From: Verrucomicrobiota bacterium
GTDB taxonomy: Bacteria > Verrucomicrobiota > Verrucomicrobiae > Limisphaerales > UBA11358
NCBI GenBank assembly: GCA_014860005.1
Contig: JACZKP010000076.1
Location: 186,001-250,000, forward strand
Reading direction: 5' to 3'
Length of the DNA: 64,000 nt
Numbering within the stretch: the stretch's first letter is position 1; each line of letters starts with the position of its first letter. Of the stretch, positions 1 to 64,000 are shown piece after piece. The notes beneath the pieces are model-generated. The model was not told the DNA's origin. It saw only the letters and a program-made list of their open reading frames with translations, and ran no database searches. The position numbers and the translations under genes are program-made.

Positions 1-10
1 GGTCTCGCCG

Positions 11-373
11 ATGAACGTGAATATCCATTTCGACCTGGTCCTCTACGGAATGATCCTTGCGGGGCTGGGCGTGCTGGCGCACCGGCTCGCTCCCGATTTC
101 GGATATGCGACTCTGATCACCGGAATAGCGGGCGGCAGTGCGTCCGTATTTTGGGGAGTGCTCGGCCTTCGGGGTTTTCGGCGGCGCATCTGGCCGATCA
201 GCACCTTGCTGGTCGTGGCCGTCCTGTTGCTGATGCAGGCGGTCCGAGCCTGGCTGCAAATCAAAAGGGGCGACGAAACATTCAAGCCCGTGGCCGTGAT
301 TCTGACGGTGCTGCTGGCGTTTGGGATCGGGCAATTGGTCAATCTCGCGAAAGCGACAGACCGCGCCGAGTGA
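11..373 (+). CDS. Small integral membrane protein (paralogue of the protein at 36727-37224)
   Basis: A 120-residue protein that is mostly hydrophobic, with about four membrane segments and a short charged tail; function not recognised. The stretch LITGIAGG...VFWGVLGLRGF matches LISGGICGG...VWGVLLGRGF in the membrane protein at 36727-37224, so the two look like diverged paralogues. The ATG at 11 is the first start in the window; anything further upstream is out of view. It precedes the phosphoesterase gene by 65 bp on the same strand. Confidence 0.6.
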   Translation: MNVNIHFDLVLYGMILAGLGVLAHRLAPDFGYATLITGIAGGSASVFWGVLGLRGFRRRIWPISTLLVVAVLLLMQAVRAWLQIKRGDETFKPVAVILTVLLAFGIGQLVNLAKATDRAE

Positions 374-438
374 CGCATGAAGCGGTGTGCGACGCGGTTT
401 GCCGCCGCTCCACGCACGCGTTAAGCTGGAACGAACCG

Positions 439-1293
439 ATGACCCGATTCCTCCTCACTGCGGACCTGCACCAGTTCATCCCGAAGTGGGAACAACTGGT
501 CGCGGCGACGATTCAGGAGCGACCGCATTTCCTCCTGATTGCCGGCGATCTGCTGCCCAAGACCACGCCCGCGGCCCAGCGGCAATTCTTCACTGAAATG
601 CGACGACATCTGACCCGGATGAAAGCCGAGGCTGGCGCGCGGGTGCTGCTTTACCTGGGCAATGACGACGCGCATCCGTTGGAGTCATTGCTGGACGAGC
701 TGCAATCCGCAGGTCTGTGCGTCAATTTGAACGACCGCGTTCACCGCGAGGCGGGTTTCGCCTTTTGCGGCATGAACCGGGTGCGGGATTATCCCTTCGG
801 CTACAAACACTGGTGCGCGCCCGACGGCGATTTTGTCGTCTGCCCGGAACAACTCGGCCCGCCGGTGTCGTGCAACGAGCACGGTGAATACGTGCCCATC
901 GGCAATCTGCATTCGTATTCGTCCGCCAAGCCGAGCCTGCTGGAACGTCTCAACGCCCTGAAGCAACAGCTTCAGCCGGGAGAGATGCAGCGCAGCGTCT
1001 GGATGATTCACCAACCGCCGTCGGGATTGGGGATGGACGTTTGCGGGAACGGCCAGCAAGTCGGTTCACCGAACGTGCTTCGTTTTATCGAAGACAATCA
1101 GCCCTTGTTCGGATTGAGCGGGCACATCCACGAATCGCCTTACCAACCCGGCGGCGCGTGGACGGCTTTGGTGGACAAGACGCGCTGGTTTCAGCCCGGC
1201 CAGGAAGCGCGCCAGTTGCACTCCGTCGGCTTGGAAGTCGCCAAGGATTTCACCATTCAGAACATCCGGCACAGCGTGTTCGGGGAAACTTGA
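439..1293 (+). CDS. Calcineurin-like metallophosphoesterase
   Basis: A 284-residue cytosolic protein of the metallophosphoesterase superfamily, a hydrolase with a two-metal site. The motifs appear in family order: TADLH at the N-terminus (D-x-H), IAGDLL (GD), LGNDDAH (GN-D/H), MIHQPPSG (metal-binding His) and SGHIHE (GHxH) near the C-terminus. The frame stays open 5' to position 151, but that part overlaps the previous gene and reads unnaturally, so I start at the ATG at 439, which leads directly into the first motif. Substrate cannot be predicted. The gene ends 21 bp before the insertion sequence. Confidence 0.8.
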   Translation: MTRFLLTADLHQFIPKWEQLVAATIQERPHFLLIAGDLLPKTTPAAQRQFFTEMRRHLTRMKAEAGARVLLYLGNDDAHPLESLLDELQSAGLCVNLNDRVHREAGFAFCGMNRVRDYPFGYKHWCAPDGDFVVCPEQLGPPVSCNEHGEYVPIGNLHSYSSAKPSLLERLNALKQQLQPGEMQRSVWMIHQPPSGLGMDVCGNGQQVGSPNVLRFIEDNQPLFGLSGHIHESPYQPGGAWTALVDKTRWFQPGQEARQLHSVGLEVAKDFTIQNIRHSVFGET

Positions 1294-1338
1294 TTGACTG
1301 GCATGCGCCCGAAGGAGGGTGTTACGAATTGAATAGTG

Positions 1339-2196
1339 CTACCCCTTGATTTTATTCGGTGAAATCGTGGTCGGTTGTTTTTCTGGGTTTTTGAGATTTT
1401 CCCAATCCCAACTCATTTGTCGGGGCAAGAGCGCCTCTAAGGGCTGACTTTCCTGTGGCGCATTCATCAATGCTATTGCCCTGAGCAATCCGGCAGCATC
1501 GGCCAACAGACTCATTGTCCAGGTCAGGCGCAGGCTGTTTAAGAACATGCCATTGAGGCCCAAAATATTCTTTTCAAAAGCCTGGCATGGCTCCACCCAC
1601 GAACGCACTTGCAGGAGGAGTCGCCGAGCGACGATGGTGTTCAACGGCAACAAGCCTAACAATGTCTCACTGAGTTCCGGTGGGTAGCCAAATTCTTTGG
1701 TGCAGGTGCTGGCCTCCCAGCAGTAGCGGCAGAGACTTTCAGCCGCAGGCACGCCAAACCAATGGAGCGCGTCGATTGCCTCATAACCCAACCACTGCAA
1801 CGGCTGGCCCTGCTGACAGCTCATTTGATCCCAAGCGTCGAACGGTTCAATGATACGCATGTCCGTTTTTAATTTGGTGACCACCGCCACGTTCCATTGC
1901 TGCCGAATCTCCTGCTTGGTTTGCTGGTGAATGTAACCCAGATCGCCGGTCACAATATCCGGACGCCAGCCGAACCGCTGCTGGCATTGCCGGATGCTCG
2001 GCTTGAGTAAATAGCCCTCTGGCACGTGGCCCGGCGTGGCCCAACTGACCAACGGAATCAAAAGCACCGCCGGTTGGTAACCGCGCAACCAAAGGCGGAG
2101 CGTGTGCTTTTTATATCCGACGTAGAACCGCGTGTGGCCGGCTTTGAGCGAACGCGCGCCGAGCGTGGCCCCTTGGGCAGACCATCGCCCGCGGTC
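1339..2196 (-). CDS. IS transposase, C-terminal frame (reached by -1 frameshift)
   Basis: This is the rest of the transposase, beginning just past the A8 run and reading DRGRWSAQGATLG, then KAGHTRFYVGYKKHTLRLWL, GDLGY (second catalytic Asp) and a Glu-containing C-terminal region around KEFGYPPELSETLLG. The first in-frame ATG is at 2088, but conserved-looking sequence extends upstream to about 2196, so translation most likely arrives from the other frame. A fused product would be about 430 residues, a usual transposase size. Confidence 0.7.
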   Translation of the reverse strand, partial: DRGRWSAQGATLGARSLKAGHTRFYVGYKKHTLRLWLRGYQPAVLLIPLVSWATPGHVPEGYLLKPSIRQCQQRFGWRPDIVTGDLGYIHQQTKQEIRQQWNVAVVTKLKTDMRIIEPFDAWDQMSCQQGQPLQWLGYEAIDALHWFGVPAAESLCRYCWEASTCTKEFGYPPELSETLLGLLPLNTIVARRLLLQVRSWVEPCQAFEKNILGLNGMFLNSLRLTWTMSLLADAAGLLRAIALMNAPQESQPLEALLPRQMSWDWENLKNPEKQPTTISPNKIKG

Positions 2197-2633
2197 TTTT
2201 TTTTATCCGCCGTGGCGGCGGGCAGATCGGTCGCGTCAATGATGGCCACGCTCTGGCTTCCAGTGGGCAGGCAACCCAACAACCGCCGCACCAACTGTTC
2301 ATTTATCCGCCGCAAGGCGGCCACACCAGCAGCGGCGCGAAACTCGCAAAGCATGCGCACATCAGGCGTCCGTTGCCGGTGCTTGAGAAATCCAAAGCGC
2401 CGCCACGCGGGTTGCTCTGGCAGCAAGCGCACGAGCGCATTAAAACTATGCGCTGGGCTTAATACCGCCAGCAGATGCACCCGCCAAAGTTGGGCGGCAC
2501 TGAAGTAGTTGTGGCGACCTTGGCGCCGGTTGCCGGGCAGCAGTTGATTGATGAACTCGTCAGGAACGCAAGGCGACAGCGTCTCCAGAAGTTTGGCCGT
2601 CCCAGTCGCAGGAAGAGGTGCGTTCACCAACAA
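2058..2633 (-). CDS. IS transposase, N-terminal frame (first half of a -1 frameshift pair)
   Basis: This frame encodes the N-terminal part of a DDE transposase, including the first catalytic Asp in AIIDATDLP. It reaches an A8 run at 2197-2204 (complement GAT AAA AAA AAG), after which the protein no longer resembles a transposase although the frame stays open to 2058. A -1 slip on A-AAA-AAG moves reading into the frame that encodes the rest of the enzyme. The start is a TTG or the GTG two codons later; an in-frame TAA lies two codons upstream of the TTG, and an earlier ATG reads only MFQQFG before it. Confidence 0.7.
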   Translation of the reverse strand: MLVNAPLPATGTAKLLETLSPCVPDEFINQLLPGNRRQGRHNYFSAAQLWRVHLLAVLSPAHSFNALVRLLPEQPAWRRFGFLKHRQRTPDVRMLCEFRAAAGVAALRRINEQLVRRLLGCLPTGSQSVAIIDATDLPAATADKKKTAGDGLPKGPRSARVRSKPATRGSTSDIKSTRSAFGCAVTNRRCF

Positions 2634-2763
2634 GAATTACCCGAATTGCTGAAACATGTCCTGCCAACACACGCGAGCAACAGTTTTGGGCCGTTATGTG
2701 TTTCACCCCTGTATCTTACACCGAATATCGTAACACCCTCCGAAGGGGCTGCTCATAGGTTTT

Positions 2764-4095
2764 TCAGGCGGGCGCAGACTCCGCGTCCACCGCCGCGGCG
2801 ACGCGCCGGCCTTCGGTTTCATTGACGCGCAGCAGCAGGGCCGCGCCGACGACAAAAAACAGCGCGATCGAGAGGATGCCCCAACGGCTGCTGCCGGTGA
2901 GTTGTCCGATCAGGCCGAACAAAAACGGCCCGGCAATGCCCGCGAATCTCTGCCCCGTGCTGAACAGGCCAAAAAACTTGGCCGACTCGCTCTTCGGCAC
3001 CATCGTGGCGAACAGCGAACGGCTCATTGCCTGCGTGCCGCCCTGCACCAGCCCGACGGCCAGGGCCAGCCCGTAGAAGTGCGCCGGCGTTTTCATGAAA
3101 AAACCCAGCACGCAGATGAGCGTGTAAGCGGCCACGCCCAACAGAATGGCCCACTTCGTTCCGATGCGCGGTCCCAGCCAGCCGAAGGCCAGCGCGCAGG
3201 GGATGCCCACGAATTGGGTCAGAACCAGTGCCAGCATCAGATGTTTCTGGCCGAGGCCGAGTTCATCGCCGTAAGCCACGGCGATTTTGATGATGGTGCC
3301 GATGCCGTCGTTGTAGATCCAAAACGCGACGAGAAAGAGCGCCAGTTGCCGATAGCGCCGGACTTCGCGAAACGTCTGGCCAATCTGGCGGAAGCTTTCG
3401 CCGATCATCCGGCCGGAGAGCGGCGCGCGCCCGCGACCGGCTGGTTCCGGCACATGGCGGAACAACGGCAGCGAGAACACCAGCCACCAGACCGCCACGC
3501 TGATGAAGCAGGCGCGCAGGGCAAACTCCGGCCCCGGCATGAGGAACCTGCCGGGAAAGGTCAGCCACGCCAGGTTCAACACCAGCAACAGGCCGCCGCC
3601 CAGGTAGCCCAGCGCGTAACCTCGGGCGGAAATACGATCCATCTCCCCTTGGCGGGCCAGGTGCGGCAGCAACGATTCGTAGAAAACGTTTCCGCCCGCG
3701 AACCCGGCCAGACCGATGACAAACAACAACGAGCCGAGCAGATAATCGTCGTTGCCGAGCATGACGAGGCTGGCCGAGCCGGCGATGCCCAGCGCGGCGA
3801 AGAGGCCCAGCAGCGCCTTCTTCCGCCCCGTGATGTCGGCCAGCGCCCCGAGCACCGGCCCGGCCAGCGCGATGAGCAGCATCGCCGCCGAATTGGTGTA
3901 GGACCAGGCCGCCGTCGCGTCTGCGTTGTCCAGCCCGGCGTTTCCCGCCAGCGAGCGGTAATAGATGGGAAACACCGTCGCCATGATCACCGTCGCAAAA
4001 GCGGAGTTCGCCCAGTCATACATCATCCACGCGCGGACGGCACGGTTCGAGCCTTGGGCGGCTTCTTCGCTTTTGCTGTGGCGCTGGTTGGTCAT
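2764..4095 (-). CDS. MFS transporter, UMF1 (Atg22-like) family
   Basis: A 443-residue inner-membrane protein with about 12 membrane segments. Near the N-terminus it has YDWANSAFAT, the signature of the UMF1/Atg22-like branch of the major facilitator superfamily, followed by typical MFS loops (ALADITGRKKALLG). Substrates of bacterial UMF1 proteins are poorly known. Its ATG abuts the TAG stop of the DUF2459 gene directly, so the two are probably co-transcribed. It is the last gene of a minus-strand run that includes lactate permease. Confidence 0.85.
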   Translation of the reverse strand: MTNQRHSKSEEAAQGSNRAVRAWMMYDWANSAFATVIMATVFPIYYRSLAGNAGLDNADATAAWSYTNSAAMLLIALAGPVLGALADITGRKKALLGLFAALGIAGSASLVMLGNDDYLLGSLLFVIGLAGFAGGNVFYESLLPHLARQGEMDRISARGYALGYLGGGLLLVLNLAWLTFPGRFLMPGPEFALRACFISVAVWWLVFSLPLFRHVPEPAGRGRAPLSGRMIGESFRQIGQTFREVRRYRQLALFLVAFWIYNDGIGTIIKIAVAYGDELGLGQKHLMLALVLTQFVGIPCALAFGWLGPRIGTKWAILLGVAAYTLICVLGFFMKTPAHFYGLALAVGLVQGGTQAMSRSLFATMVPKSESAKFFGLFSTGQRFAGIAGPFLFGLIGQLTGSSRWGILSIALFFVVGAALLLRVNETEGRRVAAAVDAESAPA

Positions 4096-4860
4096 CTAAT
4101 CGTCTTTATCCCTGGTGATGTTGTCCTGACTGCGCGGCGTTTCCGGGGTCGCCGCTGGCGCGTCAAACGGGACGGTGTGGCCGAAGCGCCGCGTCTGCCA
4201 CATGACGTTGCCGGCGGTGAGGGCGTAGCCGCGCGTGATGGGACAACCTGCCGCGCGCAGCGCGGAGGCGGTCCGTCTGTTGCACATCTTTGGGAAATAA
4301 AACTTGCCCCGAGCGCGATAGAACCGGCTGTCTCCATACAGTCCTTTTTCCAGCGGCAGGAGGCGGCCGTCCGCGTCGCGCGCAAACGTCTTGTCGATGA
4401 AACCCGCCAGCCGCTCCCAGCCCTGCGCCGAGAGTTCGACCTCGACGATGTCGCTGGCCGGGAAGGTCGCTCTGGGCGTGCCTTGAAAGCCCGTGACGTG
4501 GAGCACACTGGGCGTCGGCCACAGCGCCGCCTTGAGCGCCATGCCTTTCGTCGGGCGCGGCGTGCGGTAATAGGCGTCATCGCCCCACCCGAACTCCACG
4601 TAGTCGGCTTTGGGGAAATCGCGCGTGACGGGCAGCGCGCCCGGCGGAACATCGGCGCGGCGCACCGCGACGCCCGTGTGCCAGCCGTGCCGGATGACCT
4701 GGACGGTCTTGCGCGGCTCTCCGGCAGCGGGCGGAAACAAGTCCTTGACCGGACCGACGCAGCCAAACTGCCACACCAGCACCAGCGCCAAGCCAGCCAA
4801 CAGACTGCGCTTCCACCAGCGGCGTGTTCGTTGACGTTGTGATGTGGTTCGTTGGCGCAT
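4096..4860 (-). CDS. DUF2459 family exported protein
   Basis: A 254-residue protein with an Arg-rich N-terminus and one hydrophobic segment (SLLAGLALVLVWQFGC), so it is membrane-anchored or exported. The mature part begins with IRHGWHTGVAVR and contains YVEFGWGDDAYY, typical of the DUF2459 (TIGR02117) family, whose function is unknown. The open frame extends to 4950, but the ATG at 4860 gives a normal basic n-region just before the hydrophobic core. A Cys follows the core but the residues before it are a poor lipobox. Downstream of lactate permease (61-bp gap), directly upstream of the UMF1 transporter. Confidence 0.75.
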   Translation of the reverse strand: MRQRTTSQRQRTRRWWKRSLLAGLALVLVWQFGCVGPVKDLFPPAAGEPRKTVQVIRHGWHTGVAVRRADVPPGALPVTRDFPKADYVEFGWGDDAYYRTPRPTKGMALKAALWPTPSVLHVTGFQGTPRATFPASDIVEVELSAQGWERLAGFIDKTFARDADGRLLPLEKGLYGDSRFYRARGKFYFPKMCNRRTASALRAAGCPITRGYALTAGNVMWQTRRFGHTVPFDAPAATPETPRSQDNITRDKDD

Positions 4861-4921
4861 GATTGTTACTTTCCGACCCCGGTCCGATGCTCTGCGGAGT
4901 CGCGCTGTCTCGACATGAAGT

Positions 4922-6514
4922 TCATAAGAGCAGGGACATCGCGGCGGCAATGAGGCCGTAGAGGATCATTGGCCCGACCGTCCGCTTGAGAATCGCGCCT
5001 TCCTGGCCGCTCAGTCCGAGCACGGAGCAAACGGCGACGATGTTGTGGATTGCGACCAGATTTCCCATCGCGCCGCCGACGGATTGCAGAGCGAGGATGG
5101 TAGTGCGCTCCAGGCCCATCTGCGCGGCAATCGCGTCTTGAATCGGGCCAAAGGTGAGGTTCGACACGGTGTTCGAGCCGGCAAAAAACGCGCCGACTGC
5201 CCCAAGATACGCGGCCAGGTATTGCCAGCCGTCACCCGTGGCCGCAGCCAGCGAGCGCCCAATAATTTGCGCGGCCGAATCTTCTCCGCCAGCCATCAGG
5301 ATCTGCACGAAGACCAGCGCACCCAGCAGAGCCACCACCGGATCGCGCATCCGCCCGGCGGACTCGCGCCACATGGTGCGGGCGGTGCCAGGTGGCGCCG
5401 CCAGCAGCCGCCAGGAGACCGCCGCGATCAGCACAAACGGAATCAGCGACGGCACGTAGAGCAACTGATGCGTCCAATCGGTATTTGTGCCGAAAATGCC
5501 GCCAAGCCCCAGCACCAGCGCCGGGCTGATGGAAAAATGGCCGAGGCTGCCGAGCGGCAAATCCCAGGCCGGAGTCTCCGCAGTCAGGAGTTTGCGCAGA
5601 CCGAGTTCCGGAATCCGGGTGAGCAGCAGCACCAGCACGGTGCCCCAAATGGGAAAAAGCGCTTTCACCAGCGTTCCGGTTGCCGGAGCCGCGGTCTTGT
5701 CTTCGGAGGCGGTTTGATCCGCCGGGGAAAGCCCCACCTGATGACGGGCCAGCAGCACCGTTACAACCAATCCGACAAGACCGCCGGCCACGGACGGGAA
5801 TTCGACGTTGATGAGCGCGAGTAAAACCATAGGCACGACGCTCGCCGCCAGCGCGAGGTAGATGAAAAGAAGGCTGCGCCGAAGCTCCTGCCAGCTCAAG
5901 AGAAGCCGCAACGCCAGCAGTGGCACCACGGCGGCGGCGGCGCTGTGGATCAGTGCCGTTTTCCACGCGACTTCGCGCAGTTCTTCCGCAGTCAACCCGA
6001 GCTGGCCGAAACCGAACCAAGTCGGTGTGCCCACGGCGCCGAAGGAAACCGGGACACTGTTGAGGATCAGGCACGCCATCGCCACCCGCAGGGCGGGGAA
6101 GCCCAACCCGACCAGCAGCGGCCCGGCCAGCGCGGCCGGCGTGCCAAAGCCGCTCGCTCCCTCGATGAGAAAGGAAAACGACCACCCGATGATCACCACC
6201 TGCGCCACGCGGTTGCGTGAAACGTGGTTGAGCCAGCGGCGGATGGTGTTCATGGCTCCGGTGTGCTCCATGGTGCGAAAAAGAAAAATGGCTCCCCAGA
6301 CAATCAAGATGGGAGTCAAGGCGGACAGCAATCCCGCGACCACGGAGGCGTTGACTTCGTTCGGATCGCTTCCGAACCAGCCGAGGCGCACCAAGTAAGC
6401 CACGGCCGCCGCGAGCGGCAGCGCGCATGCTGAACGCATGGGCACCCGCTTCGTCATCCAATAGACGAGAAGCAGGATCGGCGCAGCGGCCAGTGCGATG
6501 TCGGTCAAGGACAT
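4922..6514 (-). CDS. lldP: L-lactate permease family transporter
   Basis: A 530-residue polytopic membrane protein of the LctP family, which imports lactate (and glycolate) with protons. Characteristic stretches are LIEGASGFGTPAALAGP, FGAVGTPTWFGF and, near the C-terminus, FFAGSNTVSNLTFGPIQ. Length is close to the usual 540-560. I use the ATG at 6514 (MSLTDIALAAAP); the frame upstream lies inside gpsA and is not natural-looking. The start overlaps the end of gpsA by 10 bp, so translation is probably coupled. D-lactate dehydrogenase two genes upstream supports a lactate role. Confidence 0.9.
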   Translation of the reverse strand: MSLTDIALAAAPILLLVYWMTKRVPMRSACALPLAAAVAYLVRLGWFGSDPNEVNASVVAGLLSALTPILIVWGAIFLFRTMEHTGAMNTIRRWLNHVSRNRVAQVVIIGWSFSFLIEGASGFGTPAALAGPLLVGLGFPALRVAMACLILNSVPVSFGAVGTPTWFGFGQLGLTAEELREVAWKTALIHSAAAAVVPLLALRLLLSWQELRRSLLFIYLALAASVVPMVLLALINVEFPSVAGGLVGLVVTVLLARHQVGLSPADQTASEDKTAAPATGTLVKALFPIWGTVLVLLLTRIPELGLRKLLTAETPAWDLPLGSLGHFSISPALVLGLGGIFGTNTDWTHQLLYVPSLIPFVLIAAVSWRLLAAPPGTARTMWRESAGRMRDPVVALLGALVFVQILMAGGEDSAAQIIGRSLAAATGDGWQYLAAYLGAVGAFFAGSNTVSNLTFGPIQDAIAAQMGLERTTILALQSVGGAMGNLVAIHNIVAVCSVLGLSGQEGAILKRTVGPMILYGLIAAAMSLLL

Positions 6515-7545
6515 TTGGAACGAGGCGTTGGTGACGGATAATCCACACCGGAGCGCAGGCAGCGGAGCACGCCATCGAGCGTGGGCGCGGTGCCGGCGAT
6601 CCAGCAACGGACCAAATTCGCCAAGGGTGCGGGGACTCCGCCGGCACGGGCGAGAGCGCACGCCGTCCGTGCGGCGCGCACGCCTTCGGGCAGCCAGCCG
6701 GTTTTTCGAGCGATGGCCTTCGCCGACTGGCCAGCGGCAAGTCTTTGTCCGAGCGCGCGATTGTGGCTATGGGCTGAAAAGCCGGTGGCCACCAGATCGC
6801 CCAATCCGGCCAGACCATAAAGCGTGGTAGTCGTGCTTCCGCAGGAAGTCGCGATGGCCGCCATCTCGCGCACGCTGGCCGTGACGACGGCGGCTTCAAG
6901 ATTACGGCCGCCCCGCAAGACATCGAGGCCGCCGAGCAGGATGGCATAGACATTCTTGAGGATGCCCCCGAGCACCGCCCCCGTCATGTCCGTGGTGATC
7001 GCGGGCAGCAAGGCGGAACCAGCGAGCCAGTCCGCAACGCGCGCCGCGACACGCCGATCTGTCGCCGCCAACACGATTGCAGCGGGTTGTCCTCGCGCCA
7101 GTTCGTTTGCGATCACCGGTCCGGCCAGATGCGCGCAGGCGTGACCGGGTGACGCCTGCGCCAGCGCGACAGGGAGCCGCACACGGGAGCGCGGTGCGAA
7201 GCCTTTGGCGGTGTTGAGCAGGATGGCGCTCCGTTCAAGTCGCGGAACAGCTTGGGCCAGCGTCGTGACGGCAAATGGCGACGTCGTGCAAATCAGCACC
7301 AGGCTCGCGCCCGCGACACACTCGGCGGGGCTGGCCGCGACGCGGAGACCCGGGTGCAAACGGACGCCGGGCAGGAAGCGGCGGTTTTCACGGTGTCGGC
7401 GGATGTCCTCCATCACTTGGGGAAAATGATCCCACAAGACGACTTCACGTCCTTCCTTGGCGAGAACCTGGGCCAACGCCGTGCCGAAATTGCCCGCGCC
7501 GAGCACCGCCACTGTGACGGGCGACGGGCGCGACCGACGGGTCAA
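6505..7545 (-). CDS. gpsA: Glycerol-3-phosphate dehydrogenase [NAD(P)+]
   Basis: A 346-residue cytosolic enzyme that reduces dihydroxyacetone phosphate to sn-glycerol 3-phosphate, the phospholipid backbone. Visible motifs are the dinucleotide-binding VLGAGNFGTALA, AGPVIANELARG, the catalytic Lys in GILKNVYAI and the C-terminal GLAGLGDLVAT followed by SHNRALG. It starts with TTG at 7545; a GTG at 7512 is an alternative. It lies 17 bp after D-lactate dehydrogenase and overlaps the lactate permease start by 10 bp. With the Aas-like gene just upstream it ties this block to glycerophospholipid and lactate metabolism. Confidence 0.92.
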   Translation of the reverse strand: MTRRSRPSPVTVAVLGAGNFGTALAQVLAKEGREVVLWDHFPQVMEDIRRHRENRRFLPGVRLHPGLRVAASPAECVAGASLVLICTTSPFAVTTLAQAVPRLERSAILLNTAKGFAPRSRVRLPVALAQASPGHACAHLAGPVIANELARGQPAAIVLAATDRRVAARVADWLAGSALLPAITTDMTGAVLGGILKNVYAILLGGLDVLRGGRNLEAAVVTASVREMAAIATSCGSTTTTLYGLAGLGDLVATGFSAHSHNRALGQRLAAGQSAKAIARKTGWLPEGVRAARTACALARAGGVPAPLANLVRCWIAGTAPTLDGVLRCLRSGVDYPSPTPRSKCP

Positions 7546-7562
7546 GGTTTGGCGATGTCGCT

Positions 7563-8561
7563 TCAGAGCGTTGTCCCCTCAATAAACGGCTCTGCGGTTT
7601 CGAGAGGGAGGATGTTCCCGGCCGTAACGCGCGCAATCTCGTTGAGCGCCTCGTGCGTGAGGAATGCCTGATGGGCGGTGATGAGCACGTTGGGGAAGGT
7701 GAGCAGCCGGGAAAGCTCGTCGTCCTGCAGCACTCCACCGGAATGGTCCTCGAAGAAGATTCCATCTTCCTCCTCATAGACATCCAGCGCCACGCCGCCG
7801 AGCTGACCGGACTTGAGCGCGGCGATGAGCGCGGTGGTGTCAATGAGCTTGCCACGGCTGGTGTTGATGAGATACGCGCCGGGCTTCATTTGCGCGAGCG
7901 TTCGCTCGTTGATCAGTTCACGCGTCTCGGGCGACAACGGCACATGCAGAGAGATAACGTCACTGGCGGCGAGCAGCGCGTCGAGTTCGACATAGCGCAC
8001 GCCGTGCGCCGTGGCCCACTCCGGCGCGGGGAACGGATCGTGGGCGAGCACTTCCATGCCGAACCCGCGCAGAATTTGCGCCGCAATCCGGCCGATTTTG
8101 CCCGTGCCGATGAGGCCGGCGGTTTTGCCGTGGAGGTCGAATCCAACGAGGCCGCCGAGGGAAAAGTTCAATTCGCGCACACGGTTGTGGGCGCGGTGGA
8201 TTTTGCGGTTCAGGGTGAGCAGGAGCGCCACGGCGTGCTCGGCCACGGCGTGGGGCGAGTAGGCAGGCACGCGGGTGACGGCGATGCCAAGTTCGCGCGC
8301 GGCTTTCAGGTCCACGTTGTTGAAGCCCGCGCAGCGCAGGGCGAGGAGCTTCACGCCGAGCGCGGCGAGGATTTCCAGGCACGCGCGGTCGGCCCGGTCG
8401 TTGACGAAGATGCACGCGGCCCGCGCGCCATTCGCGGCGGCGGCGGTTTCAGCGCTCAACCGGAACTCATGGAAGCGCCAGGAGATGCGCGCCGCGCCGG
8501 GCGCGGCGGCGAGGTATTGGCGGTCGTAAGGTTTGGTGTCGAAGACGGCGGTTTCAATCAT
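7563..8561 (-). CDS. ldhA: D-lactate dehydrogenase (2-hydroxyacid dehydrogenase family)
   Basis: A 332-residue NAD-dependent D-2-hydroxyacid dehydrogenase, most like fermentative LdhA, interconverting pyruvate and D-lactate. Visible are CAGFNNVDL, the NAD-binding GLIGTGKIGRIAAQI, the catalytic Arg in NTSRGKLIDT, the Glu in DVYEEEDGIFFED and the catalytic His in ITAHQAFLT. The open frame extends to 8645 but I start at the ATG at 8561 (MIETAVFD), the usual N-terminus of this family. Followed by gpsA (17 bp) and the lactate permease gene, suggesting lactate exchange coupled to redox balance. Confidence 0.9.
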   Translation of the reverse strand: MIETAVFDTKPYDRQYLAAAPGAARISWRFHEFRLSAETAAAANGARAACIFVNDRADRACLEILAALGVKLLALRCAGFNNVDLKAARELGIAVTRVPAYSPHAVAEHAVALLLTLNRKIHRAHNRVRELNFSLGGLVGFDLHGKTAGLIGTGKIGRIAAQILRGFGMEVLAHDPFPAPEWATAHGVRYVELDALLAASDVISLHVPLSPETRELINERTLAQMKPGAYLINTSRGKLIDTTALIAALKSGQLGGVALDVYEEEDGIFFEDHSGGVLQDDELSRLLTFPNVLITAHQAFLTHEALNEIARVTAGNILPLETAEPFIEGTTL

Positions 8562-8699
8562 GGCTTTGGTAGTGTTGATGTGACGGGACGGCCTTGCGAG
8601 TCGAATGTGATTTCGTTTCGCAAGTTCGTCGGACGGAGAACTCAAAAATTGGCAACACGCAATTGTGATTCAATTCTGTGGCAGCCTTGCATAACGGGT

Positions 8700-10859
8700 T
8701 TAATGCTGCGCCTCGATTATGCGCGCCAACTCCCGATGATTGACTTTGCCCGTGCCGAGCTTTGGGATTTCCCGCACGCAATGGATTTCGCGCGGCGCGC
8801 AGAGGTTGCCCAACCCCTTCGATCGGATGACCTCGCGGAGCGCGGCCAGTTGCAGCTGCGGCTCGTTGGTGACGGCGATGAGCGCCTCTCCTTTCGTCTC
8901 ATCGGGGCGCGGCAAAATCGCCACCTGACAGCGCAGCCCGAACTGCGGAAAAGCTCCGGCCAGGGCGTCCTCGACCGCCGTGAGGCTCACCATCTCGCCG
9001 CTCACTTTGGCGAATCGTTTCAATCGGCCAAGGAGGTGAAGGTAGCCCTCGGCGTCCACGCGGGCGATGTCGCCGGTGTCATACCAGCCGCCCAGCGCCT
9101 TGAACTTCGCATCGGCGTCGGGATTCAAATAGCCGCGCATCACGTTCGGCCCGCGCACGAACAGGCGGCCGCCTTCCTCCAGATTCTCCACCGCCTCCAG
9201 CCTGTATTCCATGCCCGGCAACAGCCGGCCGACCGAGCCGGGTCGCTGGCCCAGCGGCGTGTTGACGGACACCGACGGCGCACATTCGGTCGCGCCGTAG
9301 CCTTCCAGGATGCGCACGCCGAAGCGTTGCGACCACAGGGCGGCGGTGGCCTGCTGCAATTTTTCCGCGCCGGCGAACAGGTAGCGCAGACTGCGAAAAT
9401 CGTAGGGATTCGCCTTGCGGGCGTAACCGTTCAGGAAGGTGTTCGTGCTCAACAGCACGGTGCAGTCCCGGTCGTAGAACGCCGTCGGCACGATGCGGTA
9501 ATGCAGCGGGGTCAGGTAGAGAAAGACATACATCCCCCGCACCAGCGGCAGCAACGTGCCGACCGTCAGGCCGAAACTGTGAAAGATTGGCAGGCAGTTG
9601 AACAGCCGGTCGGTATCCGTCATGTCGCTCGCCGCGAGCATCTGCCGGATGTTGGCCAGCAGATTGGCGTGCGAGAGTTCGACGCCCTTGGGCAAACCTT
9701 CCGAACCGCTGGTGAACAGGACAATCGCCGTGCGCTCCGCTTCCGCCGCATCCCCTGCCCGCGCGTGCAAGTGCCGCAGGACGGAATTGGGATGGACGGT
9801 CACCCGCGCCAGCGCGGCCAGTTTCACGCCTCCGCTTACTGTCGCGCGCACGTCTTCCAGATACACCAGACTGACACCTGCCTCGACCAGCGGGTCAATT
9901 TTCAAGCCCGCCCGTTCGATGAACGCTCGCGAGGTGATGATTTGCTTCAGCCCCGCGAGTTGGACACACGCGAGCAACGCCGCCGGGCCGAGGGTGTAGT
10001 TCAGAATCGCCGGAACTTTGTTGATGCTCCAAAGGCTCAACAGCACGACGGGGGTGGCGTTCACGTTGGGCAGCAAGACGCCGACCCGTTCGCCGTCGGG
10101 CGACAAGAGCGTCCGCCAGCGCCGCGCCAGCACTTCCGCGCCCACCAGCAGGCGGCGATACGTCAGCGTCCGGCGCGTGGCGTCTTCCAAGACCAGCTTT
10201 CGCGGTTGTTGCCGGGCGGTTTGAACAATGGCAGCCAGGATGTGCTGCGGGCCGAAGGTCGTTTCCACCGCGAACTGCTGCGTGACCATTTTATCGCGCA
10301 ACCAGTCCGTCAGCCGCGCCCGCGCCAGGGCGGTGCTCATGTGCTCCAACGTCGGCGGCGTCAGGACTTCGCTGAAATGAGCCGTGATAGGCGGAAACCA
10401 TTTCTTGCGGCCCGGATTGGGCGACAACGGCAGCCGGCTCGCGCCCCGCAAATAGCAGGTGATGACGCGGGCCTGGGTTTTGTGGAGCAAAAATCCAGTG
10501 CCTTCGTAGAGCTTCATCAGCACGCCGGTGCGCGACAAGCGGCCCTCCGCAAAAAGAATCAGCCGCCCGCCTTGTTTCAGATACCCGGCCATTTGCTTCA
10601 CGGCATACGGCGAGGTCGTATCAATGGGAAAGGTGAGCCGATGGAGCATGATGAGCCGATGCAGCCAGGATTTTTGCGCGGTCACGCTCGACACCACGCA
10701 CTTCCAGCCGCCGTCCACGCTCGCCAGCAGGAACAGCCAATCGAACCACGAGACGTGGTTGGGCACGAGCAAGACCGGGCCGGGGGTGTTCAGCACGGCC
10801 CGGTTGCAAGCACGAAAGCCGAAGGCGAGCCGCAGCAGCCATCGCAAGATGCGTTTCAT
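8700..10859 (-). CDS. aas: Bifunctional acyltransferase / acyl-ACP synthetase, Aas-like
   Basis: A 719-residue two-domain protein. Residues 1 to about 200 are a PlsC-type acyltransferase with NHVSWFD (HX4D catalytic motif, His35/Asp40) and FAEGRLSRTG. The rest is an AMP-forming synthetase with the P-loop FTSGSEGLPKG, GYGATECAPS and YDTGDIARVD. This order and length match E. coli Aas, which re-acylates 2-acyl-glycerophosphoethanolamine with an acyl-ACP intermediate at the inner membrane. The ATG overlaps the stop of the upstream small membrane protein (ATGA). A 138-bp gap separates it from ldhA. Confidence 0.88.
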   Translation of the reverse strand: MKRILRWLLRLAFGFRACNRAVLNTPGPVLLVPNHVSWFDWLFLLASVDGGWKCVVSSVTAQKSWLHRLIMLHRLTFPIDTTSPYAVKQMAGYLKQGGRLILFAEGRLSRTGVLMKLYEGTGFLLHKTQARVITCYLRGASRLPLSPNPGRKKWFPPITAHFSEVLTPPTLEHMSTALARARLTDWLRDKMVTQQFAVETTFGPQHILAAIVQTARQQPRKLVLEDATRRTLTYRRLLVGAEVLARRWRTLLSPDGERVGVLLPNVNATPVVLLSLWSINKVPAILNYTLGPAALLACVQLAGLKQIITSRAFIERAGLKIDPLVEAGVSLVYLEDVRATVSGGVKLAALARVTVHPNSVLRHLHARAGDAAEAERTAIVLFTSGSEGLPKGVELSHANLLANIRQMLAASDMTDTDRLFNCLPIFHSFGLTVGTLLPLVRGMYVFLYLTPLHYRIVPTAFYDRDCTVLLSTNTFLNGYARKANPYDFRSLRYLFAGAEKLQQATAALWSQRFGVRILEGYGATECAPSVSVNTPLGQRPGSVGRLLPGMEYRLEAVENLEEGGRLFVRGPNVMRGYLNPDADAKFKALGGWYDTGDIARVDAEGYLHLLGRLKRFAKVSGEMVSLTAVEDALAGAFPQFGLRCQVAILPRPDETKGEALIAVTNEPQLQLAALREVIRSKGLGNLCAPREIHCVREIPKLGTGKVNHRELARIIEAQH

Positions 10860-11242
10860 CGGTGTCCGGGCCTCCGATGGTTTTGGAGGTTGATTGAAGA
10901 CTCATTCCCCTTGCCCTTGGAACGAGTATGCCGATGTTGCCGATCCGCGCGCGCGTCCAGCCACGCGTGGACCAACCCGATGACGATTGCGGCAATGCCG
11001 AGCGAAGCCGCGGCTCGCCACAGCTCTTCATACTCGCGGATGATTGCGCCCACGAACAGACTGGCGGCCAGGAGGAGCAAGCCGTAGAACACGCAGCGGT
11101 TGGTCGCCGCCCGACACGAAAAATCTCCCGCCCACCGCCGGAACGCCGCCAGCCGTGGCGAGCGCCTTGCGCGAACTGGACCGGCGCAGACTCGGCTCTG
11201 GACCGGCCTGGCATCTGTTCGATGATGAAAAGTTGCACGCAT
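10856..11242 (-). CDS. Small membrane protein of unknown function
   Basis: A 128-residue protein with an Arg-rich N-terminal half and two hydrophobic segments in the second half (FYGLLLLAASLFVGAII and SLGIAAIVIGLVHAWL), then a basic tail. A strong GGAGG lies just upstream of the ATG at 11242, which decides against the earlier ATG at 11269. It overlaps the Aas start by 4 bp and follows the receiver gene by 33 bp, so it probably belongs to that transcript. I do not recognise the family; reading-frame choice rests on the RBS and membrane segments. Confidence 0.6.
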   Translation of the reverse strand: MRATFHHRTDARPVQSRVCAGPVRARRSPRLAAFRRWAGDFSCRAATNRCVFYGLLLLAASLFVGAIIREYEELWRAAASLGIAAIVIGLVHAWLDARADRQHRHTRSKGKGNESSINLQNHRRPGHR

Positions 11243-11275
11243 GGTTTCGCCTCCTTTCCGGTGACGCATGGATTT

Positions 11276-11743
11276 CTAGGAAGAGTCGGGGTGGGTTGTT
11301 CCGCGCCTTGTGCCGGGGCGGCGCGGTGGCGGCACGTAGCGTGCATTGCTGCTCTGGCCGGCCAGCCGTTTGAGATGGGCCTCGGATGACTCCGCCAACA
11401 GCTCCTTCACCGTTTCCAGCAACCGGGGCACATTCAACGGTTTCTCGATCAACGCGCCGACCCCCGCTCCCGCCGCCAGTTCGCGTTGTTCGCCTCTCCC
11501 GGTGATGATGATGATCGGCACGAAGGGGTTGAGCGAGGTGAGCGCGCCGAAGACATCCCAGCCACTGTTGTCGGGCAGGTTGAGGTCCAACAAGAGGAGG
11601 TCCATTCGTTCCGCGTTGAATTGTTCGATGCCCTCCTGACCATTGGCGGCCAGCACGACCTCGTAGCCTTCCGCGCGCAACACCTTGGCCATCGATTGGC
11701 GGATTTGCGGGTCGTCATCCACAATGTGGATTTTCTTTTTCAT
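11276..11743 (-). CDS. Single-domain response regulator (receiver)
   Basis: A 155-residue protein with one CheY-like receiver: acidic pocket HIVDDDPQ, phospho-acceptor Asp in LLLLDLNLPD, Thr in IIITGR and Lys in LIEKPLN. After the receiver comes a tail of about 35 residues, Pro/Arg-rich and without a DNA-binding domain. The ATG at 11743 follows a run of Lys codons and begins the receiver; the frame upstream overlaps the neighbour. Second gene of a tandem receiver pair, 20 bp after the first; a similar pair occurs at 24780-25702. Confidence 0.85.
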   Translation of the reverse strand: MKKKIHIVDDDPQIRQSMAKVLRAEGYEVVLAANGQEGIEQFNAERMDLLLLDLNLPDNSGWDVFGALTSLNPFVPIIIITGRGEQRELAAGAGVGALIEKPLNVPRLLETVKELLAESSEAHLKRLAGQSSNARYVPPPRRPGTRRGTTHPDSS

Positions 11744-11763
11744 GCGTTTGGGAACGTTGACGG

Positions 11764-12258
11764 TCAGTCTTTTTTCCGCCCGGGACACGGATACGGAGTG
11801 GTGAAGCGTTTGTTCATTTCTTCGCGGAAAAGCTCATGGTCGCACGACACATGGCGAAAGCCCGACGTGCGGTTTTTCGCGCGCTCGGCGCGGCGCTCTA
11901 CTGATTCGTGGATCAATTCGCGGATGATTTGCAGCAGGCAGGGGACGTTGAGGGGTTTAGCCATCAAGGCATCCGCGCCCGCTTTCTCCGCCAGTTCGCG
12001 TTGTTGCCACCGGCCCGTGATGATAATGACGGGCAGGAGCGGATTCACTTCGGCCAGCCATTTCAAAGTGTCCCAGCCGTCTTTCACGGGCAGGCCGAGG
12101 TCCAGGAGCAGGAGGTCAATTTTCTCCGCGCCAAATTTCTCAATGGCTTCCTGGCCGTTTTCCGCGCAGACGACTTCGTAATCCTCCGCGTGCAGGACTT
12201 TGTTCAGGGCCTCGCGGATCGAACTCTCGTCGTCCACCACTAGAATTGTCTTGGTCAT
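11764..12258 (-). CDS. Single-domain response regulator (receiver), first of a pair
   Basis: A 164-residue receiver protein: ILVVDDESS, phospho-acceptor Asp in LLLLDLGLP, Thr in IIITGR and Lys in LMAKPLN. The C-terminal tail of about 40 residues is charged and has no output domain, so it probably acts by protein contacts or as a phosphate sink. It is close to the receiver at 25196-25702. A 270-bp leader upstream holds a short ORF and the sigma-54-like element at 12531-12650. Confidence 0.87.
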   Translation of the reverse strand: MTKTILVVDDESSIREALNKVLHAEDYEVVCAENGQEAIEKFGAEKIDLLLLDLGLPVKDGWDTLKWLAEVNPLLPVIIITGRWQQRELAEKAGADALMAKPLNVPCLLQIIRELIHESVERRAERAKNRTSGFRHVSCDHELFREEMNKRFTTPYPCPGRKKD

Positions 12259-12313
12259 AGGTTTTCATCTCCCGGCAGCCCAGTGCCTTGTCGAACGCGC
12301 GTTCGATCTGGTT

Positions 12314-12472
12314 TCAGGATTCGGCAACCCCGAGCCGGCTGACCCGGTCCTCCCGTCTGCTCTCGCCACCCGGCGGTTGAAGGTTGCGTCTTCCCGATCT
12401 GTGGTTGCCCCTCGGGCTGATCGCGCCGCGAGACAGGGCACTGGCTAAATTCACTGGCTTTTTCATTTTCAT
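12314..12472 (-). CDS. Possible short ORF downstream of promoter element A
   Basis: A 52-codon ORF starting ATG-AAA (MKMKKPVNLASALSRG), 63 nt after the GC of the sigma-54-like motif, in the leader of the receiver pair. Its first residues resemble the short ORF after element B (MKQPIILKSFSALS). The rest is basic and low in hydrophobic residues. No clear ribosome-binding site. It could be a small protein or simply transcribed leader; support comes only from the repeated arrangement. I see nothing else coding between 12259 and 12530. Confidence 0.35.
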   Translation of the reverse strand: MKMKKPVNLASALSRGAISPRGNHRSGRRNLQPPGGESRREDRVSRLGVAES

Positions 12473-12530
12473 CGCGTTGGCATCCGGTTTGCCATACCGT
12501 TGGCCAATGATGTATCGGTTCACGATTCTC

Positions 12531-12650
12531 TTTAGCCGGTGTTGTGCCAGCGGCGCTGGCCGCTGCGCGGGCTATAAGAAGCAAGCGGTTATGAGAGCGG
12601 TGTGTGAAACGGTGCGCCGCGACGGTGGCGGGTGGGAATCCACCGCTGGT
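12531..12650 (-). promoter_or_regulatory. Sigma-54-like promoter with upstream dyad, element A
   Basis: On the minus strand TGGCAC-N7-GCTAAA occupies 12549-12531, with GG and GC ten bases apart as in -24/-12 promoters. Upstream, ACCAG-CG-GTGGA (12650-12639) followed by TTCCCACC aligns with the dyad block of element B; its inner end is 91 bp from the GG. It points at the receiver pair ending at 11276. The block extends to about 12660, into the region just before the divergent histidine kinase. Confidence 0.7.
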
Positions 12651-12667
12651 CAGTGGCTGGTCACTTT

Positions 12668-14029
12668 ATGAATGTCCGCCGACGATCCTACGGTTATGTG
12701 CTCGCCACGCTCGCGCTCGTGCTGGTCGTGGGCTGGGCGGGCCGCATCACCTGGCAGGAACTGCGGCAATTGCACCGGGGCTTCGCCTCCGTGCAGGCGG
12801 ATGCCTTTCACCTCTCCGAACATATCGAGGCGTCGGTTCTCGGCTTGAATGAACTGATGCTCCGCTTCGATCTGCGCCGTGACGCGCAAGATCGGGCCGC
12901 CTTTGAAAAGGAAAGCCAGGAGTTGCGCCAGTGGATTCGCGCGCACCAACCGACCGTCCTCACGCCGCGGGAAGCCGAGTTGCTGGGACAGATCGCGCCG
13001 GCGTTTGAAGTCTTCGTGTCGCGGGGCACGCTGCTGATGGACGAACGGGCGCAAGCCGGGACTGCCACATCGCCCGCACCGGTCCTGGAACGGGTGGAGA
13101 ACAAAGCCGCGCCCATCCTGGATCTATGCGAGAAATTGAAAGCAGCCGAGCGCGCCGCGCAAACGCAGTTCATGAAGGATTCCCACCGCGCGCTGGGCTG
13201 GTTGCAGCAACAGTTCATCGTGCAACTGGGGCTGCTGGTTCTGTTGTTGGGGACGGCAGCGGTGGCGATCTATCGCGGTGTGATTGGCCCGTTGCATGTC
13301 GAACTGGGCGAAAGCCGCGCCCGCGCCGCGCGGCACGAAAAGCTCGCCGCTCTCGGCACGCTCGCCGCCGGCGTGGCCCACGAAATCCGCAATCCGCTCA
13401 CGGCCATCAACGTCCGGCTGCACAGCCTGAAAAAGAACCTGGCCGAGAATTCGTCGGAACAGGAAGACGCCCAGGTGATCGGCCACGAAATCCAGCGCCT
13501 CGAACGCATCGTCCAGGGATTCCTCCAATTTGCCCGGCCCGGCGAGCCCCGGCTCATGACCGTTTCCGCCGACAGCCTGCTCGCCCGGATGCGATCCCTG
13601 TTCGGCCCGCAGTTGGAAAAGAACGCCATCGAGTTGAAGGTCGAATCCGTGCCGGATGTCTGGGTGCGGGTTGACCCGCATCAAATCGAACAGGTGTTGA
13701 TCAACCTGATTCAGAACGCGGCCGAGAGCCTGGAGGCTGGGGGCACGATCACCTTGCGCGCCCGCCCCGGCACAGGACGCCGACCGGGGGTGATCCTGGA
13801 GGTCAGCGACACCGGCACGGGCATCCCGCCGGAAGTCCAGAAACGAATGTTCGACCCGTTCTTCACCACCAAGGAGGAGGGCACGGGCCTGGGCCTGGCC
13901 ATTGCATCGCGCATCATCGAGAAGCATGGCGGCGCGCTGACGTGCCGTTCGGAGGTGGAGCGCGGCACAACCTTCACCATCCTGCTGCCCCACACGAAAT
14001 CAGAAACCAGTGATGAACCCGCACCCTAG
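12668..14029 (+). CDS. Sensor histidine kinase, NtrB-like
   Basis: A 453-residue membrane kinase. It has a first membrane segment near residues 7-27, a mainly helical extracytoplasmic region, and a second segment near 183-205. The kinase core follows: H-box AHEIRNPL (His238), N-box NLIQNAAES, G1 DTGTGIP, FFTTK and G2 GTGLGLAI. The ATG at 12668 is preferred because the 12 codons before it add an unnatural extension. Its stop overlaps the downstream sigma-54 activator gene by 17 bp, so the two form a cognate pair. The ligand is unknown. Confidence 0.88.
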   Translation: MNVRRRSYGYVLATLALVLVVGWAGRITWQELRQLHRGFASVQADAFHLSEHIEASVLGLNELMLRFDLRRDAQDRAAFEKESQELRQWIRAHQPTVLTPREAELLGQIAPAFEVFVSRGTLLMDERAQAGTATSPAPVLERVENKAAPILDLCEKLKAAERAAQTQFMKDSHRALGWLQQQFIVQLGLLVLLLGTAAVAIYRGVIGPLHVELGESRARAARHEKLAALGTLAAGVAHEIRNPLTAINVRLHSLKKNLAENSSEQEDAQVIGHEIQRLERIVQGFLQFARPGEPRLMTVSADSLLARMRSLFGPQLEKNAIELKVESVPDVWVRVDPHQIEQVLINLIQNAAESLEAGGTITLRARPGTGRRPGVILEVSDTGTGIPPEVQKRMFDPFFTTKEEGTGLGLAIASRIIEKHGGALTCRSEVERGTTFTILLPHTKSETSDEPAP

Positions 14030-15452
14030 AATCCTGTTGATCGAAGACGACCCCGGCATTGTGACCGGGTTGAAAAAAGAGTTGCAGTCCGAAGGCTATC
14101 AAGTGGACGTGGCCACGCGCGGCGATGATGGCCTGGCCCGTGCCAAGACTGAACCCTGCGACGTGGTGCTCACGGACTTGAAGATGCCGGGACTGTCCGG
14201 ACTCGAATTGATCGAGCAGCTCCACACCGCCAAACCGAAGCTGCCCATAATCATGATGACCGCGTTTGGCACGACGGAAACCGCCATCGAAGCCACCAAA
14301 CTCGGCGCTTACGACTATCTCCTCAAGCCGTTCGACATGGGCGAACTGCTCGATCTGGTCGCCAAGGCCGTGGCCAGCAGCCGGCGCATGTCCGAGCCGC
14401 TGGAAATGGGCGAAGCCCGCACGGCGCAGTCCGCCATCATCGGCAACAGCCGCGCCATGCAGGCCATCTACAAGGAAATCGGGCGCGTGGCGGCGACAGC
14501 CGTCACCGTGTTGATCCGCGGCGAGACCGGCACGGGCAAGGAACTGGTCGCGCGGGCGATTTACCAGCACAGCAACCGCGCCGCGCAACCGTTCGTCGCG
14601 GTCAATTGCGCGGCCATTCCGGAGACGCTGCTGGAAAGTGAACTGTTCGGCCACGAACGCGGCGCTTACACCGGGGCGCACACCCGCCGCGTGGGCCGCT
14701 TCGAGCAGGCCCATCGCGGCACAATCTTTCTCGACGAAATCGGCGACCTGAGCCTGAGCACCCAGGTCAAACTCCTGCGCGTGCTCCAGGAGAAATACAT
14801 CCAGCGCGTTGGCGGCAATGAAAGGATTCCGGTGGACGTGCGGGTGCTGACCGCCACGCATCGCGACCTGGAAAGCGCCATCCGGGAGAAACAATTCCGC
14901 GAGGATTTGTTTTACCGTTTGAGCGGCGTGACCATCACGCTGCCGCCGTTGCGACAGCGCCCGGAAGACGTGCCCGACCTGATCAAGTATTTCCTGCGCC
15001 GCTCCGCCACGGAACTGGGCAATGACTCGCCGGCCATCCAGCCGGAAGCCATCGCTTTCCTTCAAACCCAGCCGTGGCCCGGCAACGTGCGCGAACTGGA
15101 AAACGTCGTGCGCCAGTCGCTGCTCCTGGCCCGCGGCTACTCCGTCAGTCTCGAACACGTTCAACAAGCCTCCGCCCGCAGCCGCAAACCCGTCGGAACG
15201 GACCAAACCATCGCCGAATACTTCGCGGACTTGTTAGGCCGCGCGCAGCGCGGGGAAATCGAAAACACCCACGCCCGGATGGTGGAAGACATGGAGCGCG
15301 AACTTTACACCCGCGCCATCCAAGTGTCCCAAGGCAACCAGGCCAAAGCCGCCCGCTGGCTGGGCGTGACCCGCACCACCATGCGGGAGAAACTGGCCCG
15401 CTTCGGCTGGCGTGCCGCCGGCGAGACACCGGAACAACCCGCCAACCCCTGA
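14013..15452 (+). CDS. Sigma-54-dependent response regulator, NtrC family
   Basis: A 479-residue three-domain activator. The receiver (residues about 6-120) has Asp55 in LTDLKMPG and Lys in LLKPFD. The AAA+ domain has Walker A GETGTGKE (near residue 170), sigma-54-contact loop GAYTGA (217-222, Tyr for the usual Phe), Walker B GTIFLDEIGDL and R-finger region FREDLFYRL. A Fis-type HTH is at the C-terminus (NQAKAARWLGVTRTTMREKL). The GTG at 14010 directly before the ATG is an alternative start. It is the only sigma-54 activator in the window, so it is the obvious candidate to act at elements A-E; this is inference. Confidence 0.92.
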   Translation: MNPHPRILLIEDDPGIVTGLKKELQSEGYQVDVATRGDDGLARAKTEPCDVVLTDLKMPGLSGLELIEQLHTAKPKLPIIMMTAFGTTETAIEATKLGAYDYLLKPFDMGELLDLVAKAVASSRRMSEPLEMGEARTAQSAIIGNSRAMQAIYKEIGRVAATAVTVLIRGETGTGKELVARAIYQHSNRAAQPFVAVNCAAIPETLLESELFGHERGAYTGAHTRRVGRFEQAHRGTIFLDEIGDLSLSTQVKLLRVLQEKYIQRVGGNERIPVDVRVLTATHRDLESAIREKQFREDLFYRLSGVTITLPPLRQRPEDVPDLIKYFLRRSATELGNDSPAIQPEAIAFLQTQPWPGNVRELENVVRQSLLLARGYSVSLEHVQQASARSRKPVGTDQTIAEYFADLLGRAQRGEIENTHARMVEDMERELYTRAIQVSQGNQAKAARWLGVTRTTMREKLARFGWRAAGETPEQPANP

Positions 15453-15461
15453 GATCCGCCT

Positions 15462-15944
15462 ATGACCTGGCTGCAATGGGCGGAAGCCCTGAGCTACATC
15501 GTGACGGTGTTTGGCCTGCCACTGGCCATTCTTGTGTTTATGTATGAGCAGCGACGCGAGCGGCAGGGCGAAGAGGAGGAGATTTATCAGCGACTCTCCG
15601 ACGAATACACCGGCTTTCTCAAACTCGTGCTCAACAACCCGGACCTGCAATTGCTGCGCAAGGGCGCGCCGGAGCAGCCGCTGACCGACGAACAGAACGA
15701 GCGCAAGCTCGCCATCTTCAACATCCTCGTCTCCCTGTTCGAGCGCGCCTACCTGCTGGTGTTCGAGGAAAAGATGGACCGGCAGACCCAGCGCCTGTGG
15801 CTCTCCTGGGAGGACTACATGCGCGAGTGGTGTCGCCGGAAAGATTTCCGCGACGCCCTGCCGGAATTGCTCGGAGGCGAGGACGAGGATTTCCGCGCGC
15901 ACATCCAGAAAATCGCCGACGCCGAGGCGGCTGAAGGCAAGTGA
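15462..15944 (+). CDS. Small membrane-anchored protein of unknown function
   Basis: A 160-residue protein with one N-terminal membrane segment (ALSYIVTVFGLPLAILVFMYE), then a highly charged helical cytosolic part with several Glu-rich stretches and ...LWLSWEDYMREWCRRKDF. No family recognised with certainty. It starts 9 bp after the NtrC-family gene, so it is probably part of that operon and might modulate the two-component system. Confidence 0.65.
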   Translation: MTWLQWAEALSYIVTVFGLPLAILVFMYEQRRERQGEEEEIYQRLSDEYTGFLKLVLNNPDLQLLRKGAPEQPLTDEQNERKLAIFNILVSLFERAYLLVFEEKMDRQTQRLWLSWEDYMREWCRRKDFRDALPELLGGEDEDFRAHIQKIADAEAAEGK

Positions 15945-15997
15945 GAGCCGCTACATTCGGGCTGCGCCTCTGAGTTCCTGCAACTGGCCAGCCACCG

Positions 15998-16117
15998 GCC
16001 ACAGGTGGCTTCCGGCGCATCACCGCAGGTCGCCTTCCAACCGCAGGCAAGGCACGCAAACCGTTGCCGCCCTGCCGACGGTTGATTCTCGCTCGCGGTG
16101 GCACGAGGCCAGCTAAA
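15998..16117 (+). promoter_or_regulatory. Sigma-54-like promoter with upstream dyad, element E
   Basis: TGGCACG-N6-GCTAAA lies at 16099-16117; the -24 half is the exact sigma-54 consensus and GG/GC spacing is right. The dyad GCCAC-AG-GTGGC is at 15998-16009, 91 bp from its end to the GG, and is followed by TTCC...TCACCGC as in element B. Similarity to element B continues through the spacer (AAGGCACGCAA against AAGGCGCGTAA) and past the promoter (GAATCCGCGCC in both). The antiporter ATG is 67 bp after GCTAAA, with a six-codon reading frame (MGKPNR) between. Confidence 0.72.
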
Positions 16118-16183
16118 CCGCACCAGTTGAATCCGCGCCTCACTGTTGGGCGCACGCATGGGAAAACCGAACCGCTGAACAAC

Positions 16184-17131
16184 ATGATAGAAATGATCCT
16201 CTGGATAGCCGCCGCGCTCGTGCTCTTGTTCTTCGGGGCGGAGTGGCTCGTGCGCGGCAGCTCGGCGCTGGCGTTGCGCCTGGGCATCACGCCGCTCGTC
16301 ATCGGGCTGACGGTGGTGGCGTATGGGACGAGCATGCCGGAAATGGTCGTCAGCACCGTGGCGGCGCTGAAAGGCCAGGGCGACATTGCGGTGGGCAACG
16401 TGGTCGGCTCAAACATTTTCAACGTCTGCGTCATCCTCGGCCTGTCCGCGCTCGCGTTGCCGCTCCAGGTCAAACTGCAACTCATCCGCCTGGATGCTCC
16501 CCTTATGCTGGGCGCGTCGTTGGTATTCGTCGTGATGTTCCGGGATTTTCACATCTCCCGGCCTGAAGCCGGGTTGTTGCTGGCCGGCATCGTCGCCTAC
16601 ACCGTGGGCAGCGTCGTGCTGGCGCGCAAGGAGGTCAGCGCCGAAGTCCGGGAGGAGTTCGCCGAGGCCGTCCCGCGCCCGAAAGGCAAACCGTGGCGCG
16701 ACCTGCTGCTCATCCTCGGCGGTCTGGCGGTGCTGGTGATCGGTTCGCGGCTGCTCGTGACCAACGCGGTCGAACTGGCCCGGCTGCTCGGCATCGGCGA
16801 AGCCGTCATCGGCCTGACCATTGTGGCCGCTGGCACAAGCATGCCGGAGCTGGCCACGTCCGTCGTCGCGGCGTTTCGGAAACAGGCGGACATCGCCATC
16901 GGCAACATCGTTGGCTCGAATCTCTACAACCTTCTGGCGATCGTCGGTGTCTCGGGATTGCTCGCGCCGCTGGATGCGCCCGGCATCCGGATGCTCGACC
17001 TTTATGTGATGCTGGGAACGTCCGTCGCGCTGCTGCCGCTGATGTGGTCCGGCTTCGTGCTGAAACGCTGGGAGGGCGCGCTCCTGTTGGCGGCTTACGG
17101 TGGTTACCTCTATGTGCTCTGGCCAAAGTAA
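16184..17131 (+). CDS. Calcium/sodium antiporter, CaCA family (YrbG-like)
   Basis: A 315-residue membrane protein with about ten membrane segments and the two inverted alpha-repeats of the Ca2+/cation antiporter superfamily: [15 protein letters not shown] with [11 protein letters not shown], and [15 protein letters not shown] with [11 protein letters not shown]. It should exchange Ca2+ for Na+ or H+ across the inner membrane. I start at the ATG at 16184; the open frame to 16064 covers the promoter element. Its 3' end overlaps the MrpE-like gene, placing it at the head of the Mrp operon. Confidence 0.9.
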
Positions 17132-17660
17132 ATTCGGCCGCGCTTCGCAGGCGGCGACGCCCGTCCGTTTCGCAGGCGTCGCCGGGCGCGTGGCGTTCTT
17201 CGCCGCGCTCTGGTGGCTGCTCACCGGGGGCGACGCGCCTTCGTGGATTGTGGGCGGGCCGGTCGTGCTGGCGGCGGCGGCGTTGAGCGCGCGGCTGCGG
17301 CCGGAGCGGGCGTGGCGGTGGCGGCTCGCGGGCGTGTTGCCGATGGCGTGGTTTTTCCTGCGCGAATCCGTGCGCGGCGGCTTCGACGTGGCGCGGCGCG
17401 CGTTGCGGCCCAGCCTGCCGTTGAATCCCGGCATGCTCCGCTTCAACACGCGATTGCCGGACGGTTCGGGGCGGCTGTTTTTTACCGCGCTCATCAGCCT
17501 TCTGCCGGGCACGCTCGTGGTCGCCAGCGAGGGAGCGGTGTTGGAGATTCATGCGCTCGACGCCGGCCCGGGCGCGGAAAGTGAACTGCGCGCGCTGGAG
17601 GAACGAGTGGCCGGGCTGTTCGGCGTCGAACTGAACGCCTCCGGGGAGGCGACTTCGTGA
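17112..17660 (+). CDS. mrpE: Mrp/Mnh antiporter subunit E
   Basis: A 182-residue membrane protein with N-terminal hydrophobic helices and a C-terminal soluble domain containing [17 protein letters not shown] and VLEIHALD, the MrpE/MnhE (PF01899) signature. It is a small subunit of multi-subunit Na+/H+ antiporters. The ATG at 17112 lies inside the end of the antiporter gene (20-bp overlap); a GTG at 17100 is possible. It ends with a 4-bp overlap with mrpF. Confidence 0.85.
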
Positions 17661-17938
17661 GCGAATTCTGGTGGGCCATTGCGCTCGTGCTGCTCCTGAC
17701 CATCGTGGCCGGCGTGGTCTATGTCACGACGCGGCGCGGCGGCGTGGATGCGATGCTTGCGGCGCTGCTGTTCGGCACGACGGGCGTCGCCTTGGTCCTG
17801 GTGCTGGGCCGGGCGCTGGACCTGGGGCGGGCGGTGGACATCGCGCTGGCGCTCGCCCTGCTCGCGGCGGTGCTGGGCGTGACCTTCGTGCTGCGCGGCT
17901 GGCCGGAAGACGACACGGACGAGAACCCCGAACCATGA
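17657..17938 (+). CDS. mrpF: Mrp/Mnh antiporter subunit F
   Basis: A 93-residue protein with three membrane helices and the R-GGVDAMLAA context of MrpF/MnhF proteins. The GTG start at 17657 overlaps the stop of mrpE (GTGA), and its own stop overlaps the ATG of mrpG. Short acidic C-terminal tail. Role: small subunit of the Mrp complex. Confidence 0.82.
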   Translation: MSEFWWAIALVLLLTIVAGVVYVTTRRGGVDAMLAALLFGTTGVALVLVLGRALDLGRAVDIALALALLAAVLGVTFVLRGWPEDDTDENPEP

Positions 17939-18243
17939 ACGCCCTGGACTATTTGAAATTCGCCCTGCTGGCGGTCGCGCTGTTTTTCTTCATCGCGGGC
18001 ACGGTGGGGCTGCTGCGTTTTCCCGACCTCTATTGCCGGCTGCACGCGCTGACGAAGGCCGACAACGTGGGCCTGGGATTCCTGGTGCTGGCGTTGATGC
18101 TGGACGCCGCGAGCTGGCAGGAGGTCTTCAAGCTGGGTCTGATCTGGGTGATGGTGCTCGCGGCCAGCACAACCGTTTGCTTTCTCATCGCCAACGAAGC
18201 CCGCCGCCGCGGACGTTCACCACTGACAGGGAGGGGCGCATGA
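17935..18243 (+). CDS. mrpG: Mrp/Mnh antiporter subunit G
   Basis: A 102-residue, three-helix membrane protein with GTVGLLRFPDLYCRLHALTKADNVG, split here as VGLLRFPD and LHALTKADN, the MrpG/MnhG hallmark. Its ATG overlaps the mrpF stop and its stop overlaps the next ATG, so translation is tightly coupled. Confidence 0.87.
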   Translation: MNALDYLKFALLAVALFFFIAGTVGLLRFPDLYCRLHALTKADNVGLGFLVLALMLDAASWQEVFKLGLIWVMVLAASTTVCFLIANEARRRGRSPLTGRGA

Positions 18244-18518
18244 TGGCGCAGGTCTTCGATGCCGTGCTCGTGTTCACAATGGTCTGGCTCGCCTGGCGGT
18301 CGCTGGCGGATCGCGACCTGTTCCGCGCCGTGCTGAAGTTTGTCGCTCTGGGTCTGCTGCTGGCGGTGGCGTGGGTGCGGCTGCGCGCCCCGGACGTGGC
18401 GCTGGCCGAAGCCGCCGTGGGCAGCGCGCTCACGGGCGCGCTCATTCTCTCCGCGCTGGCGCGGATGAAACGCCGCGAGGCGGACGCGGCGAAACCAAAC
18501 TCGGAGAAGCAACCATGA
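18240..18518 (+). CDS. DUF4040 (MbhD-like) subunit of the Mrp complex
   Basis: A 92-residue membrane protein whose RAPDVALAEAAVGSALTGAL is the DUF4040/MbhD signature. This domain is normally the C-terminal part of the large MrpA subunit; here it is a separate gene, as in archaeal Mbh-type complexes. Start ATG at 18240 (a second ATG follows immediately); longer starts would overlap mrpG. Four-bp overlaps on both sides. Confidence 0.82.
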   Translation: MMAQVFDAVLVFTMVWLAWRSLADRDLFRAVLKFVALGLLLAVAWVRLRAPDVALAEAAVGSALTGALILSALARMKRREADAAKPNSEKQP

Positions 18519-19207
18519 AACTCCGCTGGCTCAACGGCAGTCTCTCCGTCGCGCTGCTGGCGCTGCTTGGCTGGGCGGTGCTGGCGCTGCCGCCCACGCC
18601 GCGCGGGCTGACCGGGCCGGCACTGGCCGAGTTGCCCAACAGCGGAGTGACTAATCCGGTCACGGCGGCGCTGTTGAACTATCGCGGCTACGACACGTTG
18701 CTGGAAGTCGCCGTCTTTCTGCTGGCGCTCGTCGGCGTGTGGTCGCTGCGCGAGGGCCGCTTGATGCGGGTGGACCTGAACGCGCGTCCGCTCCTGCTTT
18801 CCCTGCTGCGCCTGGTGCTGCCGGTGCTGGTGGTCGCCGGTGGTTATCTCTTGTGGATTGGCGCGTTCGCGCCCGGCGGGGCGTTCCAGGGCGGCGCGCT
18901 GCTGGGCGGGGCGTTCGTGCTGCTGCTCCTTGCGGGACTGGGCGGGAACGCGCTGAAGCATGAAGGCTGGCTGCGGCTCGGGCTGGCGCTTGGGCTGGCT
19001 GTGTTCGCGGGCGTCGGCGGCGGCGTGATGCTGCTGACGGGCGGACTGCTCGAATACCCGCGCGCTTCCGCCGGGAGCTGGATTCTGGCCATCGAAGCCG
19101 CCGCGCTCCTTTCGATCGGTCTGACCTTCGGGGGACTGTTCCTCGGCGGGCGGCCGGTGGCGGAAGGCGACGCGCCGCCGAACCCGGAAAGGGCTGCGCA
19201 TGATTGA
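18515..19207 (+). CDS. mrpB: Mrp subunit B fused to an MrpA C-terminal (MbhE-like) segment
   Basis: A 230-residue membrane protein. Its N-terminal part (NPVTAALLNYRGYDTLLE) matches the MbhE/MrpA C-terminal piece. The remainder, with APGGAFQGGALLGGAFVL, is MnhB (PF04039). The fusion of MbhE-like and MbhF/MrpB-like parts explains its length. Overlaps the preceding and following genes. Confidence 0.82.
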   Translation: MKLRWLNGSLSVALLALLGWAVLALPPTPRGLTGPALAELPNSGVTNPVTAALLNYRGYDTLLEVAVFLLALVGVWSLREGRLMRVDLNARPLLLSLLRLVLPVLVVAGGYLLWIGAFAPGGAFQGGALLGGAFVLLLLAGLGGNALKHEGWLRLGLALGLAVFAGVGGGVMLLTGGLLEYPRASAGSWILAIEAAALLSIGLTFGGLFLGGRPVAEGDAPPNPERAAHD

Positions 19208-19526
19208 CGAACATCACACGATCTACCTGCTGGCGGGCGCGGCGTTGTTCGTCCTCGGCTTCCACGGGCTGATGTCCCAGCCGCATCTCCTCAAAAAAAT
19301 CCTGGCGGTGAACATCATGAGCAGCGGCACGGCCTTGGTGTTCATCGCGCTGGCGGCGCGCACGCCGGGAGATGTGCCCGATCCGATTCCACATGCGATG
19401 GTGCTGACGGGCATCGTCGTGGCGGTGTGCGCGACGGGTCTGGCTCTGGCGCTGGCCGACCGCGTGCAGGCGGCCAACGGCAAAGCGGAGCTGGATGACA
19501 CGGACGACAAGGAGGGCGGCTCGTGA
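19200..19526 (+). CDS. mrpC: Mrp/Mnh antiporter subunit C (NuoK-like)
   Basis: A 108-residue protein with three membrane helices, similar to NuoK: YLLAGAALFVLG, LLKKILAVNIMSSGTALVFI and PHAMVLTGIVVAVCATGLAL. The conserved DPIPHAMVLTGIVV stretch is diagnostic of MrpC. Overlaps both neighbours. Confidence 0.88.
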   Translation: MIDEHHTIYLLAGAALFVLGFHGLMSQPHLLKKILAVNIMSSGTALVFIALAARTPGDVPDPIPHAMVLTGIVVAVCATGLALALADRVQAANGKAELDDTDDKEGGS

Positions 19527-21019
19527 CTCCGTCTGCCGCTCTGGCGATACTGATCCTCGGTCCGTTGGCCGGGGCGGTGCTGACCTTTGCCCTGCCCCGG
19601 CGCGGGCGCTGGCTGGCGTTTGTCGTCGCGGCGGTCACGGCCTGGAGTGCGGTGGCGCTGGCGCGGCACGTTCACGGCGGGGGAACGGTCCGGCATCTGA
19701 TGGGAGGCTGGGGCGCGCCACTGGGCATTGACCTGCGGGCCGACGGCCTGGCTGCATGGTTGTTGCTGGTCGCGGCGGGCGTGAGTTTCGCCGTGATGCT
19801 TTACGCGCCGCGTTACTTCATGCCGACACCGGCCCACGCCGACACTGGCGCGACGCACCGGCAGAAATATTTCTGGCCGCTCTTCCTCTTTCTGTGGGCG
19901 GCGTTGAACGCGCTGTTTCTTTCGGCGGACATTTTCAACCTCTACGTGACGCTCGAACTGCTGGGCTTCGCGGCGGTCACGCTGGTGGCTTTGGCGGGCG
20001 GGCGGGCGGCGCTCAACGCGGCCCTGCGTTACCTGTTCGTCAGTCTGGCGGGGTCGCTGTTCTACTTGATGGGCGTGGCGCTGGTGTATGGCGCGCACTC
20101 GACGGTGGACCTCACCCTGCTCGCGCAGCAGGTGCAGCCCGGCCCGGTGTCGTGGACGGCGCTGGCGCTGATGACCGCCGGCCTGATGATGAAGGCGGCC
20201 GTGTTTCCGATGCACTTCTGGCTGCCGCCCGCCCACGCCCACGCGCCCGCCCCGGTCAGCGCGCTGCTCTCGGCGCTGGTGGTGAAGGGCGCGTTTTATA
20301 TTTTGCTGCGGCTGTGGTTTGAGGCGTTCGGCCACGTCGTGACCCCGGCGGCGGGGCAGTGGCTTGGAGCGCTCGGGGCGGCGGCGATTCTCTGGGGTTC
20401 GGTGCTGGCGCTGTTTCAGTCGCGGCTGAAGTTGTTGATCGCTTACTCGACGGTGGCGCAGCTCGGCTATCTGCTTTTGGTTTTCCCATTGGCGGCAAAC
20501 CCGGGCGGCTTCAACGCGTGGGGCGGCGCGCTGCTGCTTCTGGCGGCGCACGCCTGCGCGAAGACGGCGCTGTTTCTCGCCGCAGGCAACCTGCTCCACG
20601 CCGCCGGGCACGACCGCATCAAGGATCTCGGCGGGCTCGCCCCTGTGCTGCCGTTGACGGTGACCACCTTCGCCCTCGCGAGCGTGAGTCTCATCGGCCT
20701 GCCGCCGAGCAGCGGCTTTGTGGGCAAATGGCTTCTGCTCAATTCGGCGTTGAGCCAGGGTCAATGGTGGTGGACCGCCGTCATCCTCGTGGGCGGACTG
20801 CTGGCGGCAGCCTACACCTGCCGTGTGTTGCTCCACTTTTTCACCAATGCGGACCAAGCGTCGAGCGCGACGCCGGTGCCAGCTGTGATGGAATGGACTG
20901 CGCTGTCGCTGGCGCTGCTCGCCGTGGTGCTGGGCCTGGCGGGGAGCTGGCCATTGGAGTTGCTGCGCGCGGGCGCGCCCGTGACCGGCCCGGTGCTCAT
21001 GGGAGGACCGGGGCCATGA
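19523..21019 (+). CDS. mrpD: Proton-translocating large subunit 1 (MrpD/NuoL-M-N family)
   Basis: A 498-residue, roughly 14-helix antiporter subunit. It keeps the helix-5 Glu (TLELLGF) and the helix-7 Lys (MMKAAVFPMHFWLP) used for proton transfer, then PAPVSALLSALVVKG. GTG start overlapping mrpC. First of three large subunits in this operon. Confidence 0.88.
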   Translation: MTPSAALAILILGPLAGAVLTFALPRRGRWLAFVVAAVTAWSAVALARHVHGGGTVRHLMGGWGAPLGIDLRADGLAAWLLLVAAGVSFAVMLYAPRYFMPTPAHADTGATHRQKYFWPLFLFLWAALNALFLSADIFNLYVTLELLGFAAVTLVALAGGRAALNAALRYLFVSLAGSLFYLMGVALVYGAHSTVDLTLLAQQVQPGPVSWTALALMTAGLMMKAAVFPMHFWLPPAHAHAPAPVSALLSALVVKGAFYILLRLWFEAFGHVVTPAAGQWLGALGAAAILWGSVLALFQSRLKLLIAYSTVAQLGYLLLVFPLAANPGGFNAWGGALLLLAAHACAKTALFLAAGNLLHAAGHDRIKDLGGLAPVLPLTVTTFALASVSLIGLPPSSGFVGKWLLLNSALSQGQWWWTAVILVGGLLAAAYTCRVLLHFFTNADQASSATPVPAVMEWTALSLALLAVVLGLAGSWPLELLRAGAPVTGPVLMGGPGP

Positions 21020-22512
21020 ACCTGAACGGCGCATTGTTGCTCGGCATTCTGTTCAGCTCGTTCGTGACGGGACTGGTCATCTTTTACCTCAAGGAGGAGA
21101 GCCGCCGGCTGCGCACCTGGCTGAACCTGCTGGGCGCGGGGTCGAAACTCGTCCTGGTCCTGGCGTTGTTGCGGGGAGTGGCTGGCGGCCAGTCCTACGA
21201 GTTTCGCTGGACGATGGCGTCGGGCCTTGAGTTCGCCCTCGGCGCGGATGCGAACGCGTTGCTGTTCGTCACGCTCTCGGCCGTGCTGTGGTTTCTCACC
21301 ACGCTTTACGCGATCGGCTATCTTGAAGACTCGCCGCATCGGGGCCGGTTCTTCGGTTTTTTCAGCCTATGCGTGAGCGCGACGACGGGACTGGCGCTGG
21401 CGTCGAACCTGGTGACGTTTCTCATCTTCTTCGAATTGCTCACCATCTCGACCTATCCGCTGGTGGTGCATCGCGGCACGGCGAAGACCATGCGGGCCGG
21501 CGCGGTTTATCTCGCCTACACGCTGGGCGGCGGCGCGGTGTTGCTGCTGGCGGTGGCGTGGTTGCAGAGTATTGCCGGGCCGGTGGACTTCACCGAGCGC
21601 GGCGCGCTGGCGGGCGTGGCGGTGTCGCATCGGGGCGAACTGCAAATCATCTTCCTGCTCTTCATCGTCGGACTGGGTGTGAAGGCCGCCTTGGTGCCGC
21701 TGCACGGATGGCTGCCCAAGGCGATGGTGGCGCCCGCGCCGGTGAGCGCGTTGCTGCACGCCGTGGCGGTGGTGAAGGCGGGCGCGTTCGGCATCGTGCG
21801 CGTGGTGTATGACGTTTATGGCGTGAAGACCGCCGAGGAGTTGGATGTGTTGAGCCCGCTGGCCTGGGCGGCGGCGTTCACCATCGTGTATGGCTCGGTG
21901 CGCGCGCTTTATCAGGACGAGCTAAAGAAGCGGCTCGCTTACTCCACGATCAGCCAGGTGTCCTACATCATTTTGGGCGTGGCGATCTTCGGGCCGCTGG
22001 CGACTGTCGGCGGGATCGTGCATCTCGTGCATCAGGGCATCATGAAAATCACGCTGTTCTTCGGCGCGGGCAATTACGCCGAGACGCTGGGCATTCATCG
22101 CGTGAGCGAAATGAACGGCGTGGGCCGGCGCATGCCGTGGACGACCGCCGCCTTCACCGTCGGCGCGATGGGAATGATCGGCATTCCGCCGCTGGCTGGC
22201 TACGTCAGCAAGTGGTATCTGCAACAAGGCGCGGCGCAGGCTGGCGATGAATGGGTGGCACTGGTGCTGGGCGCGAGCAGCCTGCTCAACGCCGCGTATT
22301 TCCTCCCGATTCTTTATCGCGCCTATTTCCTCCCACCGCCGGAGAAATGGCCCGCCGAGCACCGTTTCGGCAAATGGGAAACGCACTGGATGCTGCTGCT
22401 GCCGATGCTGGTCACGGCGGCACTCGTCATCTATGCGGGCGTTTTTGCGGAATCGCCTTTCAGCCCGCTGGCTTGGGCGAAGGTCATCATGCGCCGGGAA
22501 TACGAACCATGA
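21016..22512 (+). CDS. Proton-translocating large subunit 2 (NuoL/MrpA-like family)
   Basis: A 498-residue polytopic subunit with the helix-5 Glu (FFELLTISTYPLV), helix-7 Lys (GLGVKAALVPLHGWLPKAM) and APAPVSALLHAVAVVKAG. The ATG at 21016 overlaps the previous stop (ATGA); the longer open frame starting inside subunit 1 is an artefact. It could serve as the N-terminal half of a split MrpA. Confidence 0.87.
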   Translation: MNLNGALLLGILFSSFVTGLVIFYLKEESRRLRTWLNLLGAGSKLVLVLALLRGVAGGQSYEFRWTMASGLEFALGADANALLFVTLSAVLWFLTTLYAIGYLEDSPHRGRFFGFFSLCVSATTGLALASNLVTFLIFFELLTISTYPLVVHRGTAKTMRAGAVYLAYTLGGGAVLLLAVAWLQSIAGPVDFTERGALAGVAVSHRGELQIIFLLFIVGLGVKAALVPLHGWLPKAMVAPAPVSALLHAVAVVKAGAFGIVRVVYDVYGVKTAEELDVLSPLAWAAAFTIVYGSVRALYQDELKKRLAYSTISQVSYIILGVAIFGPLATVGGIVHLVHQGIMKITLFFGAGNYAETLGIHRVSEMNGVGRRMPWTTAAFTVGAMGMIGIPPLAGYVSKWYLQQGAAQAGDEWVALVLGASSLLNAAYFLPILYRAYFLPPPEKWPAEHRFGKWETHWMLLLPMLVTAALVIYAGVFAESPFSPLAWAKVIMRREYEP

Positions 22513-24260
22513 GCGCCGCTGTTCTCACTCAATTCCTGCTGCTCGCCGCCGTCCTCGCGCCGGTGGTGACGGCGCTCGCACTGGTGTTCCCGCGCTGGCG
22601 CGCGACCGTGAAACGCTTCGCGCCGCTCGCCGCCGTTCCGGCGGTGTTGCTCGCGCTGTCCGCTCCGACGGATGCGAACGTCTCGCTGCCGTGGGTGCTG
22701 AAGCACGTCGTGCTCACGCTCGACGACGTCGGTCGCGTGTTCCTGGGTTTCACCAGCGTCCTGTGGCTGGCTTCGGCGTGGTATGCGCGGGGTTATCTGG
22801 CGAAGGACGCCGAGCCGGTTCGCTTTTGGGTGTTCTTCCTCGCCGCAATGGCCAGCAACTTCACACTCATTCTCGCCGCGGACATTCCCACCTTTTACGT
22901 CGGCTTCGCCGTGATGGGTTTTGCCTCCGCTGGACTGGTGCTGCATCGCGGCGACGCTGAGGCGGGGCGGGCGGGGCGCATTTACATGGCGCTGGCGATG
23001 ATCGGCGAAGTGTTTTTGCTGACGGCCCTGTCGTGGCTCGCCGTGAAGGCGGGCACGACCGACATCCATGCGTTGCCGCCCGAAGCCTTCAGCCCGCTGG
23101 TGATCGGGCTGGTGCTCGTCGGCTTTGGCATCAAGGCGGGGGCGTTGTGCCTCCACTTCTGGCTGCCGCTGGCGCACCCGGCGGCTCCGGTGCCGGCCAG
23201 CGCGGTGTTGAGCGGGGCGATGATCAAAGCCGGACTGCTCGGTTGGCTGCGTTTCCTGCCGCTCGGCGATAGCGCCCTCCCGGAAATCGGGCTGACACTC
23301 GTGGCCATGGGGTTGGGCGCGGCCTTCCTCGGCGCGGTCGCGGGCGTGACGCAGAAGAATCCCAAGACCGTGCTCGCGTATTCGAGCATCAGCCAGATGG
23401 GAATCATCACGGTGGGGGTCGGCGCCGGTCTGGCGCATCCCCAAGCGTGGAGCGGTATTCTCGCCGCTGTGCTCGTGTATACCGTGCATCATGGGCTGGC
23501 CAAGGGCGCGCTGTTCCTCGGCGTCACCCTCGCGCACTCGGCCGACAGTCGCACGGCCGTGTGGTGGACACGCCTCGGATTGGTAATCCCGGCGCTGGCG
23601 CTGGCGGGCGCGCCTTTCAGCAGCGGTGCGGTGGCCAAGTTGGGGTTGAAAAGCGAAATTGCGTTTCTGCCGGGAGCGTGGGTGGACTGGGTGAGCTTCC
23701 TGCTTCCGCTGGCGGCCACCGGCACCACTTTGATGATGGCGCGCTTCCTCTGGTTGGTGTGGCCGCGAACAAATGCGGCCACCGAACCGTTTGCGGTCGG
23801 AACACGACTGCCCTGGGCGTTTCTCGTGGTGGCCGTTGTGGTGGGCGTGTGGCTGCTGCCCGGCACGCTCGCGTGGGTGCCGGAGAAGCTCACACCGGCG
23901 ATGTTGTGGAAAGCCGCCTGGCCGCTGATCTTCGGCGGCGCGCTCGCGTGGCTGGGCGCGAAGGTGCAGGCGCGCTTCCCGGCTCGCCGCCACCACGGCA
24001 TCCCGGCGGGAGACATGGTCGTGTGGTTCGAGAGGCTGGCCGCTCTGCTGCCCGGACCGGGCCGGTTGCCCGCCGAGCACCACGCGAGCGGGGAAGACTT
24101 GGAGCAATCCGCCCCGCGCGACAGCAACGCGATCTTTGCGCGGTGGCGGGAAACCGCCCTTCGCATCGAGCAAGGAGTGCGCAACTGGTCAGTGGCAGGC
24201 AGTGTCATCCTGCTCTTGCTCGCGGTAATGCTCTGGCTGTTGGCGGGCAACCGGCCATGA
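22509..24260 (+). CDS. Proton-translocating large subunit 3, lacking the helix-5 Glu
   Basis: A 583-residue member of the same family with FGIKAGALCLHFWLPLAHPAAPVPASAVLSG divided as FGIKAGALCLHFWLP and PVPASAVLSG. Where the other two have an F-E-L helix-5 motif, this one reads FYVGFAVMGFASAGLV, so the usual Glu is missing. It has a long C-terminal extension with a soluble segment and one last membrane helix. Last gene of the operon, start overlapping subunit 2. Confidence 0.85.
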   Translation: MSAAVLTQFLLLAAVLAPVVTALALVFPRWRATVKRFAPLAAVPAVLLALSAPTDANVSLPWVLKHVVLTLDDVGRVFLGFTSVLWLASAWYARGYLAKDAEPVRFWVFFLAAMASNFTLILAADIPTFYVGFAVMGFASAGLVLHRGDAEAGRAGRIYMALAMIGEVFLLTALSWLAVKAGTTDIHALPPEAFSPLVIGLVLVGFGIKAGALCLHFWLPLAHPAAPVPASAVLSGAMIKAGLLGWLRFLPLGDSALPEIGLTLVAMGLGAAFLGAVAGVTQKNPKTVLAYSSISQMGIITVGVGAGLAHPQAWSGILAAVLVYTVHHGLAKGALFLGVTLAHSADSRTAVWWTRLGLVIPALALAGAPFSSGAVAKLGLKSEIAFLPGAWVDWVSFLLPLAATGTTLMMARFLWLVWPRTNAATEPFAVGTRLPWAFLVVAVVVGVWLLPGTLAWVPEKLTPAMLWKAAWPLIFGGALAWLGAKVQARFPARRHHGIPAGDMVVWFERLAALLPGPGRLPAEHHASGEDLEQSAPRDSNAIFARWRETALRIEQGVRNWSVAGSVILLLLAVMLWLLAGNRP

Positions 24261-24338
24261 CGCACGGCCGGGCGCGATGGCCGACCGCTTGGCGTCCAGG
24301 AATGTGCGAGCCGGGCGAATGCGTGTGGCCTGCCGCTG

Positions 24339-24458
24339 GCCACTAGTGGCTTCCCACTCGTCACCGCCATCCGCCATCCCGCAGCCGCCAAGGCGCGTAA
24401 GCTGTTGGCGTCCTGCTTCCGCTTGCGCCTCCCCATCGCTGGCATGAAGTCAGCTAAA
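24339..24458 (+). promoter_or_regulatory. Sigma-54-like promoter with upstream dyad, element B
   Basis: TGGCAT-N7-GCTAAA lies at 24440-24458. The perfect palindrome GCCACTAGTGGC is at 24339-24350, followed by TTCCCACTCGTCACCGC; dyad end to GG is 91 bp. It points at the short ORF at 24515 and the receiver pair at 24780. The rest of the 519-bp gap (24261-24338 and 24734-24779) shows no gene. Confidence 0.75.
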
Positions 24459-24514
24459 TGCTCTCGAATGAATCCGCGCCACCTATTCGCGCGAAACGCG
24501 AAAGAGCCAAACCG

Positions 24515-24733
24515 ATGAAACAACCCATCATTTTGAAATCCTTCAGTGCCCTGTCGTTTGACTTGATCGTCCGGCACGCGCCGGTGCAGACAATGCATAG
24601 TCCGCCACCGCCACCGAAGCACCGGCTGGCATGCCCGCCCGACGGCGACCTGCCGGTCGCGGCCCGGCGGGTGGTGGATTCCACCGCGCCGAAACGACCG
24701 GGCGCATACTGGATCGCCGCCCACCGGTCGTGA
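24515..24733 (+). CDS. Possible short ORF downstream of promoter element B
   Basis: A 72-codon ORF beginning MKQPIILKSFSAL, 61 nt after the GC of the promoter motif. Its start resembles the short ORFs after elements A (MKMKKPVNLASAL) and C (MKAAFRIFKSFEA). The middle is Pro-rich (PPPPPKH). The frame is open from 24458, but that ATG would lie inside the promoter. No strong RBS. Support is the repeated arrangement only. Confidence 0.4.
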   Translation: MKQPIILKSFSALSFDLIVRHAPVQTMHSPPPPPKHRLACPPDGDLPVAARRVVDSTAPKRPGAYWIAAHRS

Positions 24734-24779
24734 ACGGAAATGATCGGGCGGCCTGGGCTGCCTCAACTTCATCCGCGCA

Positions 24780-25199
24780 ATGAGAAACAAAGTGCTCGTG
24801 TTCTTTGCCAACGCCCCGCCGTCGGTTCGGGAGATGTTGAATCGCATTCTGGAATCAGAGGATTATGAAGCCCGGTGGGCCGCCAGCGAACGGGAGGCGC
24901 TTGATCTTGCGCGCCAGCAACGCCCCGATTTGCTGCTGTTGGACTTCAACCGGCCACTCAGGCGCGCTTGGGACACCTTGGAGCGCCTGCAAGCCGTGAA
25001 TGTTTCCGTCCCGGTCATCCTCATTACCGAACAAAGGATCGAATTCGATCGCGCGGTGGCGGGGCGCGTCGCCGCTTTCATTCGCAAGCCCTTTGAGGTG
25101 TCCACGCTGCTTCGCACGATGAGAGAGTTGCTCGACCCCTTGTCAGAGGCGGCCAAACCGGACGTGCTGAAGGAACGCGCTCAAATCCAGACCCGATGA
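24780..25199 (+). CDS. Degenerate receiver-domain protein
   Basis: A 139-residue CheY-fold protein. The phospho-acceptor Asp (LLLLDFNRP), switch Thr (ILITEQ) and Lys (FIRKPF) are present, but the acidic pair that binds Mg2+ after strand 1 is replaced: FFANAPPS where the others have VVDDES. It is therefore probably not phosphorylated in the normal way. The next receiver gene overlaps its stop by 4 bp, so the pair may form a heteromeric unit. Confidence 0.78.
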   Translation: MRNKVLVFFANAPPSVREMLNRILESEDYEARWAASEREALDLARQQRPDLLLLDFNRPLRRAWDTLERLQAVNVSVPVILITEQRIEFDRAVAGRVAAFIRKPFEVSTLLRTMRELLDPLSEAAKPDVLKERAQIQTR

Positions 25200-25702
25200 C
25201 TCCGCAGCCGTATAAAGTGCTGGTGGCCGATGATGATGCGTCAGTTCGCGAATCGCTGCGCAAGCTCCTGCATGGCGAGGGCTATCAGGTGGTGGCTGTG
25301 GCCAATGGCGCGGAGGCAGTGGAAGTCTTCCGGACGGAACAGCATCGGATTGACCTGTTGTTGGTAGACCTGAACATGCCGTCGAAGAACGGCTGGGCCA
25401 CACTGGACCGGTTGATCGAAATCAATCCCTCCCTGCCGGTCCTCATCGTCACCGGACAGCCCAACCAATACGACATGGCGGAGGCGTCCGGAGTCAGCGG
25501 CCTGGTGGAAAAGCCGATTGATGTGCCGGCGTTGCTGCGGCTCATCCAGAAGCTGCTGGCCGGGCCGGTGGAGTCCCGGCTGCCGCCCACCGGCCAGCGG
25601 GAATTTCCTTTTGAACACCTGCGGGCGGCGGGCTACGCGTCGCGCTACTCGTGGACGGATCAGAACATCACTCCTCACCCCTACGGAGGACTGAACGAAT
25701 GA
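25196..25702 (+). CDS. Single-domain response regulator (receiver)
   Basis: A 168-residue receiver with complete active site: LVADDDAS, Asp in LLLVDLNMP, Thr in LIVTGQ, Lys in LVEKPID. A tail of about 40 residues lacks any DNA-binding fold. It resembles the receiver at 11764-12258 in layout (DGW/NGW after the Asp, K-P-hydrophobic-D/N-V-P after the Lys). Overlaps the preceding gene (ATGA). It converges on the MFS gene with a 93-bp gap in which I see no clear terminator. Confidence 0.85.
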   Translation: MTPQPYKVLVADDDASVRESLRKLLHGEGYQVVAVANGAEAVEVFRTEQHRIDLLLVDLNMPSKNGWATLDRLIEINPSLPVLIVTGQPNQYDMAEASGVSGLVEKPIDVPALLRLIQKLLAGPVESRLPPTGQREFPFEHLRAAGYASRYSWTDQNITPHPYGGLNE

Positions 25703-25795
25703 AGCTGAACCGAAACCTGTGACAGCCGGGGTTGAGGCGAAGCGTCGCATGAAGAATCCAAGGATCAACATGCCAGAGGACAACCAGTTCGTCCG

Positions 25796-26992
25796 TCAGG
25801 TTCGCCGGTAAACAAACCTCCAAAACCAAATCGTGCCGAGCGCCCCGCAAATCGCCGCGCCGATGAAGTTCGCCTGCGGACTGACGCTCCAGAGCCACGC
25901 ACCCAGGAACGAACCGAGCGTCACTATGCCATCGCGGATGAAGTAGTATGCGCCGTAGGTGCGGGCACGGAGTTCCGGCCGGGCCTGCGCAATGATGAGC
26001 GCCTTGCGGGCAGGTTCGCCAAACTCCTTCAAGCCGCGAATGACAAACGCCACCGCCAGCCACGCAAAGTTGTGCGCGAACAGCAACGTGAGCGGAAACA
26101 AAGTGAAGAAAAAGAAGGTGGCGAGCACAAACGGACGTTGCCCATGCTTGTCCGCCAGGTGCGCGACCGGGATGTAGCAGAGCATCGCCGTGAGCATCTC
26201 GATGGCGACGAGCCAGCCGAATTGTGCGGCGCTGAGTCCGCCGTGGTTCATTGCCCACAGAATCACGAAGGCGTAGGGCAATCGTTCACAGAAACGGATG
26301 AGGATGTCGCTGACCAGCAGTTCGCGCAGCGTCGGATTGAACGACCTGACCACGCCGGAGAATGAAACCTCTGCGCCGTCCGTCCCGGGTTCTTCCCCGG
26401 GCTTCGGTTCGACCATGAACCACTGAAACACTGCCGTGAGTGCGCTCAAGCCAATGCAGCCGAGCAGGGCGAACCGCACGCCCTGCTCCCAGCCGTAACG
26501 CGTGATGAGCCAACCGCCGAGGAGCGGGCCGACCATCATCGGCACGCGTCGGATCATGGATTGCACGCCGACGCCCATCGTGTGCCGGCTCTTGTCGAGC
26601 GAGGTGGCGACGACCGCGAACGTTGCAGGCAGCGACAGGGCGCTCCACGCGAGAAACAAGAACGCACCCAGCACCAATGCCAGCCAATGTTGCCACACCA
26701 ACACCAGGACGTAGCCCGCCAGCGACAGCGCGTTGAACAAAAGGAGTGAACGGCGTTGTCCCCACCGATCCGTCAGCCAGCCGCCAGGCCACGCATAGAC
26801 AGCCCCGAGCAGCGTTTGCAGCGCGTCGAACAGGCCAATGATGAGAACGCTCGCGCCGAGGGTTTCAAGATATTTGGGCGCGAAGCCAAGCCAGAGCCGT
26901 TCGCCAGTGCCAGCCAGCACGAGCGCCGCGAGCAGCAAAGTGGTGTTGCGTCGCAGCGCAAGATAGTCGGCAATGGAAGTGAGCCTGATCAT
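25796..26992 (-). CDS. MFS transporter
   Basis: A 398-residue protein with about 12 membrane segments and an MFS loop after helix 2 (GGWLTDRWGQRRSLL) plus a second one in the C-half (HLADKHGQRPFVLA). Probably a drug or metabolite exporter; substrate not predictable. The ATG at 26992 (MIRLTSIADYL) is preferred over the extended frame to 27127. Stands alone on the minus strand. Confidence 0.83.
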   Translation of the reverse strand: MIRLTSIADYLALRRNTTLLLAALVLAGTGERLWLGFAPKYLETLGASVLIIGLFDALQTLLGAVYAWPGGWLTDRWGQRRSLLLFNALSLAGYVLVLVWQHWLALVLGAFLFLAWSALSLPATFAVVATSLDKSRHTMGVGVQSMIRRVPMMVGPLLGGWLITRYGWEQGVRFALLGCIGLSALTAVFQWFMVEPKPGEEPGTDGAEVSFSGVVRSFNPTLRELLVSDILIRFCERLPYAFVILWAMNHGGLSAAQFGWLVAIEMLTAMLCYIPVAHLADKHGQRPFVLATFFFFTLFPLTLLFAHNFAWLAVAFVIRGLKEFGEPARKALIIAQARPELRARTYGAYYFIRDGIVTLGSFLGAWLWSVSPQANFIGAAICGALGTIWFWRFVYRRT

Positions 26993-27172
26993 GCGGAGAC
27001 ACGTTACGTCAGAGGACTCTTTGTCCACGAGCCACTTCTTGTGGTCCACGCTCACGCTCGGGAAGTCCGGCGTTGCGCCTGTCGCCGATGACCATGGTGG
27101 CAATGGCGCGTCCACTGGCATCCGCACAAACGAAAGCGACGAATCCAGCCTTTCACAGTCGTCGCCGCTTCC

Positions 27173-27898
27173 TCAACCCGCGCCTCCGAACGGCCAGAAT
27201 CGTTCGACGGCCTGCGTCCCACCAAAGGCCAGCAGCGCGAAGAACCCTACGGTGGCGAGGAACAGAAATCCGCCGGCCAGGAAGCACAGGCCGTCGCGCT
27301 CCAGCGCGGCGGCAGCGAGCAGCAGAATCGTCCAGGCCGGCAGCGTGTTGCTGAACGGCACAGGCAGGGGCAGCAGCAGGAACACTCCGGCCAGCGCGAT
27401 CATTGCCCCGGCCAGCCGGCGGTAAATAAATTGGTCGTGCAGGAACGCCAGGCGCGGGCGCAGAAACCATTCGAGGAAACGCACCACCCGGGTGGCGGCG
27501 CGCAACACCTTCCCCAGGAACTGCGGCGGCATCTGGCGCTGCAACAGCCGCTGCGGCAGCCACGGCTTTTTGCCCAAAGCCATGCGCGCGCCGATGAACA
27601 GCACGACCAGGCCGAACGGCACGGACAATCCCGGCAGCGGCAACGGCGTCAGAAACGGGAGCGAGATGAAGACCAGGAGCAGGTTGAAGCCGCGCCCTTG
27701 CGTGGTGTGGAGCAGGTCCGCCAGGCAAACGGGCCGCTGGTCGAACCGGGCGGCGAGTTCCTCCAGTTCACGGGAGAATTTGGGGCGCGTCGTGGCCGGA
27801 GGCCGGACCTCCGCCGTGTCCACCGGCTGCGCTGCCTCGCTCGCGGGCGGGGTCTCGCCCGGCGTGGCGTCCGGTAACTTGGGTTTGTCACTGGTCAC
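27173..27898 (-). CDS. ExoD-like membrane protein (exopolysaccharide synthesis family)
   Basis: About 241 residues. A Pro-rich N-terminal region precedes an ExoD (PF06055) domain with GRGFNLLLVFISLPFLTPLP, split here as GRGFNLLLVF and SLPFLTPLP, and SVPFGLVVLFIGARMALG, followed by several C-terminal helices (LPLPVPFSNTLPAW). ExoD proteins were first linked to exopolysaccharide production in rhizobia; the molecular role is unclear. A GTG at 27898 is the better start; a TTG at 27982 would add an unlikely Cys/Gly-rich stretch. Last gene of the long minus-strand run, 90 bp after sbtB. Confidence 0.78.
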   Translation of the reverse strand: MTSDKPKLPDATPGETPPASEAAQPVDTAEVRPPATTRPKFSRELEELAARFDQRPVCLADLLHTTQGRGFNLLLVFISLPFLTPLPLPGLSVPFGLVVLFIGARMALGKKPWLPQRLLQRQMPPQFLGKVLRAATRVVRFLEWFLRPRLAFLHDQFIYRRLAGAMIALAGVFLLLPLPVPFSNTLPAWTILLLAAAALERDGLCFLAGGFLFLATVGFFALLAFGGTQAVERFWPFGGAG

Positions 27899-27988
27899 AA
27901 AAACTTGGTCTTCGTTGATAACTTGCCCGGTAGCGCAGTCACCGAGCCGTGGCGACTCGGGTTGGCCGCAACCCCAGCGCAAAGGCGC

Positions 27989-28291
27989 TCAAAACTTTTC
28001 CTGGCGCAACACGCGCACGTCGGTCTCATAAGCAATCATGGCGAAATGCGGGAAGAAATCCCGCTGCAACCGCGTCAGCAACCGCTCCGCCACGGCGGGC
28101 GTGACGATGACTTCGATTTGAATGTTGGCGAACTCCTCGATGTCGGCCACGCGAGAACCGCGCGCGCCCGCGCCCTCCACGGCGAACAACGTGTAACCGT
28201 GCGCGCCTTCCTCCGCGAGCAACCGCGTCAGGCGTTCGCGCGCCAGCGCTTCGCCGACAATCGTCACGAGCTTCATCGGATGAGTCTTCAT
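27989..28291 (-). CDS. sbtB: SbtB-like PII-type signalling protein
   Basis: A 100-residue PII-fold protein: MKLVTIVGEALARERL at the start, GAHGYTLFAVEGAGARGSR in the T-loop region (shown here as HGYTLFAVEG and GARGSR), and QIEVIVTPAVAERLL. In cyanobacteria SbtB binds adenine nucleotides including cAMP and inhibits the bicarbonate transporter SbtA. Adjacent sbtA (7-bp gap) makes the assignment firm. The C-terminal Cys motif of some cyanobacterial SbtB is absent. Start uncertain between the ATGs at 28291 and 28276. Confidence 0.85.
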   Translation of the reverse strand: MKTHPMKLVTIVGEALARERLTRLLAEEGAHGYTLFAVEGAGARGSRVADIEEFANIQIEVIVTPAVAERLLTRLQRDFFPHFAMIAYETDVRVLRQEKF

Positions 28292-28298
28292 GGTGTCT

Positions 28299-29288
28299 TT
28301 ACTGTGCCGGGCCAAACCACCAGCGGGCGACTTCATAATACAACGGCAACCCCAGCGTCACGTTGAACGGGAACGTGATGGTCAGCGCCGAAGTCAGATA
28401 CAGCGTGGGATTCGCCTCCGGCAACGACAGCCGCATCGCCGCCGGCGCGGCGATATACGACGCGCTCGCCGCCAGCACGCCCAGCAGCATCGCGCCGCCC
28501 AGACTTAACCCGACCGCCTTGCCCAGCATGATACCCAGCACGCCATGAATCATGGGCATCACCACGCCGAACACGACGAGAAAAAGCCCGACCTTCCGCA
28601 GGTCTCCGAGCCGCCGCGCGGCGACCATGCCCATCTCCAGCAAAAACAGCGCGAGCACGCCCTGAAACGGTGTCACAAAAAATCCCGCCGTCGCATCCAG
28701 GCCACGCTGCCCGCACAGGAAGCCCACCAGCAACGAGCCAAGCAGCAGAAACACGCTGCGGCCCAGCAACGCCTCGTGCAGCGCGAGTCGCATCACTGCG
28801 TTGAAGGGCGAGCCTTGCCGTCGCTGGGCCAGTTTGCCGAGCATCACGCCGACAATGATGGCCGGCGATTCCATCACCGCCAGAAACGCGCTGGCGTAAG
28901 GCTCGAACGGCTGCCGCAGTTCCGTCAGGAAATTGACCGCCGCGATGAACGTCACCGCGCTCACCGACCCGTAGTGCGCGCCGATGGCAGCGGCATCCAC
29001 CGCCGGCAACTTGCCGACAAACCGCAGAATGGGATACGTCCAGAGCGGAATCAACGCCCCGAGCGCCATGGCCGCCAGCGCCGGCAACCAGACCGCGCCA
29101 AGGCCGGCCGCGCTCACCGCCACGCCGCCCTTGAACCCGATGGCGACGAGCAGATAAATCGTCAGGCCGAGGTAAAGCGGCTCGGGAAAACGCAAATCGC
29201 TTTTCACCACGGCGGCGACGATGCCGAGCACGAAGAACAGGATGGCCGGTGAAGCCAGGTTGATGCGGATGCTTTCGAGAATGTCCAT
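28299..29288 (-). CDS. sbtA: Sodium-dependent bicarbonate transporter, SbtA family
   Basis: A 329-residue polytopic protein of the SbtA family (formerly DUF897). Typical stretches: AIGAHYGSVSAVTF, LALFLLEMGMVA and AASASYIAAPAAMRLSLPEANP (shown as ASASYIAAPAAM). It should import HCO3- with Na+. It is followed by its regulator sbtB and preceded 6 bp upstream by purE. With carbonic anhydrase and PurK in the same run it could supply bicarbonate for carboxylation. Confidence 0.9.
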   Translation of the reverse strand: MDILESIRINLASPAILFFVLGIVAAVVKSDLRFPEPLYLGLTIYLLVAIGFKGGVAVSAAGLGAVWLPALAAMALGALIPLWTYPILRFVGKLPAVDAAAIGAHYGSVSAVTFIAAVNFLTELRQPFEPYASAFLAVMESPAIIVGVMLGKLAQRRQGSPFNAVMRLALHEALLGRSVFLLLGSLLVGFLCGQRGLDATAGFFVTPFQGVLALFLLEMGMVAARRLGDLRKVGLFLVVFGVVMPMIHGVLGIMLGKAVGLSLGGAMLLGVLAASASYIAAPAAMRLSLPEANPTLYLTSALTITFPFNVTLGLPLYYEVARWWFGPAQ

Positions 29289-29294
29289 GCGAAA

Positions 29295-29837
29295 TCAGGC
29301 GTTGAGCGACCGGTTCTTGGCGCGCGACTCCCGCGCCAGGCACGCCATGAACTCCAGCAGACGTTGCTGAAGCGCGGCATCGCTGGCAGCCAGAATCTTC
29401 ACCGCGAGCAGCCCGGCGTTGCGGCCATTGCCGATGGCCACGGTGGCGACCGGCACGCCTGCCGGCATTTGCACAATCGAGAGCAGCGAGTCCAACCCGT
29501 TGAGCGCCTTGCTCTGCACAGGCACGCCGATGACCGGCAACGGCGTGTGACTGGCGACCATGCCCGGCAAATGCGCCGCGCCGCCCGCGCCGGCGATGAT
29601 GACCTTCAGCCCACGCGCTGCCGCCGTGCGCCCGTAACGCGCCATGTCCATCGGCGTGCGGTGCGCCGAAACCACGCGCGCCTCGCAAGGCACGCCAAAC
29701 TCGGCACAGGCCTCGGCCGCCAGCTCCATCGTGGGCCAGTCGGAATCGCTGCCCATGATGATGCCGACCAAGGGCGGCGGCGCAGGGTGGGGTTTGTTGC
29801 GGGGCGGTGGCGTTTCGGCTTTTGCGGGTCGTTTCAT
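29295..29837 (-). CDS. purE: N5-carboxyaminoimidazole ribonucleotide mutase
   Basis: A 180-residue cytosolic enzyme of purine synthesis that converts N5-CAIR to CAIR. Signatures: [21 protein letters not shown] and [14 protein letters not shown]. Start ATG at 29837 (TTG at 29849 possible); a Pro-rich N-terminal extension of about 25 residues precedes the core. PurK, its partner, is two genes upstream. Confidence 0.93.
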
Positions 29838-29853
29838 GGGTTGCGGCAAGCGT

Positions 29854-31566
29854 CTATGGGTTCAAGTCCAGATCGGTGACCGCGCCGAGCGAGGCGCTGG
29901 AGACGTGGTCGGCAAATCGGGCCAGCACGCCCCGGGTGTAGCGGGGCGCGGGTTTCGTCCACGCCTTGCGGCGCGCTTTGAGTTCTTGGGCCGGAATTTC
30001 CAACGTCAATTCGCGTCTATCGGCGTCAATGGCGATGGTGTCGCCGTTCTTCACGAGCGCAATCGGGCCGCCGACGTAAGCCTCGGGCGTCACGTGGCCG
30101 ACGACGAAGCCGTGGCTGCCGCCGCTGAAGCGGCCGTCGGTGATGAGCGCGACCTCATGACCGAGTCCCTTGCCCATGATGGCGCTGGTGGGCGAAAGCA
30201 TCTCTCTCATGCCCGGTCCGCCTTTCGGCCCTTCGTAGCGGATCACCACCACATGACCCTTCCTGACCTTGCCGCCGAATATGGCTTTGAGCGCGTTTTC
30301 TTCCCCATTGAACACGATGGCCTTGCCCGCGAAACGCAATCCCTCCTTGCCGGTGATCTTTGCCACCGCGCCTTCGGGGGCGAGGTTGCCTTTGAGGATG
30401 ACGAGGTGGCTGTCCTTTTTGATGGGGTTGTTCAGCGGGCGGACGATGGTCTGGCCGTCGGGGTAGGGTTTCACATGCGCGAGGGTTTGCGCGAGGGTCT
30501 GGCCGGTGACGGTGAGGCAGTCGCCGTGGAGCAGGCCGGCGTCGAGCAGCGTCTTCATCAGCGGGCGGATGCCGCCAATGGCGACCAGTTCGCTCATCAA
30601 ATGTTTTCCGCTTGGTTTCATGTCCGCGAGCACCGGCACACGTTTGCCGAGGCGCGTGAAGTCGTCGAGGCCGAGCTTGACGCGCGCGGCGTGGGCCATC
30701 GCCGGCAGGTGCAGCACGGCATTGGTCGAACCGCCGAGCGCGATGACGATGGTGATGGCGTTCTCGAAGGCTTTCTTCGTGAGGATGTCCAGCGGGCGCA
30801 AGCCGGTCTGGAGCATCCGCACGACGCACGCCCCGGCGCGGCGGCAATCGTCTTTCTTGGCGGGCGAGACGGCGTTTTGCGCGGAGCTGTTGGGCAGGCT
30901 CAGGCCGAGCGCTTCGATCGCGCTGGCCATCGTGTTGGCCGTATACATCCCGCCGCACGAGCCCGGGCCGGGAATGGCGCATTGTTCGACGGCGCGCAGA
31001 CCAGGCTCGTCCAGTTTGCCCGCAGCGTGCGCGCCCACGGCTTCGAAGACGGAGACGATGTCGAGCTTGCGGTCGGGATTGGCGGTCAAGCAGCCGGGCA
31101 GGATCGTGCCGCCATAGACGAACACCGCCGGTCGGTTCAACCGCGCGATGGCGATCATCGCGCCCGGCATGTTCTTGTCGCAACCGCCGAGGGCGACGAA
31201 GCCGTCAAATCCCTGGCAGCCGACCACGGTCTCGATGGAGTCGGCGATGACCTCGCGCGAAACGAGGGAGTATTTCATGCCTTCCGTGCCCATCGAGATG
31301 CCGTCGGAGATGGTGATGGTGTTGAAGAGGACGGCCTTGCCACCCGCCTCGTTCGCACCCGCCTCGGCTTCGCGCGCGAGTTGGTCAATGTGCATGTTGC
31401 AGGGTGTGACCATGCTCCACATGGAGGCGATGCCGATGATGGGTTTGGCGAAGTCCTCGGGCTTGAAGCCCACCGGATAGAGCATGGCGCGGCTGGGGGC
31501 GCGGTGCGGGCCATCCAGCATGATGGCGGAGTGCGGTCGTGGCGATGTGGCGGCGGGTTTTGTCAT
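29854..31566 (-). CDS. ilvD: Dihydroxy-acid dehydratase
   Basis: A 570-residue Fe-S enzyme of branched-chain amino acid synthesis. Visible: the Cys ligands in [17 protein letters not shown] and [15 protein letters not shown], plus [16 protein letters not shown] near the C-terminus. The ATG at 31566 gives the usual N-terminus; the open frame upstream runs through purK in a shadow frame. It sits between purK and purE with gaps of 13 and 16 bp, an unusual place for this gene. Confidence 0.93.
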
Positions 31567-31579
31567 GGCAGTTTCTCGT

Positions 31580-32842
31580 TCAAGGGCCGAATCGGATGCA
31601 GGCGGCGGCGCGTTGGGCAATGGCCAGCGCTGCGTCGGGGGTCGCGCCAAGCGCGGTGACGTGGCCCATCTTGCGGCCAGGAGCACTGCGGGTCTTGCCG
31701 TAGATGTGCAGGTGCGCACCCTCCACGCGCAACGCTTCGGCCAGACCTTGCGGTGTCCCAGGGCCGTCGGCGCTCGCCAGCAGATTGACCATGACGGCGG
31801 CGGGCGCGCGCATCGCGGGCAAGCCCAGCGGCCAGCCGAGCACGGCGCGGACGTGATTCTCGAATTGGGAACACACGCAGGCTTCGATGGTGTAATGGCC
31901 GGAGTTGTGGACGCGCGGCGCGATTTCGTTGATGAGGAGTTGACCGTCTTCCACCAAAAACATTTCCACGCCAAAGCTGCCGACCGCACCGACGGATTCC
32001 ACGGCACGACGAGCCATTGCGGCGGCGCGTTCCGCGATTGCCGGCGCGACGGGCGCGGGCGCAGACACAACATGGCATACATGATTCCGCTGCACGGTTT
32101 CCACCACGGGATAGGTGACGACCTCACCGTTGACGCTGCGCGTGACGATGACGGCCAGCTCTTTGGCGAACGGACAGAATACTTCGGCAAACAGCGGGTT
32201 GCCATAATGGCCGCCCAGTTTGTGCCAGGCCGCTTCGAGGTCCGCGAGGGAGCGCAAGGTCGCGTTGCCTTTACCATCGTAAGCGTTGCGCCGCGCTTTG
32301 AGCAGGAGGGGCAGTCCCCACTCCCCGGCGAGCGAGGCCACATCCTCCATCCGCTCCACGGCGCGCATCCGGGGCACAGGCAGGCCGGCTTCGGCGAGCG
32401 TTTGTTTTTGAACGAGCTTGTCCTGAATGAGCCGCATCGTGCCGGAGGACGGCCAGAGCGCATAGCCGTTCTGCTCCAGCACGGCCAGCGCGCCGGCGTC
32501 CACGAATTCATTTTCCAGCGTGACCACGTCCGTCAGCGCCGCAAGTTCGAGCAACGAGTCCGGTTCGTCCCAATCGCCAAGGAGTGTGCGGGCGGCGACG
32601 CTGCCGGCGGGAAACTCCGCCTGCCGTTCCAGAATCACCACCTTGCAGCCGAGTTGCGCCGCCGCTTGCGCGGTCATCTTGGCAAGCTGCCCGCCACCAA
32701 CGATGCCCAAGGTGATGGCGTCAGGCCGTGTGGCCGGCGAACGAGAGACGGCGGCTGACGCGCTCCCGATGGCGCTCGCGGCAGGCTGTGGCGCGGGCCG
32801 ACAATCGGCTGCGCCGCGTTCGTGCATTCCGGTGGCGTTCAT
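31580..32842 (-). CDS. purK: N5-carboxyaminoimidazole ribonucleotide synthetase
   Basis: A 420-residue ATP-grasp enzyme making N5-CAIR from AIR, ATP and bicarbonate. Signatures: [34 protein letters not shown] and the metal-binding [18 protein letters not shown] (shown as [13 protein letters not shown]). An extra low-complexity N-terminal stretch of about 40 residues precedes the core. Start overlaps the carbonic anhydrase stop by 4 bp. Confidence 0.92.
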
Positions 32843-33498
32843 GCGCGCCTCCCTTCCGGGAATGTCCGCAGCAGTTCAAATTGTCCCGCCGCCGGGTTGA
32901 AGGCGAAGAGTTCCCCGGTCGCCGTTTTGAAGAACCAGCCATGAAGGCGGAGCGCGCCTTCGTCCAAGCGCTCCCGGACGAAGGGATAGGTGGGGAGATT
33001 CTCCAACGAAATGAGCACGCTCTCCAGTTCCGCCGCCCGCTGGCGCTCGGCGTTGTCGGTCAAATGGGCGTAGCGCGACTGGATCAAATCGCGAAGCGGG
33101 GCAGTCTGTGCCAGCCACCAGGTCAGATTGGCCTGGTGTGCTCCGGGGAGCGAACCGCGCAAGAGCGTCGCCATCGCGCAGCAGCGGGAGTGACCACAAA
33201 CCACGAGGTCGGGGACGCGCAGAACGCGCACCGCATAGTCGAGGGTGGCGGCAAGGGAATCGTCGTCGCCTTTGGCAACGGCGTTGGCGGGCGGGACAAA
33301 CGTGCCCAGCCCGCTGGCAAAACAGAATCCGGCCGGGTTGCCTTCCGTCAGGCGTTCGGCCAGCAGCCCGGCGTCCGCGCAGGTGACGAGCAGCGCGGGC
33401 GAACGCGGTTCATTGCGCGAGGGCCGGTCGAGCAGTTCGCGGGATGCGCCGAAGGTCTCGCGCCGAAAGTGGTGAAGGTTTTCAAGGACTGGTTGCAT
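32839..33498 (-). CDS. Beta-class carbonic anhydrase-like protein with altered CxDxR motif
   Basis: A 219-residue protein of the beta-carbonic anhydrase fold (CO2 + H2O to HCO3-). Zinc ligands are present: Cys40 and, in VVCGHSRC, His103 and Cys106. The catalytic dyad is changed: the family motif C-x-D-S-R reads CADAG, so Asp42 remains but the Arg is missing. Activity may be altered. The gene overlaps purK by 4 bp and follows the channel gene by 4 bp, so bicarbonate made here could feed PurK. Confidence 0.82.
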   Translation of the reverse strand: MQPVLENLHHFRRETFGASRELLDRPSRNEPRSPALLVTCADAGLLAERLTEGNPAGFCFASGLGTFVPPANAVAKGDDDSLAATLDYAVRVLRVPDLVVCGHSRCCAMATLLRGSLPGAHQANLTWWLAQTAPLRDLIQSRYAHLTDNAERQRAAELESVLISLENLPTYPFVRERLDEGALRLHGWFFKTATGELFAFNPAAGQFELLRTFPEGRRA

Positions 33499-33502
33499 GG
33501 TC

Positions 33503-34384
33503 TTAATGCGAAGCGTCGCCTTGCCCGTTTTCGCGCGGCTGCCCGCCGCGCGCGCACCGCCGCCGCACCGCCGCCAGTTGCTCCTGCAATTCCCGGGCCT
33601 GCCGCTCCAGCAGTTTCAATTCGTCCTCCACGGTCGCCGCGCCGCCCTCGGCCGCGTGCCGCGCGCGGTCGCGTTCTTCCATCTCCGCGTGCATTTCGGA
33701 CATGCTGTTGAGGACGATGCCGATGAAGAGGTTCAGGATGATCATCGTGCCGAACACGATGAAGGTGACGAAATAGAGCGCGACCTTGAAGGCGGGCACA
33801 TGTTCGATGGCGCGGTTGAAGATGTCGCCCCAGTTGTCGAGCGTCACGATACGGAACAGCGTGAACAAAGCCGCAGGCAACGTGCCGAAGTCCTGCTTGT
33901 CTGCTTGTCCGAACCAATGCACGCCCGCCACCGCATAGATGTAGAAGAGCAGCGCCAGCAGCAGGCTGACGTAGCCCATCGCGGAGAGGCTCTTGAGCAG
34001 CGCACCCACCAGGAGTTGCAGCTTAGGCAGGGCGCTGACCAGGCGCAGCAACCGCAGCACGCGGGCCAGCCGCAGCACCGCGGCGAACGGCCCGCCCACC
34101 GGCAGGAGACAGAACACAACGATGAGGAAATCGAACACGTTCCAGCCATCGCGGAAGAATGCGAGCGGCCGGCGTCCGTGCGCCACGAGCTTGAGCACGA
34201 TTTCCACGACGAAGATTCCGATCACGACGGCATCGAGCGTTTGCAGCAGCGCGCCGTGCCGCGCCCGGAGCATCGCGCTCGTCTCCAGCCCGGCCAGCAC
34301 GCCGCCCAGCAGGATGACCACGATGATGAAGGCGCGGAACGGCCTGGACTCGACGAGACTCTTGGCTAATCCGGTCATGGTCAT
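33503..34384 (-). CDS. Voltage-gated cation channel, bacterial NaV/CaV type
   Basis: A 293-residue six-helix channel subunit that should assemble as a tetramer. The S4 helix has Arg at 105, 108, 111 and 114 (RLARVLRLLR). The pore filter is TLDNWGD (181-187), where NaChBac has TLESWAS. The C-terminus is a charged helical coiled-coil region (EDELKLLERQARELQEQL). The two Asp residues in the filter match positions that give Ca2+ selectivity in the engineered CavAb channel (TLDDWSD). Start overlaps the terC stop (ATGA). Confidence 0.88.
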   Translation of the reverse strand: MTMTGLAKSLVESRPFRAFIIVVILLGGVLAGLETSAMLRARHGALLQTLDAVVIGIFVVEIVLKLVAHGRRPLAFFRDGWNVFDFLIVVFCLLPVGGPFAAVLRLARVLRLLRLVSALPKLQLLVGALLKSLSAMGYVSLLLALLFYIYAVAGVHWFGQADKQDFGTLPAALFTLFRIVTLDNWGDIFNRAIEHVPAFKVALYFVTFIVFGTMIILNLFIGIVLNSMSEMHAEMEERDRARHAAEGGAATVEDELKLLERQARELQEQLAAVRRRCARGGQPRENGQGDASH

Positions 34385-35352
34385 TCAGAAGGGTTCACCA
34401 CCGGCTTGATCGCCGGCGTGACTGACGTTCCGGCTTTTCTTGGCCGCAGCCAGGAAGCCACGACGGAAACCGCGAGCACCGTCAGGATCACGCCCAGCGA
34501 GATGAACGTGTCAATCTTGTAGGGCGAGTGCGACAACAGCATCTTCACGCCGACAAACGCCAGCACCACGCCGAGGCCAATCTTGAGGTAATGGAACTTG
34601 TCCATCACGCCAGCCAGGGCGAAATAGAGCGAACGCAGCCCGAGGATGGCGAAGACGTTCGAGGTATAGACGATGAACGGATCGGTCGTGACGGCGAAGA
34701 TGGCCGGGATGCTGTCCACGGCGAAGATCAAGTCGGTGAACTCGACCAGCAGCAGCACCACGAACAGCGGCGTGGCCATGCGGATGCCGTTCTCGCGGAC
34801 GAAAAAGCGGTCCTCGCGATAATCACTGGTCACGGGCATTAGGTTTTTGAACCACTTCACCACGGGGTTGCGCTCGGGATGAATCTCCTCCTCGCGCTTC
34901 ACGATCATCTTGATGCCGGTGAGGATCAGGAACGCGCCAAAGACGTAAATGATCCAGGTGAACCGGGTGATGAGCGCCACACCCGCCCCGATCATGACGG
35001 CCCGCATGACGAGCGCGCCGAGGATGCCCCAGAACAGAACCTTGTGCTGATACTTCAGCGGCACGGCGAAATACGAGAACAGCAGCGCGAACACGAAAAT
35101 GTTGTCCACACTCAACGACTTCTCGATCAGGTATCCGGCAAAGAACTCCAGCGCCTTTTGCGAGCCGGCATAGTGCCACACTCCGGCATTGAAAAGCAGC
35201 GCCAGCGCCACCCACACCGCCGTCCAGGCGAGCGATTCCCTGAGCGAGACCGCGTGCGCCTTGCGGTGAAAGACGCCGAGGTCGAGCGCCAGCATCGCCA
35301 GCACAAACACGGTGAAGCCGATCCAAAGCCAGAGTGTTCCGATTGTTTCCAT
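34381..35352 (-). CDS. TerC family membrane protein (Alx-like)
   Basis: A 323-residue protein with about nine membrane segments and the TerC hallmarks KSLSVDNIFVFALLF and LLLVEFTDLIFAVDSIPAI (shown as EFTDLIFAVDSIPA), with conserved acidic residues for metal binding. Alx/TerC proteins export Mn2+ and help with metal loading or alkaline pH stress. A TerB-like gene lies directly upstream. No recognisable yybP-ykoY riboswitch in the 41-bp gap. Confidence 0.9.
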   Translation of the reverse strand: METIGTLWLWIGFTVFVLAMLALDLGVFHRKAHAVSLRESLAWTAVWVALALLFNAGVWHYAGSQKALEFFAGYLIEKSLSVDNIFVFALLFSYFAVPLKYQHKVLFWGILGALVMRAVMIGAGVALITRFTWIIYVFGAFLILTGIKMIVKREEEIHPERNPVVKWFKNLMPVTSDYREDRFFVRENGIRMATPLFVVLLLVEFTDLIFAVDSIPAIFAVTTDPFIVYTSNVFAILGLRSLYFALAGVMDKFHYLKIGLGVVLAFVGVKMLLSHSPYKIDTFISLGVILTVLAVSVVASWLRPRKAGTSVTPAIKPVVNPSE

Positions 35353-35393
35353 TGAGTGTTCCTGACGGGTCGTGGTTCATCGCCGTGGCGGCG

Positions 35394-36347
35394 CTATTGC
35401 CCGCGAATGAGCGGCAGCAACTGGCTGACGTTCACCGAGCCGGCCTTCTGTTGAATCTCACCCGCGTAACGCGAGTGCATCGAGCGGGCCTGCTCCGTGA
35501 GTGAGCCAAACGTCGAGCGCAGTTCGATGGCCGAGAGCTTGCGTCCGCCCGCATAGTATTGCTGGGCGAGCCTGCCCAGCGCCCACGTCGTCGCGAACGA
35601 CATCACCGAACTGGTGGCTTGCTTGCCCACGGTCTTGAGCATTCCGCCGCCCACCTTGCCCAGCAGTCCGCCCAGCAGTTTTCGCGCGTAGCCCTCCAGC
35701 ACCTGCGAACTCAAGCCCAGCCCCGCCGCCGCCAGCAGTTCCTTGATGTGGCCGCGTCCGAGTTCGTGCCCGTAACTCTTGCCGACGCGATAAACCATCT
35801 TCATCTGCAACGGCACGATGGCCATCGTCGCCAGTGATTCGGGGAGCAACTCCAGCGCGCCGTTCAGGATGGCGTAGTTCAGGACCATCTTGTCCACCTG
35901 CGCGTCCACAGCCGCAGGTTGAGTCGCCAGCGCGGCGGCGATGACCGGCGGCGCGGGCGTGAGGTCCGCCAGCGGCTCGACGGCGAGGGCTTCGGCGGCG
36001 CGATCCACGGCCGCCGTTGCCTTCTCCTCCAGCTTGAATTCGCGGCGCAGCCCGGCCAGGAACGTCTTCTCCGCGTCCGACTGCGCGCCATCCGCGTCGC
36101 AAACGCACACGGCCATTTCGTAGGCCAGTTGGCGGAGTTCTGGCGATTGGAGCGCCGCGGCGGCCTGCGCGGGCGTCACCTGTTTCAGCAGCACCCGCTG
36201 GTAAATCGCGGCGGGTTGCACGTCCGCATGGGGCAGGTTTTCGGCGATGCGTTTGAGTTCAGCGCGCTCGGCGTCGTGCTTCGCGCCGTCGGCAAACGCC
36301 GCCATCAGCGCCAGGGTGAGAATGGATTCTTGTTCAATGGGTGTCAT
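35394..36347 (-). CDS. TerB-like domain protein with C-terminal membrane-associated region
   Basis: A 317-residue protein. The N-terminal 120 residues are helical and TerB-like (LALMAAFADGAKHDAERAELKRIA, shown here as AAFADGAKHDAERAEL; repeated acidic DADGAQSDAE). The C-terminal 170 residues (MVYRVGKSYGHELGRGHIKELL, then Gly-rich LLGGLLGKVGGGML) resemble the hydrophobic C-terminal region of DUF697/YcjF-type proteins. TerB domains bind metal and co-occur with TerC, its neighbour 41 bp downstream. Confidence 0.72.
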   Translation of the reverse strand: MTPIEQESILTLALMAAFADGAKHDAERAELKRIAENLPHADVQPAAIYQRVLLKQVTPAQAAAALQSPELRQLAYEMAVCVCDADGAQSDAEKTFLAGLRREFKLEEKATAAVDRAAEALAVEPLADLTPAPPVIAAALATQPAAVDAQVDKMVLNYAILNGALELLPESLATMAIVPLQMKMVYRVGKSYGHELGRGHIKELLAAAGLGLSSQVLEGYARKLLGGLLGKVGGGMLKTVGKQATSSVMSFATTWALGRLAQQYYAGGRKLSAIELRSTFGSLTEQARSMHSRYAGEIQQKAGSVNVSQLLPLIRGQ

Positions 36348-36377
36348 GGTTCTTCAGGTGTGTTTTCAGGCTGCTCC

Positions 36378-36725
36378 TCATCCCCAACCGAATTCCTTGA
36401 TGTCCATTTTCCACGTGTCATCGGTGACGAGGAGCATTCGGTCGTTCAATTCGTAGCGAACTTTCTCCAGATCCACCGCGGGCGGCACGACGTTCACAAT
36501 GAGCGTGCCGTCGGTGAGGGAAAAGATTTTCGTGCGCTTGTCCGGTCGCTTCACGAACAAATGGTTGCTCAAATCATCAATGACGAAAACGTAGCCCGTG
36601 GCCCGGGCCACTCCCTGTTCGCAGTCCTCGATTTCGCCGATAAAGTGGCGGCGAACATCCTTGTCAAAGAGTCGCCGGTGGATCACGTGGACTTTCTCAC
36701 CGGGCTTGAGAATGGAAGATTTCAT
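36378..36725 (-). CDS. Conserved-looking hypothetical protein
   Basis: A 115-residue soluble protein, beta-rich in appearance (KVHVIHRRLFD, RRHFIGEIEDCE, GYVFVIDD, TLIVNVVPPAV). No family recognised. It starts 1 bp after the stop of the membrane protein gene upstream and is followed 30 bp later by the TerB-like gene, so it belongs to the run starting at element C. Confidence 0.65.
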   Translation of the reverse strand: MKSSILKPGEKVHVIHRRLFDKDVRRHFIGEIEDCEQGVARATGYVFVIDDLSNHLFVKRPDKRTKIFSLTDGTLIVNVVPPAVDLEKVRYELNDRMLLVTDDTWKMDIKEFGWG

Positions 36726-36726
36726 A

Positions 36727-37224
36727 TCAGTTCGTCGGTCGGCCGGACACTGGATGCCGCTTCCCTGGTGAGTTTGCAGGTTGGTTTCTCGCTTGAGCGG
36801 AATCGGGCGCGTTGCCGTTGAGCGTCCCCAGTGCGCGATTTCGCGCGAGCAAGGCCAGCATTCCCAGCGTGGTGGCCCACATGCAGGTGATCAACGTGGC
36901 CGCGAACCATTTCTCCGATTGTCCGTCGGCGAACGCCATCCACCCGACAATGGATCGCCAGGTGAACGCGGCAAAGAATACGCCGCAGCAAACCATCGCC
37001 GCGATCCGCGCCCACGAGAAACCCCGGCCCAGCAAGACGCCCCAGACAATCGAAAGCCCGCCGCAGATGCCGCCGGAGATCAACGCCGTTTTGGCGGCGG
37101 GATTGAAACCAATGGCAGCGCTCTTCGGCTCATACATCACGGCCACGAAACCCGCACCCATCAGAAACAGGCCGTAACCAACGAGCCATTTTGCACCGGA
37201 GTTTGTCATGCGCGCTTTATTCAT
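36727..37224 (-). CDS. Small integral membrane protein (paralogue of 11-373)
   Basis: A 165-residue protein with about four membrane helices and a polar Asn/Gln-rich tail. ALISGGICGGLSIVWGVLLGRGF aligns with the protein at 11-373 (quoted here as SIVWGVLLGRGF). Function unknown. The ATG at 37224 overlaps the last codons and stop of the short ORF upstream, which suggests translational coupling; an ATG at 37209 is an alternative. Confidence 0.68.
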   Translation of the reverse strand: MNKARMTNSGAKWLVGYGLFLMGAGFVAVMYEPKSAAIGFNPAAKTALISGGICGGLSIVWGVLLGRGFSWARIAAMVCCGVFFAAFTWRSIVGWMAFADGQSEKWFAATLITCMWATTLGMLALLARNRALGTLNGNAPDSAQARNQPANSPGKRHPVSGRPTN

Positions 37225-37417
37225 TGATTCCCCACCGGCGAAAAAGTTGAACCGGCGGAATCGCCGCGTCACTTGCGGGCTGGCCCTGGGAAGGTGCGCT
37301 GATCCCGTCGTATTGGCCCGTTTGTTCCTCAGCGCCCTTGTCGTGCTTCGGGAACTGGCCACTCTTGTCTTGCGGTATCGCCTCGAATGATTTGAAAATT
37401 CGGAATGCTGCTTTCAT
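37217..37417 (-). CDS. Small protein (66 aa) downstream of promoter element C
   Basis: A 66-codon ORF, MKAAFRIFKSFEAIPQ..., with a natural polar composition (KHDKGAEEQTGQYDG). It begins 50 nt after the GC of the sigma-54-like motif and its stop overlaps the start of the next gene. Of the short ORFs after the five elements, this one looks most like a real protein. Its N-terminus resembles MKQPIILKSFSAL after element B. No strong RBS. Confidence 0.5.
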   Translation of the reverse strand: MKAAFRIFKSFEAIPQDKSGQFPKHDKGAEEQTGQYDGISAPSQGQPASDAAIPPVQLFRRWGINE

Positions 37418-37462
37418 TGCAATGATGTGTCTTTTTCTTTGGTTCGCTTCGCGCCAGTCTCC

Positions 37463-37580
37463 TTTAGCTACGCGTATGCCAGCGGGTCAGGCGGCGGCGC
37501 GGGCCTTGCGATCTAACGAATTATGCGAATTAGCGGCTGGCCAATCATCCCAAGGTGAGCAGTGAGCCGCCACCGGCGGT
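37463..37580 (-). promoter_or_regulatory. Sigma-54-like promoter with upstream dyad, element C
   Basis: On the minus strand TGGCAT-N7-GCTAAA occupies 37481-37463. The dyad ACCGC-CG-GTGGC lies at 37580-37569, its inner end 89 bp from the GG. It points into the long minus-strand run from 37417 down to about 27173. The interval up to the purC stop (37619) contains nothing else I can support. Confidence 0.68.
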
Positions 37581-37618
37581 CAGTCAGTCGCCACACCCGG
37601 AAGATCGCCCATCGAATT

Positions 37619-38554
37619 CTAAGCATTTGTCAGATCATCCGCACTTTCGCGTGCGGGAGCGGTTGGCAGCGGGCTGCCGGTGATGCGCTGGAGGGCGTCG
37701 CGGTATTTCTCGCTGGTCTTGCGCACGATGTCCGGCGGCAACGGCGGCGCGGGCGGACACTTGTCCCAGCGCAACCCTTCGAGGTAATCGCGCACGTATT
37801 GCTTGTCAAAGCTGGGCTGCGGCCCGCCCGGCGCGTAGCCGGCCACCGGCCAGAACCGGGACGAGTCGGGCGTGAGCACTTCGTCAATGAGAATCAACTC
37901 GTCCCGGCACACGCCGAACTCGAATTTGGTGTCGGCGAGGATGAGGCCGCGCTGGGCGGCGTAACTGGCGGCTTCGCCATAGAGCCGCAAGCTGAGTTGA
38001 CGAATGGCCTCGGCCCGGTCGCGCCCCACCGTCGAGGCCATGCGCTCGAAGGAAATATTTGCGTCGTGCTGGCCCTGCGGGGCTTTGGTGGCGGGGGTGA
38101 AAATGGGTTCGGGGAGTTTGTCGGATTCGCGCAAACCCGGCGGCAATCGGAGGCCGCACACCGCGCCGGTTTGCCGGTATTCTTTCCAGGCCGAGCCGCT
38201 CAAGTAGCCCCGCACGACGGCCTCGATGGGCAGCGGGCGCGCTTTTTCCACCAGCATGGCGCGGCCTTTGAGGGGCTGGAGGCTTTCCCAGTGGCCCACC
38301 GCGAGTTCGAGGTCCATCGTGAGGAAATGATTGCGCACGATGGACTCGGTTCGCTTGAACCAAAAGCGCGACATCTGCGTGAGCACGCGGCCTTTGTCGG
38401 GGATGGGTGTGGGCAGCACCACGTCGAAACAGGAGATGCGATCCGTGGCGACGATGAGCAGCGCGTCGTCGAGGTCGTAAATGTCCCGGACTTTGCCGCG
38501 CGCGAGCAGGGGCAGTTCCGGCACGGTGGATTGGAGCAAGGTGGCGTCATTCAT
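37619..38554 (-). CDS. purC: Phosphoribosylaminoimidazole-succinocarboxamide synthase
   Basis: A 311-residue enzyme joining CAIR and aspartate in purine synthesis. Signatures: LLARGKVRDIYDL, LLIVATDRISCFDV, IPIEAVVRGYLSGSAWKEY-like PIEAVVRGYLSGSAWK, and ADTKFEFG with IDEVLTPDSSRFWP. The ATG at 38554 fits the family N-terminus; the open frame to 39079 is a shadow of the next gene. It follows the kinase-fold gene by 13 bp. Confidence 0.93.
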   Translation of the reverse strand: MNDATLLQSTVPELPLLARGKVRDIYDLDDALLIVATDRISCFDVVLPTPIPDKGRVLTQMSRFWFKRTESIVRNHFLTMDLELAVGHWESLQPLKGRAMLVEKARPLPIEAVVRGYLSGSAWKEYRQTGAVCGLRLPPGLRESDKLPEPIFTPATKAPQGQHDANISFERMASTVGRDRAEAIRQLSLRLYGEAASYAAQRGLILADTKFEFGVCRDELILIDEVLTPDSSRFWPVAGYAPGGPQPSFDKQYVRDYLEGLRWDKCPPAPPLPPDIVRKTSEKYRDALQRITGSPLPTAPARESADDLTNA

Positions 38555-38567
38555 ACGGGTGCGGGGT

Positions 38568-39437
38568 TCAGGGTTGCGTTGCGGAGTCGGTTTCACGAAT
38601 GCGTTCGAGTAATTCATAGTCCAGCAGCGCGTAGGCCGGTTCTCCGTCGCGCCGCCGGAGCAGCGAGCCGTCAGGACGGAGGCGAAGCAGGATGTGTTGC
38701 GGCTTGATGTCCAACATGCGGAAGCCGTGCTGCTCCAAATCGCGAATGGCGCGTTGGGTTGTGTCGGCAAGAAACGCCGCGCGGCTCTTGCCGGGCAGGC
38801 CGAGCGCATCAACGGTTTGCATGGCGTCCTGCCCGTCAATCCAACCGTAAAGCAGAATGTATTGCCGCAGAATGTCGAGGTCGGCCTCGGGATGCCGCGC
38901 GAGCTTTGCTGCAATCGTGCTTTCCCAACGTCCGGTTTGCCAGAGCTGAAGCCGTTCGCCGGGCGAATAAATCGCCAGCGGCTTCTTGGTAAGCACGCGC
39001 GGCCGGGATGAACCAGCGCGGGCCGCCCGGAGTTGCATGACGAGCGCGAATTCCTCGAAGGGGCTGTTGAATGCGGCATGCGGGTATTGGCTGATGGTCA
39101 GCGTATCGAGGGGGACTTCCTCTCCCACGCGGCTGAAGCGCGCCACCAGTTCGAGGCTGAAGCCGTGAACTGGCCGGGTGGGCACGTTGTAAATGACGCT
39201 CGTTCCGGGCAGCCGCGTGCGCCGCGCGGCAAACCAGTCCGGCGCATACCAGTTGTCCGGATGCAGATGTTCCCGAAAGCGCAGGCCGAATTCGGTGAGG
39301 TAAAGGTCACCGCCGTCCGCCGTCTTCAGCCGAACGTAGTCCACCCCCAAGCGGGACAGCCCCTCGGCCTCGGGAGCGGGGGGCGAGATGACAGGCATCC
39401 GCATCGTCGCCTCAAATGTTGGTGATGGGTTGTGCAT
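38568..39437 (-). CDS. Protein-kinase-fold-like protein
   Basis: A 289-residue protein. The C-terminal third reads like a kinase C-lobe: GFRMLDIKPQHILL resembles the catalytic loop D-x-K-P-x-N with His for Asn, and ALLDYELLERI resembles the DFG region. The N-terminal half (YLTEFGLRFREHLHPDNWY) is not recognised. It may be an atypical kinase or pseudokinase. Situated between the CofE-like gene (9-bp gap) and purC (13-bp gap). Confidence 0.6.
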   Translation of the reverse strand: MHNPSPTFEATMRMPVISPPAPEAEGLSRLGVDYVRLKTADGGDLYLTEFGLRFREHLHPDNWYAPDWFAARRTRLPGTSVIYNVPTRPVHGFSLELVARFSRVGEEVPLDTLTISQYPHAAFNSPFEEFALVMQLRAARAGSSRPRVLTKKPLAIYSPGERLQLWQTGRWESTIAAKLARHPEADLDILRQYILLYGWIDGQDAMQTVDALGLPGKSRAAFLADTTQRAIRDLEQHGFRMLDIKPQHILLRLRPDGSLLRRRDGEPAYALLDYELLERIRETDSATQP

Positions 39438-39446
39438 GGGTTGATT

Positions 39447-40259
39447 TCAACGGGCACGGGATGGGACTTCAGCGGGCGTCCAGACAGATTCAGCGTTGCA
39501 TTGATGGGCGTGCCGGAGATTCCCACCGCACTGCCAGTTCACCGCTTGGAGCAGTGGCGCATACAGGTCGTCCTCGGGCTGGATGCGCAGCGCCGCCAGT
39601 TCCGCCACCGACGGGTCATGGTCTTGGAAAGTCACAAAAGGAAGGTCCGAAAGAACTGCCAGCGGCGTCTGTTCGTTGCCCTCGCCCATGACCAGAACGG
39701 CGGCGGCGGCGAGCGCGTCCGCGACATTGACTTTCGTCATCCGCAGCGGGCGACCGAAAACGTCCTGCTCGCCGACATAATCGTTGAGCGCAAGAAAGCC
39801 GCTGTGCGCCAGGGCCACGCCGGTGACTCCGCAGCGCAGCGGCGCGGTCGTGCTGTCGGTGATCAGGACGCCCACGTGGCGGAGGGAAAACCGGTCGCGC
39901 AAGTAAGACCGGACGGCGTTGGCCGCGCGCTGTGGCTCGTCCGGCCAGAGAATGTAGTGGCCGTCGGCGTTGGACTCGTCAATGCCGGCGGAGGGGATCA
40001 GCCGGTTGGCCTTCATGGTGAGGGCGACGCCGTGGCGGTTGCTGTCGGGCGGCAGGAATTTGTCCGCTTCGCGTTCGATGAGCGTTTGCTTGTCCACCGT
40101 CTCGCAGCGGAAGAACCGTCCCTCGCAACCGGCGACGAGTTTGGAAGTGATCGCCAGCACCGTGCCTTCCTCAATTGCGGACACGTGACGGTCCAAGAGC
40201 CGGAACAAGCTTTGTTCGGCAATCGGGATGAGGCCGGTGTGGATAGGTTGAACAGTCAT
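39447..40259 (-). CDS. CofE-like F420-0:gamma-glutamyl ligase family protein
   Basis: A 270-residue protein with VLAITSKLVAGCEG, LTMKANRLIPSAGIDESN (shown as MKANRLIPSAGIDESN), ITDSTTAPLRCGVTGVALAHSG (shown as ITDSTTAPLRCGVTGVA) and GRPLRMTKVNVADALAAAA, typical of the CofE/FbiB-N fold that adds glutamate to coenzyme F420. No other F420 gene is visible, so it may act on another substrate. ATG at 40259. Downstream of the broken DUF4914 gene. Confidence 0.82.
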   Translation of the reverse strand: MTVQPIHTGLIPIAEQSLFRLLDRHVSAIEEGTVLAITSKLVAGCEGRFFRCETVDKQTLIEREADKFLPPDSNRHGVALTMKANRLIPSAGIDESNADGHYILWPDEPQRAANAVRSYLRDRFSLRHVGVLITDSTTAPLRCGVTGVALAHSGFLALNDYVGEQDVFGRPLRMTKVNVADALAAAAVLVMGEGNEQTPLAVLSDLPFVTFQDHDPSVAELAALRIQPEDDLYAPLLQAVNWQCGGNLRHAHQCNAESVWTPAEVPSRAR

Positions 40260-40322
40260 GGGTCGCGTAACCGGCGGCATGGCCGGCTTGATAAGCCAGC
40301 CATGCGCGCCAGGTTTTGTGGT

Positions 40323-40925
40323 TCAGTTGGCTGGGATCAGTTTCTCGTAATCCTCCAGCTTGCCGCCGTCCAGACAGCAGGTGATGATTTGCTTGCCGAG
40401 CGGGTCGAGGTCCGGGTCTTGGAAATCCGCGAGGCATTTGTGGAAGAAGGCGCGCAGGATTTCCGCGCCCTGATCGTAGGCTTCCGGCCCGACTTCCGGC
40501 TGCGTGTCCACTTGCAGAAACCAGCGGGCGATCATGCGGCCTTCCACCTGCAATTGGTGGAGCGTGTGGCCCAGCAACGGACAACGCGCCGGGCGAAGCT
40601 GCTCCGGGCGGAACTTCGCCACGCCGCGCCGGGCCAGATACTCGCGCGCGATCCATTGCGGCATGAAGCCCACACGCCAAGTGCCGACATGCTGGTTCGG
40701 GCAAAGAATCTGGCGCATGCGCGTGTTCTCCGCGAACTGGCGGAGCAGCAAATTGGCTTGATCCACGCGGCGACCCGTCGCAAAGGGCCAGTAAGAACCC
40801 ACGCCCTCGCTGGTCATGCCCTCGGTGTCCACGATGCTTGGGTTGGCGTGGCCGCGCGGCGAGACCAACCGCCAGAGCCAGGCGAGTGACGGCGGCAGAA
40901 TGTGAAAGAGGCCCATGATGCCATA
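40323..40925 (-). pseudogene. DUF4914 gene, C-terminal fragment
   Basis: About 200 codons encoding the C-terminal part of the DUF4914 protein ([17 protein letters not shown] ... [14 protein letters not shown]). It is cut off from its own start by the IS630 element and is now in frame with the transposase. Together with 42065-43348 it would give about 628 residues, a full-length family member. Confidence 0.82.
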
Positions 40926-42005
40926 GTGTGCTGTAACAGTGCTGGCTTTACAATGACTGACCTTTTCTAAGATTTCGTCAACGCGTTTCGTCCACACAAA
41001 AGGCTTCGGGTTTTCGTTGTTGGTTTTCACGTAATTCTGGATGACCTCGATCAACTCCTTCACGCTTTTGAATACGCCTCGGCGAATCCGTTTGCGGGTG
41101 ATTTCACCAAACCACCGCTCGACCAAATTCAACCACGACGAACTGGTCGGAATGAAATGCAGGTGGAATCTCTGGTGCCGTTCAATCCATTGTTTGACTG
41201 TCGGATGCTTGTGCGTGGAATAATTGTCCACGATTAGATGCAGATCCATTCCTTCCGGGGTGTCCCGGTCCACCTGCCGTAGAAACTTGAGAAATTCCTC
41301 GTGCCGGTGGCGCTCAAAACAGGAGCCGATCACCGTGCCATCCAAAACATTGAGCGCCGCAAACAGGGTCGTGGTTCCGTGGCGAACATAGTCGTGGGTC
41401 AGCGTTCCGCAGCGGCCCTTTTTCATCGGCAAACCCGGTTGAGTTCGATCCAGCGCTTGAATCTGGGATTTTTCGTCCACGCACAAAACCAGCGCCTTAT
41501 CCGGCGGATTGAGATACAACCCGACCACATCGGTGAGTTTTTCCACAAACTGCTTGTCGCGGGACAGCTTGAAATTGCGCACGCGATGAGGCTGCAGACC
41601 ATGGCTGTCCCAGATCCGGGCCACCGTCATGTGACTGACTCCAAATTGGTCCGCCAAAGTCCGGCTGCTCCAATGCGTGGCATCCTTGGGTGTGGTATGG
41701 AGCGTCGCTTCCACGATGGCCTTGATCTGATCGTCCTGGGTCCGCTGTGAACTGGTTGTCCGGGATGGTTCGTGCTCCAGACCGGCCACCCCGCCTTTCA
41801 AAAAATGATTCCGCCATAGAATGACGGTTGGCCGACTGGTTTTGAGCTGCTGAGCGATGCGCCGATTGGCCAGACCTTCATGCGCCAACAGGCAAATGCG
41901 CGCCCGCAGCACAATCTTCTGAGGAGTCGACGGAGCCGCAACCCACTTCTCCAGTTGATGCTTCTGCTCGTCGGTTAAAGGAAGTGAATCGGCAGATTCC
42001 CACAT
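40323..42005 (-). CDS. IS630-family transposase reading through into the DUF4914 C-terminal fragment
   Basis: The first 360 codons are an IS630-type transposase: N-terminal HTH ([14 protein letters not shown]), then Asp167 (CVDEKSQIQ), Asp250 ([11 protein letters not shown]) and Glu286 ([11 protein letters not shown]). There is no stop codon inside the element; the frame crosses the terminal repeat at 40926 and continues in frame for about 200 codons of the interrupted DUF4914 gene, ending at 40323. The predicted product is therefore a 560-residue chimera. The activity of either half is unknown. Confidence 0.85.
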
Positions 42006-42062
42006 GCCGCTGAGGTTGACATCTCTCAGCCGTATTGTAAAGCTTTAACTGTTACACTACAA
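40926..42062. mobile_element. IS630-family insertion element in the DUF4914 gene
   Basis: A 1,137-bp element flanked by TA at 40924-40925 and 42063-42064, the usual IS630/Tc1 target duplication. Ends are imperfect inverted repeats of about 30 bp sharing TGTAACAGT and GCTTTACAAT. It encodes one transposase on the minus strand. Removing the element and one TA restores the DUF4914 frame (KPTY joined to [12 protein letters not shown]). Confidence 0.88.
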
Positions 42063-43348
42063 TAGGTGGGCTTCTCCTTCGTGCAAGGCGGCGTGCGCAC
42101 GCCGAAGCTGCGGATGTCCACCGTGACCGCTCCCTCCACCACGCCGGGGAAAGCCTTGCGCGGGATGATGAGGCGGGGATTGGGACAACGCTTGCCCGGC
42201 GCGTCCTCGATGTGTTCCCAGACCAACGCGCGGCTGCCGGGCACGGCGTCAATGCTGAGAAACAACAAAGGCTCGGGCGGTTCAGCGGCCAGTTTCTCCA
42301 GATGCACGTCCGTGCCGTAGTGTTCCAGGTGATTGACGCGGACGAACCAGGCATTCTCCGCGTCGGTGAGCGTGAGTTTGCCTTTGCCGTCCTGCAACGA
42401 AGGATGACACAAAGCCATGTCATCGGTCACGGCGTGGAGTTCGCAACTGCGCGGGATTTCCAGGAAACGCTTCTCGCCGGTGACCAGGTTTTCGCCCAGC
42501 AACAGACGGCCATCCGGCTCGCGGTGGGCTTGTTCGAGCATTTCACTCTTGCCACCGCCGCTCGCGCCTTCGTGCATGATGGTGACCACGTTGTCATAAG
42601 GGGTGATGACCTGGACGGTGGAACAGTGGTTTGTCACCCAACCCTCGCGTTCGCCCAAGCCGAGCAGCACACCGTAAATGCCCTTCTTGGCGCTCGGCCC
42701 GGGATACAGGTTGTAAGAAAACAGCTCGTGCAAACCGTCGCGGCGGTTATGCACGACGACTTGTTTGCCGTGGCAATGCGTGTGCCGGAAAGGCGGAGCA
42801 ACGTAAATGATCGCGCGCGGCAGAAAGCTCGCCGGAATCTCGTCGGAGGGAATGATGCCCTGCAACATGGCCAGACCGAGCGCGAAGAAGCCGGCGTTGG
42901 CGGGCGCGATGACGAGCGCGTCCATGCCCATGCCCGCGCCCCCGGCGACGAATCCGAACATCGCCAGTTCCTGGCCCTTGAGCCACTCGAAGGTCTGCTG
43001 GCGCAGCGGCGCGAAGTCGCTCCCGAAGCGTTGCTGGAAAGACTCCTTGTCGGTGGGCAGTCCGTCGCCAATCACCATGCAGTCCGGGTCGCGGCGGCGC
43101 ATGTAAGGCTCGGGGTAGTTGGCGGCAATGCCGTTGCGCACCCGCGCCACGGTGGCTTCGACGAAGCGTCCCTTGCCCGGAACGTCGTAGGCGACTTCAA
43201 AGTAATTCGACTTGGGGCCGCCACAGGCCAGGTCAATGAGTTCATCGGTCGTGCTGGCGATAGTCAGCCGTTTGCAGTGGGTAAGAATGTCCGCCGCTTC
43301 GGCGGGTGGGTGGTATTTTTGCCAGTTCATGTTTGTTTGTGTGTTCAT
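42026..43348 (-). pseudogene. DUF4914 (PEP-carboxykinase-like) gene, N-terminal fragment
   Basis: A 440-codon ORF: about 428 native residues ending in CTKEKPTY, then a few codons of IS sequence ([11 protein letters not shown]) to a stop inside the element. DUF4914 proteins resemble phosphoenolpyruvate carboxykinase; a P-loop-like HEGASGGGKSEM and FRHTHCHGK are visible. Function of the family is not established. The truncation removes the C-terminal third. Upstream of the cofE-like gene in the same direction. Confidence 0.85.
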
Positions 43349-43359
43349 AAGAATTGGAT

Positions 43360-43531
43360 TGAGGGAGAGGGCAAGGGCGCGGCGTCCGCAGTCTGCCCGC
43401 GACTCCGGGTCTTCTCGCCGCGCCGGCCAGTGGCGTCCCTCTCCCTCATGGGCAAAGCGAAATGGCGTGGGGCTGCCAAGGAGGGACGGGCGGTGGGGAA
43501 CGCCCGTTGGTGGTAACCAAACCCCACGCCA
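43360..43531. repeat. Nested inverted repeats between DUF4914 and the YugP-type gene
   Basis: Two sets of complementary arms in a 199-bp gap. TGAGGGAGAGGG (43360-43371) pairs with CCCTCTCCCTCA (43437-43448). TGGCGTGGGG (43463-43472) pairs with CCCCACGCCA (43522-43531), with an inner ACGGGCG/CGCCCGT stem. They could be a processing or termination structure after the YugP-type gene or a REP-like element. No U-tract follows either stem. Confidence 0.5.
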
Positions 43532-43547
43532 AATCGTGGAGAGCTTT

Positions 43548-44234
43548 TCATCGCCGATCCCTCCCGGTCAGCAATGGCAGCAAGTGCCAGAGGAAATAGA
43601 TCAGCGAGGAAACGAACGCGGCCACATACGTCCAACCCGCCGCGTTCAACACCTGACTCACGGCGGCCCGTTCCGCGCCGGCCTGAATGAAGCCCATGTT
43701 CGCCAGCACGAGTTTGGCGCGGCGCGAGGCGTCGAATTCGACCGGCAGTGTGACGAGGTTGAAGGCCATGAGGATGCCCCACGCCACGGCCATGATTAAC
43801 AGACCGACTTTGGGCGCGAGCAGCCCGGTGAACATGCCGAGAAGCGGAATCCACATGACGATCTGGCTGGCGAAACTGGTGACACCCACCGCCGCCATGC
43901 GCAATTGCAGCGGGGCGTAAGCCTGCTTGTGCTGAATGGCGTGGCCACATTCATGCGCCGCCACGCCCAGTGCCGCGGCGGAAGTGCCGTGATAATTGGC
44001 CGAGGAGAGCACCAGTCGCTTGTGCTTCGGGTCGTAATGGTCGCCCAGCAGTTCTTCATGCTCGACGATGGTGACGTTGGTGATGCCGGCCTGCCGCAAA
44101 ATCTCATGCGCCGCTTCCGCGCCGGTGTAGCCGCCCACCGTGGGCGTGCGACTGTGCCGGGCATACGTTCGTTTGACGTGCCATTGGGCCAAGAGGCCAA
44201 TCGCCAGAGTGCAGAGGAATAGGATCAGGATCAT
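43548..44234 (-). CDS. Zinc metallopeptidase, YugP family
   Basis: A 228-residue membrane protease of the PF04298 family with the zinc site AAHECGHAIQH, an N-terminal membrane helix and three further hydrophobic segments. GGYTGAEAAHEILRQAGI and DHYDPKHKRLVLSS are typical. The ATG overlaps the stop of the small membrane protein upstream (ATGA). Last gene of the three-gene run from element D. Confidence 0.88.
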   Translation of the reverse strand: MILILFLCTLAIGLLAQWHVKRTYARHSRTPTVGGYTGAEAAHEILRQAGITNVTIVEHEELLGDHYDPKHKRLVLSSANYHGTSAAALGVAAHECGHAIQHKQAYAPLQLRMAAVGVTSFASQIVMWIPLLGMFTGLLAPKVGLLIMAVAWGILMAFNLVTLPVEFDASRRAKLVLANMGFIQAGAERAAVSQVLNAAGWTYVAAFVSSLIYFLWHLLPLLTGRDRR

Positions 44235-44455
44235 AGGCTTGGTTGTTTCAGCGGTGGATTCTTACCGAGCAAAAACGCGCGGACGCGGCGCAGCCAACCT
44301 TTGGCACGCTCCCATTCAATGGTCAAAATGCCCCCGCCGCCGGGAATCACGAACATGACCAGGACCGCCAGCGCCACCACGACTGCAAAGATGACCAGCG
44401 CCGTGCCGCCCGCCGCTGCCGCGATCAAACTCTTGATGGTTGGCAGGACGTTCAT
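44231..44455 (-). CDS. Small membrane protein (74 aa)
   Basis: One long hydrophobic segment (GGTALVIFAVVVALAVLVMFVI) quoted here as ALVIFAVVVALAVLVMFVI, followed by a basic amphipathic tail. It overlaps both neighbours by 4 bp, between DUF502 and the protease, which supports it as a real gene. Family not recognised. Confidence 0.65.
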   Translation of the reverse strand: MNVLPTIKSLIAAAAGGTALVIFAVVVALAVLVMFVIPGGGGILTIEWERAKGWLRRVRAFLLGKNPPLKQPSL

Positions 44456-45228
44456 GGGAAAACCTCGGATTGGCCCGCTTCGCGACGAGCGGTGGCCAGG
44501 GGCGCGCCCGCACCATTTTGTCCGGCGTCACCGTGACGCTTTGGATCCACCGGGTTCGCGCCAGCCAGGGCCTTGGCTGGCGGCGCGTAGTCCGGGGCGA
44601 CGGAGCCAAGACTGATGATGAACTTGATGCCGTCGGCCACGGACATGTCCAGTTTGGTCACGTCTTTTTCCGGCACCAGAACGATGAAGCCGGTGGTGGG
44701 GTTGGGCGTGGTGGGCACGAAGACGCTGACCACCTTCTCCTGGGTTTTGTGCTGCACTTCTCCGTGCTGGGCGCCGGTGATGAAGCCGACCGAGTAAACA
44801 CCGGCGCGGGGGAACTCCACCAGCACCACTTGCTTGAACGACGAGGTCTTGCTGGAGGTGAACGCCTGGTTGATCTGCTTGATCGCGCCGTAGATTTTGT
44901 TGAGCAGAGGCACGCGCATCAGGGCGAGGTCCGCCCACTGAATCAGCTTTTTGCCCAGATAGTGGCGGGCGAAACGGCCAACCAGCGAGATCAGCCCAAT
45001 CGCCAGCACCAGGGCGAACAAGCTCCAATACCAGTGCATCGGCCCTTCGCCGGCGCGTTCGTGCGTCCAGTCCTTCGGCAGGAAAAAGAGCAGGGCATCG
45101 GTAAAATTGGAGACGGTGCCGAACAGCCAGACGAAGGCGCCGATGGACAGGAGGGCGGGCAGGATCACCGCCAGGCCGGTAAAGAAATTGGCTTTCCAGT
45201 GGGCAGGAGCTTTTTTCATCGTTGGCAT
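44452..45228 (-). CDS. DUF502 family membrane protein
   Basis: A 258-residue protein with two N-terminal membrane helices (FFTGLAVILPALLSIGAFVWL; LFALVLAIGLISLVGRF) and a soluble domain with VPLLNKIYGAIKQI, VVLVEFPRAGVYSVGFITG (shown as VEFPRAGVYSVGFITG) and VFVPTTPNPTTGFIVLVP, the DUF502 (PF04367) signature. The C-terminal 40 residues are low-complexity. Function of the family is unknown. Confidence 0.85.
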   Translation of the reverse strand: MPTMKKAPAHWKANFFTGLAVILPALLSIGAFVWLFGTVSNFTDALLFFLPKDWTHERAGEGPMHWYWSLFALVLAIGLISLVGRFARHYLGKKLIQWADLALMRVPLLNKIYGAIKQINQAFTSSKTSSFKQVVLVEFPRAGVYSVGFITGAQHGEVQHKTQEKVVSVFVPTTPNPTTGFIVLVPEKDVTKLDMSVADGIKFIISLGSVAPDYAPPAKALAGANPVDPKRHGDAGQNGAGAPLATARREAGQSEVFP

Positions 45229-45308
45229 TTTTCCGTGGTCATGGTGCTCAGGGTGATTCCCCGGATTCCGGCGCTTCTAAAGAATCAGGCAGCCCGCCGT
45301 CTTCGTGT

Positions 45309-45452
45309 TCATGGGGCGCAACATTTGTTTCCTTTCATTCGGGCGGGCCGGTGGCCGTCACTTTGGAAGCCGGCGTGGCGACTGGCGCTGTCTTGTCGCC
45401 CTCGGGACGCGACCCGGCCAGATAATTGCGGGTCATTGAATTGGGATTTCAT
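45309..45452 (-). CDS. Possible short ORF downstream of promoter element D
   Basis: A 47-codon ORF starting ATG-AAA (MKSQFNDPQLSGRV), 55 nt after the GC of the motif. In a second frame, 45335-45436 encodes 33 residues (MTRNYLAGSRPEGDK...) that look at least as natural. Neither has a good RBS and only one, if any, is likely real. The remaining leader to 45229 shows no other gene. Confidence 0.25.
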   Translation of the reverse strand: MKSQFNDPQLSGRVASRGRQDSASRHAGFQSDGHRPARMKGNKCCAP

Positions 45453-45502
45453 TTCACGTATTGCTGCTGGCCCGAAGTCTGTTTGACGACGGGCGAGAAT
45501 CC

Positions 45503-45619
45503 TTTAGCCGGTGCGATGCCAGCAAACGCGCCTAGTTCGGCTGGCTTAACCACAAGGAGTTGTGACTTCTGCTTCCTTGGTTGTAAGTTCAGCGGTGGTG
45601 AGTGGGAAGCCATGTGCGA
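45503..45619 (-). promoter_or_regulatory. Sigma-54-like promoter with upstream block, element D
   Basis: On the minus strand TGGCAT-N7-GCTAAA occupies 45521-45503. GTCGCACATGGC followed by TTCCCACTCACCACCGC begins at about 45620; the dyad itself is weak but the TTCCCACT block is identical to element B. Inner end to GG is 89 bp. It points at the DUF502 operon. The opposite side leads to the ligase-like gene. Confidence 0.65.
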
Positions 45620-45690
45620 CCAGTGGAAAGCCACCTTGAAGAACTTGCCACACCGGCCGAGGGCGGCGAACCGCGCCAAACACAAAAGGC

Positions 45691-47109
45691 GTGAATCCTT
45701 TTTTCAAAGCGTCACAGCTCAAGACCAAGCTGCCGGGCTACGCCGTGGCGCGCATGCACGCGCTCAACCACCAGACGTTGCAGCATCTGGCCGCGCATCA
45801 TCGGGAGAAGTTTCTCAAGGCATTCAAATATGTTCAGACCAGCGTTATCGGCAACAACCTCGCCGTGAGTCGTGGTATCGTGAGCTGCAAGGTGGACGGC
45901 ATTGCCGCCTACTTTTATTGGGAGAAAGGGCAAACTCCCTTCGTCTTTCATTTGCCGTCGTGCGGCGTGGAAATCGGCCTGCCCGCCGCTGAGGATCTGG
46001 GAGCGGCCCTGGAAGCGGCCGGACACACCAGCGCGTTGTTGGCATGCGAACTTGCAGTCAGCGGTGGTCGTTCCCACAGCTACGAAGTAATTCGCATCGT
46101 CAACTCTCCGGCGTCTCGCGCCGAACTGGAGAAACTTCACCTGACGACCTTGGATGTCGTCATACTCGACAAACAGGAGAAGCAGGGGTTGGGCTACCAT
46201 GAACGAGTCAAGATATCGCAGAGCCTGCCCCAGACAGAGAAGGCTCACTGCGCGGATTTCAATGAGGTGGACGGATCGGAACAGCTCAATGCCTATTACC
46301 AGCGGCAGATAGGCAACCGTGAGGAAGGCATTGTGCTGCACGACCTGACCACGCACGTGGCGTACAAGGTCAAGCCGAAGTTCAATCTGGATCTGGCCAT
46401 CGTGGGCTACGTGGAGGGCACAGAGGAATTGACGGGCAACGTGGCTTCCATCATGGGCGCGTTGGTCTGCGACAACTCTTATCAATTGGTCGCCCGCGTG
46501 GGCGTGGCCGATCCTGCGCTCCGCGAGAGGCTGTTTCAGGAGCTGTCCCTGAAACGAGTCGCCGCCAATTACACCGAGACGGATTCCGACGGCCGCCCCA
46601 TCCATTGGGTACATCCCCTAAAGGTGATGGAAATAAATGCAGAAGACGCCCAGTGGAACGACACCGACGGCAAGCCCTGGACCAACACGGTTCTGCAATT
46701 GGTCGGAGAACAATATCATTACCGGGGACAGGGATTCATCCTGAAACCGTTTCATCCCACGCTGGAGCGGATTCGCGAAGACAAAGCGGTTCAGGAATGC
46801 ACCTTCGAACAAATCAATCGGGTGACGCTGCAACTGAAGCAGTCCGCCACCACAAAGCCTCCCAAAATCTTCTTACGCGAAGTTTTCAGCAAGACGGTCA
46901 AAGGGAACACGGCTGTTCGCAAGATCGTCGCATGGGAACAGGAAAGGGAGGATTACCCGCGCTTCGTCCTCCACACCGTTGATTACAGCCCGGGCCGCGC
47001 CAAGTCACTGGAGGAAGCGACGAAAGCAACCGACAGGGAAGACGAGGCCAGACGGTTCATTGACGATTGGAAAGCGACTGAAATCGTCAAAGGCTGGGCA
47101 AAAGCATAA
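45691..47109 (+). CDS. ATP-dependent DNA/RNA ligase-like nucleotidyltransferase
   Basis: A 472-residue protein with the ligase active-site pattern: Lys67 in SCKVDGIAAYF (motif I, KxDG), EGIV near residue 212 (motif IV) and YKVKPKFNLDLAIVGY with Lys226/228 (motif V). The Arg usual after KxDG is not present. The C-terminal region (KTVKGNTAVRKIVAW, then a charged helix) is not a domain I recognise. It starts with GTG at 45691, a Met at codon 22 being an alternative. First gene of a four-gene cluster; next gene 6 bp downstream. Confidence 0.68.
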   Translation: MNPFFKASQLKTKLPGYAVARMHALNHQTLQHLAAHHREKFLKAFKYVQTSVIGNNLAVSRGIVSCKVDGIAAYFYWEKGQTPFVFHLPSCGVEIGLPAAEDLGAALEAAGHTSALLACELAVSGGRSHSYEVIRIVNSPASRAELEKLHLTTLDVVILDKQEKQGLGYHERVKISQSLPQTEKAHCADFNEVDGSEQLNAYYQRQIGNREEGIVLHDLTTHVAYKVKPKFNLDLAIVGYVEGTEELTGNVASIMGALVCDNSYQLVARVGVADPALRERLFQELSLKRVAANYTETDSDGRPIHWVHPLKVMEINAEDAQWNDTDGKPWTNTVLQLVGEQYHYRGQGFILKPFHPTLERIREDKAVQECTFEQINRVTLQLKQSATTKPPKIFLREVFSKTVKGNTAVRKIVAWEQEREDYPRFVLHTVDYSPGRAKSLEEATKATDREDEARRFIDDWKATEIVKGWAKA

Positions 47110-47115
47110 AATCCT

Positions 47116-47694
47116 ATGGCAGCATGCACTTTCAATCTCGGTACGGAGAAATGCAGCAGTGAACTGCGGAAAGTCACGCGCGACGACCTCTATGGCAGTC
47201 GCCGGGTTCAAGCGCTCGGTGCTGACAACAAGCCGTTGCAGCGGGCCGGAGTGATTGAGGAAGGCAACCTGTATCTCGTGAGCGGAGACGTCGGCCGGAC
47301 CTTGCGCGCGGGCGAACATTTCACGCTTGCTCCCGTCGAGACCGTGGACAGCGCCACCGGGCAGAAAAAACAACTGATTCCCAGTTCTTTCAAGCAAGCC
47401 CCTGAATTTCGCCGAGCCTCTGCCGAAGAGGTCAGCCTGTTGGAAGTCGCATCGGTTTATCGGCTGCCGGAGGCGAAACTCGCGCCGGGAACATTCTACC
47501 TCGGCACGTTCAATTATCGGGACGGGGTCGAGCGCAACGACGCGGCCATCCTCACCAACGATCACGGCACGTTCCTGCTGGTTGGCAAACTCAAGAAACC
47601 GCTTTTTGTCGGGATGGAAATTGACTCGCAGATCATTGCTGAAGCTGCCGGCGAAGAAGAAGAGGCCGAGGCGAGTTTTGAGTCCTTGTTCTAA
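47116..47694 (+). CDS. Unknown protein in the ligase/TOPRIM cluster
   Basis: A 192-residue soluble protein, beta-rich in appearance (RVQALGADNKPLQRAGVIEEGNLYLV), shown here as VIEEGNLYLVSGDVG, with an acidic C-terminus (EEEEAEASFESLF). An acidic tail of this type occurs in single-stranded DNA-binding proteins, but no OB-fold signature is clear, so this is only a thought. Six bp after the ligase-like gene, 20 bp before the next. Confidence 0.6.
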   Translation: MAACTFNLGTEKCSSELRKVTRDDLYGSRRVQALGADNKPLQRAGVIEEGNLYLVSGDVGRTLRAGEHFTLAPVETVDSATGQKKQLIPSSFKQAPEFRRASAEEVSLLEVASVYRLPEAKLAPGTFYLGTFNYRDGVERNDAAILTNDHGTFLLVGKLKKPLFVGMEIDSQIIAEAAGEEEEAEASFESLF

Positions 47695-47714
47695 AACCAG
47701 ACGATGGAGGCCAT

Positions 47715-48407
47715 GTGTACATCAAACTGACCAATTTTCAGAAACGGACAGCGGAACTTTTTCTGTTGTCGCTCAACTGCGCCAAAACCGCCAAGCGCGT
47801 CATCGCGGCCGAAAATGGACCGGTAGAACCAGAGTCGCAGGCCATCATTGGTCGTGTGCCGGGCGGGTGGGTAAACGGGAAAACTCCTCAGCAGATCACC
47901 GAAGCGCTCATCAAATCCGATCCCGAAATCGACCTGCAGCTCATCGGCAAACCAGTCCGCATCCGCTCCGTGGCTTACCTTGACGAGCAACGAAAGCCGG
48001 CAGCCCGTTTCCGGCTCGTGGAGGAGAAGCTGACCGCCGAAGGGGTGGTGAAGGAAACGAAACCCTACAAGGCCAGCGAACCGAACATCGAACTGCCGGT
48101 TCAAATCGCTCCCAAAGGCAGCCAGACCAGCGACGATCTGGTGCAAAAATTTGTCACGCACAAAATTTATCAGGTGATTCACCTGGACAGCCTGTCCTTC
48201 GATTTTCTTTTCAAGCTCTGCCAGGAGATTCAGATTCAGCAAATGGGTTTCGTCCGCGTGAACGGCGGCATCAAAGGCAACGAGCCACTGACACTGCGTC
48301 GCGAAGGTCTCCCGGCCTTTGCTTACCTGCGTGGTCGCGTTGAAGGGGACAAGTATTGCTGCACGCTGCATCTGACCCACACCGAACTCAAAGCCCCGGC
48401 GGAATGA
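47715..48407 (+). CDS. Unknown protein in the ligase/TOPRIM cluster
   Basis: A 230-residue soluble protein starting with GTG (MYIKLTNFQKRTAEL) after a GGAGG. No family recognised. It contains many Lys/Gln-rich stretches and a central charged region (KLTAEGVVKETKPYKASEP). Position between the ligase-like and TOPRIM genes suggests a shared task with them. Confidence 0.6.
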   Translation: MYIKLTNFQKRTAELFLLSLNCAKTAKRVIAAENGPVEPESQAIIGRVPGGWVNGKTPQQITEALIKSDPEIDLQLIGKPVRIRSVAYLDEQRKPAARFRLVEEKLTAEGVVKETKPYKASEPNIELPVQIAPKGSQTSDDLVQKFVTHKIYQVIHLDSLSFDFLFKLCQEIQIQQMGFVRVNGGIKGNEPLTLRREGLPAFAYLRGRVEGDKYCCTLHLTHTELKAPAE

Positions 48408-48518
48408 GACTCTGACGGAGCGCAACCTGCGGAAACCCGTTCCGTCCGGGTGCTCCAAAGGCTACGCCAAACAACGGCAGGCGTCCGATGCCCCATCAGA
48501 ATCCTATACTGGAGGGGA

Positions 48519-51374
48519 ATGAGAGTCGCCATGCCGACCGAGAACACCAAGCCATACCGCCGCTACAAGGGATTTTACCGACTGGAAGAGGAGGCCCGGC
48601 GACAGCTTTCCGAGCTGGTGGCGGGATGCAAACCGGAGTTCCTCGTCCTCCCGGCGGAAGCGCAGGCTGGCGTCGTCGAGCGGCTGCGGCCTGAAGCGCA
48701 GCGCGCCATCCTGAATGCCCTCGAGGGCCGGACTCAGATCGAAGAGGAGCATTTCGGCTACGATTGGAGCGACGTTTTGCCGCGACTTCAACCCAGCCCG
48801 CTGCGCCAGGCCGCGGGCCAGTACCTGTTGGAACATCTTCCTGCCCCCATTCGACATGCCCTCGATGAGCCGGACGTTTCCCGCCGGGACAAGATCGAGT
48901 GGCTGTACCGGGAAACGGTCGACCGCCTCCGGAAGTTCACGCCGTATCTGCCCTCCGAAGAACGCGAGTTGGCAGATTGGAAGCGCCAATGCCCCGAGGC
49001 CTACAGTCGCGCGGAGCAGACTGCACACAAAACGGCGCGGCTCCATCAGGATCGGAGCCGCAAGACAGGCGGAACAGTACTCTCCGATGAAGCCCGCGAA
49101 CTGGCCTTTACCGGGCACCTGATCGCCGCGCGCAAACTCTATCAGCACGTCCTCGTTCTTTCCGAATACTACGATGGCAACACGACCGCCGTGGGTTTGA
49201 AAGTGCCGCCGGACATGCAGGCGCGCTACGGCACTCGGGCTTACGTGCGACTGGGCATCGCCAGCAAGCCCGTCATTTATCGTGATCCTTCTTCTGAGGA
49301 AATGGAGCAGTTCCAGGCTCTGTTGGATGGGCCGATGCTCCGCAATCTCCAGGAAAAGGTCTGCCCCTGGACCACGGAGACCGCAGCCGCCCAGAAGATT
49401 GATGTGAATCTTCTGGCTCGATCCTATTGCCAGATCGTCCGGCCCTTGGATGGGCAGGACCGGAGCGAAACGGTGCATGAAGGCACGCTCCGGCATCTGG
49501 GACAAGACCTGAACTATTATCGGCTGCTCGGCTTCCGCGAGGACATCGCGCCGGAGCACGCCCGGATGTTCGAGGACCTGCTCGACTCCAATCCCGGATT
49601 GCAGGAGTTTCTGGATCAGCCCAGCGTCCAAGGGGCCTTCAAGGCGCATCGACTGGACCAAGGTGTCGTGGAGTTGTCACTGCGCGCGGCGGTCGCGCAC
49701 GAACTGGTGCATGCAGCGCGAAACTGGAGACCCGACTGCGTGGCGTCGCAGCCCAACGTGGTGGCGCAAGCGCAGGGCACGATCCCGCACATCATCCAGG
49801 ATCTGGCAGCTTACCATGACGCGCTAATGCAGAGCGACTATCTGGCGGTGCGGCAGCGCAATTTCTTCAAGGAGCGGCTCATGGTTGAGCATCTGAACTG
49901 TGTCACTCCAAAAGAACGCGCCCGGATCGAAAGCTATTACCGGCCAATCGCCGTCGTCCTTGCGGCGCGAGACGACCAAAGCAACGAACCGGTGCCGAGC
50001 GATTGGAAAAGTCTCCGTTCCTACTTCGATCCGGTCACCAAAAGAGAATACACGGATTATCAAGTCGAGCTTCCGGAGGGACGGGCCATTCTTTGCCTGC
50101 GGAAAGGCGCCTCGCCTCAAATCGGTCTGGACGCTGCCAAAGGGCTGCTGGACTTGGGCCAGCCGGCTCATGTCAACGACAGCGCGGCGCGGATCAAGGG
50201 CGCGCGCATCTCCGAGTTGAGCTATAACGAATTGAACTCCTCGTGTCTGCGGCCCATCAGCATGGCCCGGATGCAATTCTACACTTCATTTTCGCCCGCG
50301 AAGACGCTCGACATCCTGCGCGGCACGTCTGACGAACCGACGACCGAGAACCTTATCGAGGCGTTGCGGCCGTGCTTTGTGTTGCGTTACAGCGACACCT
50401 ATTGCCGGATCAAACCGGCCGAGATGATCCGGGTGAAATATCGCACGCCGACCGGAGAGAAAAAGAACCCTTGCTGGGATGCGAGCCAGGCCCTGTGCGG
50501 TCTGCGAAGTCCGGCCAACGATCCGAACATGCGCGACCGGCTGCAAAACCCGAAATGGGGTCTCATCATCATCGAAGGGGAAAAAAAGGCGGCTCTGCTG
50601 GCGCAGATGTGCGTGGAGCGCAACCAGCCCTACCACGTGATGTCGCTGCCCGGGGTCTGGATGGGGCTGGCACGCGGAAAACTGGTCGAGGAGTTGAATC
50701 AGTTCCGGATGCAGGACGCAAGCGGCCGGAGGCGCAACTGCCACATTTTTTTCGACAACGACAAGGCGTTCAAGGCGGGGGTCACCCATGCATTGATCGA
50801 AACCGCTGCCGCGCTTCAACGCGCCGGTGCCCGCGTCTTTGTGCCCAACCTGCCGTTCGGCAAAAAAGTAAAAGGGACGGACGATTATGCCATGGCGCAT
50901 TGCCGGCGCGGAGACATGATCGATTATCAGCCGCTGATCGACATCCTCGAGAACGCGGTGCATGTGACCGAGCGCCCCCGCAAGGTCAAGTATCCGGCCT
51001 CGGAACAGGAGCGCGAGATCAACCGCAAGCTCAACGAGGCGGAGCAGATTCATGAGCTGCAGAGCGCGCTCAGGGAGAACCGGCTGGACGGACCGGAATT
51101 GCGCCAGCTTTTTCTGCTGCAAGCTCCCTATCTTTTCAAGAGCAGCACCGAGCGCCAGAATGCGACGTTCTGGGACAGTCTCAATGAACGTGGCCGCGAG
51201 AGCCTGCTCGAACCGTTGCTCAAGGACAACCCCGCCATGAAATTGCTCCGGCAGGCGTGCGGGGGAATTCCGAAATTCGACGAGGGTCCCACAGCCAGGG
51301 ATTTCACCAACGGCAACCCGCCATTGGTTGCCCAACCCGCCATTCTCGCTCCCGAATTGTTCGCCCTCTCCTGA
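48519..51374 (+). CDS. TOPRIM (DUF3854-like) protein with internal HExxH motif
   Basis: About 951 residues. The C-terminal half has a TOPRIM-type domain: Glu686 in LIIIEGEKKAALL, Asp746/748 in HIFFDNDKAF and the family ending KGTDDYAMAHCRRGD. Such domains occur in primase-like proteins of phages and plasmids. In the middle, AVAHELVHAARN carries HELVH (394-398), a possible zinc-protease motif. The N-terminal 350 residues are helical and unfamiliar. GGAGGGG lies directly before the ATG at 48519; the ATG at 48531 has better spacing. A TATACT at 48505-48510 may be a -10 box, so this gene may have its own promoter in the 111-bp gap. Confidence 0.65.
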   Translation: MRVAMPTENTKPYRRYKGFYRLEEEARRQLSELVAGCKPEFLVLPAEAQAGVVERLRPEAQRAILNALEGRTQIEEEHFGYDWSDVLPRLQPSPLRQAAGQYLLEHLPAPIRHALDEPDVSRRDKIEWLYRETVDRLRKFTPYLPSEERELADWKRQCPEAYSRAEQTAHKTARLHQDRSRKTGGTVLSDEARELAFTGHLIAARKLYQHVLVLSEYYDGNTTAVGLKVPPDMQARYGTRAYVRLGIASKPVIYRDPSSEEMEQFQALLDGPMLRNLQEKVCPWTTETAAAQKIDVNLLARSYCQIVRPLDGQDRSETVHEGTLRHLGQDLNYYRLLGFREDIAPEHARMFEDLLDSNPGLQEFLDQPSVQGAFKAHRLDQGVVELSLRAAVAHELVHAARNWRPDCVASQPNVVAQAQGTIPHIIQDLAAYHDALMQSDYLAVRQRNFFKERLMVEHLNCVTPKERARIESYYRPIAVVLAARDDQSNEPVPSDWKSLRSYFDPVTKREYTDYQVELPEGRAILCLRKGASPQIGLDAAKGLLDLGQPAHVNDSAARIKGARISELSYNELNSSCLRPISMARMQFYTSFSPAKTLDILRGTSDEPTTENLIEALRPCFVLRYSDTYCRIKPAEMIRVKYRTPTGEKKNPCWDASQALCGLRSPANDPNMRDRLQNPKWGLIIIEGEKKAALLAQMCVERNQPYHVMSLPGVWMGLARGKLVEELNQFRMQDASGRRRNCHIFFDNDKAFKAGVTHALIETAAALQRAGARVFVPNLPFGKKVKGTDDYAMAHCRRGDMIDYQPLIDILENAVHVTERPRKVKYPASEQEREINRKLNEAEQIHELQSALRENRLDGPELRQLFLLQAPYLFKSSTERQNATFWDSLNERGRESLLEPLLKDNPAMKLLRQACGGIPKFDEGPTARDFTNGNPPLVAQPAILAPELFALS

Positions 51375-51444
51375 AAGCGGCCGCGACCGCACGGCCCTAT
51401 GCTGGAAGGAGGCACTGTGGCCTCCATGCATACCTAGCGAACAA

Positions 51445-54400
51445 ATGGGAAAAGCCTTTCAACTCGCGCCGGCCGGCGTGTCAAACGGGACTTGCGCGCC
51501 GTCCACAAATCCAAAACGACCGCCAGTCCGGCGAATCCTGACGATGCTGATTCTGGGACTCGGCCTGGCCGGATCGCAACTGGCTGCGCAGACACGTCCC
51601 GCCAACGACGACGTGGCCAACGCGAGTCCGATCACGATCGTCTCCAACTACGTATCGGATGCCGCGGGCAACGTCATCTTCCAACGACCGGCCCATCAGG
51701 CCAGTTTCATCGCACCAGTAGCTGGGTCCACCCTGGAACCGGGCGAAGCCAACCACGCTGGCGCCAACCCCGTGGGCAGCGTTTGGTACGCCTGGACTGC
51801 ACCAGAACGCGGCACCCTGCGCATCACCTCGAACCCCAACATCCCCAGCGTGCTGGGACTGTACACGCCCGGACTCTCGCCAGTCGCAGCCACCACCAGC
51901 GGGACGCTCTCTGTGACGGTCAGTTCCAACACCGCCTATCTCGTTGTCGTTGCCAATCCGGCGGGGACGTGGGCCGACGTTCCGGTCGAATTCAATTTCT
52001 TCCCGCCGCCACCCAACGATCTTGCCGCCAACGCCACGGTGCTGCCCAACAGCCTCACCGTGACCAACGTAAACGTCGGGGGCAACGTCGAGCAGATTGA
52101 GCAGATACTCCACGAGTTCACCGGCTTCAATTACGACGCGACGCAGGACGAGGGGGATGCGTCGGTGCGCAGCGTTTGGTATCGATGGACTGCTCCGAAG
52201 AATGGGTTCTTCTACGTCTGGTTTAATTCCAGCACGTCGATGCGGCTGGACATCGGGACCAACGCGCCGCCCGGCTTCACTCCAGTCGCCTCCTCTGGAT
52301 ATGTGAACGGTTCGTCCGCCGTTTCCATTCGCTGCACTGCCGGGAAGACATATTACCTTCGCACCTACGTGGACAGCGTTTCCTACACCGGCGGGTACAA
52401 CTTCCGGATGAAGTATTACGCCGAACCTTCCAACAACAACTTCGCGCAGGGGCGGGTCATGCCCTTGACCCAAACGACCCTGTCCGGCGATGTCGGCGAC
52501 GGGATCGGCCTGTCTCAACCCGTTTACACTGGAACCTGGACCGAACACACGCAAGGAGCTGACACCGAGGCGGGGGAGGTTGATTCCTACTGGTCGGTTT
52601 GGGACCGCATCCCCGATATCGGAGGCAATCTCACAGTCACGCTCAACAGCACTGCCTCTCCCTTCTTTCGACTCTATTCGGGCAGCACTCTGTCCACGCT
52701 GTCCCAGGTCTCGTGGATGAATGGCATCACCTCCTACACCCAGACCTGGTCGCTTGCGAGTGGAACGCCCTATCATATCCGTCTCTCGCCCAACGGAACG
52801 TTCTGGGAATGCGCGTTCGAGCTCAATGCAACCATTTATCCCTCGCCGGCCAACGACAACTTCGCCAACCGCCAGCCCCTCAGCGCGGTGAATGTGCGAA
52901 CCAATTACCTGAACTGGGACGGGCAGGCCATCGTTCATTACGTCGAGGACTACGCTTTGGTGGGCGGCTCACAACTGGGCGCCTCGGTTGACTCAGGGGA
53001 AGGCAATTATCCCTGGTCGCCCTGGCGCTCCATTTGGTACTCGTGGATTGCCAATCGGGCCGATCCGGTCATCGTCTCCACGCACGGCAGCATTCTTCCC
53101 GGCGGCACCAATGTTTTGAACACCTGGCTCTCACTTTGCACCGGAGACTCGGTCAACGCCTTGACCACGGTCGTTTACAACGACAACGCCGACGGGCTGA
53201 CAACCAGCCGAATCAGCTTCACGCCGGTTCCGGACACGGAATACAAGATCAAGATCGATGCGTTCACCGCGCCGGGCTTCACCAAGCTGCTGGTAGCGCA
53301 ACCGCGGCGGCACTCCAATGACCATTTCACCAATGCCATCGTGCTGAGTTCGACCATCCTTCCAGCCCCGGCAGGCACCAACTCTCAGTTCACCCTGTAT
53401 GGCGCCCATTACAACGCCACAGCGGAGACTGGCGAGCCGAACGGGACCGCTACCCTCTGGTATCGCTGGACAGCGCCCGCGTCCGGACCGGTCATGCTGA
53501 AGCTGATCACGCCCGGCATCGGGACCCACGCGGTCTCCGTCTACACCGGCGACGCCGTCAACGCACTGGTCAACCGGGCCAACAGTTCCGTGTACGCTGA
53601 CGGCAATTCCTACGCGAGTTTCACCGCTGATGCCGGCGTCACTTACCATATCCAGGTGCGCGGGAACTCGGGTGCTTTCCGCCTGGACCTCAATCAAAAA
53701 GACAGCAGTGTGCCAGCGGCCACCGGCAACGACAGTCGCGCCGATGCCTATCCCATGTTCGCAGACTCGGCCAGCACAGCGGTGCGCAGCAGTGCCAGCG
53801 GCAACGCCCGCGAGGCCACACTCGAAGCAGGAGAACCGGACGCGATCACCGCCCTGCAGAATGCCGGAGCGGAGTTCAATGACAACTACGCGGTTTCGGG
53901 AACCAACTCTCTCTGGTGGTCCTACACCACGACAGACAACACCAACCTCAGCCTGGTCATCTACAACAATCAGTTGACCGCCTGGTATCCGCTGCACACA
54001 AGATGGGGCAGTCCGCTCCAGGAATTGCTCTCCGCCGGGAGCATCACGATCAATGGCAGCGCCACTTCGTCAGGCATCACCTACGGCACTGGCGGAGTGT
54101 ACATTGCACCCGACGCCAGCCAGTGGTTCACAGTTCCCAAACACCACGGCCCGAAGTTTCGCATGGAGTTTTTCTACACCTACGGTGTGAGCAGTGGATC
54201 CACCTATAACACCGTGATGGGGTCGCCTTCTTCCAGCTATCGTTTCGTCGAGGTGCGCAATTCCGATCGGATGCTGGGCTATTACAACGGAGGCTTTTAT
54301 TCCTCCGGGATCAGTCTCACTCCAGGTCGCGAATATTACATCGCGCTCGAGTGCGACGTGAACAAGCTGACGATGTGGGTGGATGGCAGCAAGGTGATCG

Positions 54401-57400
54401 ATCGGACGTCCATCTGGAGCGTGGACAGCTATTATCTCTACTGCATCGGAACCGGCAGCGGCCAGAGCAAGTGCGGCGGCACGCTTCGCGATCTGCGCAT
54501 CTATGACGGCTTGCCCGTCGCGCACACCGCCTTCGCGGCGTGGCAGGGAGAAACGTTCAAGGGCGCCGACGACGATGCGCTCGTTCTCTTCAGCAACCCG
54601 GCGACCACTTACGACCTCAGCGTCATCCCGTCGACGACGAACTCGCTCTTCAGCTTCTCCGTCTACGAACGGGTGTTGCGCGCCAGCAACGACGATCCTT
54701 GGGCGGCTCAAGACATCCTCCTTGGAACCAATGTCACTTCTTATGCGCTACCCAACGGCACGGTTTGGGTTACCAACGTTGTAGGGAACGCGACCGGCAA
54801 CTCCTGGGGTGCGTCACGCTATAACGGCGAGCGTGACCGGATCTACACCGGATGGGACACGCTGTGGTACAAGTTTACGGCGCCCAAGTCCGGGACCACG
54901 ATCATCACTTTGTCTTCAACGAACCGGAACGCTCTGGCGCTGTATCCTGCTACCGACTACTTCAACACGATTACTTACAGTTCAGCAGCCTCAGCCAGCA
55001 GCATGCAATTCACGGCCGCGGCTGGGACGACCTATTACCTCCAGGCCAGTTTCGAGTACCGGCAACCCTTTCAGATGACGGTGACTCAACCCGATATTCC
55101 GACGAATGACGATTACGCGGACTGGCGGCCAATTGACTTCTCGCAAGTGGTGTTGACTACGAATGTGGCCAACGGAACGGTGACCGCAACCAATCTTGCG
55201 GCGAGGATCGCAACGTGGAATGACAACGCCACGCTACAGGCTTCGGAGCGCAACATCGGCTATGACAACGGCAACATCTGGTCGTCGGGCCGGACGGTCT
55301 GGTGGCGCTTCACCGCGCCGGTCAACGGCTGGTACACTTTCGACGCGACCAAATCCACCTTCAAGGCGCAGGTTGGTCTCCACGCCAGTGGAGACGGAGT
55401 GACGAGTGCATGGGATTACGCCAATGGCACCGGCAAACTGACTGTCTTCCTGACGGCAGGCTCCGTGTGGGAACTGGGCATCGATGGCATCAGCGGAGCC
55501 GACGCCGGTTACGGCGGCATCAATCTGGACGTGGACTGTGGAACCTCTCCGCCGAACGACGATTACGCGAACTGGTTTCCGATCGAGTTCATTCCTGTCC
55601 CGATGACCGTCACCGCACCAAACGGCACGGTTTATTTTACCAATTACTCCGCCCGGATCGCGGCCTGGAATGACAATGCCACGTTCCAGTCTTCGGAGCG
55701 CAACCTCGGCTATGACAATGGCAACAGTTGGTCGTCGGGCCGGACGGTCTGGTGGCGCTTCACCGCGCCGGTCAACGGCTGGTACACCTTTGATGCGACC
55801 CAATCCACCTTCAAGGCGCAGGTTGGCCTCCACGCCAGCGGCGACGGAGTGACGAGTGCATGGGATTACGCCAATGGCACCGGCAAACTGACTGTGTTCC
55901 TGACGGCGGGTTCGGTCTGGCAGTTGGGCATCGATGGCGTCAGCGGGGCCGATGCCGGCTACGGCACCATCAATCTCGATGTGGACTGCGTCACCGCTCC
56001 CGGCAACGATTCCTTTTACAGCCCGACGACCATGGCCTGGGCCACCAATGTTTCCTCCATCGAGTTGCCGAACGGCAACGCGATGGTGCGCAACTACACG
56101 ACGGCGGTGGCCGGCCAGAGTTTCGGGGCCACTTTCGAAAGCGGCGAGTACAGCCTGGCCAACGTCACAGGGGTCGGCATATCCGGGCGCTCCGTGTGGT
56201 GGTCTTTCACCGCACCCGTCAGCGGGCGCCTGACTGTGGACACGACCAAATCCGCCTACAAAACCCAGGTCGGCATCAAGCCCTGGTCAACCTCCATCAG
56301 CAGCGGAACCTGGAACGGATACTCCAGCACCGGGAAGGTCACCATCTGGGTGAGCAAAGACAGCCAGTACCGGATTCTCGTGGATGGAGCGACAACCGAT
56401 AGCGGCTGTGGCGGCGTCAATGTTGACCTCTTGCTGGAAGAACCGGACTATCACAACAACTATCCCGGCCCATTCGTCGCGTTCACGACCAACACCACGA
56501 CTGAAACCATCGCCGAGTTCACCCTCACAAATTATACCTACACCTTCCGTGAGGCAGCCCACAACATCGCGGCGAACATGGAGGCCGAGAGCAATCCTGC
56601 CAACTGGCTCGGAGGCTCCTACACGGGCGGAACCCTGTGGTGGAATTTTCTCCCGCCCGCCTACGGTGGACTGACGGAGGTTTCGCTCGCAGGGACTCCG
56701 CTCAACACCATCCTCCGCGTGGGCAATCTCTCCAGTGTGGGCTCCGGCGCCGTCGTCGCGGTCAACGATGATTACTATGACCAAAGCGCCGCGGTCAGCT
56801 TCTACTCCACACCGAACCAGACCTATACGTACAAGGCGCAGGTGGACACGAGAGCCGTTGCCGGGCAGGACATCGGCGGAATCAATTTCAACATCGACAT
56901 CCAAGGGTCCCCCGCCAACGACCTGTACGCGAATCGGGCGAGCATCACCCTGACGGGCACGAACCAGTTGGGAAACAAGAGTTGCAGTTTCACCCGGCTG
57001 GCGGGCAGCACGACCATGGCTTGGAACGAGGGTGAGAATTTCGGGACCTGGCTTGCGGGGGCGTTCGTCAACCGCAATGTGTGGTTCAACTTTTCAGCGC
57101 CTCAAGATGGGACCTTGGAAGTGACCGTGGAGAGTCCCGGCGCTCATGCGGTCGCCATCTACACGAGCTTCAATTCGGGAACCATCGCCTCCGCCGTGGG
57201 CACTAATGTCACGGTGGCTTGTTGGCTTGGCGCGGGCAACCAGCGCATGATCTGTGTCGATGGGCAGCAACCCGGGCCCTTCGTCATGACCGTGAGGTTT
57301 TTCCCCGGTTATCCGGCCAATGACGCGTTTGCCAATCGCATTGCTCTCACCAACGAAATAACCAGCGCCGGGACCTTGGAAGCGGCCACCCGGGAGGGCA

Positions 57401-60400
57401 ACGAACCGGGCTTCCACGGCAACAGCGTTTGGTACACGTTCACGCCCGAATGCACGGGAATCCTCACGTTCGACACCGAAGGCAGTCCGGCTGACACCCT
57501 GCTCGCCGTTTACACAGGGTCCGTCCTCAACGGGCTTTCGCTCGCGGCCCTGAACGACAACGCCGATGGTCAGACCCACAGCCGCGTGCAATTCCCGGCC
57601 ACCGCAGGAATTCCGTATCAGATCGCTGTGAGCGCGGCGTCCGGCTATGCGAGTTTGTTCCAGATCACAGCGCGCATGAGTTGCGCCGACGCAGTCGCAG
57701 CCCGGCCCGGATCCGGCACATTCATCGAGCCGTTCGGGGTCCGCTTGAGCAACCCGGCGAACCTCCCGATCTACTACAGTCTCAACGGAGGACCGCTTGA
57801 GACTTACTCCGCCCGGCAGATCACCTACACGAACCTGACCAACGCCAGTTTCGATACGGATGGACTCCCGCAGAAGACCAGTGCCAACAATTGGGACGGC
57901 GGATTTGTTTCCGCCGAAGCAATCGCCGGGGACGGCTATGCGGAGGCCGTGATTGCCGACGCAACAACCCACAAAATGCTGGGCCTGGACGCTGTCGATT
58001 CCAACAGCAGCTACACGGATATTCAATACGCGCTCTACTTCCGCAATGACGGTCTGGTGGACATCTACGAGAACGGCACGGCGATCCGCACGAGCATCAG
58101 CCGTTATACTGCGGGGGACGTCGGCCGCGTCGAGCGGAAGGGCGACCTGATCCATTACAAGCTCAACGGGACGATCGTGGGAACCTCATCCTCCCGATCC
58201 ACTGGACCGCTTCACTTGGACGTGGCGCTCTGGAACATGGGCGGCAAAATCGGTTCGTGCTATTTGGTTGGCAGGACCATGGAGGGCGTGGACCTCCCCA
58301 ACCCAGGCATTCAGATTACCCAAGGCGACGCCGAAGGGAACGTTGCGCTGGCTGCCTTCGTCTCGGGCGGCCCCACGAATACTTGGTACTATAAGCTCCA
58401 GTCCCCCAATCCTGTCGTTCTCCGGGGCAAGCCCATCACCTGGACCTCTGTCTACGGGCTGACCAATAAGGGCATCGGCGTTCAAAAATCAATCTCGACC
58501 AGCGCCTGGGACAGCGGCGCCACCTCCGCGGAATCTTCGACCGGCGACTGCGCTGTGGAATGTGTGATCAACCGCAGCCCGTACCTCAACGCCGGCGGAG
58601 CGTACATGGGCACGCACTTCATGATGGGGCTCGATGAGGTGGACTCGGGTTACGGATATGGCGACATCCAGTACGCCATCCACACGTCTTCGCCCGGTTA
58701 TGGAACGAGTTACGCCTACGTCTATCAGAACGGCAGCCAGCGAGCGAACATCGGTCCGGTGGTCGAAGGAGACCGGCTGCGGGTGGAGCGCCGCAGCGGG
58801 ACCATATACTATTACGTCAACGACCAGCAGAAGTACTCCACAGCCGGCGCGGGGAGCACGCCGCTCCATGTGGATGTCGGCATCCACTACCCGGGGTTCT
58901 CGCTTGAGAACGTCACGTTCTACCGCGAGGAAAACCCGGCGCTTTATGTGCTGGCGCAATCCGCCAACGAAGTCCACTACACTCGTGCCGCCTGGCCGAG
59001 CACTTCGGCATCGGTCACCGGCGGCAGCCCGGTGGCGATAAATCCAATTGTCCCGCCGGAGACCAGCAATTATCGGTTCAAGAATTTTCGAACGGGATTC
59101 GCGCCGAGCGACGAACTGGAGATCAATTACGTCTCCGTCGGGACCAAAGTTCAGGCGCTGGAGTTCGTGGTGCCAGGCCCAGTGATCACCGCACCCATCG
59201 ACATCGGGCTGCGCTCACCCTCCGGCGTGGGCGGCATCTACAAGATCACTTTCCCGGACGGTTCGCTCACCAACATTTTGAGCACCGCGACCAACGTCAG
59301 TTTCGCCGCCAAAGGCAGTGGGATCTACAAAGCTCAACTGGCTCTGCTCTCCGGCAACACCACGACAATCACCAGCACCAATCTCCTGTTCGTTGTCTCC
59401 GATCTCGTCGTCAGTCCCGAGTCCAGTTCCTTCGCCACGGCGCCGCTGACCATCACGGCCAGCCACGCGTACCCGATGAGCATCTTTTATACGTTCGCCG
59501 CGAACGGGGCGCCGAACATTCCCTACACCGCGCCCCTCCAAATCGGGGCGAGCAACGCAACGGTCCGGTTCATGGCCACGCGTTCCGGGTTCAACCCCCA
59601 ATTCCTTTCCTGCACCTACACATACGCGCCGGACATCATAGTCACGCCATCGGGACAGTTCGCCAACGCCACCACGTTCGCCATAAATGGCGGAGGCGAC
59701 CTGAAATACTCCGTCGCTGATGGACCTTGGCAGACGTACGAGGGACCGTTCACGCTCGACGGTGTACCCGGTGGCAGCGGAACCATCCGGGCCTATTCCA
59801 CAGCAGGCATGGAAACCAACATCACCGGTGTCTCGTTTAAGGCTGCAGCCCCATTTGTTACGCCGGTGAGCGGGCAGGTGAGCGGGCCGTACACAGTTTC
59901 GGCAACATCGGCCACGACCAACGCCAGCATCTACTACGCAATCGGAGACCAAATGGGAAGCATGCCCGCCCTGGCAGACGCCACAAATCATTTCACGGCG
60001 GATCTCAACTTGGAAGGATCCCGCACGCTCATTTTCGTGGCTCGCAAGGCTGATTACCTGGACAGCCAGGCGGTGACAAACAGCTATGCGGCGAAAATCG
60101 CAACGCCCCGCTTTGTGACTGAGGCAGACACCTTCCACGGGCCGGCCACCATCACGGTAGCGTCCGGGGATAATTATGGCGGTCAATTCATCCTGAGCGC
60201 ACCGGGCGGATCCACCTTGATATCCAGCACGACCGGAACGAACAACACGGCCACGTTCACGATCAACGAAACCGGAGAATACGTTCTCATCCTGCGCCGG
60301 ACCGGTTCCATCGACTCGGATCCTGCCACGAACACCTACAGCTTTGAGATCACGGACGTCGTGCTGAATCCGCCGGCCGGCCCGTTCTACAATCCCTTGA

Positions 60401-63400
60401 CGCTTTATTACACGTGGGACTCGATCAATCCGAAGCCGGTGACCATTTATTACACGCTCGACGAGTCGGTGCCGGTGCCCGGACAAGCAGGCGACCTGCC
60501 CAATTTGCTGATCAATCCGGGCAACGATCTGGCACTGGTCGGAGGCAACATCCCGGGCTGGACGGAAGTCGTGGGGGCCAACTGGACCCAGCGCAGCGGA
60601 GCGCCGGTGCCTCACTCGGGGAACTATTATTTCTTCGCCGGCGTGGCCACCAGCGCCGAGTTGAGGCAGGACGTGGACGTCAGTTCTTACGCGACCGATA
60701 TTGACGCTGGCCTCGTCACCTTCGACTTCTCCGGCTACGTCCGCAGCTACGGCGACGGTGACCGGTCCCGGATTGTGGTCGAGTACCGCGACGCGGCCAA
60801 CACCGCGGTGCTGGGGCAATACGATTCCGGCGACTACAGCCAGAGTGCGACGTGGCTGCAGTTGACCGATTCCCGCGCCGCGCCGGTTGGAACACGCTAC
60901 GTCCGGGTCCGTCTGATCGCCACGCGCGCAGCCGGCAGCAACTGCGACGGCTATTTCGACACGCTCTCTCTCACCGCGCGCCTGACACAGCCCACGTCCA
61001 CATTCCGATACACCGGACCGTTTACTCTCACCAACACGACCACCGTAACGACGCTGGCCGTCCGCGACGGATACCAGTCCAGTCTCTTCACTAATCTCTA
61101 CACTTTCATGCCGGCGATCACGGTGGACCCCGCGCCCGGCGTTTATCACAATCCGATTACCGTGACCTTGTCCGGGCCGGCGGGATCAGAGTACAAGATC
61201 AACAATGGCAGTTGGCAGAGTTACACCGGCCACTTTCCCCTGACTGGAATTGGCAGCGGAACCGTCAATGTGTGGACCAAATATCCGGCTGGGCCGACCA
61301 ACCAGGCGGTCTACGTATTCCGAGTGGCGGACCCCGACGTGCAGCCGCCCAGCACGTCTTTCCCGGACGAGCCGCCAGCGACGCTGACGATAAACGCATC
61401 GGATTCCACGGAGGGCGCCGTCATTTACTACGCGATGGGAGATATCGCCGGAGGCAACGCCTCAGCCGGCGCGATCACAAACCTCTACACAGGACCCATC
61501 ACGGTGGCTTCGACACGGCAGTTCATTTTTGAAGCGCGCAAGAACGGATACCAGACCAGCAGCCAAATCATGCGCACGTACTCCGGGCGCCTGCCCGCGC
61601 CGTACTTCATCACGCCGGAGGGGACATACAACGGCCCATTGAGCGTCTCAGTCGGCTCGACGCTCTCGAACACGCCACAGTCGTTTGTCCTGACTTATCC
61701 CAGCGGCACGGCCGTAACGAACAGCGCCAGCAGCCACATCACCAGTTTCACGATCAACGAGTCTGGGGTCTATCAGCTCCAGGTATTCAAATCGAACTGG
61801 CTGCCTTCGCCGGTCGCGAACGCGACGTTCACCTTTCAATGCGCCGATCTTGCAGTGACGCCGCCCAGTCAGACTTTCAGCGACCCGTTGCAAGTGGTCG
61901 CCTCACGCGGTGGCAATCCCAAGCCGATGACGATCTATTATACCGTGGATGGCACAGTGCCCAACGCGACCGGGCAAATCGTCAATCCCGGTTGCGAAGA
62001 GGCTGCCGATATCCCGGGCTGGGTGAAAGCCTCGGGCAACTGGACGCGCTCAAGCGGAAGCGCTTACGAGGGGACTTATTATTTCAACCCCAACACGAGC
62101 GGCGGCAGCGCGGAGCTTTACCAGGACGTCGATGTTTCGGCCGACGCTGACGCCGTCGATGCTGGCAATGCGGTGTTTGTCTTTTCCGGTTATGTGAAGT
62201 CTGGAGGCGACCAGGCCCGCACCATCGTCGAGTATCGCGACGACGGCGGCGTGGTTTTAAGCCAGTACGACTCCGGCAACTTTGCCGGAACAACCTGGCA
62301 GCAGAACACCGACACACGCACGGCGCCGACTGGCACGCGCACCGTTCGCGTGCGCCTGATCGGGACCCTCACCAGCGGCAGTTGGATCGATGCCTGGTTT
62401 GATGCCGTTTCCCTGACGGCACAGTTGCCCGCAATGGGGAGCACCTTCATTTACACCGGTCCGATTACGGTGACCAACACAACCAACTTCCGGTTCATGG
62501 GCACGCGCCAGGGTTACCTTTCTCAATATCTGGATCGGCAATACACCTACGCCCCCGGCCTGGTAATCAGTCCTTTGTCGGGTACCAACCATCAGGCCAT
62601 CACGGTGACCATGACACCTTACAACACCAACTCGGCCATCTACTACCGCATCAACGATGGCGAATGGATGCCCTACGCCGCGTCCTTTGGGTTGGATGGC
62701 GTCTCCAACGGTGTTGCTGTGGTCCAGGCTTACACGATTACAGGACCGGTGATTAGCCCTACCAACACAGTGACCTACACCTTCAAGGTCGCTGACCTCG
62801 CCGTTGAACCAGCCAGTCAAAGCCCGCCGGTGTCCGTCACGGCGACTACAACGACGCCGGGAGCGAGCGTCTATTTCGCCAATGGCAATGACGGCGGGGA
62901 AACACCCGGTATTTCGGCAATTACCAACCTCTACCCGGGACCGATTGCGGTCACCAACACCCGCGCGCTCATATTCGAAGGGCGCAAGGTCGGGTATCTC
63001 GCTTCCGATCGCGTCACGCGCATTTTCTCGGGCGTCCTGCCTTCACCGCAGTTCGTGACGCCTTCAGGCACGTTCACCAACCAAAAAGCCATCACGGTGA
63101 ATTCGGGACTCGAAGGTTACGGCGCCACGTTCCAGTTGTTGACGCCAAGTGGAGCACTGGTCACTTACGCGAGCAGTTCCGATACGGCGCTCATCAACAT
63201 CAACGAATCGGGCGAGTACCGGCTGACCGCCACCAAGGCGAACTGGCTGCCGTCGGGCAGCGCTACGCGCAGTTACAATTTTGCGGTCGGCGATCTCAAG
63301 GTGACGCCGCCAAGCGGGGCGTTCAGTTCCTCGAATCTGATCGTCACCGCGCAAAGCAGCATCTCCAATCCCAGACCGCTCAAGATTTGCTACAGCACGG

Positions 63401-64000
63401 ATGGAAGCATTCCGACCACCAACTCGACCCCTTACACCGGGAGCATCACGATCACGAACGACACAACGATCCGCTGGCTGGCCACGCGCGATTATTACAC
63501 GCCCCAATACGCCACCAACACGTATTGCTGGGTGCCGGGCATCACCCTGGACCCACCGCAAGGCGTCTTCTCGAACGCCACCACATTCGCGTTGAGCACG
63601 CTGGCGGCCGGCGCGCGAATTTTCTTTTCCACGAACACGACCGATTGGCACGAGTATTCCGGGCCGATCGCCATGGACGGGTTCAATGCGGGGACGGGCA
63701 CACTGCGCGGGACTTACACCAACGCCAGCGGGTTCGGTCCAACCAATTCGTTTACGATCAGCTTCGTGGCCGCCACTCCAGAGGTCTCGCCGACCAACCA
63801 GACGGTTTACTCGAACCTGACCGTCACGGCGTCAAGCGCGACCAGCGGTGCCGACGTTTATAACTCGGTCAGTACTTCGGCCTTTGATGCCGCCAATCTT
63901 ACCAATCTCTACACGGGACCGCTCATGGTGACCAACCGGAGCTTCATGACCTTCCAGGCCCGAAAGAACGGCTATCAGAACAGCGCCAACGCGCAGCGGA
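51445..64000 (+). CDS. Giant secreted multi-repeat protein (partial, runs past the window end)
   Basis: One frame is open from the ATG at 51445 to the last base, at least 4,185 codons. An N-terminal basic stretch (NPKRPPVRR) and hydrophobic core (ILTMLILGLGLAGSQLAAQ) form a signal peptide. From 51.6 to 57.7 kb come roughly a dozen repeats of 110-150 residues with the core SVWYRWTAP / TVWWRFTAPVNG and G-NDDYA linkers. LamG-like segments lie near 54.0-54.5 kb and a related pair at 57.8-58.3 and 58.5-59.0 kb. From 59.0 kb to the end the repeats look like chitobiase C-terminal-type modules (TIYYTLDE, YTGPI-VTN, ARKNGYQ), with two galactose-binding-like inserts (60.5-61.0 and 62.0-62.4 kb). No catalytic domain seen. 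Probably an adhesin or surface scaffold. Confidence 0.85.
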   Translation, partial: MGKAFQLAPAGVSNGTCAPSTNPKRPPVRRILTMLILGLGLAGSQLAAQTRPANDDVANASPITIVSNYVSDAAGNVIFQRPAHQASFIAPVAGSTLEPGEANHAGANPVGSVWYAWTAPERGTLRITSNPNIPSVLGLYTPGLSPVAATTSGTLSVTVSSNTAYLVVVANPAGTWADVPVEFNFFPPPPNDLAANATVLPNSLTVTNVNVGGNVEQIEQILHEFTGFNYDATQDEGDASVRSVWYRWTAPKNGFFYVWFNSSTSMRLDIGTNAPPGFTPVASSGYVNGSSAVSIRCTAGKTYYLRTYVDSVSYTGGYNFRMKYYAEPSNNNFAQGRVMPLTQTTLSGDVGDGIGLSQPVYTGTWTEHTQGADTEAGEVDSYWSVWDRIPDIGGNLTVTLNSTASPFFRLYSGSTLSTLSQVSWMNGITSYTQTWSLASGTPYHIRLSPNGTFWECAFELNATIYPSPANDNFANRQPLSAVNVRTNYLNWDGQAIVHYVEDYALVGGSQLGASVDSGEGNYPWSPWRSIWYSWIANRADPVIVSTHGSILPGGTNVLNTWLSLCTGDSVNALTTVVYNDNADGLTTSRISFTPVPDTEYKIKIDAFTAPGFTKLLVAQPRRHSNDHFTNAIVLSSTILPAPAGTNSQFTLYGAHYNATAETGEPNGTATLWYRWTAPASGPVMLKLITPGIGTHAVSVYTGDAVNALVNRANSSVYADGNSYASFTADAGVTYHIQVRGNSGAFRLDLNQKDSSVPAATGNDSRADAYPMFADSASTAVRSSASGNAREATLEAGEPDAITALQNAGAEFNDNYAVSGTNSLWWSYTTTDNTNLSLVIYNNQLTAWYPLHTRWGSPLQELLSAGSITINGSATSSGITYGTGGVYIAPDASQWFTVPKHHGPKFRMEFFYTYGVSSGSTYNTVMGSPSSSYRFVEVRNSDRMLGYYNGGFYSSGISLTPGREYYIALECDVNKLTMWVDGSKVIDRTSIWSVDSYYLYCIGTGSGQSKCGGTLRDLRIYDGLPVAHTAFAAWQGETFKGADDDALVLFSNPATTYDLSVIPSTTNSLFSFSVYERVLRASNDDPWAAQDILLGTNVTSYALPNGTVWVTNVVGNATGNSWGASRYNGERDRIYTGWDTLWYKFTAPKSGTTIITLSSTNRNALALYPATDYFNTITYSSAASASSMQFTAAAGTTYYLQASFEYRQPFQMTVTQPDIPTNDDYADWRPIDFSQVVLTTNVANGTVTATNLAARIATWNDNATLQASERNIGYDNGNIWSSGRTVWWRFTAPVNGWYTFDATKSTFKAQVGLHASGDGVTSAWDYANGTGKLTVFLTAGSVWELGIDGISGADAGYGGINLDVDCGTSPPNDDYANWFPIEFIPVPMTVTAPNGTVYFTNYSARIAAWNDNATFQSSERNLGYDNGNSWSSGRTVWWRFTAPVNGWYTFDATQSTFKAQVGLHASGDGVTSAWDYANGTGKLTVFLTAGSVWQLGIDGVSGADAGYGTINLDVDCVTAPGNDSFYSPTTMAWATNVSSIELPNGNAMVRNYTTAVAGQSFGATFESGEYSLANVTGVGISGRSVWWSFTAPVSGRLTVDTTKSAYKTQVGIKPWSTSISSGTWNGYSSTGKVTIWVSKDSQYRILVDGATTDSGCGGVNVDLLLEEPDYHNNYPGPFVAFTTNTTTETIAEFTLTNYTYTFREAAHNIAANMEAESNPANWLGGSYTGGTLWWNFLPPAYGGLTEVSLAGTPLNTILRVGNLSSVGSGAVVAVNDDYYDQSAAVSFYSTPNQTYTYKAQVDTRAVAGQDIGGINFNIDIQGSPANDLYANRASITLTGTNQLGNKSCSFTRLAGSTTMAWNEGENFGTWLAGAFVNRNVWFNFSAPQDGTLEVTVESPGAHAVAIYTSFNSGTIASAVGTNVTVACWLGAGNQRMICVDGQQPGPFVMTVRFFPGYPANDAFANRIALTNEITSAGTLEAATREGNEPGFHGNSVWYTFTPECTGILTFDTEGSPADTLLAVYTGSVLNGLSLAALNDNADGQTHSRVQFPATAGIPYQIAVSAASGYASLFQITARMSCADAVAARPGSGTFIEPFGVRLSNPANLPIYYSLNGGPLETYSARQITYTNLTNASFDTDGLPQKTSANNWDGGFVSAEAIAGDGYAEAVIADATTHKMLGLDAVDSNSSYTDIQYALYFRNDGLVDIYENGTAIRTSISRYTAGDVGRVERKGDLIHYKLNGTIVGTSSSRSTGPLHLDVALWNMGGKIGSCYLVGRTMEGVDLPNPGIQITQGDAEGNVALAAFVSGGPTNTWYYKLQSPNPVVLRGKPITWTSVYGLTNKGIGVQKSISTSAWDSGATSAESSTGDCAVECVINRSPYLNAGGAYMGTHFMMGLDEVDSGYGYGDIQYAIHTSSPGYGTSYAYVYQNGSQRANIGPVVEGDRLRVERRSGTIYYYVNDQQKYSTAGAGSTPLHVDVGIHYPGFSLENVTFYREENPALYVLAQSANEVHYTRAAWPSTSASVTGGSPVAINPIVPPETSNYRFKNFRTGFAPSDELEINYVSVGTKVQALEFVVPGPVITAPIDIGLRSPSGVGGIYKITFPDGSLTNILSTATNVSFAAKGSGIYKAQLALLSGNTTTITSTNLLFVVSDLVVSPESSSFATAPLTITASHAYPMSIFYTFAANGAPNIPYTAPLQIGASNATVRFMATRSGFNPQFLSCTYTYAPDIIVTPSGQFANATTFAINGGGDLKYSVADGPWQTYEGPFTLDGVPGGSGTIRAYSTAGMETNITGVSFKAAAPFVTPVSGQVSGPYTVSATSATTNASIYYAIGDQMGSMPALADATNHFTADLNLEGSRTLIFVARKADYLDSQAVTNSYAAKIATPRFVTEADTFHGPATITVASGDNYGGQFILSAPGGSTLISSTTGTNNTATFTINETGEYVLILRRTGSIDSDPATNTYSFEITDVVLNPPAGPFYNPLTLYYTWDSINPKPVTIYYTLDESVPVPGQAGDLPNLLINPGNDLALVGGNIPGWTEVVGANWTQRSGAPVPHSGNYYFFAGVATSAELRQDVDVSSYATDIDAGLVTFDFSGYVRSYGDGDRSRIVVEYRDAANTAVLGQYDSGDYSQSATWLQLTDSRAAPVGTRYVRVRLIATRAAGSNCDGYFDTLSLTARLTQPTSTFRYTGPFTLTNTTTVTTLAVRDGYQSSLFTNLYTFMPAITVDPAPGVYHNPITVTLSGPAGSEYKINNGSWQSYTGHFPLTGIGSGTVNVWTKYPAGPTNQAVYVFRVADPDVQPPSTSFPDEPPATLTINASDSTEGAVIYYAMGDIAGGNASAGAITNLYTGPITVASTRQFIFEARKNGYQTSSQIMRTYSGRLPAPYFITPEGTYNGPLSVSVGSTLSNTPQSFVLTYPSGTAVTNSASSHITSFTINESGVYQLQVFKSNWLPSPVANATFTFQCADLAVTPPSQTFSDPLQVVASRGGNPKPMTIYYTVDGTVPNATGQIVNPGCEEAADIPGWVKASGNWTRSSGSAYEGTYYFNPNTSGGSAELYQDVDVSADADAVDAGNAVFVFSGYVKSGGDQARTIVEYRDDGGVVLSQYDSGNFAGTTWQQNTDTRTAPTGTRTVRVRLIGTLTSGSWIDAWFDAVSLTAQLPAMGSTFIYTGPITVTNTTNFRFMGTRQGYLSQYLDRQYTYAPGLVISPLSGTNHQAITVTMTPYNTNSAIYYRINDGEWMPYAASFGLDGVSNGVAVVQAYTITGPVISPTNTVTYTFKVADLAVEPASQSPPVSVTATTTTPGASVYFANGNDGGETPGISAITNLYPGPIAVTNTRALIFEGRKVGYLASDRVTRIFSGVLPSPQFVTPSGTFTNQKAITVNSGLEGYGATFQLLTPSGALVTYASSSDTALININESGEYRLTATKANWLPSGSATRSYNFAVGDLKVTPPSGAFSSSNLIVTAQSSISNPRPLKICYSTDGSIPTTNSTPYTGSITITNDTTIRWLATRDYYTPQYATNTYCWVPGITLDPPQGVFSNATTFALSTLAAGARIFFSTNTTDWHEYSGPIAMDGFNAGTGTLRGTYTNASGFGPTNSFTISFVAATPEVSPTNQTVYSNLTVTASSATSGADVYNSVSTSAFDAANLTNLYTGPLMVTNRSFMTFQARKNGYQNSANAQR
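55091..55990 (+). repeat. Tandem 450-bp duplication inside the giant repeat gene
   Basis: Two successive 450-bp units (55091-55540 and 55541-55990) are nearly identical over their last 330 bp, for example TGGGATTACGCCAATGGCAC at 55411 and again at 55861. Each encodes one 150-residue module with TVWWRFTAPVNGWYTFDAT. The neighbouring module from 55991 is clearly related but much more diverged, so this copy arose recently. Confidence 0.85.

Follow-up and report, generated by a model that had tools for sequence, protein, structure and literature searches.

Five promoters and a neighboring NtrC-type activator point to a sigma-54 regulon for ion and stress genes in Verrucomicrobiota

Introduction

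Sigma-54 promoters of the -24/-12 class consist of GG and GC dinucleotides with 10 bp between them; within the fuller consensus, TGGCAC-N5-TTGC, the TT is regarded as common but not defining. Their enhancer sites commonly lie ~100 to 150 bp from the transcription start, and the loop through which NtrC-family activators contact sigma-54 reads GAFTGA. Paired upstream dyads are found in the NtrB/NtrC and ZraS/ZraR systems. The phage shock system is a sigma-54-dependent response to membrane stress, and its activator, PspF, has no receiver domain.

A regulon of similar architecture, that of PrsK/PrsR over the PEP-CTERM genes of Proteobacteria, was described by Haft et al. in 2006 (PMC1569441). In the available part of that paper, one kinase is paired with an NtrC-like response regulator, the cis element has two parts, a GG/GC sigma-54 site and, farther upstream, an activator motif, and is reported never to lie inside genes, and the system was found by matching the distributions of element and proteins. 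The spacer averages 62.8 nt (SD, 10.6), and Table 1, as shown there, gives Verrucomicrobium spinosum without PrsK or PrsR. A second paper (PMC12316311), in its available part, predicts sigma-54 control of GroEL, GroES, and IbpA in Planctomycetota and Bacteroidota and of MscS in Planctomycetia, leaves the activator or enhancer site of these chaperone and MscS promoters unnamed, and covers only Opitutia (motility and CXXC proteins) among the Verrucomicrobiota.

Here, we analyzed a 64-kb stretch of Verrucomicrobiota DNA (the window) in which, judging from the sequence, five promoters and the two-component pair at 12668-15452 very likely constitute a dedicated sigma-54 regulon for ion and stress genes. 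Like PrsK/PrsR, as far as the available part of that paper describes it, the system comprises one kinase, an NtrC-like regulator, and a two-part element, and was traced by matching distributions; in contrast, 88 to 92 bp separate the reference column of the dyads from TGG, and the targets are stress and ion genes. Because of the shared architecture, a PEP-CTERM/PrsR regulon was considered, and it was rejected on the model scores: the activator reached 411.3 with the PrsR model TIGR02915 (cut-off, 502.6) and the kinase 99 with the NCBIfam PrsK model (cut-off, 300). NtrB/NtrC and ZraS/ZraR likewise pair a kinase with a receiver-AAA-Fis activator, but their targets differ, and our activator scored below the cut-offs of the NCBIfam models for ntrC (503.8 versus 558.6) and ZraR (394.7 versus 760). 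The NtrC site also differs from the dyad described here, GTGG-N11-CCAC. The proposed regulon resembles phage shock as a sigma-54-dependent response to membrane stress; unlike PspF, however, the window activator has a receiver domain and scored 279 with the PspF model (cut-off, 444), and no PspA-type family was found among the downstream proteins scanned. Finally, chaperone and mechanosensitive-channel genes outside Proteobacteria have predicted sigma-54 promoters both here and in the available part of PMC12316311, but here an activator and its enhancer sites are predicted as well.

Results

An earlier note on this DNA had placed five copies of TGGCAY-N7-GCTAAA in the window, and a pattern search returned all of them at the same coordinates and on the same strands. 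These putative -24/-12 promoters, also supported by alignment, are c1 (TGGCACAACACCGGCTAAA, 12531..12549, minus strand), c2 (TGGCACGAGGCCAGCTAAA, 16099..16117, plus), c3 (TGGCATGAAGTCAGCTAAA, 24440..24458, plus), c4 (TGGCATACGCGTAGCTAAA, 37463..37481, minus), and c5 (TGGCATCGCACCGGCTAAA, 45503..45521, minus). Five exact matches compare with a mean of 0.003 under an order-1 Markov model (300 simulations; largest value, 1). When up to three mismatches were allowed, the pattern was not enriched in the window (48 found versus 68 expected), and the evidence therefore comes from the exact matches together with the upstream block. As the note had also claimed, all five copies lie outside called genes and are followed by a predicted gene of matching orientation. 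Among 137-nt placements in the window, by contrast, just 3.7% fall outside these calls, which come from a crude codon-usage script with provisional starts and are exceeded in places by mechanical ORFs. A scan with the full model, which was built with the five window sites included, gave exactly five strong sites (E ≤ 2.3e-13), with c4 at 46 bits versus 68 to 74 bits for the other four; the next-best match (E = 0.01) lay on the opposite strand, over the dyads of c3.

The GG-N10-GC layout was invariant in 47/47 aligned sites, partly by selection with a profile containing GG and GC, and the only invariant core letters were GG, CA, and GCT. The GCTAAA tail, which had been proposed to go beyond the general consensus, is present in all five window sites but relaxes to GCT elsewhere. 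The -12 half reads CGGC, CAGC, CAGC, TAGC, and CGGC in the window sites, with CAGC as the 47-site consensus; the usual TT of the TTGC box is missing from the sites, and GC itself is kept. Taking GC as -12, the transcription start of c1 is predicted near 12523 (minus strand).

Upstream of the cores, a single dyad at a strict distance had been reported. A conserved block is indeed present in all five copies, most weakly in c4, but it is made of two 19-bp dyads of the GTGG-N11-CCAC type, exactly 21 bp apart. Self-similarity of the profile over offsets 5 to 31 was positive only at 21, a value reached by 0 of 20,000 column permutations. We had initially described the block as one 12-bp dyad (GTGGC-NN-GCCAC) recurring at 21 bp, but the profile and the distant homologues favored the 19-bp form. 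As for the distance, three copies do share one value and two are 2 bp shorter, but it is not strict, since the 47-site profile gives 88 to 92 bp from the reference column to the promoter. Measured from the first base of the inner dyad to the T of TGG, the distance in the window copies is 94, 94, 94, 92, and 92; the earlier values of 91 and 89 bp were taken from another point. Relative to the predicted start, the dyads are centered at about -111 and -132, within the usual enhancer range. A third conserved block of the AACnnGTTG type, the middle block, begins 42 bp before TGG (41 bp in c5).

By alignment, the outer dyad, inner dyad, and middle block of c1 lie on the minus strand at 12646..12664 (GTGACCAGCCACTGACCAG), 12625..12643 (GTGGATTCCCACCCGCCAC, also by profile), and 12582..12591 (TAACCGCTTG). 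In the same order, those of c2 lie on the plus strand at 15984..16002, 16005..16023, and 16057..16066 (CAAACCGTTG), and those of c3, also on the plus strand, at 24325..24343 (GTGGCCTGCCGCTGGCCAC), 24346..24364 (GTGGCTTCCCACTCGTCAC), and 24398..24407 (TAAGCTGTTG). On the minus strand, c4 has imperfect dyads at 37576..37594 and 37555..37573 and its middle block at 37514..37523 (TAATTCGTTA), and c5 has the three blocks at 45616..45634, 45595..45613, and 45553..45562 (CAACTCCTTG). The outer dyad of c1 sits directly before the predicted start of the kinase, which is encoded on the opposite strand.

We then looked at related genomes. The core pattern alone gave 25 matches in 8 genomes versus 17 for the backward control, and both dyads accompanied 4 of these 25, with poor partial dyads only in 2 more. 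Genome-wide searches with only the core stay close to background, and we therefore searched with the composite model; specificity resides in the composite element only. With this profile, the element was detected in 31 of 293 genomes of a related order (E ≤ 0.001). The placement scan yielded 89 matches. We removed 26 that were located in short loci (L172-L195 and L207) and mostly repeated places covered by longer loci, and 12 of the remaining 63 failed a filter of at least 21 bits and a span above 110 model positions. Of the 51 sites left, 36 had not been used for the first model and 15 were training sites; removal of four near-duplicates gave the 47-row alignment. The note had set a mobile repeat, lying inside genes or in random orientation, against its own reading. 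Without exception, the 36 non-training and the 15 training sites are wholly intergenic with respect to the predicted genes and point toward a gene on their own strand, whereas 14% of random placements would count as intergenic. Outside this tally are 15 weaker, partial, or short-locus matches, 3 of which overlap a gene and 3 of which have the next gene on the opposite strand (one does both): the 12 that failed the filter contribute two overlaps and one opposite-strand gene, and the places found only in short loci (L191, L192, and L193) one and two, respectively.

Five copies in 64 kb, with dyads, might also be the mark of a mobile or repeated element (MITE/REP-like) that contains the motifs by chance. 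We consider this highly improbable, given the 51/51 intergenic sites pointing at a gene and given that the similarity among copies is found mainly in the functional blocks, with 0.0 to 0.3 bits in most spacer columns of the 47-site profile. Moreover, among the 25 longest inverted pairs listed by a repeat finder, only the c3/c5 dyad block is relevant, and orthologous elements occupy the same place in other genomes. Between the orthologous c1 sites of the window and of the genome containing L001, 42/43 dyad positions and 21/27 positions of the first spacer are kept; this contrast is modest because the second spacer (17/20) and the core (19/20) are also well kept.

Downstream of c1 are two CheY-like receiver proteins (11764..12258 and 11276..11743, minus strand; gene call and domain search). 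A sodium/calcium exchanger (16193..17131, plus strand; an alternative ATG is possible at ~16184) follows c2, and after it come Mrp-type Na+/H+ antiporter genes (17112..24260, plus), 8 of whose 9 frames match the corresponding Pfam family. On the plus strand, c3 precedes a small leader ORF of the KSF small-protein family (MKQPIILKSFSALS..., 24515..24733), a receiver-domain protein (24780..25199), and a CheY-like receiver protein (25196..25702). Another KSF leader ORF (MKAAFRIFKSFEAI...RWGINE, 37217..37417, minus strand) follows c4, together with a gene group (33503..37224, minus) that includes TerC (34381-35352), an Ion_trans channel (33503-34384), two unknown proteins, and a DUF533-like protein whose match is just below cut-off. 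The group downstream of c5 (43548..45219, minus) encodes a DUF502 membrane protein (44452-45219), a small hydrophobic protein (44231-44455), and a neutral zinc metallopeptidase (43548-44234). Across genomes, the targets relate to stress and membranes and comprise receiver proteins, FloA/NfeD, GroES-GroEL, Hsp20, Usp, Mrp, TerC, MscS, and DUF502. Ion transporters behind a conserved upstream region could suggest a structured, riboswitch-like leader RNA, but the conserved blocks precede the predicted start, an Rfam scan of the window gave no match at the gathering threshold, and the consensus fold of the 47 sites has 3 pairs, no covariation, and -0.84 kcal/mol, so that we give this reading next to no credence. 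A tRNA/tmRNA scan of the window found none.

Next to c1, a domain search identified a membrane histidine kinase (HisKA, HATPase_c; 12668..14029, plus strand), the predicted sensor. It is followed by an NtrC-type protein (14013..15452, plus), the predicted regulator of the five promoters, in which PF00072, PF00158, and PF02954 all score above cut-off, corresponding to a receiver, a sigma-54 interaction AAA+ domain (Sigma54_activat), and a Fis-type HTH. Its sigma-54 contact loop, read by eye in the translation, is GAYTGA, a conservative change. Among 14 element-bearing related genomes tested, rpoN was found in 13 and not in G002.

At an identity threshold of ≥73%, chosen after seeing the data, 19 genomes have an activator homologue, and all 19 carry the element (E ≤ 0.001), versus 12 of the 274 others (Fisher P = 4e-22 over 293 genomes, their kinship not corrected for). 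In the 8.2-Mb genome G001, all 7 strong sites lie within ~4.5 kb of one of three activator homologues; the other four genomes of its five-genome family gave weak matches only (best E, 0.0017). By hand count, 20 of the 36 contigs (in 27 genomes) with a site at E ≤ 1e-4 also have a listed activator match. We further inspected 20 regions upstream of more distant activator homologues (65 to 71% identity); 14 of them have a divergent core in the corresponding position and 6 do not. A GTGG-N11-CCAC dyad with at most one mismatch starts at -115 to -112 or -94 to -92 in 11 of these 14, matching the registers of the 47 sites (background, ~0.09 per 180 nt), and is missing from the other 3; L253, among the 11, is the same site as one in the 47-row alignment, which leaves 10/13 as new. 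The sequence TGGAATGATTTGTTCC in L006 and L012 was considered as another enhancer class and dropped, as it is the 19-bp dyad with other inner letters in the same inner register.

These data bear on two further explanations. The promoters could be of the sigma-54 type but served by another NtrC-type protein elsewhere, the neighboring pair being merely among the targets. Genomes of the order contain several activator homologues, up to 5 at E ≤ 1e-120 among the five candidates scored per genome (217/293 genomes have one at this threshold, mostly without a detected element); 16 of the 36 site-bearing contigs have no listed activator match; and the element also occurs in 12 genomes that lack a close homologue, for example G158 with 5 or 7 sites depending on the scan, for which incomplete assemblies could be the reason. 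We nevertheless find this explanation unlikely in view of the co-occurrence in 19/19 genomes, of the closeness of sites and activators, including the three homologous systems of G001, each flanked by sites, and of the dyad register common to divergent promoters beside distant homologues. Alternatively, an ordinary (sigma-70) activator or repressor could bind the block as an array, and the TGGCAY-GCTAAA match would be incidental; the -12 half does differ from TTGC, and AACnnGTTG could belong to another regulator. This is very unlikely, as GG and GC at N10 are invariant (in part through profile selection), the same layout recurs at the 14/20 distant loci, and the adjoining activator has a sigma-54 interaction domain.

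Discussion

The dedicated sigma-54 regulon inferred in the earlier note is the best-supported reading, in agreement with the placement in related genomes, the neighboring NtrC-type activator and kinase, and the presence of rpoN in 13/14 genomes. In such a regulon, the membrane kinase would sense an envelope or ionic signal and, as the domains suggest, phosphorylate the receiver domain of the NtrC-type protein. The activator would then bind the two dyads as two dimers on one helix face, their 21-bp separation being two helical turns. The DNA between dyads and promoter may bend, perhaps at the AACnnGTTG block, allowing the activator to remodel RNA polymerase-sigma-54 on GG-N10-GC. The five transcription units would thereby be switched on together, with receiver proteins, the Na/Ca exchanger and Mrp antiporter, TerC and an ion channel, and DUF502 with a zinc protease as outputs. 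Since chaperone, flotillin, and universal stress protein genes in relatives have this element upstream, the regulon presumably serves membrane, ion, and protein-folding stress.

More tentatively, and with somewhat less than even confidence, we propose that one Verrucomicrobiota order has a combined envelope, ion, and protein-folding stress system with receiver outputs, leader proteins, and insulated parallel circuits. GroES-GroEL, Hsp20, flotillin, and Mrp antiporters would be driven from one two-dyad enhancer, stand-alone receiver proteins would be the main outputs, and several promoters would first make a new small leader-encoded protein family starting with MKxxIVLKSFxALS. In paralogous systems, the inner letters of the dyads would have diverged, whereas promoter and two-dyad register were retained; if true, a single cell would contain a family of stress circuits that run in parallel and are insulated from one another.

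Searches of open PubMed Central papers turned up neither this element nor any account of a sigma-54 regulon in the order. The type of switch is already known, and the regulon is probably new as a set. Sigma-54 surveys outside Proteobacteria, in their available parts, give predicted promoters without an activator, whereas here the promoter, the probable activator-binding sites, the activator, the kinase, and the target set can be proposed together, in a host group represented here almost solely by metagenome assemblies. According to our analysis, an ATP-driven activator would switch chaperonin and membrane-stress genes in some members of this group, and the paralogous systems, alike in dyad register but not in dyad letters, may offer a natural series for the divergence of activator-DNA specificity.

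Five predicted sigma-54-type promoters share an upstream block

The earlier note had described five TGGCAY-N7-GCTAAA sites lying between genes, each oriented toward a gene and preceded by a conserved block, and our analysis confirmed this observation. All five cores were recovered where they had been placed: c1 at 12531-12549 (-), c2 at 16099-16117 (+), c3 at 24440-24458 (+), c4 at 37463-37481 (-), and c5 at 45503-45521 (-). In 300 simulations based on the dinucleotide transitions of the window, the exact pattern occurred 0.003 times on average and at most once, versus 5 times in the real sequence. When three mismatches were allowed, the pattern was not enriched in the window (48 found versus 68 expected), and the case therefore rests on the exact matches together with the upstream block. 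This block aligned almost without gaps across the five copies, and the distance from the start of the inner dyad to the T of TGG was 94, 94, 94, 92, and 92 bp, reproducing the reported split into three copies at one distance and two at another. All five sites lay outside predicted genes (chance, 3.7% of same-length placements) and faced a gene on the same strand. Genes were predicted with a simple codon-usage script, so that their starts are provisional.

The element comprises two dyads, a middle block, and a core

A profile built from 15 sites (R1) was used to gather further sites from related genomes. Fifty-one sites passed the score filter and, after removal of 4 near-duplicates, 47 were aligned. 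Within the core (consensus TGGCACAnnGCCAGCTAAA), only GG, CA, and GCT were invariant. GCTAAA is thus the form of the window's sites and not a general feature, as relatives carry GCTTAA, GCTACG, GCTAGA, and other tails. The proposed upstream dyad block is present, but it contains two 19-bp dyads of the GTGG-N11-CCAC type, 21 bp apart, instead of one. Indeed, among offsets 5 to 31, the self-similarity of the profile was positive at offset 21 only, a value reached in 0 of 20,000 permutations. The distance from the reference column of the inner dyad to TGG was 88, 89, 90, 91, and 92 bp in 3, 7, 16, 13, and 8 of the 47 sites, respectively; the strict spacing claimed for the window hence gives way to a range of 88 to 92 bp. 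Between the dyads and the core lies a third conserved block, AACnnGTTG, which starts 42 bp before TGG in the window (41 bp in c5). Its letters would suit the right-hand half of the IHF consensus, but a second regulator is also compatible with its inner symmetry.

The outer dyad of c1 (12646-12664) ends 3 bp short of the predicted start of a kinase gene on the opposite strand (12668-14029 [+]), which is followed by a gene for an NtrC-type activator (14013-15452 [+]). Binding of the activator there could therefore influence its own operon too. Directly 3' of the activator gene, 15462-15944 (+) encodes a 160-amino-acid protein with no family assigned; by eye, look-alikes of it occur near sites in the related loci L163 and L212.

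As a separate test of the dyads, 20 regions upstream of distant activator homologues (65 to 71% identity) were fetched. In 14 of them, a -24/-12 core occurred at the usual distance, taken as 1,500 to 1,900 nt from that end of the fetched region which lies toward the activator, and was directed away from the kinase gene. Of these 14 cores, 11 had a GTGG-N11-CCAC dyad, allowing one mismatch, whose start fell between -115 and -112 or between -94 and -92, the same registers as in the 47 aligned sites (about 0.09 such dyads per 180 nt are expected by chance); the other 3 had no dyad within one mismatch. Because one locus (L253) is the same site as one of the 47 aligned rows, 10 of 13 cases are new. 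The letters within the dyads differ at the distant loci (for example, GTGGTCCGCCGCGGACCAC in L256 and GTGGATACCAAGTTACCAC in L268), and the inner register of L254 reads ATGGAATGATTTGTTCCAT, two mismatches from GTGG-N11-CCAC. The inner dyad TGGAATGATTTGTTCC, or nearly so, was seen in the same register in L254 (genome region of L006), L012, and L261, and this recurring letter set may mark a sub-class of activator.

The sites precede genes with a proposed shared theme

Since sites lying mostly within genes or in random orientation would have argued against a regulon, we examined their position in the relatives. All 51 filtered sites lay wholly between predicted genes, as would 14% of random placements by chance, and the next gene was always on the same strand. 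Fifteen of these sites had trained the first model and 36 had not, although the latter are not fully independent because some come from close relatives (genomes G082 and G110). Outside this set, of 15 weaker, partial, or not re-fetched matches, 3 run into a predicted gene, 3 have their next gene on the opposite strand, and one of these does both. The next predicted gene was 8 to 138 nt away for 29 sites and 171 to 344 nt away for 22, and at some of the latter a small ORF fills the gap.

Downstream of several element promoters, a short ORF begins 64 to 78 nt past the first base of TGG and would encode 66 to 96 amino acids, which start with MKxxIVLKSFxALS or similar and are variable thereafter. 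Eight such leader ORFs were aligned: 24515-24733 (+) after c3 and 37217-37417 (-) after c4 in the window, and 8199-8441 in L006, 9301-9507 in L164, 6863-7141 in L165, 10082-10372 in L171, 9417-9650 in L214, and 9452-9670 in L222. K8, S9, and F10 are invariant in all eight, and two end in RWGINE/RWGIKE. The c1 leader, MKMKKPVNLASALS, resembles the family and was left out of its alignment. A search with this alignment gave 19 matches among database proteins at E ≤ 0.01, including the window's own two; three carry verrucomicrobial names and two the name Candidatus Paceibacterota, all of them as hypothetical proteins. The two window leader proteins had no match in NCBIfam.

Downstream of c1 and c3 lie genes for receiver proteins, downstream of c2 Na/Ca exchanger and Mrp antiporter genes, downstream of c4 genes including those for TerC and an ion channel, and downstream of c5 those for DUF502 and a neutral zinc metallopeptidase. 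A Pfam scan of 20 selected downstream proteins in relatives assigned the first predicted gene to receiver proteins, FloA, GroES (with GroEL second), Hsp20, DUF4383, MscS, TerC, zinc metallopeptidase, and Usp (L169). Less certain, being encoded by second or later genes, are NfeD, an S30AE hibernation factor (L167), AMPK1_CBM (L204), a cation ATPase (L163), Usp (L210), Mrp (L217), DUF502 (L218), and VTT (L164). From these, we infer a common theme of membrane, ion, and protein-folding stress.

A four-gene block at 45691-51374 (+), one gene of which has a DUF3854 domain, is unlike the surrounding stress genes; we would guess at a segment that is mobile or was integrated. Beyond it, a single open frame of about 4,150 codons (51544-63999 [+]) reaches the window end and, judged by eye, possibly encodes a giant exported repeat protein. 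It contains a 300-nt direct repeat (55189-55488 and 55639-55938; 89% identical, 450-nt spacing).

The element co-occurs with one activator family

The named best matches of the window's NtrC-type protein are mostly verrucomicrobial, and "Verrucomicrobia subdivision 3 bacterium" is among the genome matches. The closest locus, L001 (activator identity, 85%), has the element on both flanks of the same two-component pair. A third site in that genome, scored by a ten-seed-site profile, lies upstream of a gene for the flotillin FloA (assigned on L165, from the same genome). With R1, the element was found at E ≤ 0.001 in at least 31 of 293 genomes, sampled out of a larger group, from the order to which the L001 genome belongs. 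With the 47-site profile (R2), it was found at E ≤ 1e-4 in at least 6 of 384 class-sample genomes, all six already in the order set, and in at least 1 of 387 phylum-sample genomes, that of L001. These counts are lower bounds because few candidates per genome were scored and the filters were strict. The other four genomes in the five-genome family of genome G001 gave weak matches only.

An activator homologue was present at E ≤ 1e-120 in 217 of the 293 order genomes. Among the matches listed, 19 genomes had an activator of at least 73% identity (G010 and G186 as fragments), and all 19 are among the 31 element genomes; the remaining 12 element genomes fall among the 274 without such an activator in the matches listed. 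The co-occurrence gives a Fisher p of 4e-22, with genomes treated without kinship correction and the 73% threshold set post hoc. Because low-scoring matches fell outside the listing, some short fragments of close homologues may have escaped it. G001 has five activator homologues at E ≤ 1e-120, four of them listed, and its seven strong sites adjoin three of these homologues (84, 78, and 63% identity). Three of its several paralogous kinase/activator systems have element copies of their own nearby (contigs C284, C201, and C1), while on C235 the divergent region of a 65% homologue showed no core at the usual place. We also looked for rpoN in 14 of the element genomes and found it in 13.

A probable sigma-54 regulon with its own activator

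At the level of sequence, these data show the promoter layout, the two-dyad enhancer in a set register, the presence of the element in the same genomes as one activator family and its nearness to members of that family, and the position before genes. The proposal of a dedicated sigma-54 regulon is supported in a refined form: that the elements form a sigma-54 regulon at all is nearly certain, and the neighboring kinase/activator pair is very probably its regulator. The activator combines a receiver, a sigma-54 interaction, and a Fis-type domain and reads GAYTGA at the sigma-54 contact loop. The kinase would sense a signal and phosphorylate the activator, two dimers of which could bind on one helix face; the DNA would loop, and the target units would be induced together.

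The closest architecture that we found described is that of the PrsK/PrsR regulon (PMC1569441). For the targets, the closest description that we found concerns Planctomycetota and Bacteroidota, where GroEL, GroES, and IbpA are predicted to be under sigma-54 control (PMC12316311), and sigma-54 has been linked generally with the cell exterior (PMC3162934). The window's activator scores under the curated cut-offs for NtrC, PrsR, ZraR, and PspF, which makes it a member of the NtrC family without a name of its own. Overall, while this kind of system is already known, what is new is a probable sigma-54 regulon with its own activator.
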